From Moniliella sp. 'wahieum' (lineage: Eukaryota; Basidiomycota; Moniliellomycetes; Moniliellales; Moniliellaceae): a stretch of 64,000 bases of DNA. The stretch spans positions 62,001 to 126,000 of the forward strand of contig RSEE01000054.1 of the NCBI GenBank assembly GCA_003971905.1, written 5' to 3'. Positions 1-64,000 of this stretch are shown here, one piece after another; the first letter of the stretch is position 1; the number at the start of each line of letters is the position of its first letter. Under the pieces are notes generated by a model that was given only the letters and a program-made list of their open reading frames with translations, was not told where the DNA came from and did not search any database. The translations under genes were made by a program, and so were the position numbers.

Positions 1-1225
1 TTCCGCAACCTTTCAAGATTCTGCATCTACAGGCACGCTGGTCCGGCTCGTTCCATGAAGGTGCATATACACAACCTTGCCACGCTAGCCGATGCCCCAA
101 TATTTGAAAGGCCTCACCTCGTCTCTTGCTCCGCTCGCATCCGCCAATAATAGCGTTCACGTTTTTTGGTAGACCGTGAGTGGACCCTCCTCCTTGATGG
201 GAAAGAACCCCTGAACCGTGGGTTGGGCTCTAGTTCTGGGCCCGATGGATATCCATATTTTCAAGCCCTATCGTGTCCAACTTGCCGGCTAACGTGATGG
301 AGATAACCACAGGCGCCAAAACTTGAACCATCTCGCACGTATTAGCCATCTTGATCTGTGTATTCATGTGTACTGCCCCCTGCCGTCCAGAAACGGAGCC
401 TCTTTTCACCGTCTTTCTCCACCAACTTCAATATGCAGCCTGTTGTCGGCTTCTTTTGCCTGCGCTGAGACTCCGACAACCACATTCACCGCAAAAAAGA
501 CAGAAGGAGTTTACCTCTCCTCCGTATTATCGAGCGCTTCTGTTCTGCTCTGTTGGCGTTGACCAAGTTGACGGTTGCGGGGGAACCCAGTCAGTGAAAA
601 GCACCCGACTATTACATTCCCAGCATCCCACGCACTGCCCGTTTGGAGCCAGTGCCCTTTCTTTGGACACTCCTTTTTTTCTTGTGCTTTGCGAGGGTCG
701 TGATTATGAGCGAACTTGACGTTCTGATATACAAGCAATAAAACACTTCGGAGGAGACCAAGCTTGCCCTCACCGTGGAGGGGCCCGCGTTTGCTCCCAC
801 AGGGGCGCAACTTCTGAGTGTCAACATGCCACCCACGCCGTGCTTGAAGCTTCACTTGATGAGCTTGATGCATGATGAATGGTGGCGGATATATATGGGT
901 CTAGAATCCAGCTGTGGTATAGGGGACAAGTAGGCATGCTCGCAGTGGGTGCAACATGCACATCAACCAATCACATATGGGTGGTGGCAACCGGCGCTGC
1001 ACCAGTGCTGGAGACGCACTTCAACGTTCAACAACTGTACGCGCCACCCAGAAGAACAGAGAGGTGCAGCGCATGCCCTGCGGTCGAGTCGGACCGATCG
1101 GACTGTGGCGTTTGGGCCGATGTGGCAGCTGTGGCAGGCGAATGTGATGCATGATGCATCAGTGTAACAGGTGTCAACACTAGGATCAACGCGCTCAGCC
1201 AGCACACTCAGCCAGCACTCATGTT
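1..1225. other. No gene recognised
   Basis: Open frames here are short and resemble no family I know, with no convincing splice pattern. The first 300 bases could hold the end of a gene lying outside the window, but nothing supports a specific call. Confidence 0.5.
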
Positions 1226-1283
1226 AACTAGTCACTAGTCACTAGTCACTAGCCAGTCACTTGTCACATGTCACTAGTCACTT
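1226..1283. repeat. TCACTAG heptamer array
   Basis: About five TCACTAG-type units (TCA plus palindrome CTAG) run in 7-nt register, then shift to TCACTTG, TCACATG and TCACTAG without losing the register. Member of the window-wide TSA-palindrome repeat class. Confidence 0.85.
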
Positions 1284-2214
1284 AGGGGAAGCATGGCTGT
1301 GAGAGCTGCTACCCCGCCGTAGCCGCAGTCTCTCGCCAATGCTGCTGCGCATCGCCAGCTATTGTCTTCTGTTCCCACTGCTTCCAGAGTGGTACAGTGT
1401 CAATTGCATGTCAATATTCAATCGATTCTTTGACTCTTTTTGTGCATATATACCATTGCTTAAGGCGCTTATAAGGCCTAATTACTAACTGTTGCTTTTA
1501 TTATGGCCTGCGCCTGCTTATACAACTCGTGTACGACAGGGACCTAGAGCTAGTAATAGCTGTTGCTCGAGCGATAGGAAATGGTGTGTTGGTTTGGGGA
1601 GCTATTGATGGTGGCTTGGGCTTTTCTGTGCCTGGCTTTCTGAGGCCGGGGGGAAATCGGACAAAAAGGAAGGCAGATTGTGTCACGCGCGCCACTGGAC
1701 AAGAAGTGCTCTCGTTGGGCCACTTGTGTTGTGGCGTAGAAAGGTTTGATGGGCTCTGGACCAATGGTGGCCAGCTTAATGTTGTTTGAGCCGCGTATCG
1801 CAGGCCGTGGCACCGCCGTGGCCGGGGGGGCGCACGTCCTGGTTTTAGATATACTTTCTGAAGCGTTCCTACAGTTCATGCATTTTTGGTCCATTAGTAA
1901 CCATGCCGCCAAAAGCTCACATTGAACTGAGAGATCGATTGGAGAGTTGCCGCCAGGGAGGGCCAAGAAAGTTTTGCACGCGTGATCTAGCCCGAAACGA
2001 ACCCGGTGGGGGGGCAAGGCAGGGCAAGGCGGTGTATAGGATAGAAATAGCGCAGTCTCTACTGCCTCTCCGCCAGTTATTTACCGCCTATGGTATGGTC
2101 CTGCGGCGCTTAATCGTCCCAGACAAGAGGCGTCCGTTCCCTGGTACATACATAGTCATCGATGCGATCATAGATATCGAGTGCTGATGCACTGATGCAT
2201 GATACTGAGTACGA
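1284..2214. other. Unassigned intergenic stretch
   Basis: Open frames on both strands are below 160 codons, lack domain similarity and do not join across plausible introns. TCAATAT followed by TCAATCG occurs near 1408, an isolated pair of heptamer-like words that may be chance. Confidence 0.4.
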
Positions 2215-2262
2215 GTTCCTGATTACATTGAGTAACTCAGTACTCAGTACTCAAAATCTCAG
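2215..2262. repeat. TCAGTAC heptamer array
   Basis: Units of TCAGTAC (TCA plus palindrome GTAC) with degenerate neighbours. Similar GTAC-type units recur near 4.5 kb and 5.65 kb. Confidence 0.75.
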
Positions 2263-2363
2263 ACTGAATACCGAAGGCTTGAAGCTAGCTTGAGATCTTG
2301 AGAAGAAGCTTGAAGCTAGCTAGCTTGAAGTTCTTCGACGGGTTGAACGTTGAGACGTTGAGG

Positions 2364-2488
2364 AACGATGCATGATCAATGATCCATGATGCATGATATT
2401 CGTGTAATGCATGATGCATGATACATGATGCATGATGTATGCATGATGCCGCATGCCAGTACATCACATGTCACATGTTACATGTGGG
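2364..2488. repeat. TGATGCA / TCACATG heptamer array
   Basis: A run of TGATGCA units (palindrome TGCA) with variants such as TGATCAA and TGATCCA in the same 7-nt register. After a short break it is followed by TCACATG units (palindrome CATG). Confidence 0.85.
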
Positions 2489-2549
2489 TGTCAGCGCAGC
2501 GCAATCCCGCATGTACCTGAATCACACGCGCCGCACAGGGGATATTCGA

Positions 2550-2675
2550 TAGTCACTAGTCACTAGTCACTAGTCACAAATCAGTAATCGATTAATCGCT
2601 AGTGCCCTAGCGACTGCTGAAGCGCTGAAGCTTGAAGCGCTCAGCCATCACCGGTCACCCGTCACGTGTCACGCC
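2550..2675. repeat. Mixed heptamer arrays (CTAG, GCGC, AGCT, CCGG)
   Basis: Four TCACTAG units at 2552-2577. From about 2615 the units TGAAGCG, TGAAGCT and TGAAGCG follow one another, then TCACCGG and degenerate units. Several palindrome types share one 7-nt register here. Confidence 0.8.
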
Positions 2676-2737
2676 GCCGCTGTCTTCTACCTAAGTTTCT
2701 CCCCTATATTCTGTCTTTTTAGTACGGGCCTCCTCTG

Positions 2738-2800
2738 AAGATGCCTGAGGCGGCCTGAGGCCTCAGGCCTCATCTGAGGCATGATGGACTTGATGGGCTT
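2738..2800. repeat. TGAGGCC / TCAGGCC heptamers
   Basis: TGAGGCC and TCAGGCC units (palindrome GGCC) adjoin in both spacer forms. GGCC-type units recur in short form near 13.69 kb, 44.08 kb and 55.04 kb. Confidence 0.7.
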
Positions 2801-3368
2801 GATGTAATCCCCCCCTAAATTTGGACCGTCGTCATCGAGCGTCATCGCGTCATCTCTCTTTTTAGTAGCTTGATAACCCTACATTTTCCAAGTAAGAAAT
2901 GAGGCCTGACGCGTGACGCCTGAAGGGCCGGAGGATCTAAGGCACAAGGCACAGGTCTGAGGGCGAGAGGCCTATAATAGACCTCCACACATTATTCTAA
3001 AAAGTTCAACCACGAGAACATCGACCTGGCATTTGCTGCATCGTAGCCAACTGTGGACGCCATCAGATGGCCTCTAAAAGAGCTGTTCACGAACACGGAG
3101 AGTGAACGAAGTATCCAGTGGAAGCGGTATCGGTTGTGGAGAGAGAAGACAGGAGGAGACGCGAACATAGGAGCACAAAAGGAAAGCGCAGGTGCGCCCC
3201 CCAAACACTGAGACCTACTGCCAGCGTCGCACAGAGCCTGCCTAGGTCAAGCTATCATCAACATATCACCACAGACTATTGCTTTGCTTCTCTTGAGGGT
3301 TTTCATGAATCTCCTTTTGGGTTCCTCTGGTCCCGCGGCATCACATATGAGTCACATCGTGATATCGG

Positions 3369-3490
3369 TGTGTCAACGTTCAGTACGTTCAAAACGTTCA
3401 ACGTTCAACGTTCAACTCACCTTTTCTCTTCAAGCTTCAAGCTTCAAGAGCTTCAAGCGAGCTTCAGGCAAGCTTCAAGCTTCATCAATC
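3369..3490. repeat. TCAACGT then TCAAGCT heptamer arrays
   Basis: TCAACGT units (palindrome ACGT) at about 3372-3415 give way to TCAAGCT units (palindrome AGCT) at about 3430-3480, with AGAGCTTCA-type variants. Confidence 0.8.
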
Positions 3491-3569
3491 ATCGATCAAG
3501 CCTCAAGCTCTCAAGATTCAAGAGCTTCAAGGCGCAACCTCTGAGGACGAGTACTGGAGTTCGAACCTT

Positions 3570-3660
3570 CGGCTTGAAGAGCTTAAAGCTTGAAGCTTGA
3601 AGCTTGAAGCTTGAAGCTTGAAGAGCTTGACTAAGCTTCAGCCTAAAGAGCTTGAAGAGC
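3570..3660. repeat. TGAAGCT heptamer array
   Basis: At least five TGAAGCT units in tandem (palindrome AGCT), then degenerate copies. The same unit appears as pairs near 49.43 kb and 49.62 kb. Confidence 0.85.
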
Positions 3661-3939
3661 TGGAACGTTAGCTTGAACCTTATCGAGCGTCGCTTCTCCG
3701 TCTGTCGCTTCCGTCCAAGTGGCTGACTGTTTTGCAAGGAAGGGCTTCCAAGTGCGCCCCCTCCTCTGTTCGAGCCGTTGGGGCTAAGACTTAGCGCCCT
3801 TAGCGCTATGCTAAGGACAGGGACAGTGCGGGGCTTGAGGCGTGAGGCTGGTGGGGCGGGAGGGCGTGGCCTAGCGTGGAATTGGCGGCGAATTGGCGTG
3901 GCGCGTTGGAGCAGCAGGTTGGAACCTGTTGGAGTTGAT

Positions 3940-3978
3940 GCATGATTAATGATTAATGATTAATGAAATTAATGATTC
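3940..3978. repeat. TGATTAA heptamer array
   Basis: Three TGATTAA units (palindrome TTAA) followed directly by one TGAAATT (palindrome AATT). This shows that AT-only palindromes also fill the slot. Confidence 0.8.
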
Positions 3979-4024
3979 CTGATGCAATGCATGGTACATT
4001 GTGAAGCTTGGCTGAGGCGCTGGG

Positions 4025-4165
4025 GTTACCGGTTACCGGTGATTCGATCAATGATCTTTGACGTGTGACATAGTGACACGTGGCATGATGCCATGTGTCA
4101 TGCATGTCACCGGTGACCGAGAACCGAGAACGAGAACCGAGAACCGAGAACCGAGGACCGAACGG
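4025..4165. repeat. Mixed CCGG heptamers and ACCGAGA tandem
   Basis: TTACCGG/TGACCGG-type units, then near-heptameric words containing CATG, GATC and ACGT, then a tandem of about six (ACCGAGA) copies, also period 7 but without the palindrome. Confidence 0.7.
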
Positions 4166-4397
4166 CAGGGGTCTGCGGCGCGCATTCCACAGTTCCGGCA
4201 CACCCTTCTCTTTGCACGCACGTACACGAGAAGAGACACATTAGTACTTTTACGTACCGGCTGTACCCGTGATTCTTGCACCGGCGACCGGTGACATGAG
4301 TGACAGAGCACCCACGCCTGTTGCCGGCATCATGCATCACACATACATCCAGTCTCAGATCTGATTTCCCACGTGTCACGCGCACGCCCCTATCATC

Positions 4398-4452
4398 TAC
4401 TGTCACATGTCACCTGTCCCATGTCCATGTCACATGTCACATGTCACATGCA
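4398..4452. repeat. TCACATG heptamer array
   Basis: TCACATG units (palindrome CATG) with a few degenerate copies in the middle. Confidence 0.85.
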
Positions 4453-4776
4453 ATACACACCAGTACCCAGTACTGAACTCAGTTGAGTTACTCAGACTGT
4501 GTACTAAGTGTTGAATCTCAACACTCAGTTACTCAGTACGCGAAGGGCTCTGTACTTGGTACACTTCTGCTTGGCATGACGCATCACCATCAGCATGCAA
4601 TCGGCATGTGCATGATAGTTGCCTCTGCGTCTAGAAAAGACAGCCATTTGCTTTTGGGCGGGGCAGGCCGATGCCTGAAAGTTGTGGCAAAGACCAACAT
4701 GTGCATGTTTGTGATTCCGGGCGCGATCATCGATCCATCGAAGACTGGCTGAAGACGAACAGAACGACAAGAGAGA

Positions 4777-4803
4777 GATGATGCATGATGCATGATGGTG
4801 CAT
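4777..4803. repeat. TGATGCA heptamer array
   Basis: Two perfect and two degenerate TGATGCA units (palindrome TGCA). Confidence 0.75.
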
Positions 4804-5462
4804 GCGGAGTATCCCAACAGAGAAGAAGCAAGATACAAAGGAGGAATAATAGCCGTTTGTAAGGAGAGGCATGATCCACTTGAACGCAACTGCTATTGAC
4901 ATGATGTCTGTGTAGTTGCCATGACGTGCCAACCCAGCGAGAACCTGTAAGCTGTGACCCTGTAACATGATGGTGGCAAAACACACATTTCAGAGCAAAG
5001 CAATTTAAAGCGCGTCTCATCTCCAACAACGTCTCGTCTCGATTTCCTTGCTCATCGGGTATATCTCGCCAGTAATCATCATGCATCACGAGTCACTAGC
5101 TTCTTTTAACCTTCTTTCTATCCGGCGGCCCGCCTTCCTTCTTCCCGTCCGGCCTTGGAGCGCGCCTGCATGAGAGCCTATTAGGCATGGTACATACGGC
5201 AATTTTTGGCCACGGATCTTCGCCGAGACAAACTGTGGTGTCCTCTCTCTGAAATCCCATTCCGGCGTCCGGCCTCAATATTCAATGCACGCCAAGAATA
5301 GAGCCTCTGGTTCTGTAGGCGTGCAAGGCCACACCTTTGTATCATCAGCCCCAGCTGCCCCAGCATGTTCAGCCAGACTCAGCCTGTCTATTTATACAAT
5401 AAGCGCCCACACCCGCTCACATGTCACATCCCAAACTACCCCACAGCCACAAAGATACGTGC

Positions 5463-5521
5463 AACATGTGAGACTAGTGACTAGCGTCATCAACTTAGTG
5501 GCTAGTCCGGCTAGTGACTAG
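5463..5521. repeat. TGACTAG-type heptamers, partly degenerate
   Basis: Units with CTAG in the palindrome slot, in the TGA orientation, separated by degenerate 7- to 9-nt spacers. Confidence 0.55.
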
Positions 5522-5639
5522 GACTCCGCTCCGCGGGCCTATTAGAAGAGACTTTATCGAATGCTCCCCCAGAGAAAGGGACCCACCAGAGCCACACTAG
5601 AGCCACCCTGGGCCCTACTATCACCACTGGCCGTTCCTG

Positions 5640-5800
5640 TTCCCAGCACGCAGTACACTCAGGCCTTAGGCTACTCACGTACTCAGTACTGAGACTCAGT
5701 ACGCACCGTTATTGAACGATGATCGATGAAGCTAGCGATCGATGAAGTTCACTAGAGTGAAGCTTGAAGTCACTAGTCACTAGTCACTAGTCACTAGGTC
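5640..5800. repeat. TCAGTAC and TCACTAG heptamers
   Basis: GTAC-type units at about 5648-5705, a short GATC/TCGA-rich stretch, then four TCACTAG units at 5768-5798. Confidence 0.8.
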
Positions 5801-6171
5801 ATCGATAACCGATCATCGAACACTGGTACACACATCTGTAGGTGACCGGTGACTTCCTGCGACGAGCGACCGATCTAATCCATGGATGGAATGCAATCCG
5901 AAGTAGCACATCCTGTACCGTGTGTGAAATGTGACGCGTCACAGCCTGACGAGTGCCGAACAGGGCCGTGTCTTCCCTTCTCACATTCAGAATCTTCACA
6001 CCTGTCGTTCCAAGGGGGGGGAAAGGGGCTGCTAGGATGGCTGCAGTCTCTATCTGCTCTCAGGCATCAGGGAGGCCTCAGGCGCTCAGGCCGGTCAGGC
6101 CTCGGACTCTGTCCTGCCATTTCGCCTTTATAGACTCTTCCCCCCGTCGTTCGCGTTCACGCATCACGCCC

Positions 6172-6203
6172 ATGATGACATGTCACATGTCACATGTCAC
6201 GAG
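6172..6203. repeat. TCACATG heptamer array
   Basis: Three TCACATG units (palindrome CATG) flanked by TGATGACA-type words. Confidence 0.8.
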
Positions 6204-7539
6204 GATATCAAGTGATTGGGACAGCAAGTGTCCGGCCGCCCCTCGGTCCAGAAATCCCCAAAACACACTCCCGAAGAGCTGGGCAGGCAAGTGTCGTGAC
6301 CAAGAGTTAATTCGTTTAGCATTGAATATTGATATCTGAGATTGATCGATCGTCTTGGTGGCTGCTGGCGGAGGTTGGGGTGGGGGCCTGTAAGACTCTG
6401 GGTGTTCACATGTCACACAGTGGGACTGAGTAGTAACTGAATACTGAGTCTTTGTACTGCGAGGTCCACACCAGAGGCGCCTGATGCTCTTAGGCCCACC
6501 AAACAGTGGCGGTGCGGGCCAGCAGCGCTTGCATAATGCTCTGTAAACACGTAACGAGAGTGTGGCGCCCCCTTTGAGGCTGAGCGCGCTGTGAGCGCTG
6601 TGAGCGTTGGACACCGCTAAAGTGCACCGAGCCCAGAGAAGCACCCTCGGTCCTGAGTCTGAGAATACTGAGCCCTGGCCTGGGTAGTACACCGTAACAG
6701 CATCCCATCCCATACTCTGCCTCTTCGATCGCCACTTCTCAGATCTCAGGGTCTGTGTCGGTTGGTGTGGGCCATGCTGGGCCATGCTAGGCCACGCGTC
6801 GCACATGCATCGGCCGCCTATTGTCACCATGCCACATGTCATGCCACCGTTCAAGACAGGCACTTCCCCAGCCGCAAGAGCATGGGCGCCTTGCCCATGT
6901 CACCGGTCACCACACGCCCCGCCCAGCGCAGCGCTGGCTATATGCCGATCGACTGGTTCGCTGCCCTAGACGCACAGTCCGTGCTTCCACCCACAGCCTC
7001 CACCCTCCATCGACGCTGGCGCCCGCTTCCCTCTGTCCGTCCTCGGTGGCCAGCTTCTCCGCCGTCTCTCCCTTAAGAGCGTAAACACTCGAGGCCAAGT
7101 CGGGCCCGGAAGAGCAACCAGGGCCTCATTGGGAGCAGGGTCCAACGGCCAACCAACATTGAGAGTCTCTCGCCGTCGGAGTTTTCAAAGGGCCTACGCG
7201 CTCGTGGTTTGCGAAGCCGCCGCCAAGTTTTCCGCCCTCTGCTCTCTTGAACACCGATTTGGGGCACTTTCTTTGTTTCCGGCCTCTTCCGCGCCAGTTG
7301 AGCACGTCAACCAACTGGTGAGGCCGCCCCTTCTTCACCTCGCCCATCTCCTCCTCCTTCTCGTTTCCTCAGTCGCCTCGCACGTAACGCGGCGATCCAC
7401 CAACGCCTCCATGGCCCGCCTCCCCATCCTCCTCACGTCTCTCCGCGCGCTCCCAACGAGACACTCGCGACACAGCATGACCTTGAGCGTCCCGACCAGA
7501 GTCGACACGCAAAACCCACCAGCAGTTCATGGCCCCTCA
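6204..7539. other. Upstream region of zinc-cluster gene
   Basis: No conserved coding signal recognised. Pro/Ser/Leu-rich open frames from about 7.1 kb may be 5' leader or N-terminal exon of the regulator that follows, but no start codon can be fixed. Confidence 0.4.
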
Positions 7540-10036
7540 ATCGGTTAGGCCTTCTTCCGGGACCTGTGGGACCTGCTTCCGAGCCTACCGCCAACCTACC
7601 ACTACGTTTGCCGCCGCCTCTGTCCCAAACTCTCTCCAGGCCGCTGCACCCCAACTCAGCCTTGCCACAGACGACACCGCTGCAGCACACTTATGTATCC
7701 CCACCCCCTGGCCCCCCTGTCTCGCAATCGCCTCCTATCACCCTCGCTCCTCTCCGGTCTCGTCCGCCTTGGGGCGCCCACTGTCTCGACCGCCTCTTGC
7801 CCCCTCCCTTGAGCCGAACCGAGGTCGATCAGCCACCCAGATTCGACTTCCTCCCCTCCATCACCCACACCCACCTCGACACGACCTCGAAACCGATCCT
7901 AGACTCCCTCCTTCATCCTCCTCCACTCACCATCTGAGCACTGGCTCCGAGTGGACACGCCCAGGCCCGATTAGCTCGGCTCCTGGACAGCACATGTCGG
8001 GACAGGAGGCTGAAGAAACAAGATTCCTCCAACCCCGTTCCTCGGATCGCGCGTGGCCTGCATCAGGCATCTTTCCACTCCACCTCAGCGCTTCCTTCTC
8101 TCTGGCACCCCTCTGGCCGAGCAAGACCGATAGGATCTTCCCCGTATTCGCGGGAAGAGTATCTCTTTCGTACCGAGCACGGTGGAGCCAGTGTTGGGTC
8201 GGAAGTGGCCACCTCGATTCGTGAAGCAGAACCTCGCGGGTTTGATCAAGGTTCTTCATTAGCACGGATCCTCAACCCTTCCGTCGCCCTCCGGGCTCTC
8301 CTGATGATCCCGAAGCCACAATGTCCGGATCGGCCAGCGCTGTGCACCGCGACTCTGGTTCTTCTGCTGTTGCTCTTTCCATTCCCCAAAGTACTGCCAC
8401 CTCATCGGCCTCCGGAGGGGAAAAACGCCGAGCAGGCCGTCGGCGCCAATTAAGTACTTGACAGACCAACCCCTTTCTTCCCAAGGTAAGGAAGCAGCCA
8501 AGTCGAAAGATGTCGAGGTGCGCAAGAAGAGTCAAAAGGGCCTGCGTGTATTGCAAACGAAGCCATATGCCCTGCTCTTCATTGCGCCCGTGCGTGCGAT
8601 GTGTCAAACGAGGGATTGCTCACCTCTGCAAGGACGAACCTTTGTCAAACGAGCCCGCTCGTCTTCCCCCACCGAAAAGCGGATTTGAGCCCAACAGTTT
8701 TTCGCCTCAACCTCGGCAACGGATGAACGTAGGGTCGCCCAACCAGATCCCGGCATACGAGCCAAGCCGGAATCAGAAGAAATGCCAACATTCGCTTCAA
8801 TCATTCCTGCCGCGTCTCTGGTGGAGACAACTGGTATTACACCTCCGCCGAGACGGACTCTAACAGCCAAGAGCCCGATGCGCGCATTGGCAATTCCCAT
8901 TTCGTTGATTACCCGTGTGGGCGCGACCGATCTTGACTTTTTGCCTCAGGATGATGGCGGACAAGGCGAACGGATCTTGAATCGGGCCATTTCGGATGCC
9001 CTGCATGTCTGCGAACTCTTGTCGGGTCAGGATACTGTTCTAATAGAAGCGATGCTTGACAGATCCCTCACCTTGTCACGAGTAAGTGCCATCTCCTTTA
9101 CCCGTCTTTCCTTCTATCCCCTCCATCCACTCTCGTTTCTGAAGGGCTAATCATATGCATCTACAGACAAGAGTACAGCATGCCTATGCAAAAAAATGTT
9201 GCAGCATCACTCTCCTTTGCGTCGCCTACTTCGATATCCCCAAAGTGTTCTGGGAGAGGAAGCACTAACGTTGGTGGCTTTGCATGTGGACTGGGGCGAT
9301 GACTTAGGCCCATGGGGGTACGGTCAGTTGGCCATTTGGCTCAAGCATGAGCTTGAGGACAAGATGCGCCAAGCAGATTCGACCGTGCCTTGGGAACATC
9401 CGTCTTCGATACTTGCGCCTGAGTCTGTCTCTGACGGAGGAACAATTGGAATCAGCGCAGCGATCCTTCCATACCAGCCTGTCCCATTATCGTCTCAATC
9501 TCTTTGACTCGGTACCGCACGCTATGATTATCGTTTCTCGCACCGGTGTCGTCTTGGCTGGCAATCGACGGATGTGTGATTGTCTTCATTTGGCACCTCA
9601 GGCGATTCATCGGGTCAGTTGCTCTACTTTGATCTGGTCGCTCGTCCGGACGTGATGCGCGTGGTGGAGGCATACGCTTCCTCTGTTGTCTCCTTCCGCC
9701 TGGATCAGCTCCGGCCAGGCGACCATGGACTTGGCCTCAGGTGGTTCCTTTACCTTAACTCACGACTTTATCGTGGACCGACTGGCTTACCTCCATGGCA
9801 CCCAAGCCTGGAACCACAAAACCATGGACTATCACCGCGGTGCCAACCACGAACTTGAAGATGGTTCTCCTACCGTTGTGCACTTCCGCGGCCTGGTCAC
9901 CCTCCAACTCGTCGGTGACTGCTCGGGCATTCCCCCTTTGTTGCTGTTTATGTCGTTGTGCTATCTTGAGGCCTTCCCCCTTATACCACTTGCACTTTGG
10001 TATACCGCGCTCCACCCCCAATTTCTTACCCCTTGA
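7540..10036 (+). CDS. Zn2Cys6 transcription factor, AcuK/ERT1/RDS2-like
   Basis: Likely a nuclear regulator of gluconeogenesis and non-fermentable carbon use, by similarity to the AcuK/ERT1/RDS2 family. The zinc cluster at 8543-8629 reads C-x2-C-x6-C-x5-C-x2-C-x8-C, and the words CKRSHMPC and CVRCVKRGIAHLC are typical of this family. A Pro-rich segment (7.54-7.93 kb) precedes it. A PAS-like segment follows around 9.50-9.60 kb (LFDSVPHAMIIVSRTGVVLA). A GT-AG intron is visible at about 9085-9166. The start is uncertain, and the reading frame changes several times, including a stop between the Pro-rich part and the zinc cluster. I read these as sequence errors or unplaced introns, but true decay cannot be excluded. 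The family call rests on the zinc cluster and PAS order and is fairly firm; the carbon-source role is inferred. Confidence 0.7.
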
Positions 10037-11440
10037 GTATTGAGTGCTGGGCTATTCTATATGTATACCACTCCTTCATATGCGTGGCGGCTTTTTGCCA
10101 CCTAATATTACGCGAGATATGTAAGAAAAATGGAGACATACTACGTTGGACGCATGAATAAATGAATGACCTTCAGCGCATCATATTGGCTGCGACCCAG
10201 GCGTGACGCGTGAGCGACGATAGGAGGGAACTGGTGCCTGCCCTGCCCGCCCTTCAACGACGGCAGTTGGCCGTTTCCACATTAGCACGCGCGTGCGTGC
10301 GCCCACCATCGCCCGTAGCGAACCGTTCAATCGGCGATCAAAGCCGATAAATTATTTGTGGGTTCCATTGTTTCCCCCCGCCAGGGAGGAGGGGGACCAT
10401 ATTTTTCAACTATACTAATGAGGAAGAGCTGGGTCATCGCATCGACCGTCGGAGCCTGGAGAGGCGAGGGAGTGGCCGCCAGTCCGTGGGAAGATACGCG
10501 TCCTTTTCCCTTGCCAACTGCTTCGCCATCTGAGCTTGTCGGCCTCGGATTGGGTCTGTTGGACCTGGGCCACATCCGTCGCTTGGTCTCGGTGGCAATC
10601 AGCGCATCACACAACCTTTGGTCCGAGACGGGCTTACTTGTACCCCACTGGAGTGCCGGGCAAAAGTGCCATGCAGTTGGGATTTTGGCTGTTGACTCAT
10701 TTGTATGTGAGCGTCGAGGGGCGATGGAGGGTGAGTCACACTGATCAGACGCACCATCTCTCAATCGACTTCTATATCCGATAACCCCTACTATATAGGA
10801 GCGGGGCAACCCCCTGGTTGCCACATGTGTATGCGCACAGATTCCCGCTAGAGCACTCAATCAAAACAGTACCGCGTGAATTAATCCATCGAAAGTCCAG
10901 AGCGTTGCATTTCGGGCCTGTTGCAACCTGCTGCACCTCTGGCGTGTTGAGCGTGTGCCCCGTAAATTATGGGTTCCCTGCGGCCGTTCGAGAGGAAGCG
11001 GGTGAAGGGATTTTTGGTCCGTGGCGAGCCCAAACTCTCTCAAGCATTCTGGGATCTTACGGATTCACATTCCAGCTCTGATGGCTCTGATTATTAGTGA
11101 TTCAGACAGGAAGCTTCCAGCATATATTGATGTGTGCCTCCTCCCCCCCCGCAAGCACCTCTCAAGGGCCGTATTTTTGCTAAAACCATGGATGTCTTCG
11201 GGAGCTGTCGCGTCGTGGACTTGACACTAACACTTTCGCCTAGTGTCGTTAGCAAGACGATATCGGCAGTAAGGGATTATTGAGTGGAGCAAATGGATGG
11301 GAGGGGGGGGGCTACGTCACAGGAGGGAACGGAGGTCAGGAAGCGGAGGCCGCGCGCACGCGCGGGCTGCCCTCTGCCCCAGTGCCCTGGGGCGCACCGC
11401 GGCAGCCTGGGCAAGCTGTATATCTATGTCAGTACGTGAA
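10037..11440. other. Unassigned region between regulator and NOP2
   Basis: Two overlapping open frames of 128 (+) and 177 (-) codons lie at 10.33-10.86 kb. Neither shows a known motif, and I cannot tell which, if either, is real. An isolated TTAGGGTTAG near 11.45 kb is not a telomere array. Confidence 0.35.
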
Positions 11441-12925
11441 AGCGTGAACGCATTAGGGTTAGGCGAAGGGTAAAGTTTCCGTGCCCGGAAAAAAGGTTAA
11501 GGGGCACGAAGGCCAAAAAGGATGTCCTTCATCAAGTGGAAAAGGGTGCAGATGACGAGTCACTCACTTCGGAGCAGATAGCCTTCTTGGACGGGCGATG
11601 ATGCTGATGAATTGGAGGGGTCGTCGGACGAGGAAGGGGAGGGGGAAGGCGAGTTTGACATGGAGAGACGGAAGACGAAGAGGAGGCCGTAGGGCCAATT
11701 CGACCAACGGCGATGAAGACGACGACGACGATATGATGCTCCCCACCCTGCAAGATGCCGAAGAAAGCATTGCGGCGCTCCAGGGTACAGACCTGAAGAT
11801 TGTCCAGCAGCGTATGCAGGAGACTGGTCCTGACCAACTGGAAGAACTTTGACAAGTCGGACACGAGCGGTGCTCGGAGTCGGGCAGAGTATGTGGAGAT
11901 GCTGCTCGAGGATATCTGTTCCTACTCTGGCTACAATCGGTTCTTGGCCGAGAAGTTTTTTTTTGACCTTTTCGCTCCCGCCGAGGTACGTGGTGTGCTT
12001 AGTAGTGACGTGAATTCAATTTCCGCACCGTGCTGACGTTTGTTGGAATTATCTCTCTTAGGCACTGGAGTTTTTTGAGGCGAATGAGATGCCTCGCCCT
12101 GTCACAATCCGCACCAACACCCTACGCACCCGCAGGAGGGACTTGGCCCAAGCGTTGATCAACCGTAGTGTGTCGCTGGAGCCGTTGGGGGAGTGGTCAA
12201 ATGTGGGGCTGCAAGTGTTTGAGTCGTCGGTACCTGTGGGGGCGACGCCAGAGTATTTAGCCGTGCAGTACATGCTTCAGGCTGCCTCTTCCTTTCTTCG
12301 TTGCATTGCATTGGCACCGCAGCCCCGGGAGCGGGTGTTGGATATGGCATCTGCACCCGGCGGCAAGTCAACGTACCTGTCGGCGCTGATGCAGAACACG
12401 GGAGCGGTGTTTGCCAACGACGCCAAAGGCGCGCATCAAGTCGTTGACGGCAAATGTGCATCGCTTGGGATGCAAGAATGTGGGGGTTTTGCAACTCCTG
12501 GTCGCATGTTCCCCAAGGTGATGGGCGGCTTTGACCGCGTTCTGCTCGACTAGCCTTGCTCTGGCACTGGGGTGATCAGCAAAGATGCCAGTGTCAAGAC
12601 CAACAAGGGTGAGCGCGATATGCAGTTGCTCACCACTTGCAAAAACAACTGATCCTTTGCGCCATTGACTCCATCAATACCCGCTCGCCGACGGGGGGTA
12701 CGTGGTCTATTACTCGACCTGTTCGGTCCTGGTTGAGGAATGACCAATTTTGGCTCCGGTTCGCGTGCGGTCAATCCCGCCTCCACAGGCAAAAACAAGA
12801 AGGTTGCCGCCGCGAAGGCGGGCGAGTCGCTGTTCAACGATGAGGATGAGGATGCCTCCTTGATCCAAAAGTCGCTGGAACAGGCCAGTAAGAAAAGGAG
12901 CAACGGCAAGTCTTCATCTAGGTGA
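11441..12925 (+). CDS. NOP2: Nop2 25S rRNA (cytosine-C5) methyltransferase
   Basis: Nucleolar NOL1/NOP2/Sun methyltransferase acting in large-subunit ribosome assembly. An acidic N-terminal stretch (about 11.58-11.75 kb) is followed by the conserved pre-catalytic region (YVEMLLEDICSYSGYNRFLA) and an intron at about 11995-12060. The catalytic core has the SAM-binding DMASAPGGKSTYLSALM, then FPKVMGGFDRVLLD, PCSGTGVISKDASVKTNKGE and a TCS-type cysteine motif near 12.72 kb. The frame changes at least four times. After the second cysteine motif the usual 70-90 residue C-terminal part of the fold is missing: the sequence jumps to a Lys/Glu-rich tail (GKNKKVAAAKAGESLFNDED) ending at 12925. This could be a collapsed assembly or a real internal deletion. 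The N-terminal start is not fixed. Confidence 0.85.
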
Positions 12926-13817
12926 GCTCAAGCCCTGGTTTGGCCAATGTGCGGGTATCGCGACTAGCATAATATGGGGGGAGTATAGGTGGACACATTT
13001 TGCGCTATGATAGGGGAGGATGGAGGATTAAGGGTATAGGTCCCGTAAAGGAGCCCACACTGCTACTGTTCTTCTATTTTTTCAGGTATAGTTCCCATCC
13101 ATCCACTGAATCGGTGAGTCGACGGATGTGCCCGGATTGAGGCGACCATAGAGGAGTAGTAAAGGTCGCAGGCGGTGTCTGGTGGAAGATATTTGCACCG
13201 AATGCGGCGCACGCAGGCGGAGTTTTGCGCTGCGGAACCTACGCAATGACATCATGGCCCAACGTCCAACGTCCAACACCGCCACCGGCTCCTGCCTGCC
13301 CAGTTCGGCCGGCTTGTCCGGTTGCGGTTGTGGCCGGTGTGGCACAGGGCCTGCCATCTAAGGACCGACGCCGGCAGTGAGTGTCTCGCTTGAAGCCTGA
13401 GGCTTGAGGCTCTAGCCGAGCCTGCTGCTTGCCGGGAGATTGGAGAGGCCGTGGCCGCAGACACGGGCACTGGCCCCGTGTCCTGCCCCCGTGGCGGCGC
13501 GGGGGTGAGCTCGCCCACCCCAGGGTGCAGGTGGCCAGGGCTGCCCCCGTGCCCCGGCTGCGCGCCGCAACCGAGTACTCCCTAGTACTCCGCACTGCCC
13601 TGCCCTGCCTGCCCTGCCTCCGCCCCCGCGCTTGTTGATCTCCGCCTGATCACCGGTCACCGCGTAGTGCACTAGTCAGCCACTCGGGCATCAGGCCTCA
13701 GGCCTCGGGCTGCTCCATCCCAGTCGTGTCAGCCGCCTCCTTTTCTCCTTTCCTCCTTTTCCCCCACCCATCATCTCACCCTCATCATCGCCCCCGCCTG
13801 CACCATCCCTCCGCTGC
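12926..13817. other. Intergenic, GC-rich
   Basis: No gene recognised. Contains GGCC-type heptamer words near 13.39 and 13.69 kb and a C/T-rich stretch before the Sch9-like gene. Confidence 0.45.
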
Positions 13818-15802
13818 TTGGCCCCCACCCCTACTGCCCCTTCTTGCCCTGCACCTGTGCTCTGGCGCCCCGAGTCCACATTGTCCGTCGTCTTACGATC
13901 GCCAGCCTCATCAGAAACACCTGCCCAGCACTCCGTTTCCGTCGCGCCCGCCCCGCTTGCCCCCTGCCACGCCGTTATTGTTGGCTCTTCCTCTCACCTC
14001 GCGGCGACCTTCTTCATGATGCCCCCCTCTCCCACGAGCCAAGAAGCCCCGCCCCCAAATACCGTCTCTGCCGCTGTCCCCCAAGGCCAACTCTGCGTCA
14101 CCGTCCACGGCGCGCGCAACCTGCCAGCTGCACCCCGTCGACCTTACATTGTGGTGAGCTACGACAAGAATGAGTATGTCGGTCATGAAGGGTTGTGTCC
14201 CACACACACTGGATCAGGCTCCGATTTGGTCTTTGCCTCGGCCGTTGCCCAGTCCAACCCAACGTGGAACGATGAGGTGGTGTTTGTGTGACGTCCGCCG
14301 GCCCCAAAGTTCTTGTTTCGGTTTACGACCGCTCTGCCGACGATGATGGCTTTCTGGGCATGCGCGACATTACCCCACTGTTGCAGAACCAGCATACCAG
14401 CGAGCAGTGGTATCCTCTGATTGGCCGAAAGTATGCGTCCGAGGGCGGGCCGTGCCCAGTGGAAAATGCTTTGGAAGAGCGGGGCGAGATCCTGGTCAAG
14501 CTTCGATACGACCGCCATCCGCGCCGCAAACTCACCGTGCGCGATTTTGAGATGATCAAATGGATCGGAAAGGGCACGTTTGGGCGTGTCTTTCAAGTTC
14601 GCAAAAAGGACACACGGCGCATCTACGCAATGAAGGTGCTGAGCAAGCGGGACATTGTAATGAGGAAGGAAGTCGTGCACACCATGGGTGAACGCAAGAT
14701 CCTGGAACAATCCCTGTCATGCCCTTTCTTAGTCGGCCTCAAATTCTCCTTTCAGTCTTCCACGGAGTTGTTTCTGGTAACGGACTACAAGTCAGGGGGC
14801 GAGCTGTTCTGGCATCTTCAGCGTGAGGGTCGCTTTACAGAGGAACGTGCCAAGTTCTACATTGCCGAGCTCGTCCTAGCTTTGGAGCATCTACACAAAT
14901 ACGACATTGTCTATCGTGACCTCAAGCCCGAAAACATTCTCCTCGATGCAACAGGTCATGTTGCGCTCTGTGATTTTGGTCTATCCAAACCCGACCTGGG
15001 CAACGGACAGCGCACCAACACGTTTTGTGGCACCCCCGAATTTCTTGCACCCGAGGTACTACTCGACGAGGCAGGGTATTCCAAGATGATCGACTTTTGG
15101 AGCTTGGGCGTGTACGTGGTTTTTGTCCTCTTCCGCTTATATGCTTGGGCACGCGGTCTGACTTGGATTTCTTGGATAGTTTGCTTTTTGAGATGTGCTG
15201 CGGCTGGTCTCCCTTTTTTGCCGAAGACACCCAGCAAATGTACCGAAACATCTGCTTTGCTAAGATCAAGTTCCCAAGGGGAGCGATCGGGGATGATGGC
15301 AAGCAGTTTGTCAAGGAGCTTCTCAACCGCAACCCCAAACATCGTCTCGGGTACTTGAACGATGCTCTCGACCTCAAGCGACACCCCTTCTTTTCCAACC
15401 TGGACTGGGACTTGCTCGCAACCAAAAAGATCCCGCCGCCCTTCAAGCCGCTTGTCGAATCGGAGGAGTCGGTGGTCAACTTTGATCCTGAGTTTACCGC
15501 CACCGATTTGCGCTCGGTTGCACGACATGGAGGGGATCGATTTGGCAGAGGATGCTCAACTAGGCCATGACCATGGAAATGAGGAGGAGGACGAATGCTT
15601 CTCTTCGGCACTGCAGCGTCGGTTTTCAGGCTTCTCCTATTCAGGTAAGGACGATGGTACGCCCGTCGGTGGCAGGTCCCGGCGTGGATCGGCTTTCACT
15701 TCATCCCTTGCCTTTGGGGGGGGCATGTTGTTTATGACCCCTCTCCCAGCCGAGGAACCGGCGCCTTCATTACAAGATCCTGTGGTTGGACCGCAAGCCT
15801 GA
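13818..15802 (+). CDS. SCH9: Sch9-like AGC kinase with N-terminal C2 domain
   Basis: Serine/threonine kinase of the Sch9/Sck1 group, which links nutrient (TORC1) signals to growth. A Pro/Ser-rich N-terminus leads into a C2-type domain (QLCVTVHGARNLP near 14.09 kb, NPTWNDEVVFV near 14.26 kb). The kinase domain starts near 14.55 kb with IGKGTFGRVFQV, catalytic Lys in YAMKVL, YRDLKPENILL and DFG, and activation loop [14 protein letters not shown] 68-bp GT-AG intron lies at 15112-15179. The AGC tail carries the hydrophobic motif FSGFSY near 15.63 kb. Frame changes occur at the end of C2 and in the tail. ATGs at 13818 or about 14016 could be the start. A coding-looking segment in another frame (15768-15872) may be the true C-terminus. 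Confidence 0.85.
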
Positions 15803-15872
15803 GTTCCTCCCCCGCAGCATGATCAACCTCATCATGCCTTCATACTACTTCCTCTATACCGACAATATGTAA
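15768..15872 (+). CDS. Coding-looking tail, possibly C-terminus of the Sch9-like gene
   Basis: Thirty-four codons rich in Tyr, Leu and Met (ILWLDRKPEFLPRSMINLIM) end at a TAA at 15870-15872. The composition looks like protein, not chance, but I do not recognise it. It may be the last part of the kinase gene reached through a frame change, or the remnant of another gene. Confidence 0.3.
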   Translation, partial: HYKILWLDRKPEFLPRSMINLIMPSYYFLYTDNM

Positions 15873-16444
15873 GCGCATTTCGTTCTCCGTTATTCTCAGG
15901 GGCCACCCATATGCTATTGTTTCTATACTCTTGCCCCTGCATTGCTTTCCTCCCCTTGGTTTCCTTACATGGGTTTCCTGTATTGAAGCCCACTCTCCAT
16001 TGAGAGTGTAAAAGGGCAAATCAGACAACCTCACTCTTCTTATTATGACCAATACACACTGAATAACTCTTCTTCCCATGGGATCGGTATTGACATATAC
16101 ATTCGTCACATGAAGAATGCGATGTTGGGGTTTTGGCCACGGGAGATCGGCAGAAAAGGAAATCCCGCACCAAGTCACCCCCTTCTGTCGCTCCACACCG
16201 CATCCTCTACTCTACTTCACAGCGCCCTTCCAAACGTCCTGGAAGTGTGTTGTTGGCCTACTGGTGCAACAACCGCAGCGAGAAGGAGGCCGCAGGCCAG
16301 GATGCGCGTTTCAGGATTGCCCCCTTGCCCTGAATTGGCACTGGCTGATGCTCTTGGACTGCCACTTGGTTCCAAGATACACGAACATGACTGCGGTCTG
16401 GCACAAGCAGTAACATGATTATAGGTAGCAAGCATAACCGCGCT
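15873..16444. other. Unassigned region between convergent genes
   Basis: A basic, Ser-rich open stretch at about 16.13-16.33 kb (+) has no recognisable motif. No other feature seen. Confidence 0.35.
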
Positions 16445-18181
16445 TCAGACCGAACCGACAATCAAGAGTTCCAGCACAATGCGGCCCACTGGGCTCCAGG
16501 GCGCCCAATCTGGCACCTCGCTGATCTCGGTCACGGTCGGATCGGTTGGTGCAGAGAGAGGGAGAGACGGTGAAGCTGTAGAGGAAGGCAAGGCCGAGTG
16601 GGGATTTACCTTGCGTGCAGCCGCCTGCCGAGCACGCAGGGCCGACGTCCAGGTCACCTGTTCGCTGCCGACCTCACTGGCCTCTCCTTGCGCTGCCGGC
16701 ATGCCGGCTACCACGGCGGCCACGCGGAAGAGACGCTGCTCAAGCTTGTGCAACGCCGCACTCTTGCCTGGTTGCAAGAACGAGGTGTCCACATCTGCAT
16801 CTTCCTTCTCATCGCCCGCATCCACTCCGCTCGCGCTCGCTCCCACTCCGTTCGGTGCACCAGCATTCGCCCCTGCTCGAGCTCGGGCTCGGAAGGGTGC
16901 CGCGTCCGGGGCTTGGTGGGCGGTAACCCGAGTGACTGCAACCGGCTCCACCCGCCCGGAAGAGGGGTCGTTGGTTGGGTCGGTAGGGAAAGCGGGTGCC
17001 ATGAAGCTGACATAGACCTCGGGCGCGGGGGGAGGAGCGTAAGATGAACGACCCACGTGCCCCATCCCTCTTGACCAGTTGGTGGGCAGCGTTCCAGGTG
17101 TAAGCGGAACGGTCGGTCTCGCTTGCCCGGTGGGGTGGCAGACGGGAACGTCGCAACCAGCCATGTTTGCAGCGCTGCCAGATATTGCTCGGCGCTTTGG
17201 CGTGTATACGGCGCGGAGGGTTCGGACCCAAGATGGGAAATCACTTCGATCGGCAACATGGCATGTCGAACCGATTCGGTAGCCCCATCCGGCGGGGTTC
17301 TGTATCGCACACATTAAGTTAGAAATGGTCGAGGGAAGCAAGACGGGACTTACTGAACAGAAGCCAGGACGGGGGTAGACCGAGCCTGTGTGCGAGGCGT
17401 TCAGCCTGGGGAGCAGCCACACCAAGGCGCAGACGTTTGCGCACATGATCGTTTCGAGCCCGCATTGCGCGAAGGGAATGTTGCCCTTGAAGAAGACGCA
17501 CCACCAATGCCAAGGGAGAAGGGCTGGGCTCTATCGCCCCGTCGGGGCCCTTGGTAGAAGGCAGGGAGGTAGCCAATCGAGCGGTACCGCTATAAAGCGA
17601 CTCCATAAGAGACTGTGTCGCTGCATCGCAGTCTTGTACCGAGTCTCGATGCTGGGCATGCCAAACCCCGAGTAGGCTTGGTTCATCTGGGCAAGAACAG
17701 CGCCATTAGGCGCTTGGAGAGGGACCAGCAAATCGGGAAGCTGCTGTACCAATCCTGTTGGTGGCGGCACCACAGAGGCGGAGGCAGAAGTTCCACTAGG
17801 ACGGGTGGTAGTATTTTGGCTTGTGACAGGAGCAGGCGTCTGGGTCGATGGAGGCGGTGGTGGGCGGGGCTGCTGCATCAGAGGTGCATCGTCCGACTCA
17901 TCCGAGTCAGAATCAGCGCCGCCGACAGGTGGGGGCGGTGGCGGCACATTCGTCACCTTGTTCACCTCGGTAGAGGAAGATTCGGGCTGGAGGGAAAGGG
18001 GATCGAGCCATCCGGATGTGGAAGTGGCAGGCCCGATGGAGCTGTCGAGCATTTGGAGCAGGGTCTGCAACTGGCTGATGGACTGCCGCAGCTCAGCCGC
18101 TGTGGGAGGGCGTGGAGGCACGGTGCCCTCGCCATTTAGAATTGGCAGCGAGTCTGTGCCCCCCGACACTGTCCGCTTCAT
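16445..18181 (-). CDS. Hypothetical Pro/Ala-rich protein
   Basis: Not recognised. From the start chosen at 18181 (MKRTVSGGTDSL) the protein has a short helical segment (AELRQSISQLQTLLQMLDSS), a Pro-rich and acidic stretch (DSDSDESDD), a Leu/Arg-rich helical part (ALRAMRARNDHVRKRLRLGV-like, near 17.43 kb), then IEVISHLGSEPSAPYTRQSA near 17.23 kb, and a basic C-terminus with LHKLEQRLFRVAAVVAGMP near 16.74 kb. A 54-bp GT-AG intron fits at 17300-17353. Two or three frame changes are needed. The mix of short helices and Pro-rich linkers suggests a scaffold-like nuclear protein, but this is only an impression. Confidence 0.5.
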
Positions 18182-18347
18182 GGTGCGCGCGGCTTTGGTG
18201 GAGATGGTGATGGAGACGGAGGCAAGACGGAGTTGGCGCTGGCGGTGGGGCGATGGTTGATGCTGGCGACGACTGCCAGGACACTTGTCCAAGAGGGCGG
18301 CTATGTCACATTTCATTGTTGCATTTTGGATCTGGCCTAGCGAGGCG

Positions 18348-18393
18348 GTGATCGGTGATCGATAATCGATAATCATGAATCACGCGCACGCGT
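18348..18393. repeat. Mixed TGATCGG / ATCGATA heptamers upstream of a gene
   Basis: Units TGATCGG, TGATCGA, TAATCGA, TAATCAT and TGAATCA follow in a 7-nt register about 170 bp upstream of the hypothetical gene starting at 18181. Confidence 0.6.
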
Positions 18394-19685
18394 CGTGAGG
18401 CCCTTTTGGTATGCGCCCATGGAGGAAGAGAGGGTTTATTAACCTGTGGTCTTGTTGCGCACAACTTCTTTCATTGACCACTTTCTTCCATTTCACGGAC
18501 TGTTGTTTTCGATACTGTGAGAGCTCCGCGCAGCATGCATGCCCATTGCTTAGGAGCTCAGCAAATTCCCCTTTTGGCCCCTCAAGCTGGAATTAATATG
18601 TCTCCGCGTTTGTATAACTTTTTTACCACTACACCTCGTCCACTTGCCGTGGCAGTTTGGTCACCTGTCAAACTTTGGACCTAGTCTAGCCTAGAACTTG
18701 CAGGATGCTCCATAACAAGACGGCCATGCTCTATAGAGGAAGAAACTGGGCAACGAACCGCGGAAGCGACGTTGTTTACTAGCCATTTCCTGTGGAGCTC
18801 ATTCCTTTTATGCTAAACAAAGAACCGCTAGCACATTTAGCCATGCACTAACAAGTGAATCAAGTCTCACGTTTACATGCCATAGGGAGAGAAGGGAGGA
18901 GAGAGAAGGAATAATGAATGGGAGTATGTAGACTGAGTGACATAGCCATCCAGGCGAACCACAATCATCCTTCTTCCAACCATCTCCACCATGACCATTC
19001 CAAGAACAGAGCGCGCACTCCATGTTCCCATATTTACTATCACGCCACGCTGATGTCTGCTGCTCGGTCAATTCAAGGCTCCACCACTGACCACGGCTGC
19101 AAGCTCTCCGTCGTCGGTGTGGGGCAGCGATAATAACATGTTTTCTCCTCTCGCGTCCGAGTGGTGGAAAGAAAAGGGAAAATTTGGTTTGCTGCACGTC
19201 ATTCTCCTCTCTCGCGTTCAGTTTATTTGAGAAAAAGATGGAGGAGTTGGCCCAGATGGAAGCGCTAACTTTTCGTTCATTCGGGGAACCATGGCCTCTG
19301 TCCCATCTGGGAGGCAGAGGGCATTGTGGGGATCGATGCCATTATACGGCGTGAAACATTGGGATTGCCTCTGAGCATACAGCCCAAGATCCATGATAGG
19401 TATCTGCAGCCACCTCAATCCGGCACCAAGGAGAGTGAGGTCAGGCATTGAGGAGATGGAGAGGTGGAGGAGCTGTGTGCGGGACAAAACAACCTGTGGG
19501 ACTGGCGGGTGTGATGTGGTGGAAACTGGCCGGACAAAATAAAACCTGAACCGAGGTCACTTTAAGTACGCACAAAACATTGAAACTGGGGTTGGCGGAA
19601 TTCGAGCGGAACCCCTTGTTCTTCGGATCGTTGGCCATAGGTTGCTGGCCCCGTCCTACGCTTCGCACCGACCGCCATCATCATC
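18394..19685. other. Intergenic
   Basis: No gene recognised on either strand; open frames are short and unlike known proteins. Confidence 0.45.
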
Positions 19686-20298
19686 ATGTCACTGTCCTGG
19701 GTGAGTCAGGCGCTGGCCCGGGGGACGGTGCGCGTCAAGTGGACAGGATCCACCGTGTCGGTTGCCCTCCGCTTGCCTGCCCTTCCGCCCGCTCTGCCAC
19801 CTCGGGGCCTGACACCTGCCGTGGCTGCGCCGGGCTGTGACCACCTCCACCACGCCACTCCTGCGCCCGAGGAGGATGCACTGAAGTGGGATGGGCTGTT
19901 GAAGGGTGTCCAGAAGCAAAAGAACTCACACAAAATGACCCGTACTCGCAATTCGGCCAATTCGAAGCTGTACCCCACTGTTGGTACGTCCCTTCGGTCG
20001 GCCTTGGGTGAAAGGGTCGTTGCAGATAGCTGACCAGATGTCTCTTTTCCATCCAGCCCTGGTACACTGCCCTGGATGTGGCAAGCCAAAGCGCATGCAT
20101 CACCTGTGCGAGTACTGCTTCAGCCAGATCAATCGCTGGCAAAAGCTCGAGTTTGGTCGGTCGAACAAGGAGCGGGATGTGTTGCTGCAGCAAATCAACA
20201 ACCTCCCCATTGAGCCGGCCACGGGGAAGCCGCAGTTGGCCTCCCAAAAGCAGGACAAGATTAAGCCCCCCAAGGCCACACCATCACAGAATCAGTAG
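19686..20298 (+). CDS. MRPL32: Mitochondrial ribosomal protein bL32m
   Basis: Large-subunit mitoribosome protein. The ATG at 19686 opens an N-terminal region with Arg and Ser/Ala suited to mitochondrial import. After RTRNSANSKLYPTV a 73-bp GT-AG intron (19984-20056) joins cleanly to ALVHCPGCGKPKRMHHLCEY, the zinc-binding CxxC...CxxC region of bL32. The C-terminus is basic and ends at 20298. This is one of the few genes here that reads without a frame change. NMD3 starts 302 bp downstream on the same strand. Confidence 0.85.
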
Positions 20299-20599
20299 TT
20301 CCAGGATGTGCATGATTTTTGACACAGCCTAGCTGCAACTGCAGTTACAATTATACCGGCCGAAGGCCAGAGATGGTCGTCGAGAGGGTTGTAGAAGCGA
20401 GTGCTCCCAGAACGCTGCCCTCTTTACCCAGCACCACACGTTGAACCGGTGCAAGTTGCACAATTTCAATTTTGTCTTTTTTTTTCTGCGGCGGCGGCTT
20501 GCAGGCCGGGAGTTTTCGACAGCTGCGCGCTCGTCTTCATCGTCTGCGCCACCGCCGCCACCACCACCACCAGCCCCACCAGCCCCACCGCCGCCCACT

Positions 20600-22320
20600 A
20601 TGGACTACGTTGTGCCCGAGCGTTCGGCAGGATGGTACTCTGTGCCGACTGCGGTGTGCCCATCACGCCCAACAGTGCCAACCTGTGCTGACCTGCCTGC
20701 GGAACTCGATGACATTACCGATGGCATTCCTAAGCAGGCCACTGTCAACTTTTGCCGCAACTGTGAGCGGTACCTGAACCCGCCAGCCCAGTGGGTCCAG
20801 GCCCGCCTCGAGTCGCGGGAGCTTTTGGCGATCTGTCTCAAGAAGCTCAAGGGTCTCAACAAGGTCCGCCTGATTGATGCTGGCTTTATCTGGACCGAAC
20901 CCCATTCCAAGCGGCTGCGGGTCAAATTGACGGTGCAAAAGGAGGTTTGACCAATACCGTGCTCCAGCAGATTTTCGAGGTTGTTTTTGTGGTTCAGTAT
21001 GGACAGTGCCCCGACTGTACCCGGTTGGCAGCCAAGAACACCTGGAAAGCGATGGTGCAGCTGCGGCAAAAGGTGCCGCACAAACGCACCTTTTTGTATC
21101 TCGAACAACTCATTCTCAAGCACAATGCGCATCGCGACACTGTTTCCATCCGGGAGGCTAAGGATGGCCTCGATTTCTTTTATGTCCAGGGGCCATGCAC
21201 TGCGGATGTGCGACTTTCTTTCGACGGTGGTGCCGATTCGGGTGAGCAAGTCGGAAGAGCTGGTGTCGACGGATGTGCACACGAGCCATAGCAACTACAA
21301 ATTTACTACTCGGTCGAGATTGCACCGATTTGCAAGGATGACCTGATTGTTCTTCCGCGCCCGATGGCCAAAAGCTTGGCAACATTGGCCAGATTGTGGT
21401 TTGCTCCCGCATCACCAATTCCATCCGCCTCTTGGACCCGACGACGCTCCAAAGTGTCGATGTACCTGCGGAAAAGTACTGGAAGGATCCGTTTCAGAGC
21501 CTTGCCTCCATCCCTGAGCTCGTCGAGTTCCTCGTACTGGACATTGAGACGAACACTCAGGCCAATTATGCCGCGGCCATCGGATCGGAGGCCACACCTC
21601 CAATGATGCCAAGTGGGTCGAAGCCGATGCCCAAGTGAGCCCGATGAATGCCACTTCGTTTGGGGAAGCGGATGCTGTCTATCACACCCGTACCCATCTC
21701 GGCCGTCTGTTGGCCGCTGGCGACCAGGCCATGGGCTATCACCTCCGCATCGCCAACTTTAACAACGATGCGTGGGACACTGTGCCGGCAGAGCGCGTGC
21801 CGGACACCGTCTTGGTGCGCAAGTCGTACCCGGATAGCAAAAAGCGCCGCAACCGGCGTATGTGGAAGCTCAAGTCAATCGCCAAGGAGGCCGGGCCGAC
21901 GACGACACCAAGAACCTTCCTCCGGTGCGTCGGCAGTGAACCGGGACCTGGGCGCAGATGGCGGCAAGGGTGCGATTGGTCGTCGGGGCGGCTTGGATGG
22001 CCAACGGGTGCAGCGCGACTACGAATGTTCCTTGCGCAATTGGGGAGGACGAGGAGATGCGGGCCAATGTCAACATTTACCGTGACACTGCTAAGGAACA
22101 AGCACGGGAGGAGCGCAAGCGTGCGATCCGCGAGGCTCGCCAACGGGAACTGCTCGATGCCATGGACATGGACGATGGTCCTGCGGTTCACCCTGAAGAG
22201 GACGAAGGGATCAATACCGATGGCGAGTCTGAATGGGGTGATGACGATGTGCCTACCATTCCTCTCGACGACTTGCTGGATGAGATGGACGAGATGCACA
22301 TGGACCACGAAGACGAGTAG
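20600..22320 (+). CDS. NMD3: Nmd3, 60S ribosomal export adaptor
   Basis: Adaptor that binds pre-60S subunits and recruits Crm1 for nuclear export. Seen: N-terminal zinc-binding cysteines (VLCADCGVPITPNSANLC, then VNFCRNCERYLNPPAQWVQA), conserved LLAICLKKLKGLNKVRLIDA, TVVLQQ-type core (NTVLQQIFEVVFVVQYGQCP), KRTFLYLEQLILKHNAH and IVVCSRITNSIRLLDPTTLQ. The tail is acidic (DEMDEMHMDHEDE), following a DDVPTIPLDDLLDEMDE segment, as expected for the export-signal region. Start MDYVVPERSAG chosen because it lies at the usual distance before the first cysteine pair. Four or more frame changes interrupt an otherwise full-length protein. Confidence 0.88.
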
Positions 22321-22434
22321 CCTGGCCCAATTCACCGTCCCCTTCCCTCCCTTTGCACTATGTACTCCACCATGCATGCTTCCTCTTGAATATCTGACCC
22401 ATTTAATTGGATCGAGAGATAAAGAACCACTTGT

Positions 22435-23372
22435 CTACCGAAGGGTCGATGGGGGCGGGAGGTTGAGCACTACCTGGAACTGGGACGTCGGAAGTGAACC
22501 CCTGGTCCCCTCCAAGGTCACATTGACAATCGAGGTCTTGCCTGCGTCGGCTTGCCCTTCACGAGATGATCCCAAGCCTGGTGGCACTCGCGCACAATCT
22601 CGCTGGCATACTTGCGATCCTTGGCCTGCCCCGAGAAGGCAAACTGGTTCTCAGGCTTGCCGTCGGGAACCTTGTAGATGCGGAACCAGTCGGTAGTGGC
22701 GCTGAGCAGGCCAGGGAGGTGCGTCTCGACGTCCTGAATATCGTTGAGCTGAGGCGCAAGCGGATCGTTGACGTCAATCACAATCACTTCCAGTCGGTCT
22801 CACCCTCATCCAGTAGAGCCATCACACCCCAGCACCTTGACCTGCTTGACCTGGCCGTGTACCCCACCTCTTGGCCAATTTCGCACACGTCACAGGATCA
22901 TTGTCGCCCTTGGCGAGGGTCGGGATGGACGTGGTCGGGATCCTCAAACGTTTGCGGGAAGGCGCCGTAGTTCCAAATATACCCCTTGTGCGGGAAGCAG
23001 TTTCTTACGTAGCGCAGCGTGCCCTTTTTTGGTGTCTTGGAGGATGGGGTTGAGCCGCTCGGATTTGCTGATCTCCTGCTTGGCGTTGGACCAACGCGGG
23101 ATTTCTACCACCATGTTCAAGATAGACTGGCTGGCATTGGCATAGAGGGGGATGTCGTGGAAGGGGGACGGGCTTGCCGTTGTGGGTCACGAAGACGCGG
23201 TAGTCTGGGGTACACGGGTCAGATCAGGTTGGGGAGGCAAGCAGGAGGGCGGACGTACCCAGTGTGTTTGCGGCGCCCAGCTGACGGATGGCGTATTGGG
23301 AGGGCAAGCCGCGGTAGACAAGTGGCGGGCAGTGGAGGAGAGGCGGTGGGCCGCGCGGGTGAGGTGGGCCAT
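22435..23372 (-). CDS. IPP1: Inorganic pyrophosphatase, possibly with mitochondrial presequence
   Basis: Hydrolyses pyrophosphate to two phosphates. Family I eukaryotic signatures are seen: [113 protein letters not shown] and [14 protein letters not shown] 54-bp GT-AG intron lies at 23205-23258. The best ATG (23372) gives [20 protein letters not shown], rich in Arg, Ser and Ala and without acidic residues, as in mitochondrial targeting peptides. A frame change separates it from the enzyme, so the link is inferred. Several more frame changes occur. The stop at 22435 assumes no late intron. Confidence 0.85.
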
Positions 23373-24148
23373 GGCGGAGGAGGTGGGGGGGGGGATAGGT
23401 TAGAAGGACACTGCGGAAGCCAGGCCAAGTCAAGCCAAGCCAAGCCAATTAGCTAGCCGACCGGGGAAAATAGAATTCTTCCGGAGGGGCAGCCGGGAGG
23501 ATGCTCGATGCCAACCCAACGGCCAAACGGAGGAACCCTAGCGCGCGCCGGGACGGTGACATAAGCAAACTGGGAAAGGACAAGAAGGGCGGGGAGTTAG
23601 GGTTGGGCAGGTTAGCACCTGAGAGAGCGGCGCGATGGACAGCATGAGCGTTCAAGTGGGCGTTGGATGTGCTGCGCTGGGGTGCGCTGCACGGCGGCAG
23701 CCGGCGGCGGGCAGAGGCGCCGTGGGGCGTGGGGGCTGCCGGCACGGTTTGAAGCACGCCGCGAACACGCACGGCGCCAGTGTGGGCGCCGGTGTGCCCC
23801 GAGGCAGTGCGCAGTGCCCGAGGCGGCGCGGTGCCCGCCGGTGCTGGGCGCTGGCGGCTGTCCGAGACAGACATCCCCGCCGGCGTGGCCGAGCTCGGGG
23901 GCGGCGGGGCGGCGAGGTGGCGGCGAGGCAGCTGCGCCGGCAGCGCACATGGCATGCATAATGCAGAATGGCAAGGCAGGCACTGCAGAGCACCAGCTAC
24001 AGCACGTTCCTGGCTGCCTGCCTGGCTGCCGTCTGCCTCCTGGCTCGAGCACAGCACACACACTACTCAGCGCGCTCCCAGCCCCACCAGCTCCCCGCCC
24101 CCTTTCTGCTCTTCCTCTCCCCCACCCTCCCCTCCCCACCGCCCCGCC
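23373..24148. other. Divergent promoter region between IPP1 and PDB1
   Basis: Very GC-rich in the middle; long overlapping open frames on both strands reflect composition. No other gene recognised. Confidence 0.5.
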
Positions 24149-25382
24149 ATGGTCTTTGCCTCTGTGCTCCGTGCTGCCCCGCGTGCTGCCTGCGTGGCCA
24201 CACGCTCTGCGCCGCGCGCAGCTGCCTCTGCTGCCTCTCCCTCCCCTCGCCCGCGAGGCCACCCGCCTCACCGCCCTCGTCACCCCCCAGCAGCTCCGCA
24301 ACGCCTCTGGCAGCGGCGATGCCCCCAAGGAGCTCACCGTGCGCGATGCCCTCAACAGCGCCATGGAGGAGGAGATGCTGCGCGACGAAAAGGTGTTTAT
24401 CCTCGGCGAGGAGGTGGCCGAATACAATGGCGCCTACAAGGTCACCCGTGGTCTGTTGGACAAGTTTGGGCCCAAGCGGGTCATCGACTCGCCCATCACC
24501 GAGGCCGGCTTTAGCGGTTTGGTCGTGGGTGCGGCCTTGTCGGGCCTCAAGCCGATTTGCGAGTTTATGACCTTCAAGTGAGTCCTGTGTCCAGCGTGCA
24601 CGCGCCCGAGCGAACCGAAACTGACTCGAGCCGGTGCGGTAGCTTTGCCATGCAGGGCATTGACGATCATCAACTCGGGTGCCAAGGTCCACTACATGAG
24701 TGGTGGCGTGGCTACCTGCCCAATTGTTTTCCGTGGCCCCAATGGCGCGGCGGCCGGTGTGGCTGCCCAGCACTCGCAGGACTACTCGAGCTGGTACGGC
24801 CAGATCCCGGGTCTCAAGGTCCTTTCGCCCTATGACGCGGAGGATGCACGTGGCCTCCTCAAGGCCGCCGTGCGCGACCCCAACCCGGTCGTGTTCCTTG
24901 AAAATGAGATCCTGTATGGTCATTCCTTCCCTGTTACGCCAGAGATCTGTCGGACGACTTTGTGCTGCCCATTGGCAAGGCTAAGATCATGCGCCCCGGT
25001 AAGGATGTCACCTTGTCACCCACACCATCAACGTCGGCCACGCGCTTGAGGCCGCTGAGCAGCTCAAGAAGGAGGAGGCATTGAGGCTGAGGTGATCAAC
25101 CTGCGTTCCATCCGCCCCTTGGACATTGACACGATTATTGCGTCGATTAAGAAGACCAACCACCTGGTCACGATCGAGTCTGGCTTCCCTGCGTTTGGGG
25201 TGGGCTCGGAGATCTGCGCCCAGATCATGGAGAGCGAGGGCTTTGACTACCTCGACGCGCCTGTGGAGCGTGTGACGGGTGCCGATGTGCCCACGCCCTA
25301 CGCCATCAACCTCGAGGCTGCTGCTTTCCCCTCGACCGATTCGGTCGTCACGGCTGCCCGGCACGTTTTGTACCGCGCCTAA
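24149..25382 (+). CDS. PDB1: Pyruvate dehydrogenase E1 beta subunit
   Basis: Mitochondrial matrix enzyme subunit; with E1 alpha it decarboxylates pyruvate using thiamine diphosphate. The start [20 protein letters not shown] is a clear Arg/Ala-rich targeting peptide. The mature part shows [60 protein letters not shown], then an intron at 24578-24642, [40 protein letters not shown], and the C-terminal [20 protein letters not shown] and [20 protein letters not shown]. It ends ARHVLYRA at 25382. About four frame changes occur: in the presequence, after the intron, near 24.95 kb and near 25.08 kb. The family call is firm. Confidence 0.93.
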
Positions 25383-25488
25383 GTAGCCCTTTCTTCTGAT
25401 GCTTCTAGCTTCATTTGCTCTCGTTGTTATCACGAACAAATAGTACCCCTATCCTTGGCGATCCTTTGTCGGAAGTGGTCAAATAGTA

Positions 25489-25635
25489 CTAGGAAACCCC
25501 CTTTGCTCCACGCAGGCCAGTGCGAGCAAGTACCGCCGACTCTCCATTGGTAAAAACCTCGAGGGCATAGGAACGAATGACTCTCATGCGACGCTTGATG
25601 GATTTGATGTCATCGACTACCTCGGTCAAACTCAT
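25489..25635 (-). CDS. Small possible exon or ORF
   Basis: Forty-eight codons beginning MSLTEVVDDIKSIKRRMRVI and ending with a TAG. Helical, basic composition looks coding. An AG directly upstream of the ATG would allow it to be a terminal exon of a longer minus-strand gene, but no upstream exon was found. Not recognised. Confidence 0.25.
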   Translation of the reverse strand: MSLTEVVDDIKSIKRRMRVIRSYALEVFTNGESAVLARTGLRGAKGVS

Positions 25636-25868
25636 CCTCCAGAGGTGAAATGAGCGGGTTATGAGGCCGTCTACTTAGAAGCAAAAGGATCCCATGCCTA
25701 CTGATCCGGCCGGTCGGGCCGGCGGGTGGCTGCGTGAATACGGATCTCACTTCCCCAGCAGCCCTGTACGCATCTACCTTGAGCCTGCATCGGACCTATT
25801 TCTGCCTTTGATGTCCCGCCTGTACGTGGAATGCAACCAAACATGAATTGTCCTGGCCTCGCAGCCGG

Positions 25869-27620
25869 TCACAGCCAGTCGTCATCCGATTCGTCCATAT
25901 CAGCATCGGCAATCTCGTTGGCCAACTCTCTCTCGCGCTCGCGCGCCGAGGCTGCCTTGGCCAACTCGGCCTTGTGGTGGTTGAGAGGGTAGCGCATCGC
26001 TTTGAGCGACTCGTTGTGCAACTGGAGCGTAAAGGCAATTCGTTGGTTGAATTGGACTTGGGGCTCGGATGTGGTATAAATGTCGACTTTTTCCCTCGAT
26101 TCCATATACCCTTCCTCATGGTGCACTTTGGCCTCAATCACGCCATCGCGGATCGCCTTGGCGATAATGTACTCGGCATCCTCCTCGCTTTCCAGAGCCA
26201 ACTTGCGCGTCACGTCCTTCAGCGAAATCTGGCTGTACGCCAAGGAAATCATGCGGATGCCTGTCTTGATGACATTGTGCCGCAGGCGAATGATGAGGGA
26301 CAATGTTTGTGTCCGCTTTGAACAGCGATTCGTACCGTGACAAGGCTGCTTGGAAAACGGAGAGATCGCCAATCCGTACCGCTTGCACAATCTCCAGGTA
26401 GGGAGCGAGCGGCTTCTTGAGTGCGTCGATACGGAAGATGGCGGTCGGGAATATCGCCCATCAAGAGTTCAACAACGACAAAAAGTTTGTACGCCGATTG
26501 AAGGAAGCCGGCGGCACTCTGGTATGCTGGACCCGTGCCAGGCGTGGCACCAGCGGGTGTGACAGCCGGTTGAGGAGCGCGGCGAATCGCACTTTGCAAA
26601 TGCTCATGCGCTTCGGTATAGTTGAGCTGCACCGCACGAATCCGACCAACGTAATACTCAAACCGCGCGATCTGCCCATTGGATACTTGAAGCGCGGGAA
26701 GGGCGCGCGGGATACGAGCTTGTCCGCCTGATCGTACAAGTTGGATTCAACCAAGTAGTAGCGCAGGAGCAAATTGATAATGGTCGCCTGCGTCTCGGCG
26801 TCATGGCGCAGCGACGCAGTGCGATGAGCGTCCAACAAAAAGTCCCTCTCGCCGGCCAAGGCGGAGCCCTTGTGGAGGTGTTGCTTGATCAGCTCCACCG
26901 CACGGCCAATGTAGTACACGACCTTGGCACGAGCAGGTCCAGCGAGCGCTGGTTCTTGGCCACAATGCCTGCGTACGTCGTTCGGAGCAGCTGCAACGCC
27001 TGTTCGTACTTGCGGTAATCCAAAAGATAAATGGAAACCAAGAGACTAAAGTATGCCTCCAGTTCCGAAACAGCCTCCGAATCGGAGAGTAGGGCTGCTC
27101 AAAAAAACTGCTTCTTGGCTGCTTCTTTCTTGGCCTTCTCCTTTGCTTTTTCCTTCTCCTTTTCAGCTTCGATCGTCTTGGGCCCCTTCTCGACAGCAGC
27201 GTCATCCGCGGCTTTTTCATCCACTTGCATGGCATCCTTCTCAGCCTCGGGCTCCACACGCTTGTGGACGTATGGCTCAGGAAGCACACTCAGGAACTCG
27301 GCACGAAGGGGGGACTCTGCACAAAAAGACAAGGGTCAGGTTAGTTAGGGAGAGCCTAAGCCATCGGCAGTTCTAGCATACCCTTGGAAATGCCTTCCGA
27401 CACAGCTGTGGCAAGCACGTCGGCCACACATCAATCCGCTTGCGCGTGTAGGGGATGGTCCGGAGGACGCGGGCCGTGAAGCGGGTTCGAGGAGAGTGAC
27501 ACTGCGCTCAATCAGGGCCAGGTTTTGGCGTAGCAGGAAGAGCAGTTCACTCTGCGGCGGCACCTCGGGTGCCTCGGGCGATGCGCTGTCCGCCTTGGGC
27601 TCTTCCTTCTTGTCTGCCAT
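25869..27620 (-). CDS. RPN3: 26S proteasome regulatory subunit Rpn3 (PSMD3)
   Basis: Lid subunit of the 19S regulatory particle. Begins [20 protein letters not shown], then a 65-bp GT-AG intron (27317-27381), a charged Lys/Glu/Ala stretch ([20 protein letters not shown]) and the TPR-like helical body ([59 protein letters not shown]). The C-terminal PCI domain is well kept: [60 protein letters not shown]. The acidic tail [12 protein letters not shown] is typical. About five frame changes in the middle. Lies head-to-tail with gamma-tubulin, 345 bp apart. Confidence 0.92.
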
Positions 27621-27965
27621 GGGGGAGAGAGAGTGGGCGAGGTGGTGGGCGAGGTCCGAGGTAAGCAGCCGGCCTACCCAACTAAGTGCGGCGGGTGTTG
27701 CCTCCTGGGCCCGAACGCGTCACTACGTCAGCGGAACCACATCAGGCTGGCATTCCGCTCCCCGATCACGTGTGGGGTGTGGGTGGCAGGTATGCAGGCT
27801 GTCGGATGCAGAATGGCCACCGGTCACCGGTCACCGACCACGCAATTAGCCCCCAATTGAACCACGCAAACACCAGCCCACCAACACTTCGTATGAATGT
27901 AACAGAACCATCTAATCCTATCTGACGTATCCAAGCCGCGCCCCGAGAAGCCCGGACGACGTCAC

Positions 27966-29526
27966 TCACTTGCTCGTTCCCGCCGCCTTGCCCGAGATGT
28001 ACTCAGGGCGCTCGGCATCCCGGTACTCTTGTATCACTTCCTCCACCGTCTCATGTGCCTCGTCAAACTGGGCAATGTCAAAGCCAGGCTCCTTCTTGTA
28101 GTTGTCGAGGAACGCATTCCGCTTGTACAGCAAGTCAAACTGCTCCAGTACCCTTTAAACGTGCCAGACATGCCCGTGTGGTTCGCCAGCATCAACCCAT
28201 TCACCCGATGGCTCGACGGGACGTAGGGGCTGCGCTTGGCCAGCGCAACCTGCACCGACGCAGGTGCCCACGGGATGAAGCAAGTCGAATGTTTCTCCCG
28301 GATGCGAAGCAAACTCTTGTGCACCTCGCGTGGGTCCACATCGCCTTGGACGATATCCATAATCGACATGTAGCAGGCCGACTTGCTGGCACCCTGCATG
28401 CTTACCATCCGGTTCTTTGGCTGCAATAGCCGTTGCATCACGTCCAGCACGGTTGTCTTGGCCATGGGTTTGCCGCGGTCCACCGTGTCGGCAGTAAAGG
28501 GTGTGTAAGCCGTCATCAAAAAATGGCACCTTGGCGTAGGAATCAAGGAGGCCATCATTCCCACCTATATTAGAACGAGTCTCATCAGTCACCAGTTACG
28601 ATCTTTCCACCAAAGTTGCAATTAGGGAGAACGTACAAGCTGGTTGTTCATGTAGCTTGGGTATCGCAAAGTCAAAGTCGCAGCGCTCATCACCGTGCTG
28701 ATCATCTGATTCATTTGACTAAAAGGACCAACGTCAGTACGAGGGAGGCGGTAAAGTAATAGATTAGAAAACACGCACTTGACACTAGGTTGATGGAGGT
28801 GAAGGCGATCAGTTGCGATGCGACCAAGTGACCCGTTGTCCAGCACGACAACAGCATCGGCATTGTCGACCAGGCGTTTCATAGTCAAGATCGCATTGTA
28901 AGGCTGAACCACAACATCCGAGTTTCCGACATGTTGGGGAAGACAGTAGGTTTGGATCAATGCCTTTGGGTATGCATCGTTCAGGGCTTCTAGCAGATAG
29001 GACCCCAAGCCTGACCCTGTTCCACCGCAATACTGTGGAGGAGGGTGAAGCCCTACAAGAGGAGAAAACGAGTTAGGACCTAGCAATACAGTTGTAAATG
29101 ATCAATAGTAAGCCCGAACGCACCTCTAGACTATCGCTGCCATCGACCTCACGATCAATCATTTCGGTCAGCCCCTCGGTGATTTTCTGACCTGCAGAGT
29201 ACCCATGAGCCCAGTTGTTGCCAGCACGCCCCCCTCTGGAGAGATGAAGATGTTCTCAGAGTTATAAAAGTTGCGAAACGCACCGCCCGTGACGTTCTGG
29301 ATCACACGCGGCTCGAGGTCGACGAGAATGGCACGCGGCACGTAACGTTCGTCGTCGGCCTGGTAGAAAAGACATCCTTGCGGTCGCCTGCGGTACCCTC
29401 TGTGGCAAATTCGGCCAGAGTACCATCCTGGGTAATGCCATGCTCACGGCAGATCTGCTCCCAGAATGCGGCGCCAACCTGGTTGCCGCATTGGCCGGCC
29501 TGGATGGTGATGAGCTCGCGTGGCAT
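27966..29526 (-). CDS. TUB4: Gamma-tubulin
   Basis: GTP-binding nucleator of microtubules at the spindle pole body. Start [20 protein letters not shown] at 29526 is diagnostic for gamma-tubulin. Seen next: [20 protein letters not shown], the glycine-rich GTP loop ([20 protein letters not shown]), [20 protein letters not shown] across an intron, and C-terminus [20 protein letters not shown] through [17 protein letters not shown] introns fit at 29053-29123, 28719-28778 and 28565-28636. Frame changes occur near 29.37 kb (one T missing from a T run, in gene sense), 29.2 kb and 28.2-28.5 kb. Shares a 311-bp divergent promoter with fibrillarin. Confidence 0.95.
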
Positions 29527-29581
29527 GGTGGGCGTGTGGTGGTTGCTTGTGTTGGTACACGCGCCGCTTAAGCGCCAAGCG

Positions 29582-29592
29582 CTTTTATATAG
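29582..29592 (-). promoter_or_regulatory. TATA-like box upstream of gamma-tubulin
   Basis: CTATATAAAAG read on the minus strand, about 60 nt before the gamma-tubulin ATG, within the shared promoter with fibrillarin. Confidence 0.45.
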
Positions 29593-29837
29593 CCGTGCCC
29601 TGGGCACCGCCTCCCCCCCAGCCGCCCCCCACGCTCTCAGGCCAGAGTCGCAGGGCAACGCGGGGTTGAAATATTGCAATGCTGGGTCTCCTTCACGCGA
29701 ATTCCGCTGTCTGCCGCGGAATCTCACTCACAAAATTTCTTTGCCTCGCTCTTCCTGTCGACTGGACGGGAGGATTTTCCCACCTTCTCTCCCAAGTCTG
29801 ACGCCCCTCGCTCCAATCTCTTTTTTTCCTCTTCAAA

Positions 29838-30843
29838 ATGGCTTTCGGTGACCGTGGACGTGTGGTGGACGTGGTGGATTCCGGGGGGGACGCGGTGGTC
29901 CCCCGGTCGTGGCGGGCGTGGCGGCGGCCGTGGCGCACCCGTGGTCGTGGTACGTTTTGAACCTTTGATTCCCTATTGGTTGTCCGCACCCAGCTCACCC
30001 GCCTGCGTTTGATGTCTGTAGGTGGCTTTGGCGCTGCTCGTGGTGGCGGTCGCGGCGGTGCTCGCGGCGGACGCGGCGCTCCTCGTGGCCGTGGTGCGCC
30101 CCGTGGTGGCGCGCGTGGCGGCAGCAAGGTGATCGTCAAGCCTCATCGTCATGCTGGCGTTTTCATTGCCGAGGGCAAGGAGCACCTGCTTGTCACGAAA
30201 AACATGGCCCCCGGCGATTCGGTGTATGGTGAGAAGCGCATCTCTGTCGATGTGGTCCAGGACGACGGTGTGCCGGTGCCAAGGTGGAGTACCGCGTGTG
30301 GAACCCGTTCCGTTCGAAGCTCGCGGCCGGTATCCTGGGTGGGTTGGACCACATTCACATTCAACCCGGTGCCAAGGTGCTGTACCTGGGTGCTGCCTCT
30401 GGCACGTCCGTGTCGCATGTGGCGGATGTGGTTGGCCCGACGGGTGTGGTGTACGCTGTTGAGTTTTCGCACCGAAGCGGGCGTGACTTGATCAACATGG
30501 CCAAGAAGCGGACCAACGTGATCCCCATCATTGAGGACGCTCGTCACCCTCAAAAATACCGCATGCTGGTCGACACGGTGGACGTCATCTTTGCCGATGT
30601 GGCCCAGCCGGACCAAGCTCGTATTGTTGCGCTCAATGCGCACTACTTCCTCAAGGACCAGGGCCATGTCGTTATCTCGATCAAGGCGTCCTGCATCGAC
30701 TCGACGGCGCCTGCCGAGGCGGTGTTCGCATCGGAAGTCAAGAAGCTGCAGGGCGAGATGTTCCGTCCGCGTGAGCAATTGACGCTCGAGCCTTACGAGC
30801 GGGACCACGCTATGCTGGGGCGCAGTACCAGCGCCATGCCTAA
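29838..30843 (+). CDS. NOP1: Fibrillarin (Nop1), snoRNP 2'-O-methyltransferase
   Basis: Catalytic subunit of box C/D snoRNPs in the nucleolus; also methylates a histone H2A glutamine. The Arg/Gly-rich (GAR) N-terminus spans exon 1 and the start of exon 2 ([20 protein letters not shown]), split by a 72-bp intron at 29950-30021. The methyltransferase fold follows: [20 protein letters not shown], the SAM-binding [40 protein letters not shown], and [20 protein letters not shown]. Frame changes occur in the GAR part and near 30.28 kb. A third near 30.82 kb decides the end: the family-like tail AQYQRHA stops at 30843, whereas the uncorrected frame runs to 30856. Confidence 0.94.
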
Positions 30844-30856
30844 GCTGGATCCCTGA

Positions 30857-32298
30857 TTCCTCGCTGATTCTCGCGCATCTCGCCCCAAAATCTGGGGGCA
30901 CGCTTGCCCCACGTCTTGTACACTAGCCCCCATGGGAGGATTGCATTCGTGGTTCCCGTCCTGAACCCTCCTCTCATACACATCTTGATCAACAAACTAT
31001 ATGGCCTATGTCCTCTCTTTTCTTTCCGAGTCGGCCTCTTTTCGAACGCTGGATAGGGACAGCACAATGGATAGCAATGCGTGGCACTGCCGCTTGGCAG
31101 ACGTCGTCCAGCCTGACTCGAAACCTAACCTGAGCAAACCGTTGAGCAAACGCACGGTTAGCTTTTGAGCAAGGCGTAGGAAAATAGCCGCAGTAGGTCA
31201 GGTGGCGACCCTGGCGACACACAGTAATCTCCATCTCTATTAGTACTGCAACCATATCACTGACGGAACAACGAGATGAAACGCTGTGCCTAGTAAACCT
31301 ACCCCTTCATCTGGCGTGTATTGCTCCTTACACACGACCCCGTTTATAGGGAAGCAGGGGAATCGCCAGAAGATCAGGACCTTGTGGTGCCCGCCACATC
31401 CGTTCCCATACAACCGCCGAAGATAGCGCGTGTGGATATGAAAGTCAACGCGATAAACACATCCGAGCGATGACACCTTTTCGTCAATCCGATACGCGGC
31501 CCTCACCTTCTGCCTCAGCCCCGAGTTGCACAGCGCAGTGTGGTCCACCTCCATTCCTGATCCTCCGATTGTTCCAGGTCCCATCACTCGGTAGTCAGTA
31601 CGCTTTGCCTATGGCACTCACTGACCAGGTTGGCAGAACCAGCGTGGGGCGGCTACCTTTTGGTTTCTCCCCCCATCTAAGTCAACTGTGCCGTAGCGGT
31701 GAACCAAGGTGCCAAACACCCATCAGGGCCAACTGCCAGGGTTGTGCGAGTCGGAGGCAACCTCATCTATCCTCTCCAGGCCGGTTCACGCGTGCTCACG
31801 AATGGCCTTTCGGGCGGCAACCGCGCCCCGATGCAGGCTGGGGTTGTGGTGACTAGCAAGCTACTACGCTACCACTCGCTACCACGCTACCACGCCATGA
31901 GAACCGTGCCCTCCCCCCGGGCCAGGACGCGCGAGCAAGTTATGGGGTCGTGAAGCAACATCACTAGATCAGAGTAGCGCAGGCACGGTAGGACCCAGGG
32001 CACGGAGCCAGGGCCGCAAAAGCACGAGTAGAGGGCCGCGCGGCGCGGGACAGAGGGAATCCGCGAGCCTCGACCCCCGTCCCTGGCACGAGAACGTAGC
32101 CCAACAATCAAACAGACAAACAAAACCTGGTGGCAAGGCGTGCGTGTGCGTGTGCAGGCCCAACCCAGCCAGCCAGCCAAAAGGAATACGAACACGAGTA
32201 CGAACACGAACACGAACCCATCCGCCCAGGGTAGGAGGGTGGAAGGGGCAGGGGCAGGGGCAGAGCAGGGCAGTAGTAGAGCGGGGGGGTAAGGGGGA
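30857..32298. other. Unassigned region
   Basis: One Cys-rich minus-strand open frame (31240-31587, 115 codons) has a protein-like composition but no recognised motif. From 32.1 to 32.3 kb hexanucleotide repeats with CGAACA and GGGGCA units appear. Nothing else supported. Confidence 0.35.
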
Positions 32299-35200
32299 TT
32301 AGGCAAACAACAATGACAAATAATCCTGCTCGCGGGCTCGGTTCGCTTGTCTTGTCTCTCGTTCTCGTTTTCGTTCTCGTTTTCGTGCTCGTTCGCCGAG
32401 GGAGGACAGGCGAGACGAAAGAGGGAGGGACAAGGAGCTTGGGCACTCAGGGCGTCCATTCCTGCTTGAGTCTCGAAGGGACAAAGCGGAGCGAGGCAAA
32501 CCGCCAACGATCGAGGCTAGTACGTTGCTCCGCGCCGGCGGTGTAAATGGCCGGCACGCCGCGGGGCCTTGTTCCGGCGGAGGCGGCGGGTGCGGAGGCA
32601 AGTGGTGCGACGAGGGCAGGGGGCGGACGAGGCGAACGCGCACGTTCTTTGCCCACCGCGGTTTGAGCGGCGCAGTAATCTTGTTGTTCCGGATCATCTC
32701 CAGCTCCAACGAGAGCATGTAGAGGTGCTTGCCATTGGCCAACAGACGCGGGCGCATCGTACGCGCGCCCGCACCTGCGCCCGCACCCGCACCCGTACGC
32801 GCACCCGTACGCACACTGGCTCCGCCCGACCCAGCACCCCCCGCAGCAGGTTCTCGCTCTACTTCCGTCTTGGAGTTGCGCCGCGTCGGAGGCGGCGAGG
32901 CCGTGCCCGAGCGAAGCGAACGTGACCGCCGCACCCGTCTCGGCGCCTCGTCGGCGGCGGGGCCGTCGACGCTGGCTCAACCATACTCGTCGGACGGCGG
33001 CGCATGCCCTTGGATCGTCGGCGACCCGTCTCGACCGCCGCAACGTCGGATCGTCGACGGCGCGGGAAAAGGTCACAAGTAGATTCCAGGCGGCCCTCTC
33101 GCTCCTCTCCTTCCTGCTTCTCCTTCCCCTCCCCCTCCCCTTCCTCGCCCTGCTGGGTGTGGGGCAGGGTGAGGACTGGCGGCGGGTAGGAGGACAGTGT
33201 CGATCGCGCTGTGTAAGACGGCGCGAAGGTCGTTGGTGCCCAAGCGCAGAAGAAGAAGCGGACAGATCCGAGGCCAGGCTCACCAGCCCACGCGACCGAC
33301 TGTGGGTCGAACGTACCCGGTCGGCCGAAGGGGTGCGAGAGCGCGAGCGGCCACGTACCGGCTCGTCCTCCAGCGCAGTGCTACGACTGGACCGCACCTC
33401 CACGCCCACGCCCACGCCCACGCCCACGCCCACCCACGCTCCCACTCGCTTCCTCCTCGTCGGGATCGGGAGGAGAGAGAACAAGGTTTCTTCCAGCGCC
33501 AGCGCCAACGCTTCCGGGTCCAGCACATGAGTTGGATCGGCCTCCTCGGCTGGCGGCGCCGGGACCGGGCGATGGAGTCGCTTGTCTTCCGCCTCCTCCT
33601 CGGGGACCTCGCCCGAATGCAGCCGGTACGTCTCGAGGACACCATAGAGGAGAGCTCCACGTCCGGGTCTACCGGTTCCCCTAACCCCGCCACATAGGCC
33701 GACGCTGACGCATCCGCTTCCCAGGGCGTCATCACGCCCGCCCCTTGGAACTGCCAGCCGGAGCGGCCTGAGCCGCTTCGCCTGGGCCGGTCCTGACGCT
33801 CCCAGTCCCATTCCAACTCCATGGCGGGGAGGCCGAGCGTGCGACGCCTGAGGCGTGCGCATCCTTTTCCGCCACAACGGGCGCGGCGGGCAAGCCGATC
33901 GGGCAGGCGGAGTAAAATAATTGGGCAAGCGGGAAAATTGGCGCAGCGAAGCGGCCAACAGCCCGCCTCGTCGTCGCGGCGGTCGATCGACGGGGACGAC
34001 CGAGGGTGCAGAGGTAACCAATACACTGTCCGTTCCGTCGCTGGCCTCTGGCAGAGCAGGTGGGAGCGGCACGTCCCCGTCCAATCCTGATTCCGATCCC
34101 GATCCCGATCCCGATCCCGATCCCAGCCTCTCCTCGGGGATCCGTGGGCTGAGAGATGGCGTCACCGTGTCGGCATCGGAACTGGTCGAGGTGCGTCGGC
34201 TTCCTTGCAGGGTGGCGTGGAAGTTGGAAAGACGGGCGGCAAACCATTCATCGGGGGGCGTGGAGGGGCTGGTGGCTCGCGAGGCGTGAGCGCCAAAGGG
34301 ACGGTAGGGTTGGTTAAACCCATGTTGCAACGGGTCGTCCGACGCCTCAATCCGAATTCGCATTGGTGCCCGTGCCGTACCGAGCTCAGGGCGAGGGGGA
34401 GAAACGGGATCGGTGGGAGTGGGCGTGGGCGTGGTTTGGTCAAGCGAATCAGAGTCGAGCAGCTCATCCCAAGACAGTGTCACGTCCTCTGGGACCATAT
34501 CGGGTGGGGAGCTCGGGCAGGAGCGTCGGCCCGGGATGGCCGGCTGGATGGGCCCAAGAGAACTGCCAAGGAAGGGGAGCGAGAGGCACGGGCTTGGGCT
34601 GAGAGCGTGCCCTGGGAGGCAAGACGGGGATGGCGCGCTCAGTCGGGCAGGGGCGAGGGAGCTCGTCGGCGGTGCTGATCAGCCTCAAGCGCAGCCAGGG
34701 CATGCACGCGTGCCCCTAGTCCCGAGCTGGAAGCATCAGAGCGCTGTACCAAGCCACGAACGTGTTGCGACAGCGTCGACCCTTGCCTGTTCTCCTCGTC
34801 CAAGGAGGGTTGCAACGCTTGGACCCTTGCCAGACGAGAGTGAGGGGAAGACGGATGCACATTCTCCGTCATAGCATTCAACGTAGCACTCGCAACAGCG
34901 AGGGATACGGCCGCCCTAGGTGCGGCGGTAGCGGATAGCCGCATCCGCGCCGGAGGCGAGAGAGAAAGAGACTGTGCCGGAGAGGAACGGGCGGAGCGGC
35001 AGGAAGAGGTCGACAGGGGACTGGTACTTGTTTGGGGCAATGAAGTGTCGCCTGGCCTGTCTCGCCCTTGGCTAGGGCTTGTGCTCATCGTCTCGATGGA
35101 GCTGAGAGAGGAGCCAGACGACGACAAGGAGGCGGGCAACCCTCCAGTAGAAGGCAGGGGTGGGGGGACGGCGGGCGAGCAGGCGTGCAGGGCCGGTGGT

Positions 35201-36299
35201 AGGGGCTCGGTGAGAACGGGGGCAGTCGGACTGGTGGCAAGCTTGTCCTTGGCCGAGGGGGCAGACAAGAGTCTAGGAGACAGCAAGGATTCGTGCGGCG
35301 GGCCATGGGGGGACGGGGTGTCCTTGTTGGCCACAGACCAGCGGGTGAGGCGGGGGTGCAGGACATGGCCTGGTCGGAGGGGGCGGCATCATCACACCTC
35401 GCACGCGTCCTGCCGCGCTTGGGGCTGCAGCTTTTGCTTCTTCCGCGTCTCTGCCCTTCCAGTTCTAGACTGGACGCAGTGGCAGGCGGAAGCGGATGCG
35501 TGGACACAGCAGAGGAGGGTGGGGGGATAAGGGCGCGCGAGAGATGCTCACTGCGGCCACGGCGAGGCGAGTGGGCAGTGCGGGAGCGACGCAGCCGCGG
35601 GATTTGAGGGCAAGCGGCCAAGACGGCTTCATCAAAGCCCAGGCCCTGTTGGCGGCGGGCGGCCTTCCATTGGCGCAACTGGCGGGCCGCCTCCTGGTCG
35701 GCCGAACGGGAAGAGCCAACGGGGTAGCGGGGAGCGATGGTGGGCACGAGATGGGGAGCGTACGTACGTGGACGGTGGAGGGGGGGAGGGCGAGGAGGCA
35801 GTGGATGGCTGCGAGTCCAGGATGGGGCGAGAGGGGGCATTGGGGGCGGGGCTAGCCGTGCTGGGATGGGGATGGGGGTGGGCATGGGCATGAGCATGGG
35901 CATGAGCATGGGCATGAGCATGGGCATGAGCATGGGCATGAACATGGGCATGAGCATGGGCATGAACATGGGCGGCATGTGCGTCTGCCTGGGCACGGGA
36001 GGCGGCGAAGGAGGCCGGGCGGTGGGGCTGGCGGTGGCGGGGCTCGAGGGCGCCAAAGGAGGGCGGAGGGCCAGAGGCGGCGGGCATGGCGAGCAGCTTG
36101 TCGGGGTGGGCGGGGCAGCGCAGAGGGGGATACGCCAGCGCGGCGCTGAGGGGCGGCAGCACCATTCCCAGCGCGGCGGGCACCGTGGGGGGGGGAGGCG
36201 GAGGGCGGGGGGGAACGCCAAGGACGACAGGCGAATGGCCGCCTGTCGTTTGCCAGCCAGGGCCACGATGCGTGATGTGTCATGCACCAGCGCAACCAT
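32299..36299 (-). CDS. Very large low-complexity hypothetical protein with dipeptide repeats
   Basis: Not recognised. Open minus-strand reading, with frame changes, extends about 4 kb; start chosen at MVALVHDTSRIVALAGKRQA (36299). It is rich in Ser, Pro, Arg and Ala. Short ordered-looking islands include ALAYPPLRCPAHPDKLLAMP (about 36.1 kb), EAARQLRQWKAARRQQGLGF (35.67 kb), VPEDVTLSWDELLDSDS (34.48 kb) and, near the C-terminus, LYMLSLELEMIRNNKITAPL (about 32.7 kb). Four hexanucleotide repeats encode dipeptide runs: His-Ala at 35.88-35.98 kb, Gly-Ser at 34.09-34.13 kb, Gly-Val at 33.40-33.44 kb, Ala-Gly/Thr-Gly at 32.77-32.82 kb. Probably disordered. It could be two adjacent genes, and the exact C-terminus is unclear. 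Confidence 0.5.
35877..35975 (-). repeat. Hexanucleotide minisatellite encoding His-Ala
   Basis: About 16 tandem copies of a CATGGG/CATGAG hexamer (plus-strand sense). In one minus-strand frame it gives alternating His and Ala, in another Met-Pro and Met-Leu. Lies inside the hypothetical gene. Confidence 0.8.
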
Positions 36300-36660
36300 G
36301 TGCGCCCACCCCCCAACCGCATGCCTCGGCGGCCGACTCGCATTGAGCACGCCGCCTCCAAGTTCACGATTCCGGGCGCTCACCGCTCAGCCTGCTGCCA
36401 TGTGATCCGCTGCGAGCGGGTCACTACCCGCCGCCCAGCACAGCCCCCCTGCCGTTGATGGCGCCTGTCTTGCCTCCCAGCGTGACAGCGCCCGTCACGT
36501 GCCAGCCCGCCCGGCCTGTCTTCCGTACGCGCCTCTTTCCCACCGCCGGCCACTTTTGGCTGGCACACTGCAAAAGCTTAGCGTGTACATCGTCCACCCC
36601 ATGGCCTCGATATTCGATAATCGATAACCCCCCGATAATCCACCTCGGCCCCCGCCCCAT
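36300..36660. other. Flank of copia insertion
   Basis: No gene recognised. Contains TCGATAATCGATAA-type words near 36.61 kb, and ends with CCCAT, one copy of the retrotransposon target duplication. Confidence 0.4.
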
Positions 36661-36877
36661 TGTAAGACCGGAGGAACCCAAGGGATTGGGTGAAGAACCT
36701 CTGGAAATGTAGAGCAATGCAATCGCGATGGTGGTGGTTAAGGTCTAAGCCTTGTGCCACACCTAGAGACAGGGGTTCAGACAAGCCTGAGTATACACGT
36801 GGAGGCTTCGGAGGACAAATCAGGGGTGAAGGGTGATGAGGCGCCTTGGCCTAAGTACGGGACCACGGGTCCCAACA
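36661..36877 (-). repeat. 3' LTR of the copia element
   Basis: 217 bp, identical as read to the copy at 42002-42218. Flanked outside by CCCAT. A short G-rich stretch (element sense) adjoins its inner side, in the place of a polypurine tract. Confidence 0.93.
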
Positions 36878-39800
36878 CCCCCCCGGGCCAAGGGAACGAA
36901 AGAAGCCCGTTGGCCATCAACAAAAGAAAAGTAGAAAGGGGATCAGCGCGAAGAAAGAGAAGCCAAATCGAAATTGTTACGCGCAGAAATGATCTTGGGA
37001 AGAGAAAGAGGTTTGGTGAACCAGTCAGGGAGATGGTGTGCACCTGGAGTGTAGTGGACTTTAATTTCGCCTCGGTGGATGCGTTCCCGCACCTCGTGGT
37101 ACGAGACGTCAATCTCCCGTATTTTGCCTAGGCTGCCGAGCTTTTCGGCCAACGCTTTGGCAGCGGTGTTGTCAACAAAGAGCTCAATCGGGTGATTAGC
37201 CTTGCAGACACCAAGTTCAAACAGTATGTTGCGAATGAATAGAGCATCTCGAAGGCCATCTCCCATGGCTAGGTATTCAGATGCTGCTGTGTTGCTCACA
37301 CCTTGATTTTGGGACTTGGAGCCCCAGGATACAGGCACACCGAAAACAAAAACAACATGGCCCGAAACGGAGTGAGAGTTGCTCTTGTCTGATGCAAAGG
37401 AGGCATCGGTGTGCAGCTCGAGTAGAGGGCGAGATCGGTTGGGTGTGAGGCACAAAGAGTAGTCAGACGTACCGGCGAAGAAACGTAATAGGTCCTCCGC
37501 TGCGCGTCGGTGGGCGGCGGACGGGTCGTCCATAAACCGCGCTAAAAAGGTAGCCGCAAAGAGGGCATCAGGCCGGGACATACGAGCCGCCCACAAGCTG
37601 GATCCGACAATAGAACGGTAGGCACGGTGCTCGTCTCGAGTGGCACGCTTTTCGTGTTCGGGTCGCTTGGGAGGCGGAAGTTGGTGGCCGATTGGAAGGT
37701 AGCGGGGCCGGTGAGGTGATATGTCATGCGCGGCAAGCGTCTCAGCGATGAATTTGGGTTGGCTGATGTACAGTCGTCCATCGATACGGTCGTATTGGCA
37801 GCCGAGATGGAAACGTAGGGGGCCGTTGGACTTAATTTGGATGCTGCGCCTTAATTCCACTAAGAATTCATCATACGCTTCTTGGGACCGACACGCGACC
37901 AAAAAGTCGTCAGTGTGGACGGCGATTAGGATCAGGCCAAGAGGTTCGGTGCGACGTATGAACAGGCAAGGCTCTGATTTTAGGCTAGTGAAGTGGAGTC
38001 GGTCGCAAAGGAAAGTGCGGAGCCAATCTCCAAAGTTGGCCCCGCTCTGGTGCAGGCCATAGAGACTTTTCTTGAGTCTCCAGCAATGACCGGGCGCTTC
38101 TGGGAAGAAGGGGGGTGGTCGAACATAGACGAGCTCGTTGATATCGGCATAGAGGTAGGCAGCTTCCACATCGGCAGAAAATAAGTGGAGGCCATCAGCT
38201 TCGGCCAACGCAATTAGCGTGTTGACGGCAGCAGTACGAACGGCAGGAGCAAAAGATTTCGCCCATGTGCCAGGAACTTGCCGGTGCCCTCCCACAACGT
38301 AGCGGGCACGGTACTTGAGGAAGTTAGCATCCGCATCCGTCTTAGTACCTATGACCCACATGCCGGGAAGGGGTTTGATCCCTGGGGGGATGGGTACAAC
38401 TTCCTTCACGTCACGCTCGTCAAAACGCCGAAGCTCGAGGCGCATTGCCTCGAGTACGCCATCAAAGGCAGGGTGACCCACCAACTTCTTGATGTTCTTG
38501 GGGGCCACCGGGACCCCATCGGTGGTCAGTATGACCTCGGTGTCACTTGCCGCGGATTCGATTGCGAGTGCAATGGGGGGCGAGCTTGGCTCCGAAGCAG
38601 GTAGCATGGATGTGTCCGGCGCTGGTCCGAAAATACTCACCAAAGCCTGCATTCCTAGGGCGGAGAGGGCGGCCGGGTTGCCAAAGATGCTAGGGGCCTT
38701 GTTGACGAGCAGGGAAAAGGTGCCATCGCGCAAATTGTCGTTGGCTGGAATGGACAGGTCGAGGGGTGGAGCGTTGATACGCGCTTGGCGAACGGGATTG
38801 CGACGCACGAGTGCGGGGACGGCTGTATCGGTCAGGGGCACGGTCACGGGGGCGAGCGTGTCGGTGGGGAGAGAGGGGAGGGGATAGGGCGGGAGAGGAA
38901 GGGGAAGTGGAAGAGGGAGGGGAAAGCAGGACTTGGTGGCCAGTGTCAACGGCATCTTCTGTGATAGTTTCATTTTCTTCGGCTTGCTTTGCCTGGCGTT
39001 GTGCCATGCCTGCGGGGTCAGATGCAACAGGTTGGGGGGATACATGTGGGGGGTTGGAGTTGGTGGGAGTGGGGCCAGGCTCTGAATTCTCATTTTCGTT
39101 GGCTTGAGCCGGGCGATGTGCCTCTGTTTTTCGTTCTTTTAATTTTCTTTTTCCATGGGGGGCATTGTCTTTCTTACCATTAGTATCGCGGGTCAGTTCA
39201 TCTATCGCAAAACGCACACGCCGGGGTGGGGAGCTGTCTGACTTCCCACCAGCACCCATTTCTCCGCCCCCCCGCACCTCTCCGCCACCAGCAGGGACAA
39301 GGGGGTCCAGATGAAAGTGCGTGGGATATTCGGTGGTGTACGGGACATGCGTCCAGGTGGACGGCTTTTTCCAACGGAATCCAACTTGGCCGTCGTCCTG
39401 GTGGATGGCAAAGAGCCACCCCTTCGAACCGCGGCCGTGCCCGTAACCCACCAACATTGCTGGGACGGCCCGCGGACCAAGTTTGCCGCCCTCGCGTTGG
39501 TTGGGCAATAGGTGCAGGTAGGCAAGAGTGCCAAAACCGCGCATGCGAAGGGAGGGTTTGAAGCCATGGTACCGGACAAATCGGCTGTCCCCACCCAGTG
39601 CTTTCGGCGGCGACTGGTTGTGTGCATATGTGGCCGCCAACAAGCTGTGTTCCCACCACTCGTCGGGAGTCAATCTGTTGGCGATTACCATGAGTCGAGC
39701 GCGATCCGTAATCGATCTTATGGCGCGTTCGGCGACCCCATTGGACGCACTTTCGCCAGGATTGGTGCGCTCGCTCACTACTCCCAGCTCGCAGTAAAAC

Positions 39801-42001
39801 TCGTCCATTGCGGTGGTGAGTTCAGGCGCATTGTCAGAGCGGACCGTCTGAAGGGGGCGGTCGGGATGTTGGCGATGCTCGCGCCGGATGAAGGCTTGAA
39901 GTTCGGCTGTGGCATCACCCTTGGACACCAGGGGTAGCGTCCAGGTATACCGCGTAAAGTCGTCGACAATGATAAGGGCGTAAGTATGACCCCGCCGCCT
40001 TGGCGGGATATGTCAAGGACGTCGAGGTGGAGGAGAGAGAAAGGGCGAATGGTTCGGATTGGGCGTCCAGTCGTGGCGTGGGGTGGGGCAGTGGCTCTGC
40101 TTAATGCGCATGGTGCACAGTGCCACGAGGACCGGACTAAAGCGATGTCGCCACTGTTGACCCGTTCGAATGCTGGGTCATCCGACGTGAGGGATGAAAG
40201 TTGATCTAGAGGTGCATGATTCCATCGGATGTGGGCGTTTTTCACCTTGACCAGGGTTGCATCAAGGTTGAGTAGCGAAGTGGCGCTGTTGGCTGTGGCT
40301 GTCGTATTGGGCGCCAGAGTAAGGGAATAGCTTGAGTCGGCGGCGAGACGAAAAGGTTCGCCGTGTCGTCCGAGATAGAGACCATGGCCACCTGGAGGGA
40401 TCCAGCTGCCAATGCCTGCGATAGATAGATGGTAAGCGCTGAGCAGGTTGGTCGGGAAGGTGGGGCAGTACAAGCTGCCGGGTAGGTGGATGCGGATAGG
40501 GGCTCCGTTCTGGGTTTGAATGTACATAGAGATGGTGCCAATGCCTTCAGTGTATGCGATCTGTCCGTTTGCCACTGCTATGGGCTCGCGGTGTGGACGA
40601 AGATTGATAAACGCACTTCGTTCATTGAATACGGATGGTCTCGCACCTGAATCGTGTTGCGCAGGGAGGTTGGCTGGCTTGGGTGGTGTAGTGGCTGCCA
40701 TAGGGGTTACTGCATGGGCAGATGAGGTGGTCTGGGCTGTCGTAGCCGGCCGGCTAAAGTGGCCGCCACGTTGGCCACCACGGTGACTTCCTCTGTACCC
40801 GCTGCCACCTCGGCCTCGTCCGCGGCCTGACACCGTACTGCTTGTTTGGCTGTGCGACGTGGCTTCCGAAGGGGCCGTACTGGAGGGAGCTGGGCTTGAA
40901 CTGGAGGTACTGCCGTAGTTGGAGCCTTTGAGTTCGCTCACTGCTCGGCGCAATTCGGCGTAGCTGCTGTTACGATGGAGGTGCAACCACCCCTGATCAG
41001 TAACGCCTTTCCGTAGCATCTGTGCTAGACCAATCTCGTCCAGCTTGGACTTGGACGTCATCTCGTACTGGGTTACCGCCACAGTGAACTCATTCAGGTA
41101 TTGGCGGCCCGACTTGGTGCCCATTTTGAGAGTGAGAACCTTTATGAGGATATCACAGATCTCAGTGTCTGAAACGGTGCCGTACAAATCACGCAGAGCA
41201 TGATAGTATGCAGACCCTAGAGCCGGCGTGCCATCGCCGGTGATCTGCTGGACGACGTCGGAGTCTATCCACGGGAGTAGAATGTTGGCCAAGTGAGCGT
41301 CCAGTTCTGCGTTATACCCGTCCAGGGCCTTGCCCTGTTCCAGATGCTCACGCGCTCCAGGGATAATCTGGATACGAGGGAGGAAGATCCGGGTCCATAA
41401 CCAAAACGAGCTGTTGTTGTGGAAACGCTCGTGGTACGGCACGTTGCTGCGAGTGGCACTACGGAGGAGCTTGTCGGGAGTCAAAGCCCACGGGTTGTCG
41501 TCGACGGCCGGAGTTGACGATAAGGCACCTTCGTTCTTGCTAGCATTGGGTGGATTCTCACATGATAACATGACAATGGCTTCTGTGGTCGTCTTTTCGC
41601 TGTACCCAAGCTTGATACCAGTGTCCTGTAGCTGTTTGAGGGTGATGTGTTCGGGAAACAATTTGAACATGTTGCGAATGCGGTCGGCGAGGGTGGCGAC
41701 GTCGTTCGCGGTGTTGTCGGGGCCCACGGGGGTGGGTTGAGGTGTAGGGGTAGATTCACGCGATGGTGTCAGCGGCGGGGAGGCGTGGTCAACTCCGACG
41801 GGAGTGGTGCTCTCTTCTGCTCCGGCAGTTGGTGAAGTAGGGGTTGAGGAGTTGAACCAAGACTCCTGAGTCTGAGAGCTCATGATGCTTGCCATTAGCT
41901 TACGCAGTTCGAGCAAGCGCTTGTGGATAGGGCCGGCAGCGGAGGACCGAAGAGTGTAAGAGTGGAAGGCTCAGGGCTGAGCGTCAAGAGGATTGTAACT
42001 C

Positions 42002-42218
42002 TGTAAGACCGGAGGAACCCAAGGGATTGGGTGAAGAACCTCTGGAAATGTAGAGCAATGCAATCGCGATGGTGGTGGTTAAGGTCTAAGCCTTGTGCCA
42101 CACCTAGAGACAGGGGTTCAGACAAGCCTGAGTATACACGTGGAGGCTTCGGAGGACAAATCAGGGGTGAAGGGTGATGAGGCGCCTTGGCCTAAGTACG
42201 GGACCACGGGTCCCAACA
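42002..42218 (-). repeat. 5' LTR of the copia element
   Basis: 217 bp, identical to the 3' LTR, followed outside by CCCAT at 42219-42223. I could not match the sequence just inside it to a particular tRNA primer. Confidence 0.93.
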
Positions 42219-42224
42219 CCCATC

Positions 42225-43130
42225 ACCTCCGTATCACCCGCCGCAGCCGACGGAGCCACCGCCGACGGTTGCCGCAAGCTTGTTTCCTCGCATCTTAGAC
42301 TTGCTCGCCGGTACACTTTCCCAAACCCCATTCACCCCTTGCCCAGCGCCCATTGTCTCTGCCCCCCCTTCACCACCAAAGTCTATTCCCCCCGTGCCAA
42401 TCTCCATTCCCCGCATCGACACTCCTATGTCTCCTCGGCGCACCTGAGCCCCCCCCCCCCCCCGTAAACCTTTCGTGCCCAAACGCACCGGAACGCTGAG
42501 CCTGCTCGCAGCCCCTGTGTTGGGTGTTCGTTCGTGTTGGTGTTTATTACTTGCGCTGCCCCCACCCCTCATTCTGAGATCGATCTCGCTGTCGAACAAA
42601 GTACTCCTGTTCCATAATGTTATGCGGACCCCTCTTTCCGAGTTTGGAGTTTGCCTTCCCCTGTCTTTTCTTTTACGCGTCCCTTTGGTGATGCAGCGGG
42701 GGTCCAGGCCCATCATCCCTGTCTCGCGTCGCTATCGACCCACCGATCCCCCGCCTTCAACCTGATGAGGGGAGAATCCTGATCGAGGGTGCGATGCAAT
42801 CGCAGTATAGGGGCGGTTTTGATGGCAGCGGTGGTGCCAAGGCAACCAACGACGTTTGCAGGGCCATCACAGGCAGCCTGTCGCTGCCAGACCTGTCTAT
42901 GTGTGGAACTAAGGAAATAGTAGAGCGAGGCAGCATCGGAGCCCGTCTAGGCTACGCCTGGGCCTGAAAAGAGAGGGGCCGTGGAAGGAGTTTGTGCCCT
43001 ACCCCCTGGCTCCACCTAAGCGCCGGCAAACTCTTGTAGTCGAAGATATACAGAGGATGGATTGCCGCACGTGGGCTCTTTGGCTGTCTGCGAGACGGTT
43101 GTGTTGGAAACGGATAGGGGTGGGGACGCT
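42225..43130 (+). CDS. Possible Pro-rich gene abutting the copia insertion
   Basis: Coding-looking segments in changing frames: SPPYHPPQPTEPPPTVAASL and SLFPRILDLLAGTLSQTPFT (42.22-42.32 kb), IPPVPISIPRIDTPMSPRRT (42.39-42.44 kb), a run of C at 42451-42464, RKPFVPKRTGTLSLLAAPVL (42.47-42.52 kb), and later RILIEGAMQSQYRGGFDGSG (42.77 kb) and KEFVPYPLAPPKRRQTLVVE (42.98 kb). No family recognised and no start found. If real, the element may have landed in or just before it. Confidence 0.3.
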
Positions 43131-44983
43131 AGCGCCATAGATAGCGAGACGCAGGTATGAGGAAAGTCAAAGACGATTAGCCTAAAGAGGAGCAGACACC
43201 TGCATATAATGGTCCGAGGGAACCAATGCCGACTATCCTAAGTGACTACGGAACATATCATTTTCAACAGTGTAGTGTGACGCTGCATAGGAGGTAGGGA
43301 CGGAGGAGAATGCAAAGAAAATGTCGGATACTCGCTGATCGTGTATTGCTGAGTGTGCCCCCATAAGCAAAGGGGATGGAGCGCATTCCACAAGGTTACA
43401 CTCTAAATCACACCTCTTGAAGAGACAAGGCGCGATGACAGTAGGGGTGGGGGTATCATTTGGCAAATGAGAAAGTGCGCCACGGCATGGATGGAGCGGG
43501 GCAGTGGGGGGGCTAGGGGGGGATATGCTGTGGAAGGGAGGGAAAGGGGAACAGGACGTGCAAACAGGTTCGGAGCAACAGTTTTTGAATCGTGACAAAG
43601 GTGGGTCGTATTAGCTGCGGCCGTCTTGGCACCCTTCAGGGTGACGCGGGCGATTGAGGGGATGGTGAAGACTGGCATGGCAATGGCTGCAGTTGCCTGG
43701 ATGGACAAGGTGCGATTCGGTTTTGCACACGGGGCACTCGATGGAGCTGTGTGTGGTGCATAATGTGATGATGCAAGATATGATGGCAGGGGCATTGTGT
43801 GCGTGTTGGTTAGCGGCATGTGGCCCGGAACCAACGCGAGATGCGAAGCAAGAGAAGACATACAAGGCCATGGTGGAGAAAGAAACGGCTTGGAGAAGAG
43901 AAGGCGACAAGAGGGGGAACGGAAGAAGGGGAAAAACGTTCGCCACAGAAGACAGAAACGCCTGAGTGTTTTATATAACCGCGGGGGGGGGAAGAGGGGC
44001 GGAGGGGGTGACGGGAAGAACCATGTGACATGTCACATCATGCATCATCCGACAGGCGTACCTCTCTCATCCTCGCCTGAGGCCTGAGGCCTTTTGTGGC
44101 TCCGAAGAACAAAAGGGCGTGGGGTAACCGATAAGGCAAGGGTAACTGCGTAGAGTGAAACGCATGGCGCTCATGCGCTCATGGCGCGCGACGGCAACCA
44201 AGCGTGTGACATGGGGATCTGGCGCGGGGCCAACATGTAGGCCGACATTCGCCCCTCTCGGATCCTCGATCCCGCTCCACCGAAGCAAAACAGGGCGCAG
44301 GCACGGCCGCCCACCCAAAGATGGCCACGAGCGCGACTAGGTGGGAGGGGTGGAGCAGCGACGTTGACGTCACCAAGCGTCGCGCTCCCCGCTGTGTGGC
44401 AGCGCGGGATGGGGCCGGGCAGGCGTGTGGCGCGCGCAGAACATTAGTAACCCTGAGCGCCTGAGCCGCCATGCCATGCCGACACTCCGACGGAAGCGCC
44501 ATCAGAGCCCCCATGCAAGCGCGCTGGACTGCCCTGCAGTGCCGCCGTGTGGAGCGGCGCCAGTGTCCCAGCTGAAACAACGTGGCGGCGCTTCCCAGCG
44601 GCGCCGAGGCGGCCAGGAAAATAGGGCCGAGAGGGCGGCGGCGGATCCCCGATCATCGATCACTAGTCACTCGACCACGACCAAGATGGGAAGCACATAG
44701 CGCGGGTTGTGTTGCAAAGGACCGGCCCCTCTGCAGGGCGCGGGACGCGTGAGTGTGCCATGCGCATGCCACACGTCCTGTCAAACTCCCATGGCCGAGT
44801 TTCCACCGAGACGTGCGGTGCACCACACGAGGAGCGCGCCGAGCAAGCGGGGCTGCGGCCATGATGCATGATGCATGATGCCTGACGCACATGAGGATGC
44901 ATTACAGCACACACACCGGGAGAGGCAGCCGTTCAGACGACCAAAACGTATGCCAACCAGACGCCAGAAGAGGGAGGGGGGAG
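43131..44983. other. Unassigned region
   Basis: A minus-strand frame at 43.6-43.95 kb contains two CxxC pairs (ECPVCKTESHL, NCSHCH) that could be a zinc-binding segment, but no full domain is visible. Short heptamer words (TCACTAG, TCATCGA) occur at 44.65-44.68 kb and TGATGCA units at 44.86-44.885 kb. Confidence 0.35.
44860..44885. repeat. TGATGCA heptamer array
   Basis: Three TGATGCA-type units (palindrome TGCA) about 100 bp before a solo LTR. Confidence 0.75.
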
Positions 44984-45226
44984 TGTTGAGCCATCGGGTG
45001 GCTTGTGCTTTGGCCAATGTCTCTTCCGTTCCTCCTCAGGCCTGGGAGTTCCGTTGTTTTCTCTCTGCTGTTTTTTCCTTGTTCCGCAGCTTAGCCCCTG
45101 GTGGCGACTCGCTCTGCTTGATGTTCCTCTGTAGGCGTTGCTGGTTGGCTTAGGCCCCACCACCACCACCAGTGCGATTGCATCACCCTCGAGGACCATC
45201 AGGACTCCAGGTCTCATCATGCATCA
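44984..45226 (+). mobile_element. Solo LTR, copia-related (copy A)
   Basis: 243 bp beginning TGTTGAGCCA and ending CATCA, flanked by a perfect 5-bp duplication GGGAG (44979-44983 and 45227-45231). It aligns along its length with the copy at 54984-55208. Its 3' part resembles the element's LTR in element sense (GGCTTAG, CCACCACCA, GCGATTGCAT and a CTCC-GGTCT-type end in the same order). No internal element sequence is present, so this is a recombined remnant, clearly older than the full-length copy. Confidence 0.85.
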
Positions 45227-45231
45227 GGGAG

Positions 45232-45994
45232 GGAATGGGAGGAGGCAGTGCAGAGATAAGCGGGCGCCTCGCCTGGAGCGGGGCAGAAGGTGATGCGTGC
45301 GTGCTGCTGATGGTTAGTTGCTCCAGGCACTTGGGTTGCTGCCCTGCCGACCGCCGGAGTTGGAGGGCGCTACTGGCATAAGTCGACCGCACACGGGCGC
45401 CAGACGAGAGAGCGGGGGTGCGAGGGGAGGCAGCATCGGGTTGGCCGACGCAGCCCCCGGCGGAGGGGCGTGGTGTGGCGCAAGCGGGCGGAGGCTGGGG
45501 GACACGCACGGGTGCATATGAGGGGGCTGGCGAGGCCAGGGCGGGAGAGGATCATCGATCATGTGTCGGGTGCCACCCACCAACACGGGCGGGCATGGCG
45601 CGCGTGTACCCAGCACGCGGCTGCCGCTTGCAGGCTGGCCTAGGCTCTAGGCTGGCGCCGCTGACGGTGACCCGCAGCGCGGCGGAGGACGGAGGACAGA
45701 GGGCGAAGACGGCAGCACTCGGCAGCATGACGCAGCATGATGCCAGGACGCGTGACGCAGCACTACGCAGCACGCCGACTGGTGCTGGGTGCTCGCTTGC
45801 GCTCGCTTGTCCCCCCGCACACTTCCCGCCCTGGCCAGTCCGCACCCCACACTCCCCAGCACGCCCGCCTCGCCACCACCCGCATCTGTCCCATCTGCCC
45901 CATCTGCCCCATCTGCCCCATCTGCCCCATCTGCCCCATCTGCCCCATCTGCCCCCCCCCCCCTATACCCACACCTCGCTCGCCCCCTCCCGAC
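45232..45994. other. Upstream region of PKC1
   Basis: GC-rich, no gene recognised. Ends with the 9-bp tandem repeat and C run described separately. Confidence 0.45.
45885..45963 (+). repeat. 9-bp tandem repeat (ATCTGCCCC) before the PKC1 start
   Basis: About eight copies of ATCTGCCCC followed by a run of C, ending about 30 nt before the PKC1 ATG, so probably in the 5' leader. Confidence 0.85.
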
Positions 45995-48900
45995 ATGCAC
46001 TCCAACGAGCGCGACAAGCTGCTGGAAGTACTCCAGTCCCGCATTAACGCCGAGTGCGTGACGTCCGAGGGCTATCGCAAATTCGCAATGCCCACCGTGA
46101 CTCCAACAATAACGACGCTCAGCGTCTAGCCGAGTCACGCCTCGCCAACAGTGGCAAGAAGATCGAGTCGTACGAGGAGCAGGTCCGCGAGCTCACCGCA
46201 GCTCCCGGCTCACCGCCCAAGAAGCTCACTCCGCTGACCTCATCAAGTACGACACGCCCTCGGCACCGCCAAAACAGTCGCTTGCTCGAACTGCTAGAGT
46301 ACCGGTTCCAAACCGAGATTCAGATCGCCGACGCGACCGAAAAGATGCTCAAAATCTGGCAGGGCTCTCCTTCACCAGACCGCCACTTGATGCACGACAC
46401 TGAGGTCAACTGCGTCGAGGCCAAGTATAAAATCCAGCTGATTGAGCGCGCCCTCGACAAGTACAAGCGCCTCCTCGTTGCCGAGGAACGCACCAACAGA
46501 AAATGGTATGCATTCTCTCCTGCCCCCTCGCCCCCTTTTCACGTGCGAATGGTGTTGACAACGCGGGCTGCTAGCTTTGCTCGCCCAGCGCCGCGAAAAC
46601 CGAAAGTTGTCGGGCACGCTCCAGATCTTCATCAAGAGCGCGCGCTATGTCGATCACCTTCCCCCTCGAGTGGGTACCAAGAAACGTGAGACGTACATTA
46701 CTTTGCGCAGCGACCAGGACGTCATTGCCCATACCAGCCTCTCCCAAACCGACACGTGGGGCGAGAAATTTGAAATCCCGGTGGCAAGCGTACACGATTG
46801 AGCTTATATCCACGACAACTTGTCTAATATCGCGTTCCGTGGTACTGAGAAGGCGCCCGTGGGCTTTGTCTGGATCCGTTTGGCAGATGTGGTTGACGAA
46901 CAGCGTCGACTCAAGATATTCGCTTGCGGCAGCTTATCAACCAAAGTGGCCACACTGATGGCAGCGGCACTGGCTTGTACGACATGGCATCTCTGGGCAA
47001 CTCGCTCCAGGCTGAACCATTACAGCCCATTCATAGTCGAGCCTGAAGGTGCGCTCGAGCTGACAGTCAACTTTATCAAGAGCAATGCGGCCAAGGGCCC
47101 CTATGAAGGTCCCCTAGGCCGTAAAGGTGCCGTACGCAAGCAGCGTCCCGTCAGCCAGAAGGTCACGGTCATGGGTCATCTCTTTGTTAGTACGCAGTTC
47201 TACACGCTTATGCGCTGCGCCGTCTGCGGTGGCAACTTGATCAAAGAAGGATTCGAGTGCGAGCACTGTCACTTTGCTTGTCATCGCCGTTGCTTGGATG
47301 ATGTTTCCCAAGTGTGTTTCGCGCACGATCAGAGACGAAGGAAAGCCGGAAGGGGGCAACATTTCGGAGAACTACAGGATTCCTCATCGCTTCGAGCCCT
47401 TCACCAACATTGGTATAAACTGGTGCTTCCATTGCGGGCACATGCTCCCTATTGGCCGGCGCTCGGCGCGCAAGTGCTCAGAATGTGCCGTTACAGCCCA
47501 TACGGACTGCACGGCTAGTATCCCGCACATGTGCGGGATCAACCCCGAGATCATCCGTGCGCTTAAGCTTGCCCACCCTGCGGCGCCCCGTCCTCGGCCC
47601 GAAAGGAAGGAAAAGCCGTTACCGGCGCCTCAGACATTGACCCAGACCACCACACCGCCTGGGCCGTCTCTGGTTCTTAGTCCCACCCAGCCTTCCTCCT
47701 CCTCACCAGTTACCAGGCCCCCCAGCGCTACCATCCCCGAAGAGCACCCGGTGCCCTACCCCCGTTGGCAACCACACCCTCATCATCAGAGTGCAATTAC
47801 CCTGTCAGTTATAAGGAACAACCGACGCCCGGCCACTCACCTCTAGGTGATAGCATTTCTCTTTACTCGTCCCCTTCATCAGGGTGCGAACACCCACACG
47901 GACCACAGCAAATGCCTACCAGCGACAGAGTGACTTTGCCGCCAGCCCCCCAAATTCCCGCGGCGCTTCCCGAGCCCATCCATCCCAGTCCTCCTCCCGT
48001 TTCTTCTGCACATCCTGCACCCGATCCTCAACTGGCGGTGGCACAGCCAATACCACCGCCTGCTCCGACATCGGGCCAGGACATGCCCGGGCCGAAAGGG
48101 AAGCCTGTCTCGCTGAATGACTTTGTCTTCCACAGTGTACTGGGCAAGGGCAACTTTGGCAAGGTCATGCTGGCTGAGGAGCTTGCGACTGGTGAATTGG
48201 TGGCCAAGGCGTTGAAAAAGGCGCCTTGCATCGAAAATGACGAGGTTGAAAGTCTGCGAAGCGAAAAGAGAGTGTTTCAGGTTGCTTCGCTGGGACGGCA
48301 TCCGTTTTTACTCAGTTTCCACTCGTGTTTTCAAACCACGACACGCATCTACTTTGTTATGGAATACATCTCGGGCGGAGACCTGATGCTCCACATTCAA
48401 AATAAGCGGTTTTCACGCCAGCAAATCAAGTTTTATGCTGCCGAGGTTCTCCTCGCTCTCGAGTACTTCCACGCCCAGGGGATTGTTTACCGCGACATCA
48501 AGCTCGACAATATCCTCCTTAGCCTCGATGGTCACGTCAAGCTGGCAGATTACGGTTTGTGCAAAGAGAACATGTGGGTTGATTCAACGACCACCACTTT
48601 CTGTGGCACACCCGAGTTTATGGCGCTGAAGTACATCCCCCTCCCCCTCCTCCTTTCCCCCTCCTGCAGGCATTTTCGATTAGACACACTCTGGCTGAGA
48701 CTCTTTCTTCTTCCCTAGATTCTTTTGGAAAAGCCCTACACGCGGGCGGTGGACTGGTGGGCGTTTGGCATCATGCTCTACGAGATGATCCTTGGCAAAG
48801 CCCCCTTCTCTGGAGACGATGAGGACGAGATTTTTGATGCGATTTTGGAGGATGAACCGCTTTTCCCGCTTCAGATGCCGCCACACAGCGTGCCACTGCT

Positions 48901-49187
48901 GACGCAACTACTCGAGCGCGACCCAAAGAAGCGGTTGGGAGCCGGGCCAGAGGATGCGGCGGAGATCAAGCGGCACCCCTACTTTTCCGATATCGATTGG
49001 GACGCGCTCTATGCCAAACAAATCCCGGCCCCGTTCAAGCCAACGCTCAAGTCCAAGACCGACACGTCGTGGTTCGACAAGGAGTTTACCAGCGAACGCC
49101 CAACCCTTACCCCGGTCAACTCCCTCCCTCCCCTCCGACCAGAATGAGTTTGCCGACTTTGACTGGACCATGCCAGGACACGCTTAA
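45995..49187 (+). CDS. PKC1: Protein kinase C (fungal Pkc1)
   Basis: Effector of Rho1 in the cell-wall integrity pathway. Order seen: HR1 repeats ([16 protein letters not shown] at the start; [20 protein letters not shown] and [17 protein letters not shown] near 46.3-46.5 kb), a C2-like segment ([19 protein letters not shown], 46.6 kb), two C1 zinc domains (47.18-47.32 and 47.39-47.54 kb), a Pro/Ser-rich linker, then the kinase (48.11 kb on). Motifs: [32 protein letters not shown] (DYG, typical of fungal Pkc1), [10 protein letters not shown], and hydrophobic motif FADFDW near the end. The ATP-lysine motif reads VAKALKK, one residue shorter than the usual VAIKVLKK. An 88-bp intron fits at 48631-48718. 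Five or more frame changes interrupt the gene. Confidence 0.94.
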
Positions 49188-49938
49188 TGGGACACTTACC
49201 ATCGTTGCAACGCTCACGCCGTGGGAGCGGAGCAGATTGGGCGTATAAGTGACCCCATATACCTCCCCTCTCCTCCCCCTCCCCTCCCTCACTTCCCCTC
49301 ACCTCACTTCCTTTTCTTGGCCCCATGGATAACCCTCTCATGTGTTGATACCCCCTCTCTTACCTCTCCTCCTCTGCTGGTGCTGTTTTCAATGCACTTG
49401 CCTCTGAACCTGCTCAGTCCTTCTTCCTACTTGAAGCTTGAAGCTTGACGAAAATGCCATGGGGCTGCGGCCCACTATCTAACGCCTGACGGTTGGTCTG
49501 GTGCCCTGCCCCGCTACGGCGCCGGGGGCTGTGTATGGTAGAGCTGCGCATAGATAGCCGCCCCTGCGCCGTGTCGTGCACGGGGTAAGGCGTGTGGCCG
49601 AGGGCTATACAGCCAACGGCGGAAGCTTGAAGCTTGTTGGTTGACGCTGGAAGGTGGAGGCTGGTCCGCCGCGCCGCCCGGACCTAAGCCTACCCTGGCC
49701 CTCGACCGCGGGATGCCGCGGCTGGGCGGGGCAGGCGAGCGTAGCAACCAGTGCGCTAAGCGAGCGCTGCTTGGTCGCTGCGGCGGCGCGCCTCGGGTGG
49801 AGCGTGCGGTTGTGTGTGTGGCCCGCCGCCCCCCCTCGCAGCTCGGCCAGGCCGAGGACCATAAAAGAGCAGGAGGAGAGTGCCCCCCCCCCCGCCGCCG
49901 CGCCCCCCACCGCACCCGACTCTGGTCCGCTTCGCGTC
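49188..49938. other. Intergenic between PKC1 and the SDR gene
   Basis: C/T-rich 3' region, then GC-rich DNA with two short TGAAGCT repeats (49.43 and 49.62 kb). No gene recognised. Confidence 0.45.
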
Positions 49939-50757
49939 ATGGCCGCCGCTCCGCCCAAGTTCAATGTCCTGGCAGGCAAGCGCATCGTCATCTTTGGAGG
50001 CACGTCGGGCATTGGCCTAGCTGTTGCCCAGGGAGCTATTGAGGAGGGCGCGAGTGTCTTGGTGGTCAGCAGCTCGGCCACCAAGGTGGCCGATGCGGTG
50101 CGGCAACTGTCCGACCCCCATCTCACCTACAATGCCAGTCCCGCCCGCGCGTGCCGGCGCGACACTCGACCTGGCGCAAGGCGCGACGCTCGAAGCCAGC
50201 CTGGAACGCTTGTTTGCCCACCACTTGCCCAGCGCGTGGACGGGCGCGTGGACCACCTTGTCCATACCGCCGGACGCTTCCCCAAGAAGCACACGCTCAT
50301 CACCGATGTATCCTACCCGAGCTGCACGCCGTTGCCGACGCACGTCTGATCTCGGTCTTGCTCATCGCCAAGGTAGCGTCCAAGGTGTGGACCCAGGTGG
50401 GTCCTACACGCTCACCGGCGGCGCGTTCCATCTCAAGCCTCCTGCAGGTGGGATTGTACGTGGATTTCATGGTGGTGCAGGGTGGGGGGGGAAGGAAGGG
50501 CCGGATAAAGATTGACGTGTGTGTGGGTGCGGATAGGGCAGTGTGTTTGTCGGTGCGCTCGAGACGGCGGCACGCAGCATGTCGGTCGACTTTGCCAAGG
50601 TGGGCTTGCATGTGCGGGTCAATGTGGTGGCACCTGGGTTTTTCTGACGCCCCTGGCCAAGGACATGCCGCCGCCGCGGTCACCGCCCTGGGGCAGGCAA
50701 CGCTTTTGCCCCCCGGCAAAGTGACGGGACCCGAGATGATTGCCCAAACATACTGTA
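49939..50757 (+). CDS. Short-chain dehydrogenase/reductase
   Basis: NAD(P)-dependent oxidoreductase of unknown substrate. Start MAAAPPKFNVLAGKRIVIFG leads into the cofactor loop GGTSGIGLAVAQGA and a VLVVSSSATKVADAVRQLSD second strand. Later segments are SYTLTGGAFHLKPPAGGIVR (about 50.40-50.46 kb) and ALETAARSMSVDFAKVGLHV with VRVNVVAPGF (50.56-50.64 kb), then GQATLLPPGKVTGPEMIAQT. The usual active-site Tyr-x3-Lys is not visible between these; the TLTGGA...KP pattern matches SDR relatives that also lack the standard tetrad. Several frame changes, and probably one intron around 50.45-50.55 kb. The stop is not fixed. Confidence 0.75.
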
Positions 50758-51474
50758 CGTCTCCATCTCCGTCTACTTTTACGTTTACGTCTTGCTCGGC
50801 TCCTCGCTGGGGTGGGGCTGTGGTGGTGCACTGGAGGCTGACAGCTGTTGGCCAACAGTGGGAGTCATGAAAGACAGTTCGCTGGTGGTCAGTCCATCCG
50901 TTCCGAGGCGGGATGGCTTCTCAAGTAAAGCCGAGATCGTCTCCAAGGCTGCCCAAGATCGGGTTTGCTCGCCATATAGCCTCCTGCCCTCTGTTCCCGT
51001 CCTCTCGTCCTCCTGTCCTCTCCTTCTGCGCGTTTCTACGTGAGACCGACGTTCTCATGTCCCTCTTAGCCCCAATGGCCACTGTGTATGTAGTACATGC
51101 ATCTCGTGCGCAGCACCCGAACCCATCTTATAGGCCCGAGGTTGCCAGCCAGTCATACTTACTACTCGCTCGTCGTTTCCCCTGGCCGAACCAGTTTCCT
51201 TCTGAGGGAGCAGAGTAGACGAAACCTAGAGTAGACAGTGGGTGCCATCACTACGCTTCACTTCGATCGTCTCGGAGAACCCCATCGGGAGTCAGAGTCA
51301 CAGGCGGGGGAAAAGATGACCAAAGCAAGGCCGAATAAGCAGGCGAGGGTTGGCCACGGATGGGTAGAGGCAGTGGGGGAAGGATGGTAAAAAATAGAGA
51401 CCAGAGGCACATTCCCTGCGAGCCTACCCACCTCTCCGGCAGCGACGGTCCCCTGCAGCCACAGCGCCGCCATG
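50758..51474. other. Intergenic
   Basis: 3' region of the dehydrogenase gene and downstream part of the minus-strand neighbour. No gene recognised. Confidence 0.4.
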
Positions 51475-54278
51475 CTAGGCATAGGCGCTTGCCTCCTCGG
51501 CCAAGGCAGCCAGTTCATCTGCCATCTCTTCATCCTCATCGCGCATTGGCGCCGCTGGGCGGAAGAGGTAAGCGGCGGAGCGAAGACTTGCTGTTCCGTC
51601 GTCAGGGCCGCCTGGGCTTGCAGGTCCGCCAACATTGTCGCAAGCGCGCGGTGGCTGCCTTGGCTTCGGCCTGAACGGTGGCTTGGTGGGAGGAGACTTG
51701 GTCTCGTTGGCTGGCCAAGTAAAGTTGCTGCTCCATGAGCTGTTCTCGTGCCTCGTCCACGTCGCCCTCGACTTCGATGACCTGGGACTCGAGGTGGGCC
51801 AAGTGCCTGCGCGTCCGTTTGAGCCGTTGATTCAACTCGCTGGACCGAACCATGGCTTGGGTGCACTTTTCTGCCACTTGTTGGCGCTTGGTGCGAAGCG
51901 TGTGCGCCTCGAGCTTGGCCATCTCTTGCGACATGCCCACCACGCTCGTCTGGCTCGTCACCACCCGTGCAGACCAGCGCTCCTTCTCGCCGCGCAGAAT
52001 GAACGGCCCCGTGCAGAGACGCGGCAGATAACCATTGTTGGTCCCGTTTCGGCGCGTGGTAGGGTCCGGTGAGGCGCGCGGCAGTTCGACTTCAATCCGT
52101 TTGGCCAGCGCTTCGGGGGGAATGTCATCGGGATAGCCGGTGAGTGCCAAGGGTTCCCCCAGCGTCAGCTCCAATTCGAGGTTGATCGGTGCTAAGGGCG
52201 ATACGCTGCCTCCGATGCCAGTGCCGGGATGAGAGGAAGCAATGACGGTAGCCCCATGTGCATCGACCTCTTTGTCAAGGATGCAGTTGCCTAGAGCATC
52301 CACAAACGAATTGTAGGTGGCGCTGCGCATCAGCAGGTCCACCAGCGCATTGGGCAGCGTGAGCAGCACGCTTTGTGGCAACCGAGGTTCGACAACGAGG
52401 ACCAGCATCGAATGATGGATCACAGACAGCGTCGAATTCCTTTCGCCCTCGTACAAGCCAACCGGCAGAGGCCCCGACAAGGGCACCACCCACACGGGTT
52501 TGGCCAACAGAATGGACTTTTCACTGGGCGGCCGCCATTGGTCCTGCTCAACAAACGTGGCCAGTGCCGTGCGCACCCCCAAGGGGAGACGCGTGGCTTG
52601 GCGCACCTTTTGCGCCACGTACCGCCTCTGCGCAAGAGGAAGAGGGCGTGCCGTACCCAGCGGCGCACTGGGAGGCAACCGCTCCGGCGGAGCGGGGACC
52701 GCCCCAGACCAGGCACCAAGGTGTACCTCTCATCCGACAGCGGGCGAATTTCGTCCAGACGGTCCCCCACCTCAATCCCTTCTCTCTCCAACGTCGGCGA
52801 CCATTGGATGGGACGGGGATGGGGTCGCCAGTCCTGCCCATTCAGTCGGAGCGGAACTTCGGTCTCGCCAGGCAACCAAATGACCGTCTGATCAGGCGAA
52901 GGGTGGCCCTCCTCCTCCACAAGGAAGGCGACTGAGAGGAAGTAGTCTGGGGCGCACGAGAAGTTACTGGAGCGGGTGCGGGTGCGGAAGCGGGTGCGGG
53001 TGTGGGAGCGGGTGCGGAAGCGGGTGCGGAAGCGGGAGCGGGAGGCGATGCGGCGGTTCCCTGTGGCCGGGATGGTGGGATCGTTGGGCGGTGGGCGAGT
53101 TTCGGTGCCGGAATAGAAGGTTGAGGATCAGAAGGACGTGGAGGTTCAAAGGATCCCAGTTCCCCATCCGATTCATCCATAGCTTCCGGGGGAGAGATGA
53201 ACAACGGGGGAGACGCGCCCGTTCCTCTTCCATTTAGTGAGTCGTCAAACTCGTCCTGATGAGCGCTGATTGGAGTCAATGGTGACGAAGCTCGAGAGAC
53301 GTCACTTTGCACATCATCAGGGGGTATTTGCCCTGAAGAAACTGGAGAAGCAATCGTTTGGGTTTGTCGCAAGTCCAGTGACGCAGAGTCCCTCACCCCA
53401 GATTCCGTCGCCGAAGGTTTGGAAAGAGGAGGAGGCAACGGCCGCTCCTTGGCAGATGACGCCTTTGTCAGTTCCAACCGAGGCGGGGAGTGGGGCAGCA
53501 TCGAATGAAAGTCTTCCGGCTTGCCGAGGGATGAGATGGGCAGACGCGGTCGCTTATTGCGCGATTCAACCGACTCGTCCAGGGGACGTTTGCCTGTAAC
53601 TGGCTTCGAGGAGCCATGCATTGGTGCCTGGGGCAAAGTAAAAGTCAGAAAAGGAGTGCGGAAAAGTGGAGCAGAGCGAATAACTCACAGACGCTTCTCC
53701 AGTAGAAGCTAATTCTAGACGCTGGGTAGGATGGGATGAGGGGTTGGACGAAGAGGTGGACTGAAGGCTGGCCTGGGGATGGGACTGAAACTGGACTGGG
53801 GCTTGGATTCCCGCTTCGAAGCTCGCCCGAGCTCAGTGTGTGGAGCGGGTTCGGATACAGGCTCTGGTTTGTGTATCGGCTGGGGCGCCACTGCGGGCGC
53901 TGGATGAAGGTCGGATTGGGGCGGGGGGCTGGAGGAGGAGCAGGAGGGGACAGCTGGGGCTGGAGATCGCGTAGAGCGGGAGGCGGAGGCGGAGTGCCTG
54001 GTCGATGCCGAGGACAGTAGTTCGGTCCTGCTTGTCGAGTGACGCGGCATGGATGTTGGCCATGAGGAGGCTGCGGCGCAGGCGGGAGGGGGCGAGTGTG
54101 GAGGGGAGGGTCCATTGGGTGGAGGGGGGGGGAGGGGGCGCGGGGTTGGGCGGAGGGGCCGGGATGCGGGGGCGGAGGCGGTGGTCTTGGCCCTGGCGGG
54201 GCTCTGGGTGGCGGAGGCGGATCTGCGCGCCGAGGGAGCACGGCTGCTGGTGCGCGATCTGTGATGGCGGCTGGCCAT
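51475..54278 (-). CDS. Hypothetical protein: disordered N-terminus, coiled-coil C-terminus
   Basis: Not recognised. Start chosen at 54278 (MASRHHRSRTSSRAPSARRS). A Ser/Pro/Ala-rich N-terminal half is split by a 61-bp GT-AG intron (53628-53688); exon 2 begins near APMHGSSKPVTGKRPLDESV with a basic KRPR-type stretch suggesting a nuclear protein. A Pro-Ala repeat lies at 52.97-53.05 kb. An ordered middle follows (VIWLPGETEVPLRLNGQDWR, VWVVPLSGPLPVGLYEGERN, VLLTLPNALVDLLMRSATYN). The last 150 residues are charged and heptad-like (EMAKLEAHTLRTKRQQVAEK, LNQRLKRTRRHLAHLESQVI), a likely coiled coil, ending DEEMADELAALAEEASAYA at 51475. Three or four frame changes. Confidence 0.6.
52966..53050 (-). 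repeat. Hexanucleotide repeat encoding Pro-Ala
   Basis: About 13 copies of a GCGGGT/GCGGAA-type hexamer inside the hypothetical gene, read on the minus strand as Pro-Ala or Ser-Ala dipeptides. Confidence 0.8.
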
Positions 54279-54520
54279 CGTGGAGCAACAGGTGGCGGTG
54301 GTGGGCTGGGCGTGGGTGGTGTTGTGCGCAAGATAAATCCCGCGCGGCCGACTAAACGCCTCGACTTGTGCTTCGACCCGAGGCAGGCGGGATTGAATAT
54401 TGGTTGCCTTGCGAGTGCCCGTCCAGCGCGTGCGGCTTCCCATTTCAAGTTTTCTGCGGGTTGCAGTTTTCATGCCAATCAGCGACCACCTGTCCCGAGC
54501 TATCCAACCCGGTGACCAAC

Positions 54521-54620
54521 GGTCGGATGGTCTAGCTGGTCATGACGTACGCTTCACATCCTGGAGCAACAGGTCTCGTTGAGACGCGTAAGGTCCCCGG
54601 TTCGATCCCGGGTTCGATCA
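54521..54620 (+). tRNA. tRNA-Val (anticodon CAC) with intron
   Basis: Acceptor arms GGTCGGA and TTCGATC pair over seven positions with two G-U wobbles, discriminator A. D stem GTC/GAC, anticodon stem TACGC/GCGTA, loop TTCACA plus C with anticodon CAC at 54555-54557, T arm CCCGG-TTCGATC-CCGGG. A 26-nt intron (54559-54584) sits one base after the anticodon, the normal place in eukaryotic nuclear tRNAs. A T run at 54621-54625 would terminate RNA polymerase III. Confidence 0.93.
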
Positions 54621-54625
54621 TTTTT
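54621..54625 (+). terminator. RNA polymerase III terminator
   Basis: TTTTT directly after the tRNA discriminator base. Confidence 0.75.
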
Positions 54626-54983
54626 GCTTTAGAACACCCTGCCGTAGCACAACTATGCCCTGGCATTTCAACATTTCGATTTGGGTCGCCTCTCTGCCAG
54701 TGCTTTTCGCATCACGCGTGCGGCTGATCACGCATCTTTTGATCGATGCGGCGCTGGCCTCGAGTCGATCTGGCACTCCGCCCATGGCTCTCTCCGAATC
54801 GTACCATCATCTCCCCATGCATGCATGGCACGACACAACACGACAGGACACGTGCTCAGGAGATTCGTTGGATAGCGTGTGGCTGGCTACCTCCAAGTCC
54901 AGCAATGGATACTTGATCCAGGGAGTATGTGCGCCGGTGGTGGCGTTTGGTTATTCTGCTCTTTTCCCGTTGAGACGGATGCC
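54626..54983. other. Spacer between tRNA and solo LTR
   Basis: No gene recognised. The LTR lies about 360 bp downstream of a pol III gene; Ty1/copia elements of some fungi favour such sites. Confidence 0.4.
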
Positions 54984-55208
54984 TGTTCAGCCACCCGGTG
55001 GTTCGTGTGCTTTGGTCAACTACGTCCCTGCAATTCCTCAGGCCTCAGGCCTAGGAGTTCCGTTGATTTCTCTCCCGTGTTTTCCTTGTTCCGTGGCCCC
55101 TGGTGGCGATTCGCTGGTTGTTCCTCTGTAGTCGTTGCTGGTTGGCTTAGACCACCACCAGTGCGATTGCATCGCCCTCGAAGACAATCAGGACTCCGGG
55201 TCTCATCA
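54984..55208 (+). mobile_element. Solo LTR, copia-related (copy B)
   Basis: 225 bp beginning TGTTCAGCCA and ending TCTCATCA, flanked by a perfect 5-bp duplication ATGCC (54979-54983 and 55209-55213). Clearly homologous to copy A at 44984-45226 in the same orientation, and in its 3' half to the LTRs of the 36.7-42.2 kb element. No internal sequence remains. Confidence 0.85.
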
Positions 55209-55213
55209 ATGCC

Positions 55214-55889
55214 TGTGGCAAAGGCCGGAGGCCCCGGCCTCTCAGTCTGAGGAGTCAGCCTGACTAGTGACTAGTGACTATTGACTGGGTGGGGTGGTCT
55301 TTCCAACTCTGGGGTGTCTGTGAATAGAGGACGAGGCCCAAATCCCGCCCCAAGGCTTGGTTTGGCGAGAGACTTACATACGCACACGGCCAGGCGGAAC
55401 GAGGTTATTACAGTGCGAGTCGTCCGTCCCCTATAAACGCAGTGGCCCGACACCACCCAAACTCCACGTATTAGTAGCGGGTGTGCGCTGAAGTGCCGAG
55501 GCACACTGAGGTCTGAGGCTGAGGCCGTCTGGGTCTTCTGAGGCCTGAGGGGACGAACGTTTGTCGATGTTGGCCAAGGACAAGTATCACTGGTGGCTCA
55601 TCTCATCGATTGCTTGCTCGAGCTCAGCAGCGCACAGCCAGCGCCTGCCATCGCCCCGCCCGGCCTGTGTGCCAACCGTGACCGTCACACTAGCAGCGCC
55701 GCACTGCACCACCGCTCCTGCACGGACCATCCTGTTTCGAAGGTACCTGCGTACGCCTAAGACCCTGCGCATCTGGCCTGAGGCGCCTGAAACCCAGCTT
55801 CATCAACTGCATCATCTCCGGTTTGCGGGTGAGATCTTTCCTGTCATGCCCCGGGGTAGCCCAGTTCGCCCCCCCACCACACCATCGCC
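55214..55889. other. Intergenic
   Basis: TGACTAG heptamer units at 55259-55282, and TGAGGCC-type words near 55.5 kb. No gene recognised. Confidence 0.4.
55259..55282. repeat. TGACTAG heptamer array
   Basis: Three units of TGACTAG (palindrome CTAG) in the TGA orientation, about 50 bp after the solo LTR duplication. Confidence 0.75.
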
Positions 55890-56929
55890 ATGTCTTCATC
55901 CCAACCCAAGTCGGCCCCGTCGTCTGAAGACCCTGCCCGACTAGCCGCGCTGCACCAACGCATTGCGGCGCTCGAAGCCGAGGTGGCTGAGCTCAAGCGC
56001 ACGCTCCCTCCGCCAGCCAAGGTGGTCGCGGTGCCCTCCCCGGTTCCCCTGCCGCCCCCGTCTCCTCCTTTGCCGCAGCCCTGCCCCAGCCGGCCCGCTT
56101 TGCGCCTAACTGGGATCAGCAAGTTTCCACGTTTGCTGAAACAGGTCTCAAGCCGGAGCTGGTGTCGGCTCTGCGTGAGAATGGGTACGACTAGCATGCT
56201 CCCTCTTTCGTCCGACACTGAGGCCCCGTTCTTTATTCGTGTTGCTGACTCCCAATTCCCCTTCCAGGTTCATCAAACCGACCGCGCTGCAGTCAACGGC
56301 CATTGTGCCGCTGATTCAGGGCAAGACGATGCTCTTGCAGTGCCCGGCTGGCGGTGGCCGTACAATCAGTTATGCTCTGAGTGCGCTTCAAGCAATTGAC
56401 CCCAACAGCAAGCACGTCCAAGTTCTCATCCTGGCTGCCTCTAAGGAGCGAGCCGCACAGATTGTCCACGATATTCGTGCCTTGTCAGGTGGTATTTGGG
56501 GGGCCAGTGATTCGGACGATGACGTTGCCAGTCGAGTGTACTCTTGCTTGCCAGGCACCAAGACGGACACTGACCGCCATGCCCTATCTGCCCGCCCGAA
56601 TTGCGTGGTGGGCACGCCTGGACGGGTGTTCCATTTGCTGGACCGAGCGCATCTGCCCATCTCGCACTTGCGCCTGCTCATTGCCGACGAAGTGGATGAC
56701 TTACTTACCACCTTCCGCCAGCTCGTGATGGAGATTATGCGCTTCCTCCCCTCCCCGGACCGCGGACCATGGCTTACAGACAGTCTGGGGGGCGGACCAC
56801 TTTAACAGCAAACTCCTCTCCGGCGCACTTCAGTTCGCTCCGAACCCGACAATGTGTGCCGTTCGACGCAAGGATGGGGTCTGGCGCGTGGTCACGGTCA
56901 AGAAGGACGCTGAGCAGGCGAAGATGTAA
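55890..56929 (+). CDS. Single-lobe DEAD-box-like protein with degenerate motifs
   Basis: Related to the eIF4A-type RecA lobe 1. A helical N-terminus (ARLAALHQRIAALEAEVAEL) and a Pro-rich linker precede the helicase start (NWDQQVSTFAETGLKPELVS). An 83-bp GT-AG intron at 56185-56267 joins in phase to FIKPTALQSTAIVPLIQGKT. Motif I reads PAGGGRT, with Arg where the ATP-binding Lys should be. PNCVVGTPGRVFHLLD matches motif Ib, and motif II reads DEVD (IADEVDDLL). A SAT motif is not evident. Instead of a second RecA lobe the protein continues HFNSKLLSGALQFAPNPTMC and ends VTVKKDAEQAKM at 56929. It is therefore unlikely to be an active helicase. Two or three frame changes near 56.1 and 56.77 kb. Function unknown. 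Confidence 0.7.
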
Positions 56930-57650
56930 GGGCGTATCTTGCACCCAGCCATGTGCTATTCCCAAGCCTGTATCATGCACAGCAGGGCGTTTTTCAGTGT
57001 CTGCCTACTATTTCTTTTGCTACAATCATAACGCGTAACTATCCTTCATGTTGGCGAGGAAATGCTGGTTCGATCTGGTAATCTGCAAACGGTGAATACA
57101 GCTACACTGCATTAGCTGATCTACCTGATAGTGCTTCGATCTGTGTGCGGCCTGAATACTAGTTCGGATCTTCCAACAGTGTTCAGACTTGGTCGACCGT
57201 AAGATCCTCATCTAAAGACTCGTCCAGTAGGTACTTTGGCGTGCAGGCATGAATGTTCCGGTCTTCTCCAGGAGCTTCACGGCGAGTGGTCTCCGCGATC
57301 AGGCATGCTATCACAACGAAGTAAGCGTCATACACGAGCAGCTACAGCACGTCGACCTGCTCCGGTCATGAAGTTGATGCAGCTCAGACTTTCCAATTTA
57401 CCCAGCTAACCAGCCTGTTCAGACGGACGCAGGACACAGGCTACCCAAGGCTACCCGGACCTTCTCGACATGGGCCCAAGGAATGCTTGTCACCCACAAT
57501 GACCACTTGGTATGCACCCCATTATGCCCGGTCCAAGTTAACCATTCTTCCCTGGCGTGCCCTTGCCAAAACACCTACACAAGTGTGCAACAACAATGGT
57601 CCGCGATGAACAGGTTGTGTATGCATATAAATCGTCCAGCACCATTCACG
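56930..57650. other. Intergenic between convergent genes
   Basis: No gene recognised in this 3'-to-3' spacer. Confidence 0.5.
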
Positions 57651-58690
57651 TCAATGCTTGCCGCCGGCCTTGATCATGTCCAAGAACGAGTCTTTCGATG
57701 CAAGACTCTTTTTCGTCCCTGGTGCCAGCGGGGGCTTTCCCATAACACTCCGCACCAGTCCAGACGTCTCCTCCTCCTCTGGAGGGGCAGCCGCTTGGCG
57801 CTGGGAGTCACGGATGACATTGAACAGCTTAACGACACCACGTTGTGCCACTTTGCGTAGCCGCTTCTCGTACCCACCCGAACCACCTTGGTCATCCCAT
57901 GCGGCTAGAGCGTCATCATCCAAAGGATTGCACCCCAGCGCAGGAGTAAGGGCGCCATCATAATTGACCACCTGCCCTGGTGGACCCCAAGAAGAGATGA
58001 CGTCCTTTACATGGGTCAATTCAAAAGCCTTCTTGCGCTCGGCTACCAGCTCCCGTTCCGCCTTCGAAGCAAGTGATGCCTTGGCGCCTGCACGATTGAT
58101 GTGCGGGCAAGAGCAAGGATGGGTCCCTGGGTCGAAGTAGTTTGTGCAGAAGGGGAAGAGACTCGAGCACGCTTCGCTGGCTGCGCAGGCACTTCGTGCG
58201 CTTCATCCTCCTCAACCTGCGAATCGGGGTCGTCCGCCTCAATACCCTGGTCAGAAGACGGCTGCGACCCTCCTCGTCTTCGTGGGCTAGAGCCACGGGC
58301 ATTGGCGCGGACGACCCGAGAAGGTCGAGAAGAGTGGCACCAAAAGCGGTCGGAGACACAGCGCGGCGTTTACGTTCTGTCAACATGATGGGGTTAGTGG
58401 TGTAAATTTAACAGGTAGTAGGTGAGTGGTGAAAGCATACTCTGGGTTTTCTTGCTCTTAGGGGCAGCATGGGCGGCACGAATTTCGTCCTCCGTGTCTG
58501 GTTCCGACTCGCTCTCGGACGCGCTAGAGTCTGAATCGGCATCGTTGTCGCTAGCAGGGTTCCGTTGTGGGGGCGGCCGGCGGCCAAGGGTGGAAGATGG
58601 CCTGGACGGGGCCAGCGCGCATGGAAAACTTAGACTTTGGTTGGGCCTGTCACCAGTGGGGTGTGAAGAGCGGGGGTGGGGCTTGGCCAT
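57651..58690 (-). CDS. RRP15: Rrp15-like ribosome biogenesis protein
   Basis: Nucleolar factor needed for pre-60S maturation. Start at 58690 gives [20 protein letters not shown], then an acidic Ser/Asp/Glu stretch ([20 protein letters not shown]) and an intron around 58.38-58.44 kb. Middle words are [20 protein letters not shown] and [20 protein letters not shown]. The diagnostic C-terminal Rrp15 region is [20 protein letters not shown], followed by the usual end [14 protein letters not shown] at 57651. At least two frame changes in the central acidic part. Head-to-head with VPS4, with 306 bp between the start codons. Confidence 0.88.
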
Positions 58691-58996
58691 GGCGGCAACT
58701 CAGAGGTGGTGCTTGTTGAAGCTGTGGATGTGCGTGGGTGCCATCAATTCATTCAAATGTCAATAACAACAAGTGGGGATTCCGAAAAAAAATATGGGAG
58801 GCGGGGGCGGAACGAATGGGTGGAATCGCGGGGGATGTACCCTGAGGTACCGCGAATTGCACCGACTGTCGATAGTCGCCGGACCCACTATCGCAGCCCA
58901 ATCTGGATGCGCCAGGGCCAAACGACTGCGTGGCCAATTCAACACCCAGCCGCCACTCCCGTCTCCACTTTCGTTGCCGCTACCTCCGTGTCTGTC

Positions 58997-60444
58997 ATGT
59001 CTAACAAGATCGACGTGCGTTTTTTCCCCTTCCTCGCATCCTTCCTAACGCCCTCACCCTCTTTTCTCTCCTGCACAGAAAGCGATCGAGCTCGTCCAGA
59101 AAGCGATCGAGGAAGACACAAAGCAGAACTACGAGGAGGCCTACAAGCTCTACCAGAATGCGCTCGACTTTTTTATGTTGGCACTCAAGTACGAGAAGAA
59201 CGACAGGCTCAAGACATGATCAAGAAAAAGATCACCGAGTACCTTGACCGTGCCGAGCAACTCAAATCCTATCTTGCCAAGCAGAATGAGGCTCAGTCCC
59301 GCCGCGCCGTTGGTGCCGATGGCGGTGGCAAGTCTGTCGGTGGTACAACGGGTGGAAAACACGATGACAAAGACGGTGTGGATGAGGAGACTAAGAAGCT
59401 CCGGGCGGGCCTTAGCTCAGCCATTCTTTCTGAGAAACCCAACGTACACTGGGACGACATTGCTGGTCTGGCTACTGCCAAGGAGGCGCTGAAAGAGGCC
59501 GTTATTATGCCCATCCTTCTCCCTCACCTCTTTACAGGAAAGCGCACTCCTTGGCGTGGTATTCTTCTTTACGGGCCACCAGGAACTGGTAAGAGCTTTT
59601 TGGCCAAGGCGTTGTAGCGACTGAGGCCAAATGCACCTTCTTTTCGGTCAGCTCGTCCGACCTGGTGAGCAAGTGGATGGGCGAGTCGGAGAGGCTGGTC
59701 AAGCAGCTCTTTGCCATGGCTCGCGAGTCCAAACCATCAATCATTTTCATCGATGAGGTCGATTCTCTTTGCGGGACGCGAGGTGAAGGAGAATCGGAGG
59801 CCTCTCGTCGGATTAAGACCGAGTTCTTGGTCCAGATGAACGGCGTGGGTAATGAGAACTCCGGCATCCTGGTCTTGGGTGCCACCAACATTCCTTGGGC
59901 TCTCGACATTGCGATTAAGCGGCGATTTGAGAAACGCATCTACATCCCTCTCCCGGACGTCCATGCTCGGCAAAAGATGTTCGAACTCAATGTGGGATCC
60001 ACACCTTGCCAACTGGCGCATTCTGATTGGCACCGTCTCGCGGTGGATACAGATGGGTATTCAGGATCGGATATTTCGGTATTGGTGCGTGACGCGATCA
60101 TGCAACCCTGCGCAAAGTGTCACGAGCGACGCACTTTAAGCAGATTCAGGCCCCCGAACGTCCCTCCCCAGAGGAACTGCGGGCGCAGGATTCGGACGGG
60201 CCTGAACCGGCTGAAACGGATTCGCATCCAGTAGATGAGGAGGTCACCACGCTCAGACATACTGGATGCCCCTGGGGACCACAGGCAGTGGAGAAGTCTT
60301 GGACCGAAGTTGATCCTACCGAGTTGATGGAGCCTCCGATCGTTTACGGAGACTTCGTCAAGGCCATCGCCTCCACGCCCCGACAGTTACACCGCCGACA
60401 TTGAGAAGCATGCCGAGTTCACTCAGGACGCCGGGATGGAGTAA
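58997..60444 (+). CDS. VPS4: Vps4 AAA-ATPase
   Basis: Disassembles ESCRT-III in multivesicular body sorting. MSNKID, a 64-bp GT-AG intron (59015-59078), then an MIT domain ([40 protein letters not shown]), linker, and AAA domain: [20 protein letters not shown], Walker A GPPGTGKS, Walker [13 protein letters not shown], sensor ATNIPWALD, and arginine-finger region [16 protein letters not shown]. The C-terminal helix DFVKAIAS and [17 protein letters not shown] end at 60444. Frame changes occur near 59.21 kb, 59.61 kb, 60.11 kb and 60.38 kb; the rest is strongly conserved. Confidence 0.95.
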
Positions 60445-61177
60445 GAGTATTCCCGGCCAACTAGATGCCCACCTACATTATATGTTCAAACTCGATTTAA
60501 GCAACACTGCCGTAGTAATGATATCTTGCAAAGCCCAAGTAGCACATATCATCCGTCAAAGTTCTCTGCCTAGTAAATGTGATCATTGTTGTCCCACGCT
60601 GTAGCGCACTCGTTGGCTGAACCAGCGAGCAGGTCCTCGAGGTCTTCGAGGGATCCAACAGCTGGGGAAAAGGGTATGCCACCAATCAGTCCTTCTCTCT
60701 AGTAGGGACGAAAAAAAACACCAGATCATGTCAATCATCATCAATCACAGTGAGCAGCATGAGCAAGAGTGGGGTGTAGGCCTGCTTTTCGACCAGATAG
60801 TATGTGTATATCAAGCCGATGAGTCTCGTACCGTGGCAGATCATCTCGAACATCCATCATTCCCATGTTAGTCCAACGGCGTTCCATGACTTCAAGCTTA
60901 CGGTTACGCGTTAACAAGCAAAACACACGCAGGATGAACGGCTCCGTTTAGACCCAGCGTTTCTTGTCCCAGCCTTAACCTCGTCAATGATATGGTTGCA
61001 GTATAGACATGTCGATGAGCTACAGAGAGGCTAGAGAATAGCCCTGCCCTCCAGGAAGGATATTGGAAGGAATACTACACCTGAGGACAAAAGCTTGGGC
61101 TAGACTAGTTGGGCGCGGCCCGCCACACTTCCTGATGATTGAGATCGCAGAAGAGCACACAAGACAAGCAGGACGAG
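60445..61177. other. Intergenic
   Basis: No gene recognised. Confidence 0.45.
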
Positions 61178-61750
61178 GGTACTCTCAACGTTGGGTGTTG
61201 AGTGTTGAGTGTTGAGCCTCAACGTTGAGCGTTGAGCTTCGCTTCGCTTTGAATACCACTGGTGGCGTATATAGTGGTGCCTCATATATCTCAGTTTTCA
61301 GTGTACTCAGATGGAGTGCTATAGACTGAACTCAATAATCGGAGGCCACCATTTAGTACTTGGCATCTGTCGAGTACGTTGAGTACGTAGAGTCCAGATC
61401 TCAGATCTAAGACATTCATACATTCACGCGTCACGCGTCACGTCAGATCATCGATCATCTCGATCATCGCCCATCGTGCATCGATCCTTCCTGTGTGATC
61501 GATGTGATACAGGATTCAGTATGTGTGACGGATGAGGTCGATGAGGCCCTGAAGCTGCCGTGAAGATCTGAGATCCTGAGATCCCCGAGATCCTGAGATA
61601 TCTCGTCTCTCAGAATCTCTGGCCTCTCATGCTCAGGTGCTCAGGCTAGGCCTTGTGGTCCTAGTACTACGTTCGAATGCACTTTTCTGGCCGTCTCCAG
61701 GGCATAATAGTATGTCATTGATGTCACTTGTCACATGTCACACGTCATAT
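61178..61750. repeat. Cluster of heptamer arrays (ACGT, GATC, TCGA, CGCG, CATG)
   Basis: Tandem GTTGAGT/TCAACGT-type units at 61.18-61.24 kb, TCACGCG and TCATCGA units at 61.43-61.48 kb, TGAGATC units at 61.56-61.61 kb, TCACATG units at 61.73-61.75 kb. TCATATA occurs near 61.285 and 61.748 kb. Confidence 0.75.
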
Positions 61751-63427
61751 ATATCGGCAACAAACTAAGAAAAAGCAGCCCAGACCTTCTCCCCCGCTTG
61801 TCAGTCTCAATGCCTCAAACTTGCCCCCATCACGACATCATCTGCATCATCGACATCCCTCACACGCTCTTTCTTGATATAAGTTGATCTTGGATCAATG
61901 ATTTTATTATTGGTATTGAGAGCATATCGAGCGCATTGTTTATGTGTGGAATATGCGTTTTTAAGAATCTCTGCCGATGCACTTGAGTCGCATACCTCTC
62001 CCCGCCTGAACGATCATCAGTTAAACATGGACCTCTAGCGGGACTGTCACTGTTACCGAAGGATCGCTACTCTCAGCTGTGCTGTTACATGTTCATGTTA
62101 TTTGGACTAAAATCAGTGGCCATTTTTCGTGTATTTGTATGGAGTGCGCGATCCTTGGTGTCACGGGCGGGCGCCGCCAGGGGGCCCGCCCTGGGGTTTT
62201 TGGGGTACAATCCCTTAGGCGACGGTAGGTCGACTCCGGTAGTTTCGGGCTTAGGCTGGTTGGTGTGCCCGAGCGGACCTAGGGACGAGGAGAGGCCTTT
62301 GGTGGGGCGGCTGCACGTGTGGCAAGGCTGCGTCTGCACCGGCTTGGGCCGTAGTAACGTGTCTGAAGCCTCCGGGACTTAGGGACGGGAGGAGGCAGCG
62401 GCGGACAAACACTGCCTTAACTGGGACTGGGAATCGCCGTGACCGAAGGAGGGCTCGCGCGATTGGACTGACGAAGGGCTGGAGGACGAGGTCGGAGGAG
62501 ATGTCGGACGCTAACAAGAGGAGCTGCCTGTACTGGATCAATTGGCTGGAAACGGGCAAGAGTCGGACAGGATAGGCGGGAAAGGGACGAAATGGAGGGT
62601 GGAGGAAAAAATCCCCCACCAACCGGGGGTACAGGCTTAATCAAAAAAGGGGAAAACAGACACAAAGGGGGTGTAGAAAGAAAGGCACGTCAAAAGAGGG
62701 GTTGATCGCCGCAGGCGCGATCGAGAAAGGAAAAAAGTGGTGACGGGCGACGGACGTCGCAAAGATACTGAATACAGTTGGTGGTCTCGTTTTGACCACC
62801 GACTTGGACTTGGGCGGGAGGCGACTGCTGTCGCGCGTACGCATGGCAACTCGGACCACCGTACTTAATTTAGCCAACCATCATCACACTTGGTTGGCCT
62901 GCGGTGCACGCTCTATGGGCATGTGCGGAGCAGGCGGGCCTTAGCTTGGGTCGGACCATCTCGTGTCCGCCGCAGCCCGTGACACTCCCAGACGATGATC
63001 GATGAACGCCACAGTCTGCGTTGAAGGCTGTTCAAAACTCATTATGTATGATGGACCTTGCCTTACTACTATCACCGCCGCCACCACCACCACAGCCACC
63101 ACCATCACAGCCACCACCATCACCTCGACCTTTGCGGATCCACTCCGGGTCCAACAACCCCGCACTCCGCAGCCCATTCTGGATTTATTATGTTCATCCC
63201 ACAATACCACCGTCTCCCTGTGTGTTCTCTCTACACTCACTCTCAGAGAGCAAGGATACCATATTCCTTCCTCTTTCGTACCCCTCTATCTCTGCTTCAC
63301 TGCTCGTCTGCCAATTCATCTCCATAATGTGAGTTCCACACCTCGGTCGCATAACCCGCGATGTTCTTGGTAGGGAAACTGACTATGGCTGCATTACCAA
63401 GTTTTCCTTTGAGAGGCAAACGCGTGC
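61751..63427. other. Long region without a recognised gene
   Basis: 62.12-62.95 kb differs in composition (G-rich runs, few heptamers) and has no recognisable ORF. An inverted repeat with 8-bp arms (GCCAACCA/TGGTTGGC) and 10-nt loop lies at 62873-62898. A triplet-based (CCACCATCA-like) repeat lies at 63.07-63.13 kb, upstream of the kinase gene. Confidence 0.4.
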
Positions 63428-64000
63428 ATGCACAACGATCTCGTCGGCAAACACATTGCAGGCGATCGACTCGAGTTTGTCTCCATCATTGGACTCGGCG
63501 CGTATGGAGTAGTTATTTGGCTCGCGATCTGAAGCACCCACTGCATTCTTCTCAAGAACATTGGACGTCCACTTCCATCCAAGCAATGCCCCATGGCGCT
63601 GCTGCTGCAACAGGATTGTACGCTGTCAAATGCCTACATCGCTTGGGGGGCCTCGCCTCGAGCACCTTTCCAACAGCGGGAGATTGCCCTACACAATCTG
63701 GCAGGCACCTACCCATCCGTGGTTACTCTTTATGAGGTACTTCAAGATGCTAGTTGCTACGTCATCATGGACTTTGTCCGGACGGAGATCTCTTCTCCAT
63801 GATCACAGAGAAACATCGGTATTCCGTACAAGGGACAAATCCACCGGGGTCGTCTTCCTCCCACGAGGGCATGTTTCGTGGTTGAGGACGACGAGTATTT
63901 GACAGCGAGGACTGAGATGGATGCCACCATCAAGGATGTCTTTGGGCAGATTGTTCAAGCCGTCGAATATTGCCATGGTCTTGGAATTTACCACCGTGAC
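63428..64000 (+). CDS. Ser/Thr kinase, Ran1/Sks1/Vhs1-like (cut by window end)
   Basis: N-terminal half of a kinase of the Ran1/Pat1-Sks1-Vhs1 group, which acts in nutrient response and, in some yeasts, the choice between growth and meiosis. The ATG at 63428 gives MHNDLVGKHIAGDRLEFVSI. The glycine loop is IGLGAYGVV, followed by LARDL, the ATP-lysine in LYAVKCLHR, a QQREIALHNLAGTYPSVVTL helix, VIMDF, and the family-typical IKDVFGQIVQAVEYCHGLGI with YHRD of the catalytic loop at the window edge. Three or four frame changes, plus a possible intron or insert between the glycine loop and the lysine (63.53-63.60 kb). Confidence 0.82.

Follow-up and report, generated by a model that had tools for sequence, protein, structure and literature searches.

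Transposon footprints have usually been studied locus by locus. Cyanobacterial heptanucleotide STRRs and other heptamer microsatellites share a period of 7 and an intergenic position with the repeat units described here, and we know of no palindrome or footprint rule for them. V(D)J recombination leaves flush hairpins on the flanking DNA, which are opened by Artemis, and Transib/RAG duplications are 5 bp long, as against 7 bp here. As in our units, P nucleotides, with a length of one to three base pairs, occur at the joints of V(D)J recombination (PMC3528771). For Ac/Ds excision, too, P nucleotides derived from hairpins are established, in plants as well as in yeasts, and in S. cerevisiae they are affected by Pso2, a relative of Artemis (PMC5873905). 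Where the duplicated target is rejoined, Ac/Ds (hAT) products resemble the units here in having short inverted (P) copies and small losses, which are attributed to hairpin ends and end joining (PMC5873905); the palindromes of Ac/Ds, however, have the complement of the element-adjacent base as their centre, whereas our units are even-centred and flush. The usual hAT duplication is 8 bp (7 bp in hAT7), and the one found here is 7 bp and TNA-centred. hAT7 and Kyakuja are fungal DNA transposons with target duplications of that same length, and the passages of their description cited here mention neither footprints nor a TNA preference (PMC12730594). Among titles and the openings of abstracts, we recognised no description of such a repeat class or of genome-wide footprints.

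Materials and methods

The window is the whole stretch of Moniliella sp. 'wahieum' DNA under analysis, 64,000 nucleotides long (G000:C54:62001-126000), in an assembly of 69.5 Mb and 223 contigs. The main sample of 314 kb joined it to 25 stretches of 10 kb, 4 of them from the window's contig; short fetched stretches were worked on besides. A smaller sample of 264 kb, the window and 20 stretches, served for the count of exact tandem arrays, defined by at least 2.7 copies and, for periods 4-6, also by a length of at least 18 bp. The window's repeat-dense island has a second copy, L054 (G000:C7:667501-674500), in the same assembly.

Footprints were scanned for as a heptamer D = NNTNANN, followed by P, an inverted copy of the last p bases of D, and then by D minus its first t bases, with symmetric heptamers left out; classes are written (p,t). 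Controls were Markov sequences and 15 other letter pairs in place of the T and A around the centre. For two SINE-like families, of 47 and 25 copies, a strict script removed each footprint and asked whether the match to the family improved.

Results

A preliminary description of the window had reported that its tandem repeats follow one rule, TSA plus a self-complementary NNNN, and the observation is real. Within (TSANNNN)2+ runs of the window, 109 of 295 units are palindromic, where 1 in 16 would be expected if all bases were equally frequent, and identical TSANNNN pairs start at 28 places with a palindromic NNNN versus 2 with a non-palindromic one. The centre is self-complementary in 95 of the 179 TSA-NNNN-TSA strings of the window. 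Across 314 kb the fraction is 377/964 for TNA-NNNN-TNA, 194/1,977 or 202/2,013 where just one of the outer bases is correct, and 548/8,390 without the outer T and A. Period 7 also stands out among exact tandem arrays, with 57 in 264 kb, while the remaining periods between 4 and 12 have 0-24 each; of the 57, 45 are one base away from their own complement. Period-7 arrays of at least two copies are palindromic in 118 of 202 cases in 314 kb, and 113 of these 118 have a T-N-A centre (94 TSA, 19 TWA). Genome-wide, three-fold TSACTAG gives 273 + 260 (overlapping) matches, against none for its reversed control.

Several parts of that description were worded too broadly. The extension of the 7-bp rule to almost every short tandem array does not hold, with many rows of period 6, 9 and 12 elsewhere in the window. 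S is preferred at the centre (223 of 253 reconstructed targets), yet the rule is TNA rather than strictly TSA; the outer two bases of the reconstructed targets have no strong preference. All 16 palindromes do occur as single TSA-palindrome units, and 14 of the 16 have TSA on both sides in the window. Single TSA-palindrome units also arise by chance. Arrays exist (Table 1), but the majority of units stand alone and span about 12-14 bp, and in these the direct repeat is typically 5-6 bases long, i.e. TNAxy-y'x'-TNAxy. Switching of palindromes without loss of register proved genuine, with 32 adjacent places of different palindromes against 2.3 in Markov simulations.

The units are unevenly spread. 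Positions 800-7000 of the window hold 68 of its 95 flanked TSA-palindrome-TSA units, the rest being scattered. ORFs of at least 150 aa (stop-to-stop) contain 79 units in 203 kb, or 0.39 per kb, and the remaining 233 of 312 lie outside long ORFs, in 111 kb, or 2.1 per kb. Outside the window 222 units were found in 250 kb, so that the density is roughly one per thousand letters, extrapolating to some 60,000 genome-wide. Rfam at the gathering threshold finds nothing in the window. In the scan of 90 ORFs, single ORFs match SKN1/KRE6 and the N-terminal HEAT repeat of EF3. For fibrillarin, which has at least 120 relatives, Basidiomycota lead by identity among the named matches listed, at up to 89%; other matches reach 98%. 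On these matches we take the DNA to be fungal.

Table 1. Repeat units, arrays and paired empty or filled sites in the window (positions of the window; L054 is the second copy of the island).
Position	Strand	Feature	Remark
800..6900		Footprint-dense intergenic island	Second copy L054
1232..1284	+	Array TCACTAG x3, spacer, TCACTTG TCACATG TCACTAG TCACTTA	
2309..2309	+	Empty; L054 has CTTGAAG-CT-CTTGAAG	+9, p=2, t=0
2373..2449	+	Degenerate TGATGCA-type array	
2550..2577	+	TCACTAG array	
2907..2913	+	7-bp TGACGCG ahead of TGACGcc, L054 without it	p=2, t=2; target CCTGACG
3373..3416	+	TCAACGT array with in-register TCAGTAC unit	
3492..3492	-	Empty; L054 has +9, heptamer CTTGATC	p=2, t=0
3580..3623	+	TGAAGCT array	
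3936..3970	+	TGATGCA-TGATTAA x3-TGAAATT	Three palindromes in a single register
4401..4450	+	TCACATG array	
5542..5542	+	Empty ctaTTAGAag; L054 has TTAGA-TC-TTAGAag	+7, target TATTAGA
5675..5675	+	Empty ctacTCACGtac (TCACGtac); L054 has TCACG-CG-TCACG(tac)	+7, target ACTCACG
5768..5797	+	TCACTAG array	
5944..5944	-	Empty; L054 has +9, heptamer CGTCAGG	p=2, t=0
6176..6203	+	TGACATG TCACATG TCACATG TCACGAG	
44860..44889	+	TGATGCA array	
55036..55049	+	CCTCAGG x2 in diverged SINE-like copy win55	By eye; 3 neighbouring bases lost
55259..55279	+	TGACTAG array	
61422..61468	+	TCACGCG units and GATCATC footprints	Classes (2,2) and (2,0)

Why should a repeat unit carry a palindrome at its centre? The bases N of the two flanking TNA, which break the symmetry of the whole, are equal in 312 of 377 units (CC 131, GG 138, AA 21, TT 22) and complementary in 32 (CG 16, GC 12, TA 3, AT 1), so the unit is a direct repeat and not the dyad site of a protein. 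The birth of a unit can be written as D -> D + P + D, where P is a 1-2-base inverted copy of the end of D and one copy of D is usually shortened by the length of P, for a gain of 7. Because P copies the end of D, NNNN consists of NN and its own complement and is created by the event. The preliminary description was thus right to propose a common generating process, which can now be stated base by base, and this sequence rule is well supported.

The scan of asymmetric heptamers in 314 kb bears the rule out when set beside both the Markov sequences and the mean of the 15 other letter pairs, the latter taking in frame-shifted readings of the same elements. Class (2,2) occurs 180 times (Markov 1.6, mean of pairs 12.3), (2,1) 39 times (0.6 and 2.1), (2,0) 23 times (0.1 and 1.5), (1,0) 36 times (0.6 and 5.4) and (1,1) 72 times (1.1 and 22.6); the highest single control pair reaches 39 for (2,2) and 48 for (1,1). 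Longer inverted copies are rare: at t=0-2, p=3 yields 2, 4 and 4 where the control values are 0.1, 1.0 and 0.6, and p=4 yields 0-1 occurrences. Class (3,3) is exempt from this scarcity, its string being identical to that of (2,2). Flush, even-centred palindromes are strongly enriched (23, 38 and 180), and odd-centred forms stay near background. D is symmetric about TNA in the lag-8 and lag-9 footprints and measures 7 bp, a length that a 9-bp duplication losing one base per side would imitate. What surrounds the junction is a duplicated target with small additions and losses, as in an excision footprint, and the inverted nucleotides lie at the junction itself, where the classes with p=1-2 exceed both controls. 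Losses seldom exceed gains, which we count against the footprint reading. Plain tandem heptamers, class (0,0), show no TNA specificity: those with TNA number 43 versus a mean of 99.7 for the other pairs (Markov 2.0). Such TNA tandems are also expected under the footprint model, and we count their lack of specificity against it.

Other geometries were tried and rejected. Footprints of Tc1-like terminal bases do not fit, since the palindrome copies neighbouring bases and not a constant end; a 3-bp TNA duplication around a 4-bp insert does not fit repeat lengths that peak at 5-6; an asymmetric 5-bp duplication TNANN conflicts with the symmetric 7-mer of the lag-8 and lag-9 forms; and Ac-type odd centres conflict with the background level of odd forms and the enrichment of flush ones.

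Comparison of the window island with L054, 95.5% identical at aligned bases, captures the events as empty and filled sites. Among the 20 indels of 5-11 bp, 9 fit the rule exactly once the longer copy is taken back to its state before the event, namely 6 of the 7 seven-bp and 3 of the 4 nine-bp indels. Three of the nine are copy-number changes of existing arrays, and six are new units, with a unit in one copy against a single heptamer in the other (Table 1); five of these six single heptamers are not palindromic. Other letter pairs applied to the six new-unit sites gave 1 fit in 90 tests. A slippage-born microsatellite would have a free unit sequence and grow at repeats, whereas 6 of the 9 fits lie at single heptamers; the earlier rejection of independent slippage accordingly stands for the birth of units, though not for the copy-number changes of arrays, which may be slippage. 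We infer that the longer, filled state is the newer one in this pair. The other 11 indels do not fit the rule, which counts against the footprint reading; they include near-rule forms with extra bases (GTGACATGA) and some without TNA (GAGCTAGG), GAGCT-AGG-GAGCT being one example of such a resemblance to the rule. Searches for second copies of L023 and L025 gave an LTR-like repeat and stretches at about 80%, none of which helps to date units.

The SINE-like families provide an independent test, one in which the empty state is known. The strict script returned one TNA footprint in the first family (47 copies), in L072 and of class (2,1), and one in the second (25 copies, raggedly aligned), in L074 and of class (2,2); with the 15 other letter pairs it returned none in either family. 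Three more members of the first family conform when judged by eye, with some additional base changes. In L032 and L071, CATCAGG is duplicated with two P bases and the loss of one neighbouring base, in L071 only after one substitution; the third is win55, whose insertion (Table 1) is found in no other of the 47 copies compared. Other insertions of at least 4 bp in this family are triplet-tract changes (L037, L050, L055, L065), a poly-T stretch and a 4-bp insert in L026, and a 4-bp insert in L039.

The search for a source element covered about 0.45% of the genome. A search of ~314 kb for inverted ends with a duplication yielded no recognised transposon with a TNA-centred 7-bp duplication: its TNA matches lie in array sequence, with one candidate at L016:3061-3565. 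The edges of repeat families in the same ~314 kb included no TNA, and the long inserts of the island pair, inspected by eye, held no element of the right type. Six transposase families (PF05699, PF18758, PF10551, PF04937, PF03184 and PF13359) gave no match in the genome, in searches where only PF10551 and PF13359 matched any control genome and the other four failed in every one; the genome-wide absence of hAT dimerisation, DUF659 and KDZ matches is a weak negative from insensitive searches. Pfam searches of 90 of the 175 ORFs found Copia and another reverse transcriptase, and no DNA transposase, among the matches listed (25 of 35 families).

Discussion

We propose that the units are repair scars, and on balance we think it probable that their likeliest source, a cut-and-paste DNA transposon, left them as footprints. 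A transposase-like enzyme would act on a 7-bp stretch centred on TNA, with S preferred, in a manner resembling a staggered strand transfer that duplicates 7 bp. The flanking ends would then close into hairpins that lie flush with the border of the duplication, and a nuclease of the SNM1/Pso2/Artemis type would open these 0-2 bases from the tip before the ends are joined. Opening two bases off the tip would leave a two-base inverted copy, the P nucleotides, and joining through one strand would drop two bases of the other copy; together, these steps would turn zwTNAxy into zwTNAxy-y'x'-TNAxy, exactly 7 bp longer, with the palindrome xyy'x' made by the event. The gain would be fixed at 7 if the two hairpins were opened at equal offsets and joining used a single strand, so that one side gains p bases and the other loses p. 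Since each scar carries new TNA sites in register, repeated events and slippage would build arrays of mixed palindromes. An inverted copy seldom longer than two bases and even centres would be the signature of a 7-bp staggered cut with hairpins opened 0-2 bases off the tip. The P nucleotides of Ac/Ds, the 7-bp duplications of fungal transposons and a DRMBL (SNM1/Pso2 family) match at C175:29408, which is partial and has an E value of 1.3e-4, above the cut-off, together lead us to read the units as excision footprints, an identification that is likely but unproven.

The same cleavage and hairpin chemistry might operate with no mobile element at all, a domesticated or novel recombinase cutting TSA-centred heptamers directly and end joining leaving the scars. 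The many units outside the window with no source element in the sampled sequence, the events that differ between two such similar copies, and the lack of a match to the six transposase families all favour such a cutter; but transposon insertion normally yields just such a duplication, 7 bp long and symmetric about TNA, the search for an element reached only a small part of the genome, and the family searches were mostly insensitive, so we consider this reading unlikely. It is quite doubtful, too, that an active element-free recombinase makes RAG-like, hairpin-ended breaks at TSA-centred heptamers and builds a genome-wide class of palindromic repeats from scars at about one per kb.

Replication error offers another route, in which slippage and template switching in short hairpins, the latter known as quasi-palindrome correction, make and perfect self-complementary heptamers. 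Hairpin folding accounts for palindromes of any sequence, and the three copy-number changes of existing arrays suit this explanation, yet the fixed 7-bp size, the TNA requirement and the usual ceiling of two inverted bases are left unexplained, and the new units lie at single heptamers that are mostly not palindromic; we regard it as very unlikely. The preliminary description had also suggested selection for palindromes spaced 7 bp apart, as binding sites of a dimeric protein. Such sites would suit the concentration of units outside long ORFs, but the symmetry-breaking bases are mostly equal, which a duplication yields and a dyad site would not, nearly all palindromes are tolerated, and the other copy has empty sites, so that this suggestion falls and its probability is minimal. 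The chance of an assembly or sequencing artefact is close to nil: no support for one was found, L054 has many units in common with the island of the window, and long ORFs are poor in units.

Returning to the scars of cutting, hairpin formation and rejoining, the 222 units in 250 kb and the several differences per 6 kb between copies indicate that the process is strong and recent, and they call for either a long-active, low-copy element or a cutter acting without an element. Footprints account for a repeat class that had looked inexplicable, and the units point to a recently active cutter. Each scar would record the distance from the tip at which a hairpin was opened and the mode of end joining, so that, if the footprint reading is true, this fungal genome would be an extensive archive of hairpin repair in vivo. 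More broadly, the findings suggest that simple tandem repeats may be seeded by break repair rather than by slippage.

Dispersed repeats

Dispersed repeats lie in the window and in other sampled stretches of this genome (see table). The stretch between identical TCGACAT heptamers has inverted ends of 13 bp with one mismatch. These heptamers are not TNA-centred, and the structure is possibly due to chance. The SINE-like family has at least 42 matches among those listed (663 first-look candidates), and two copies carry flanking duplications of about 7-8 bp whose centre is not TNA. The two Copia-type copies are 99% identical, with terminal repeats of about 220 bp; a repeat in stretch L030 is more diverged than this pair. 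The ~0.9 kb repeats are probably solo LTRs; their termini are TGTCACGGGC...GCCCGTGACA, and the L017 and L028 copies show duplications of 5 bp. The L025 repeat has a 1.39 kb unit, repeats of 241 bp, TG...CA ends and a 5-bp duplication, GTAAC, and two units have one repeat in common; most copies among the matches listed are 96-99% identical.

Positions of repeats and variable sites
Feature	Window	Elsewhere
2.4-kb TCGACAT-flanked stretch	57465-59909	
SINE-like family, 230 bp	44975-45230; 54984-55208	
Copia-type LTR element	36661-42221	L031:321-5848
~0.9 kb repeat	62158-62992	L017:8696-9610; L028:414-1281; L007:1-663
LTR-like repeat, young and abundant		L025:1854-4400
TTAA-type/CCGG-type array	3932-3975	L054 ~3750-3782
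Indel GAGCT-AGG-GAGCT	near 3080	L054
Indel GGTGACA-TGA-GTGACA	near 4291	L054
L023 second copies		G000:C18:599290-613050; G000:C9:901049-917863

Second copies

Between the window's island (800-6900) and its second copy, L054, one site holds a TTAA-type array in one copy and a CCGG-type array in the other, which may reflect independent births or replacement. Some indels resemble the rule (a NNTNANN heptamer repeated around a 1-2 base inverted copy) but lack TNA or carry 1-2 extra bases. Two other contigs carry further copies, about 80% identical, of stretches of another sampled locus, L023, which suggests an old large-scale duplication or polyploidy.
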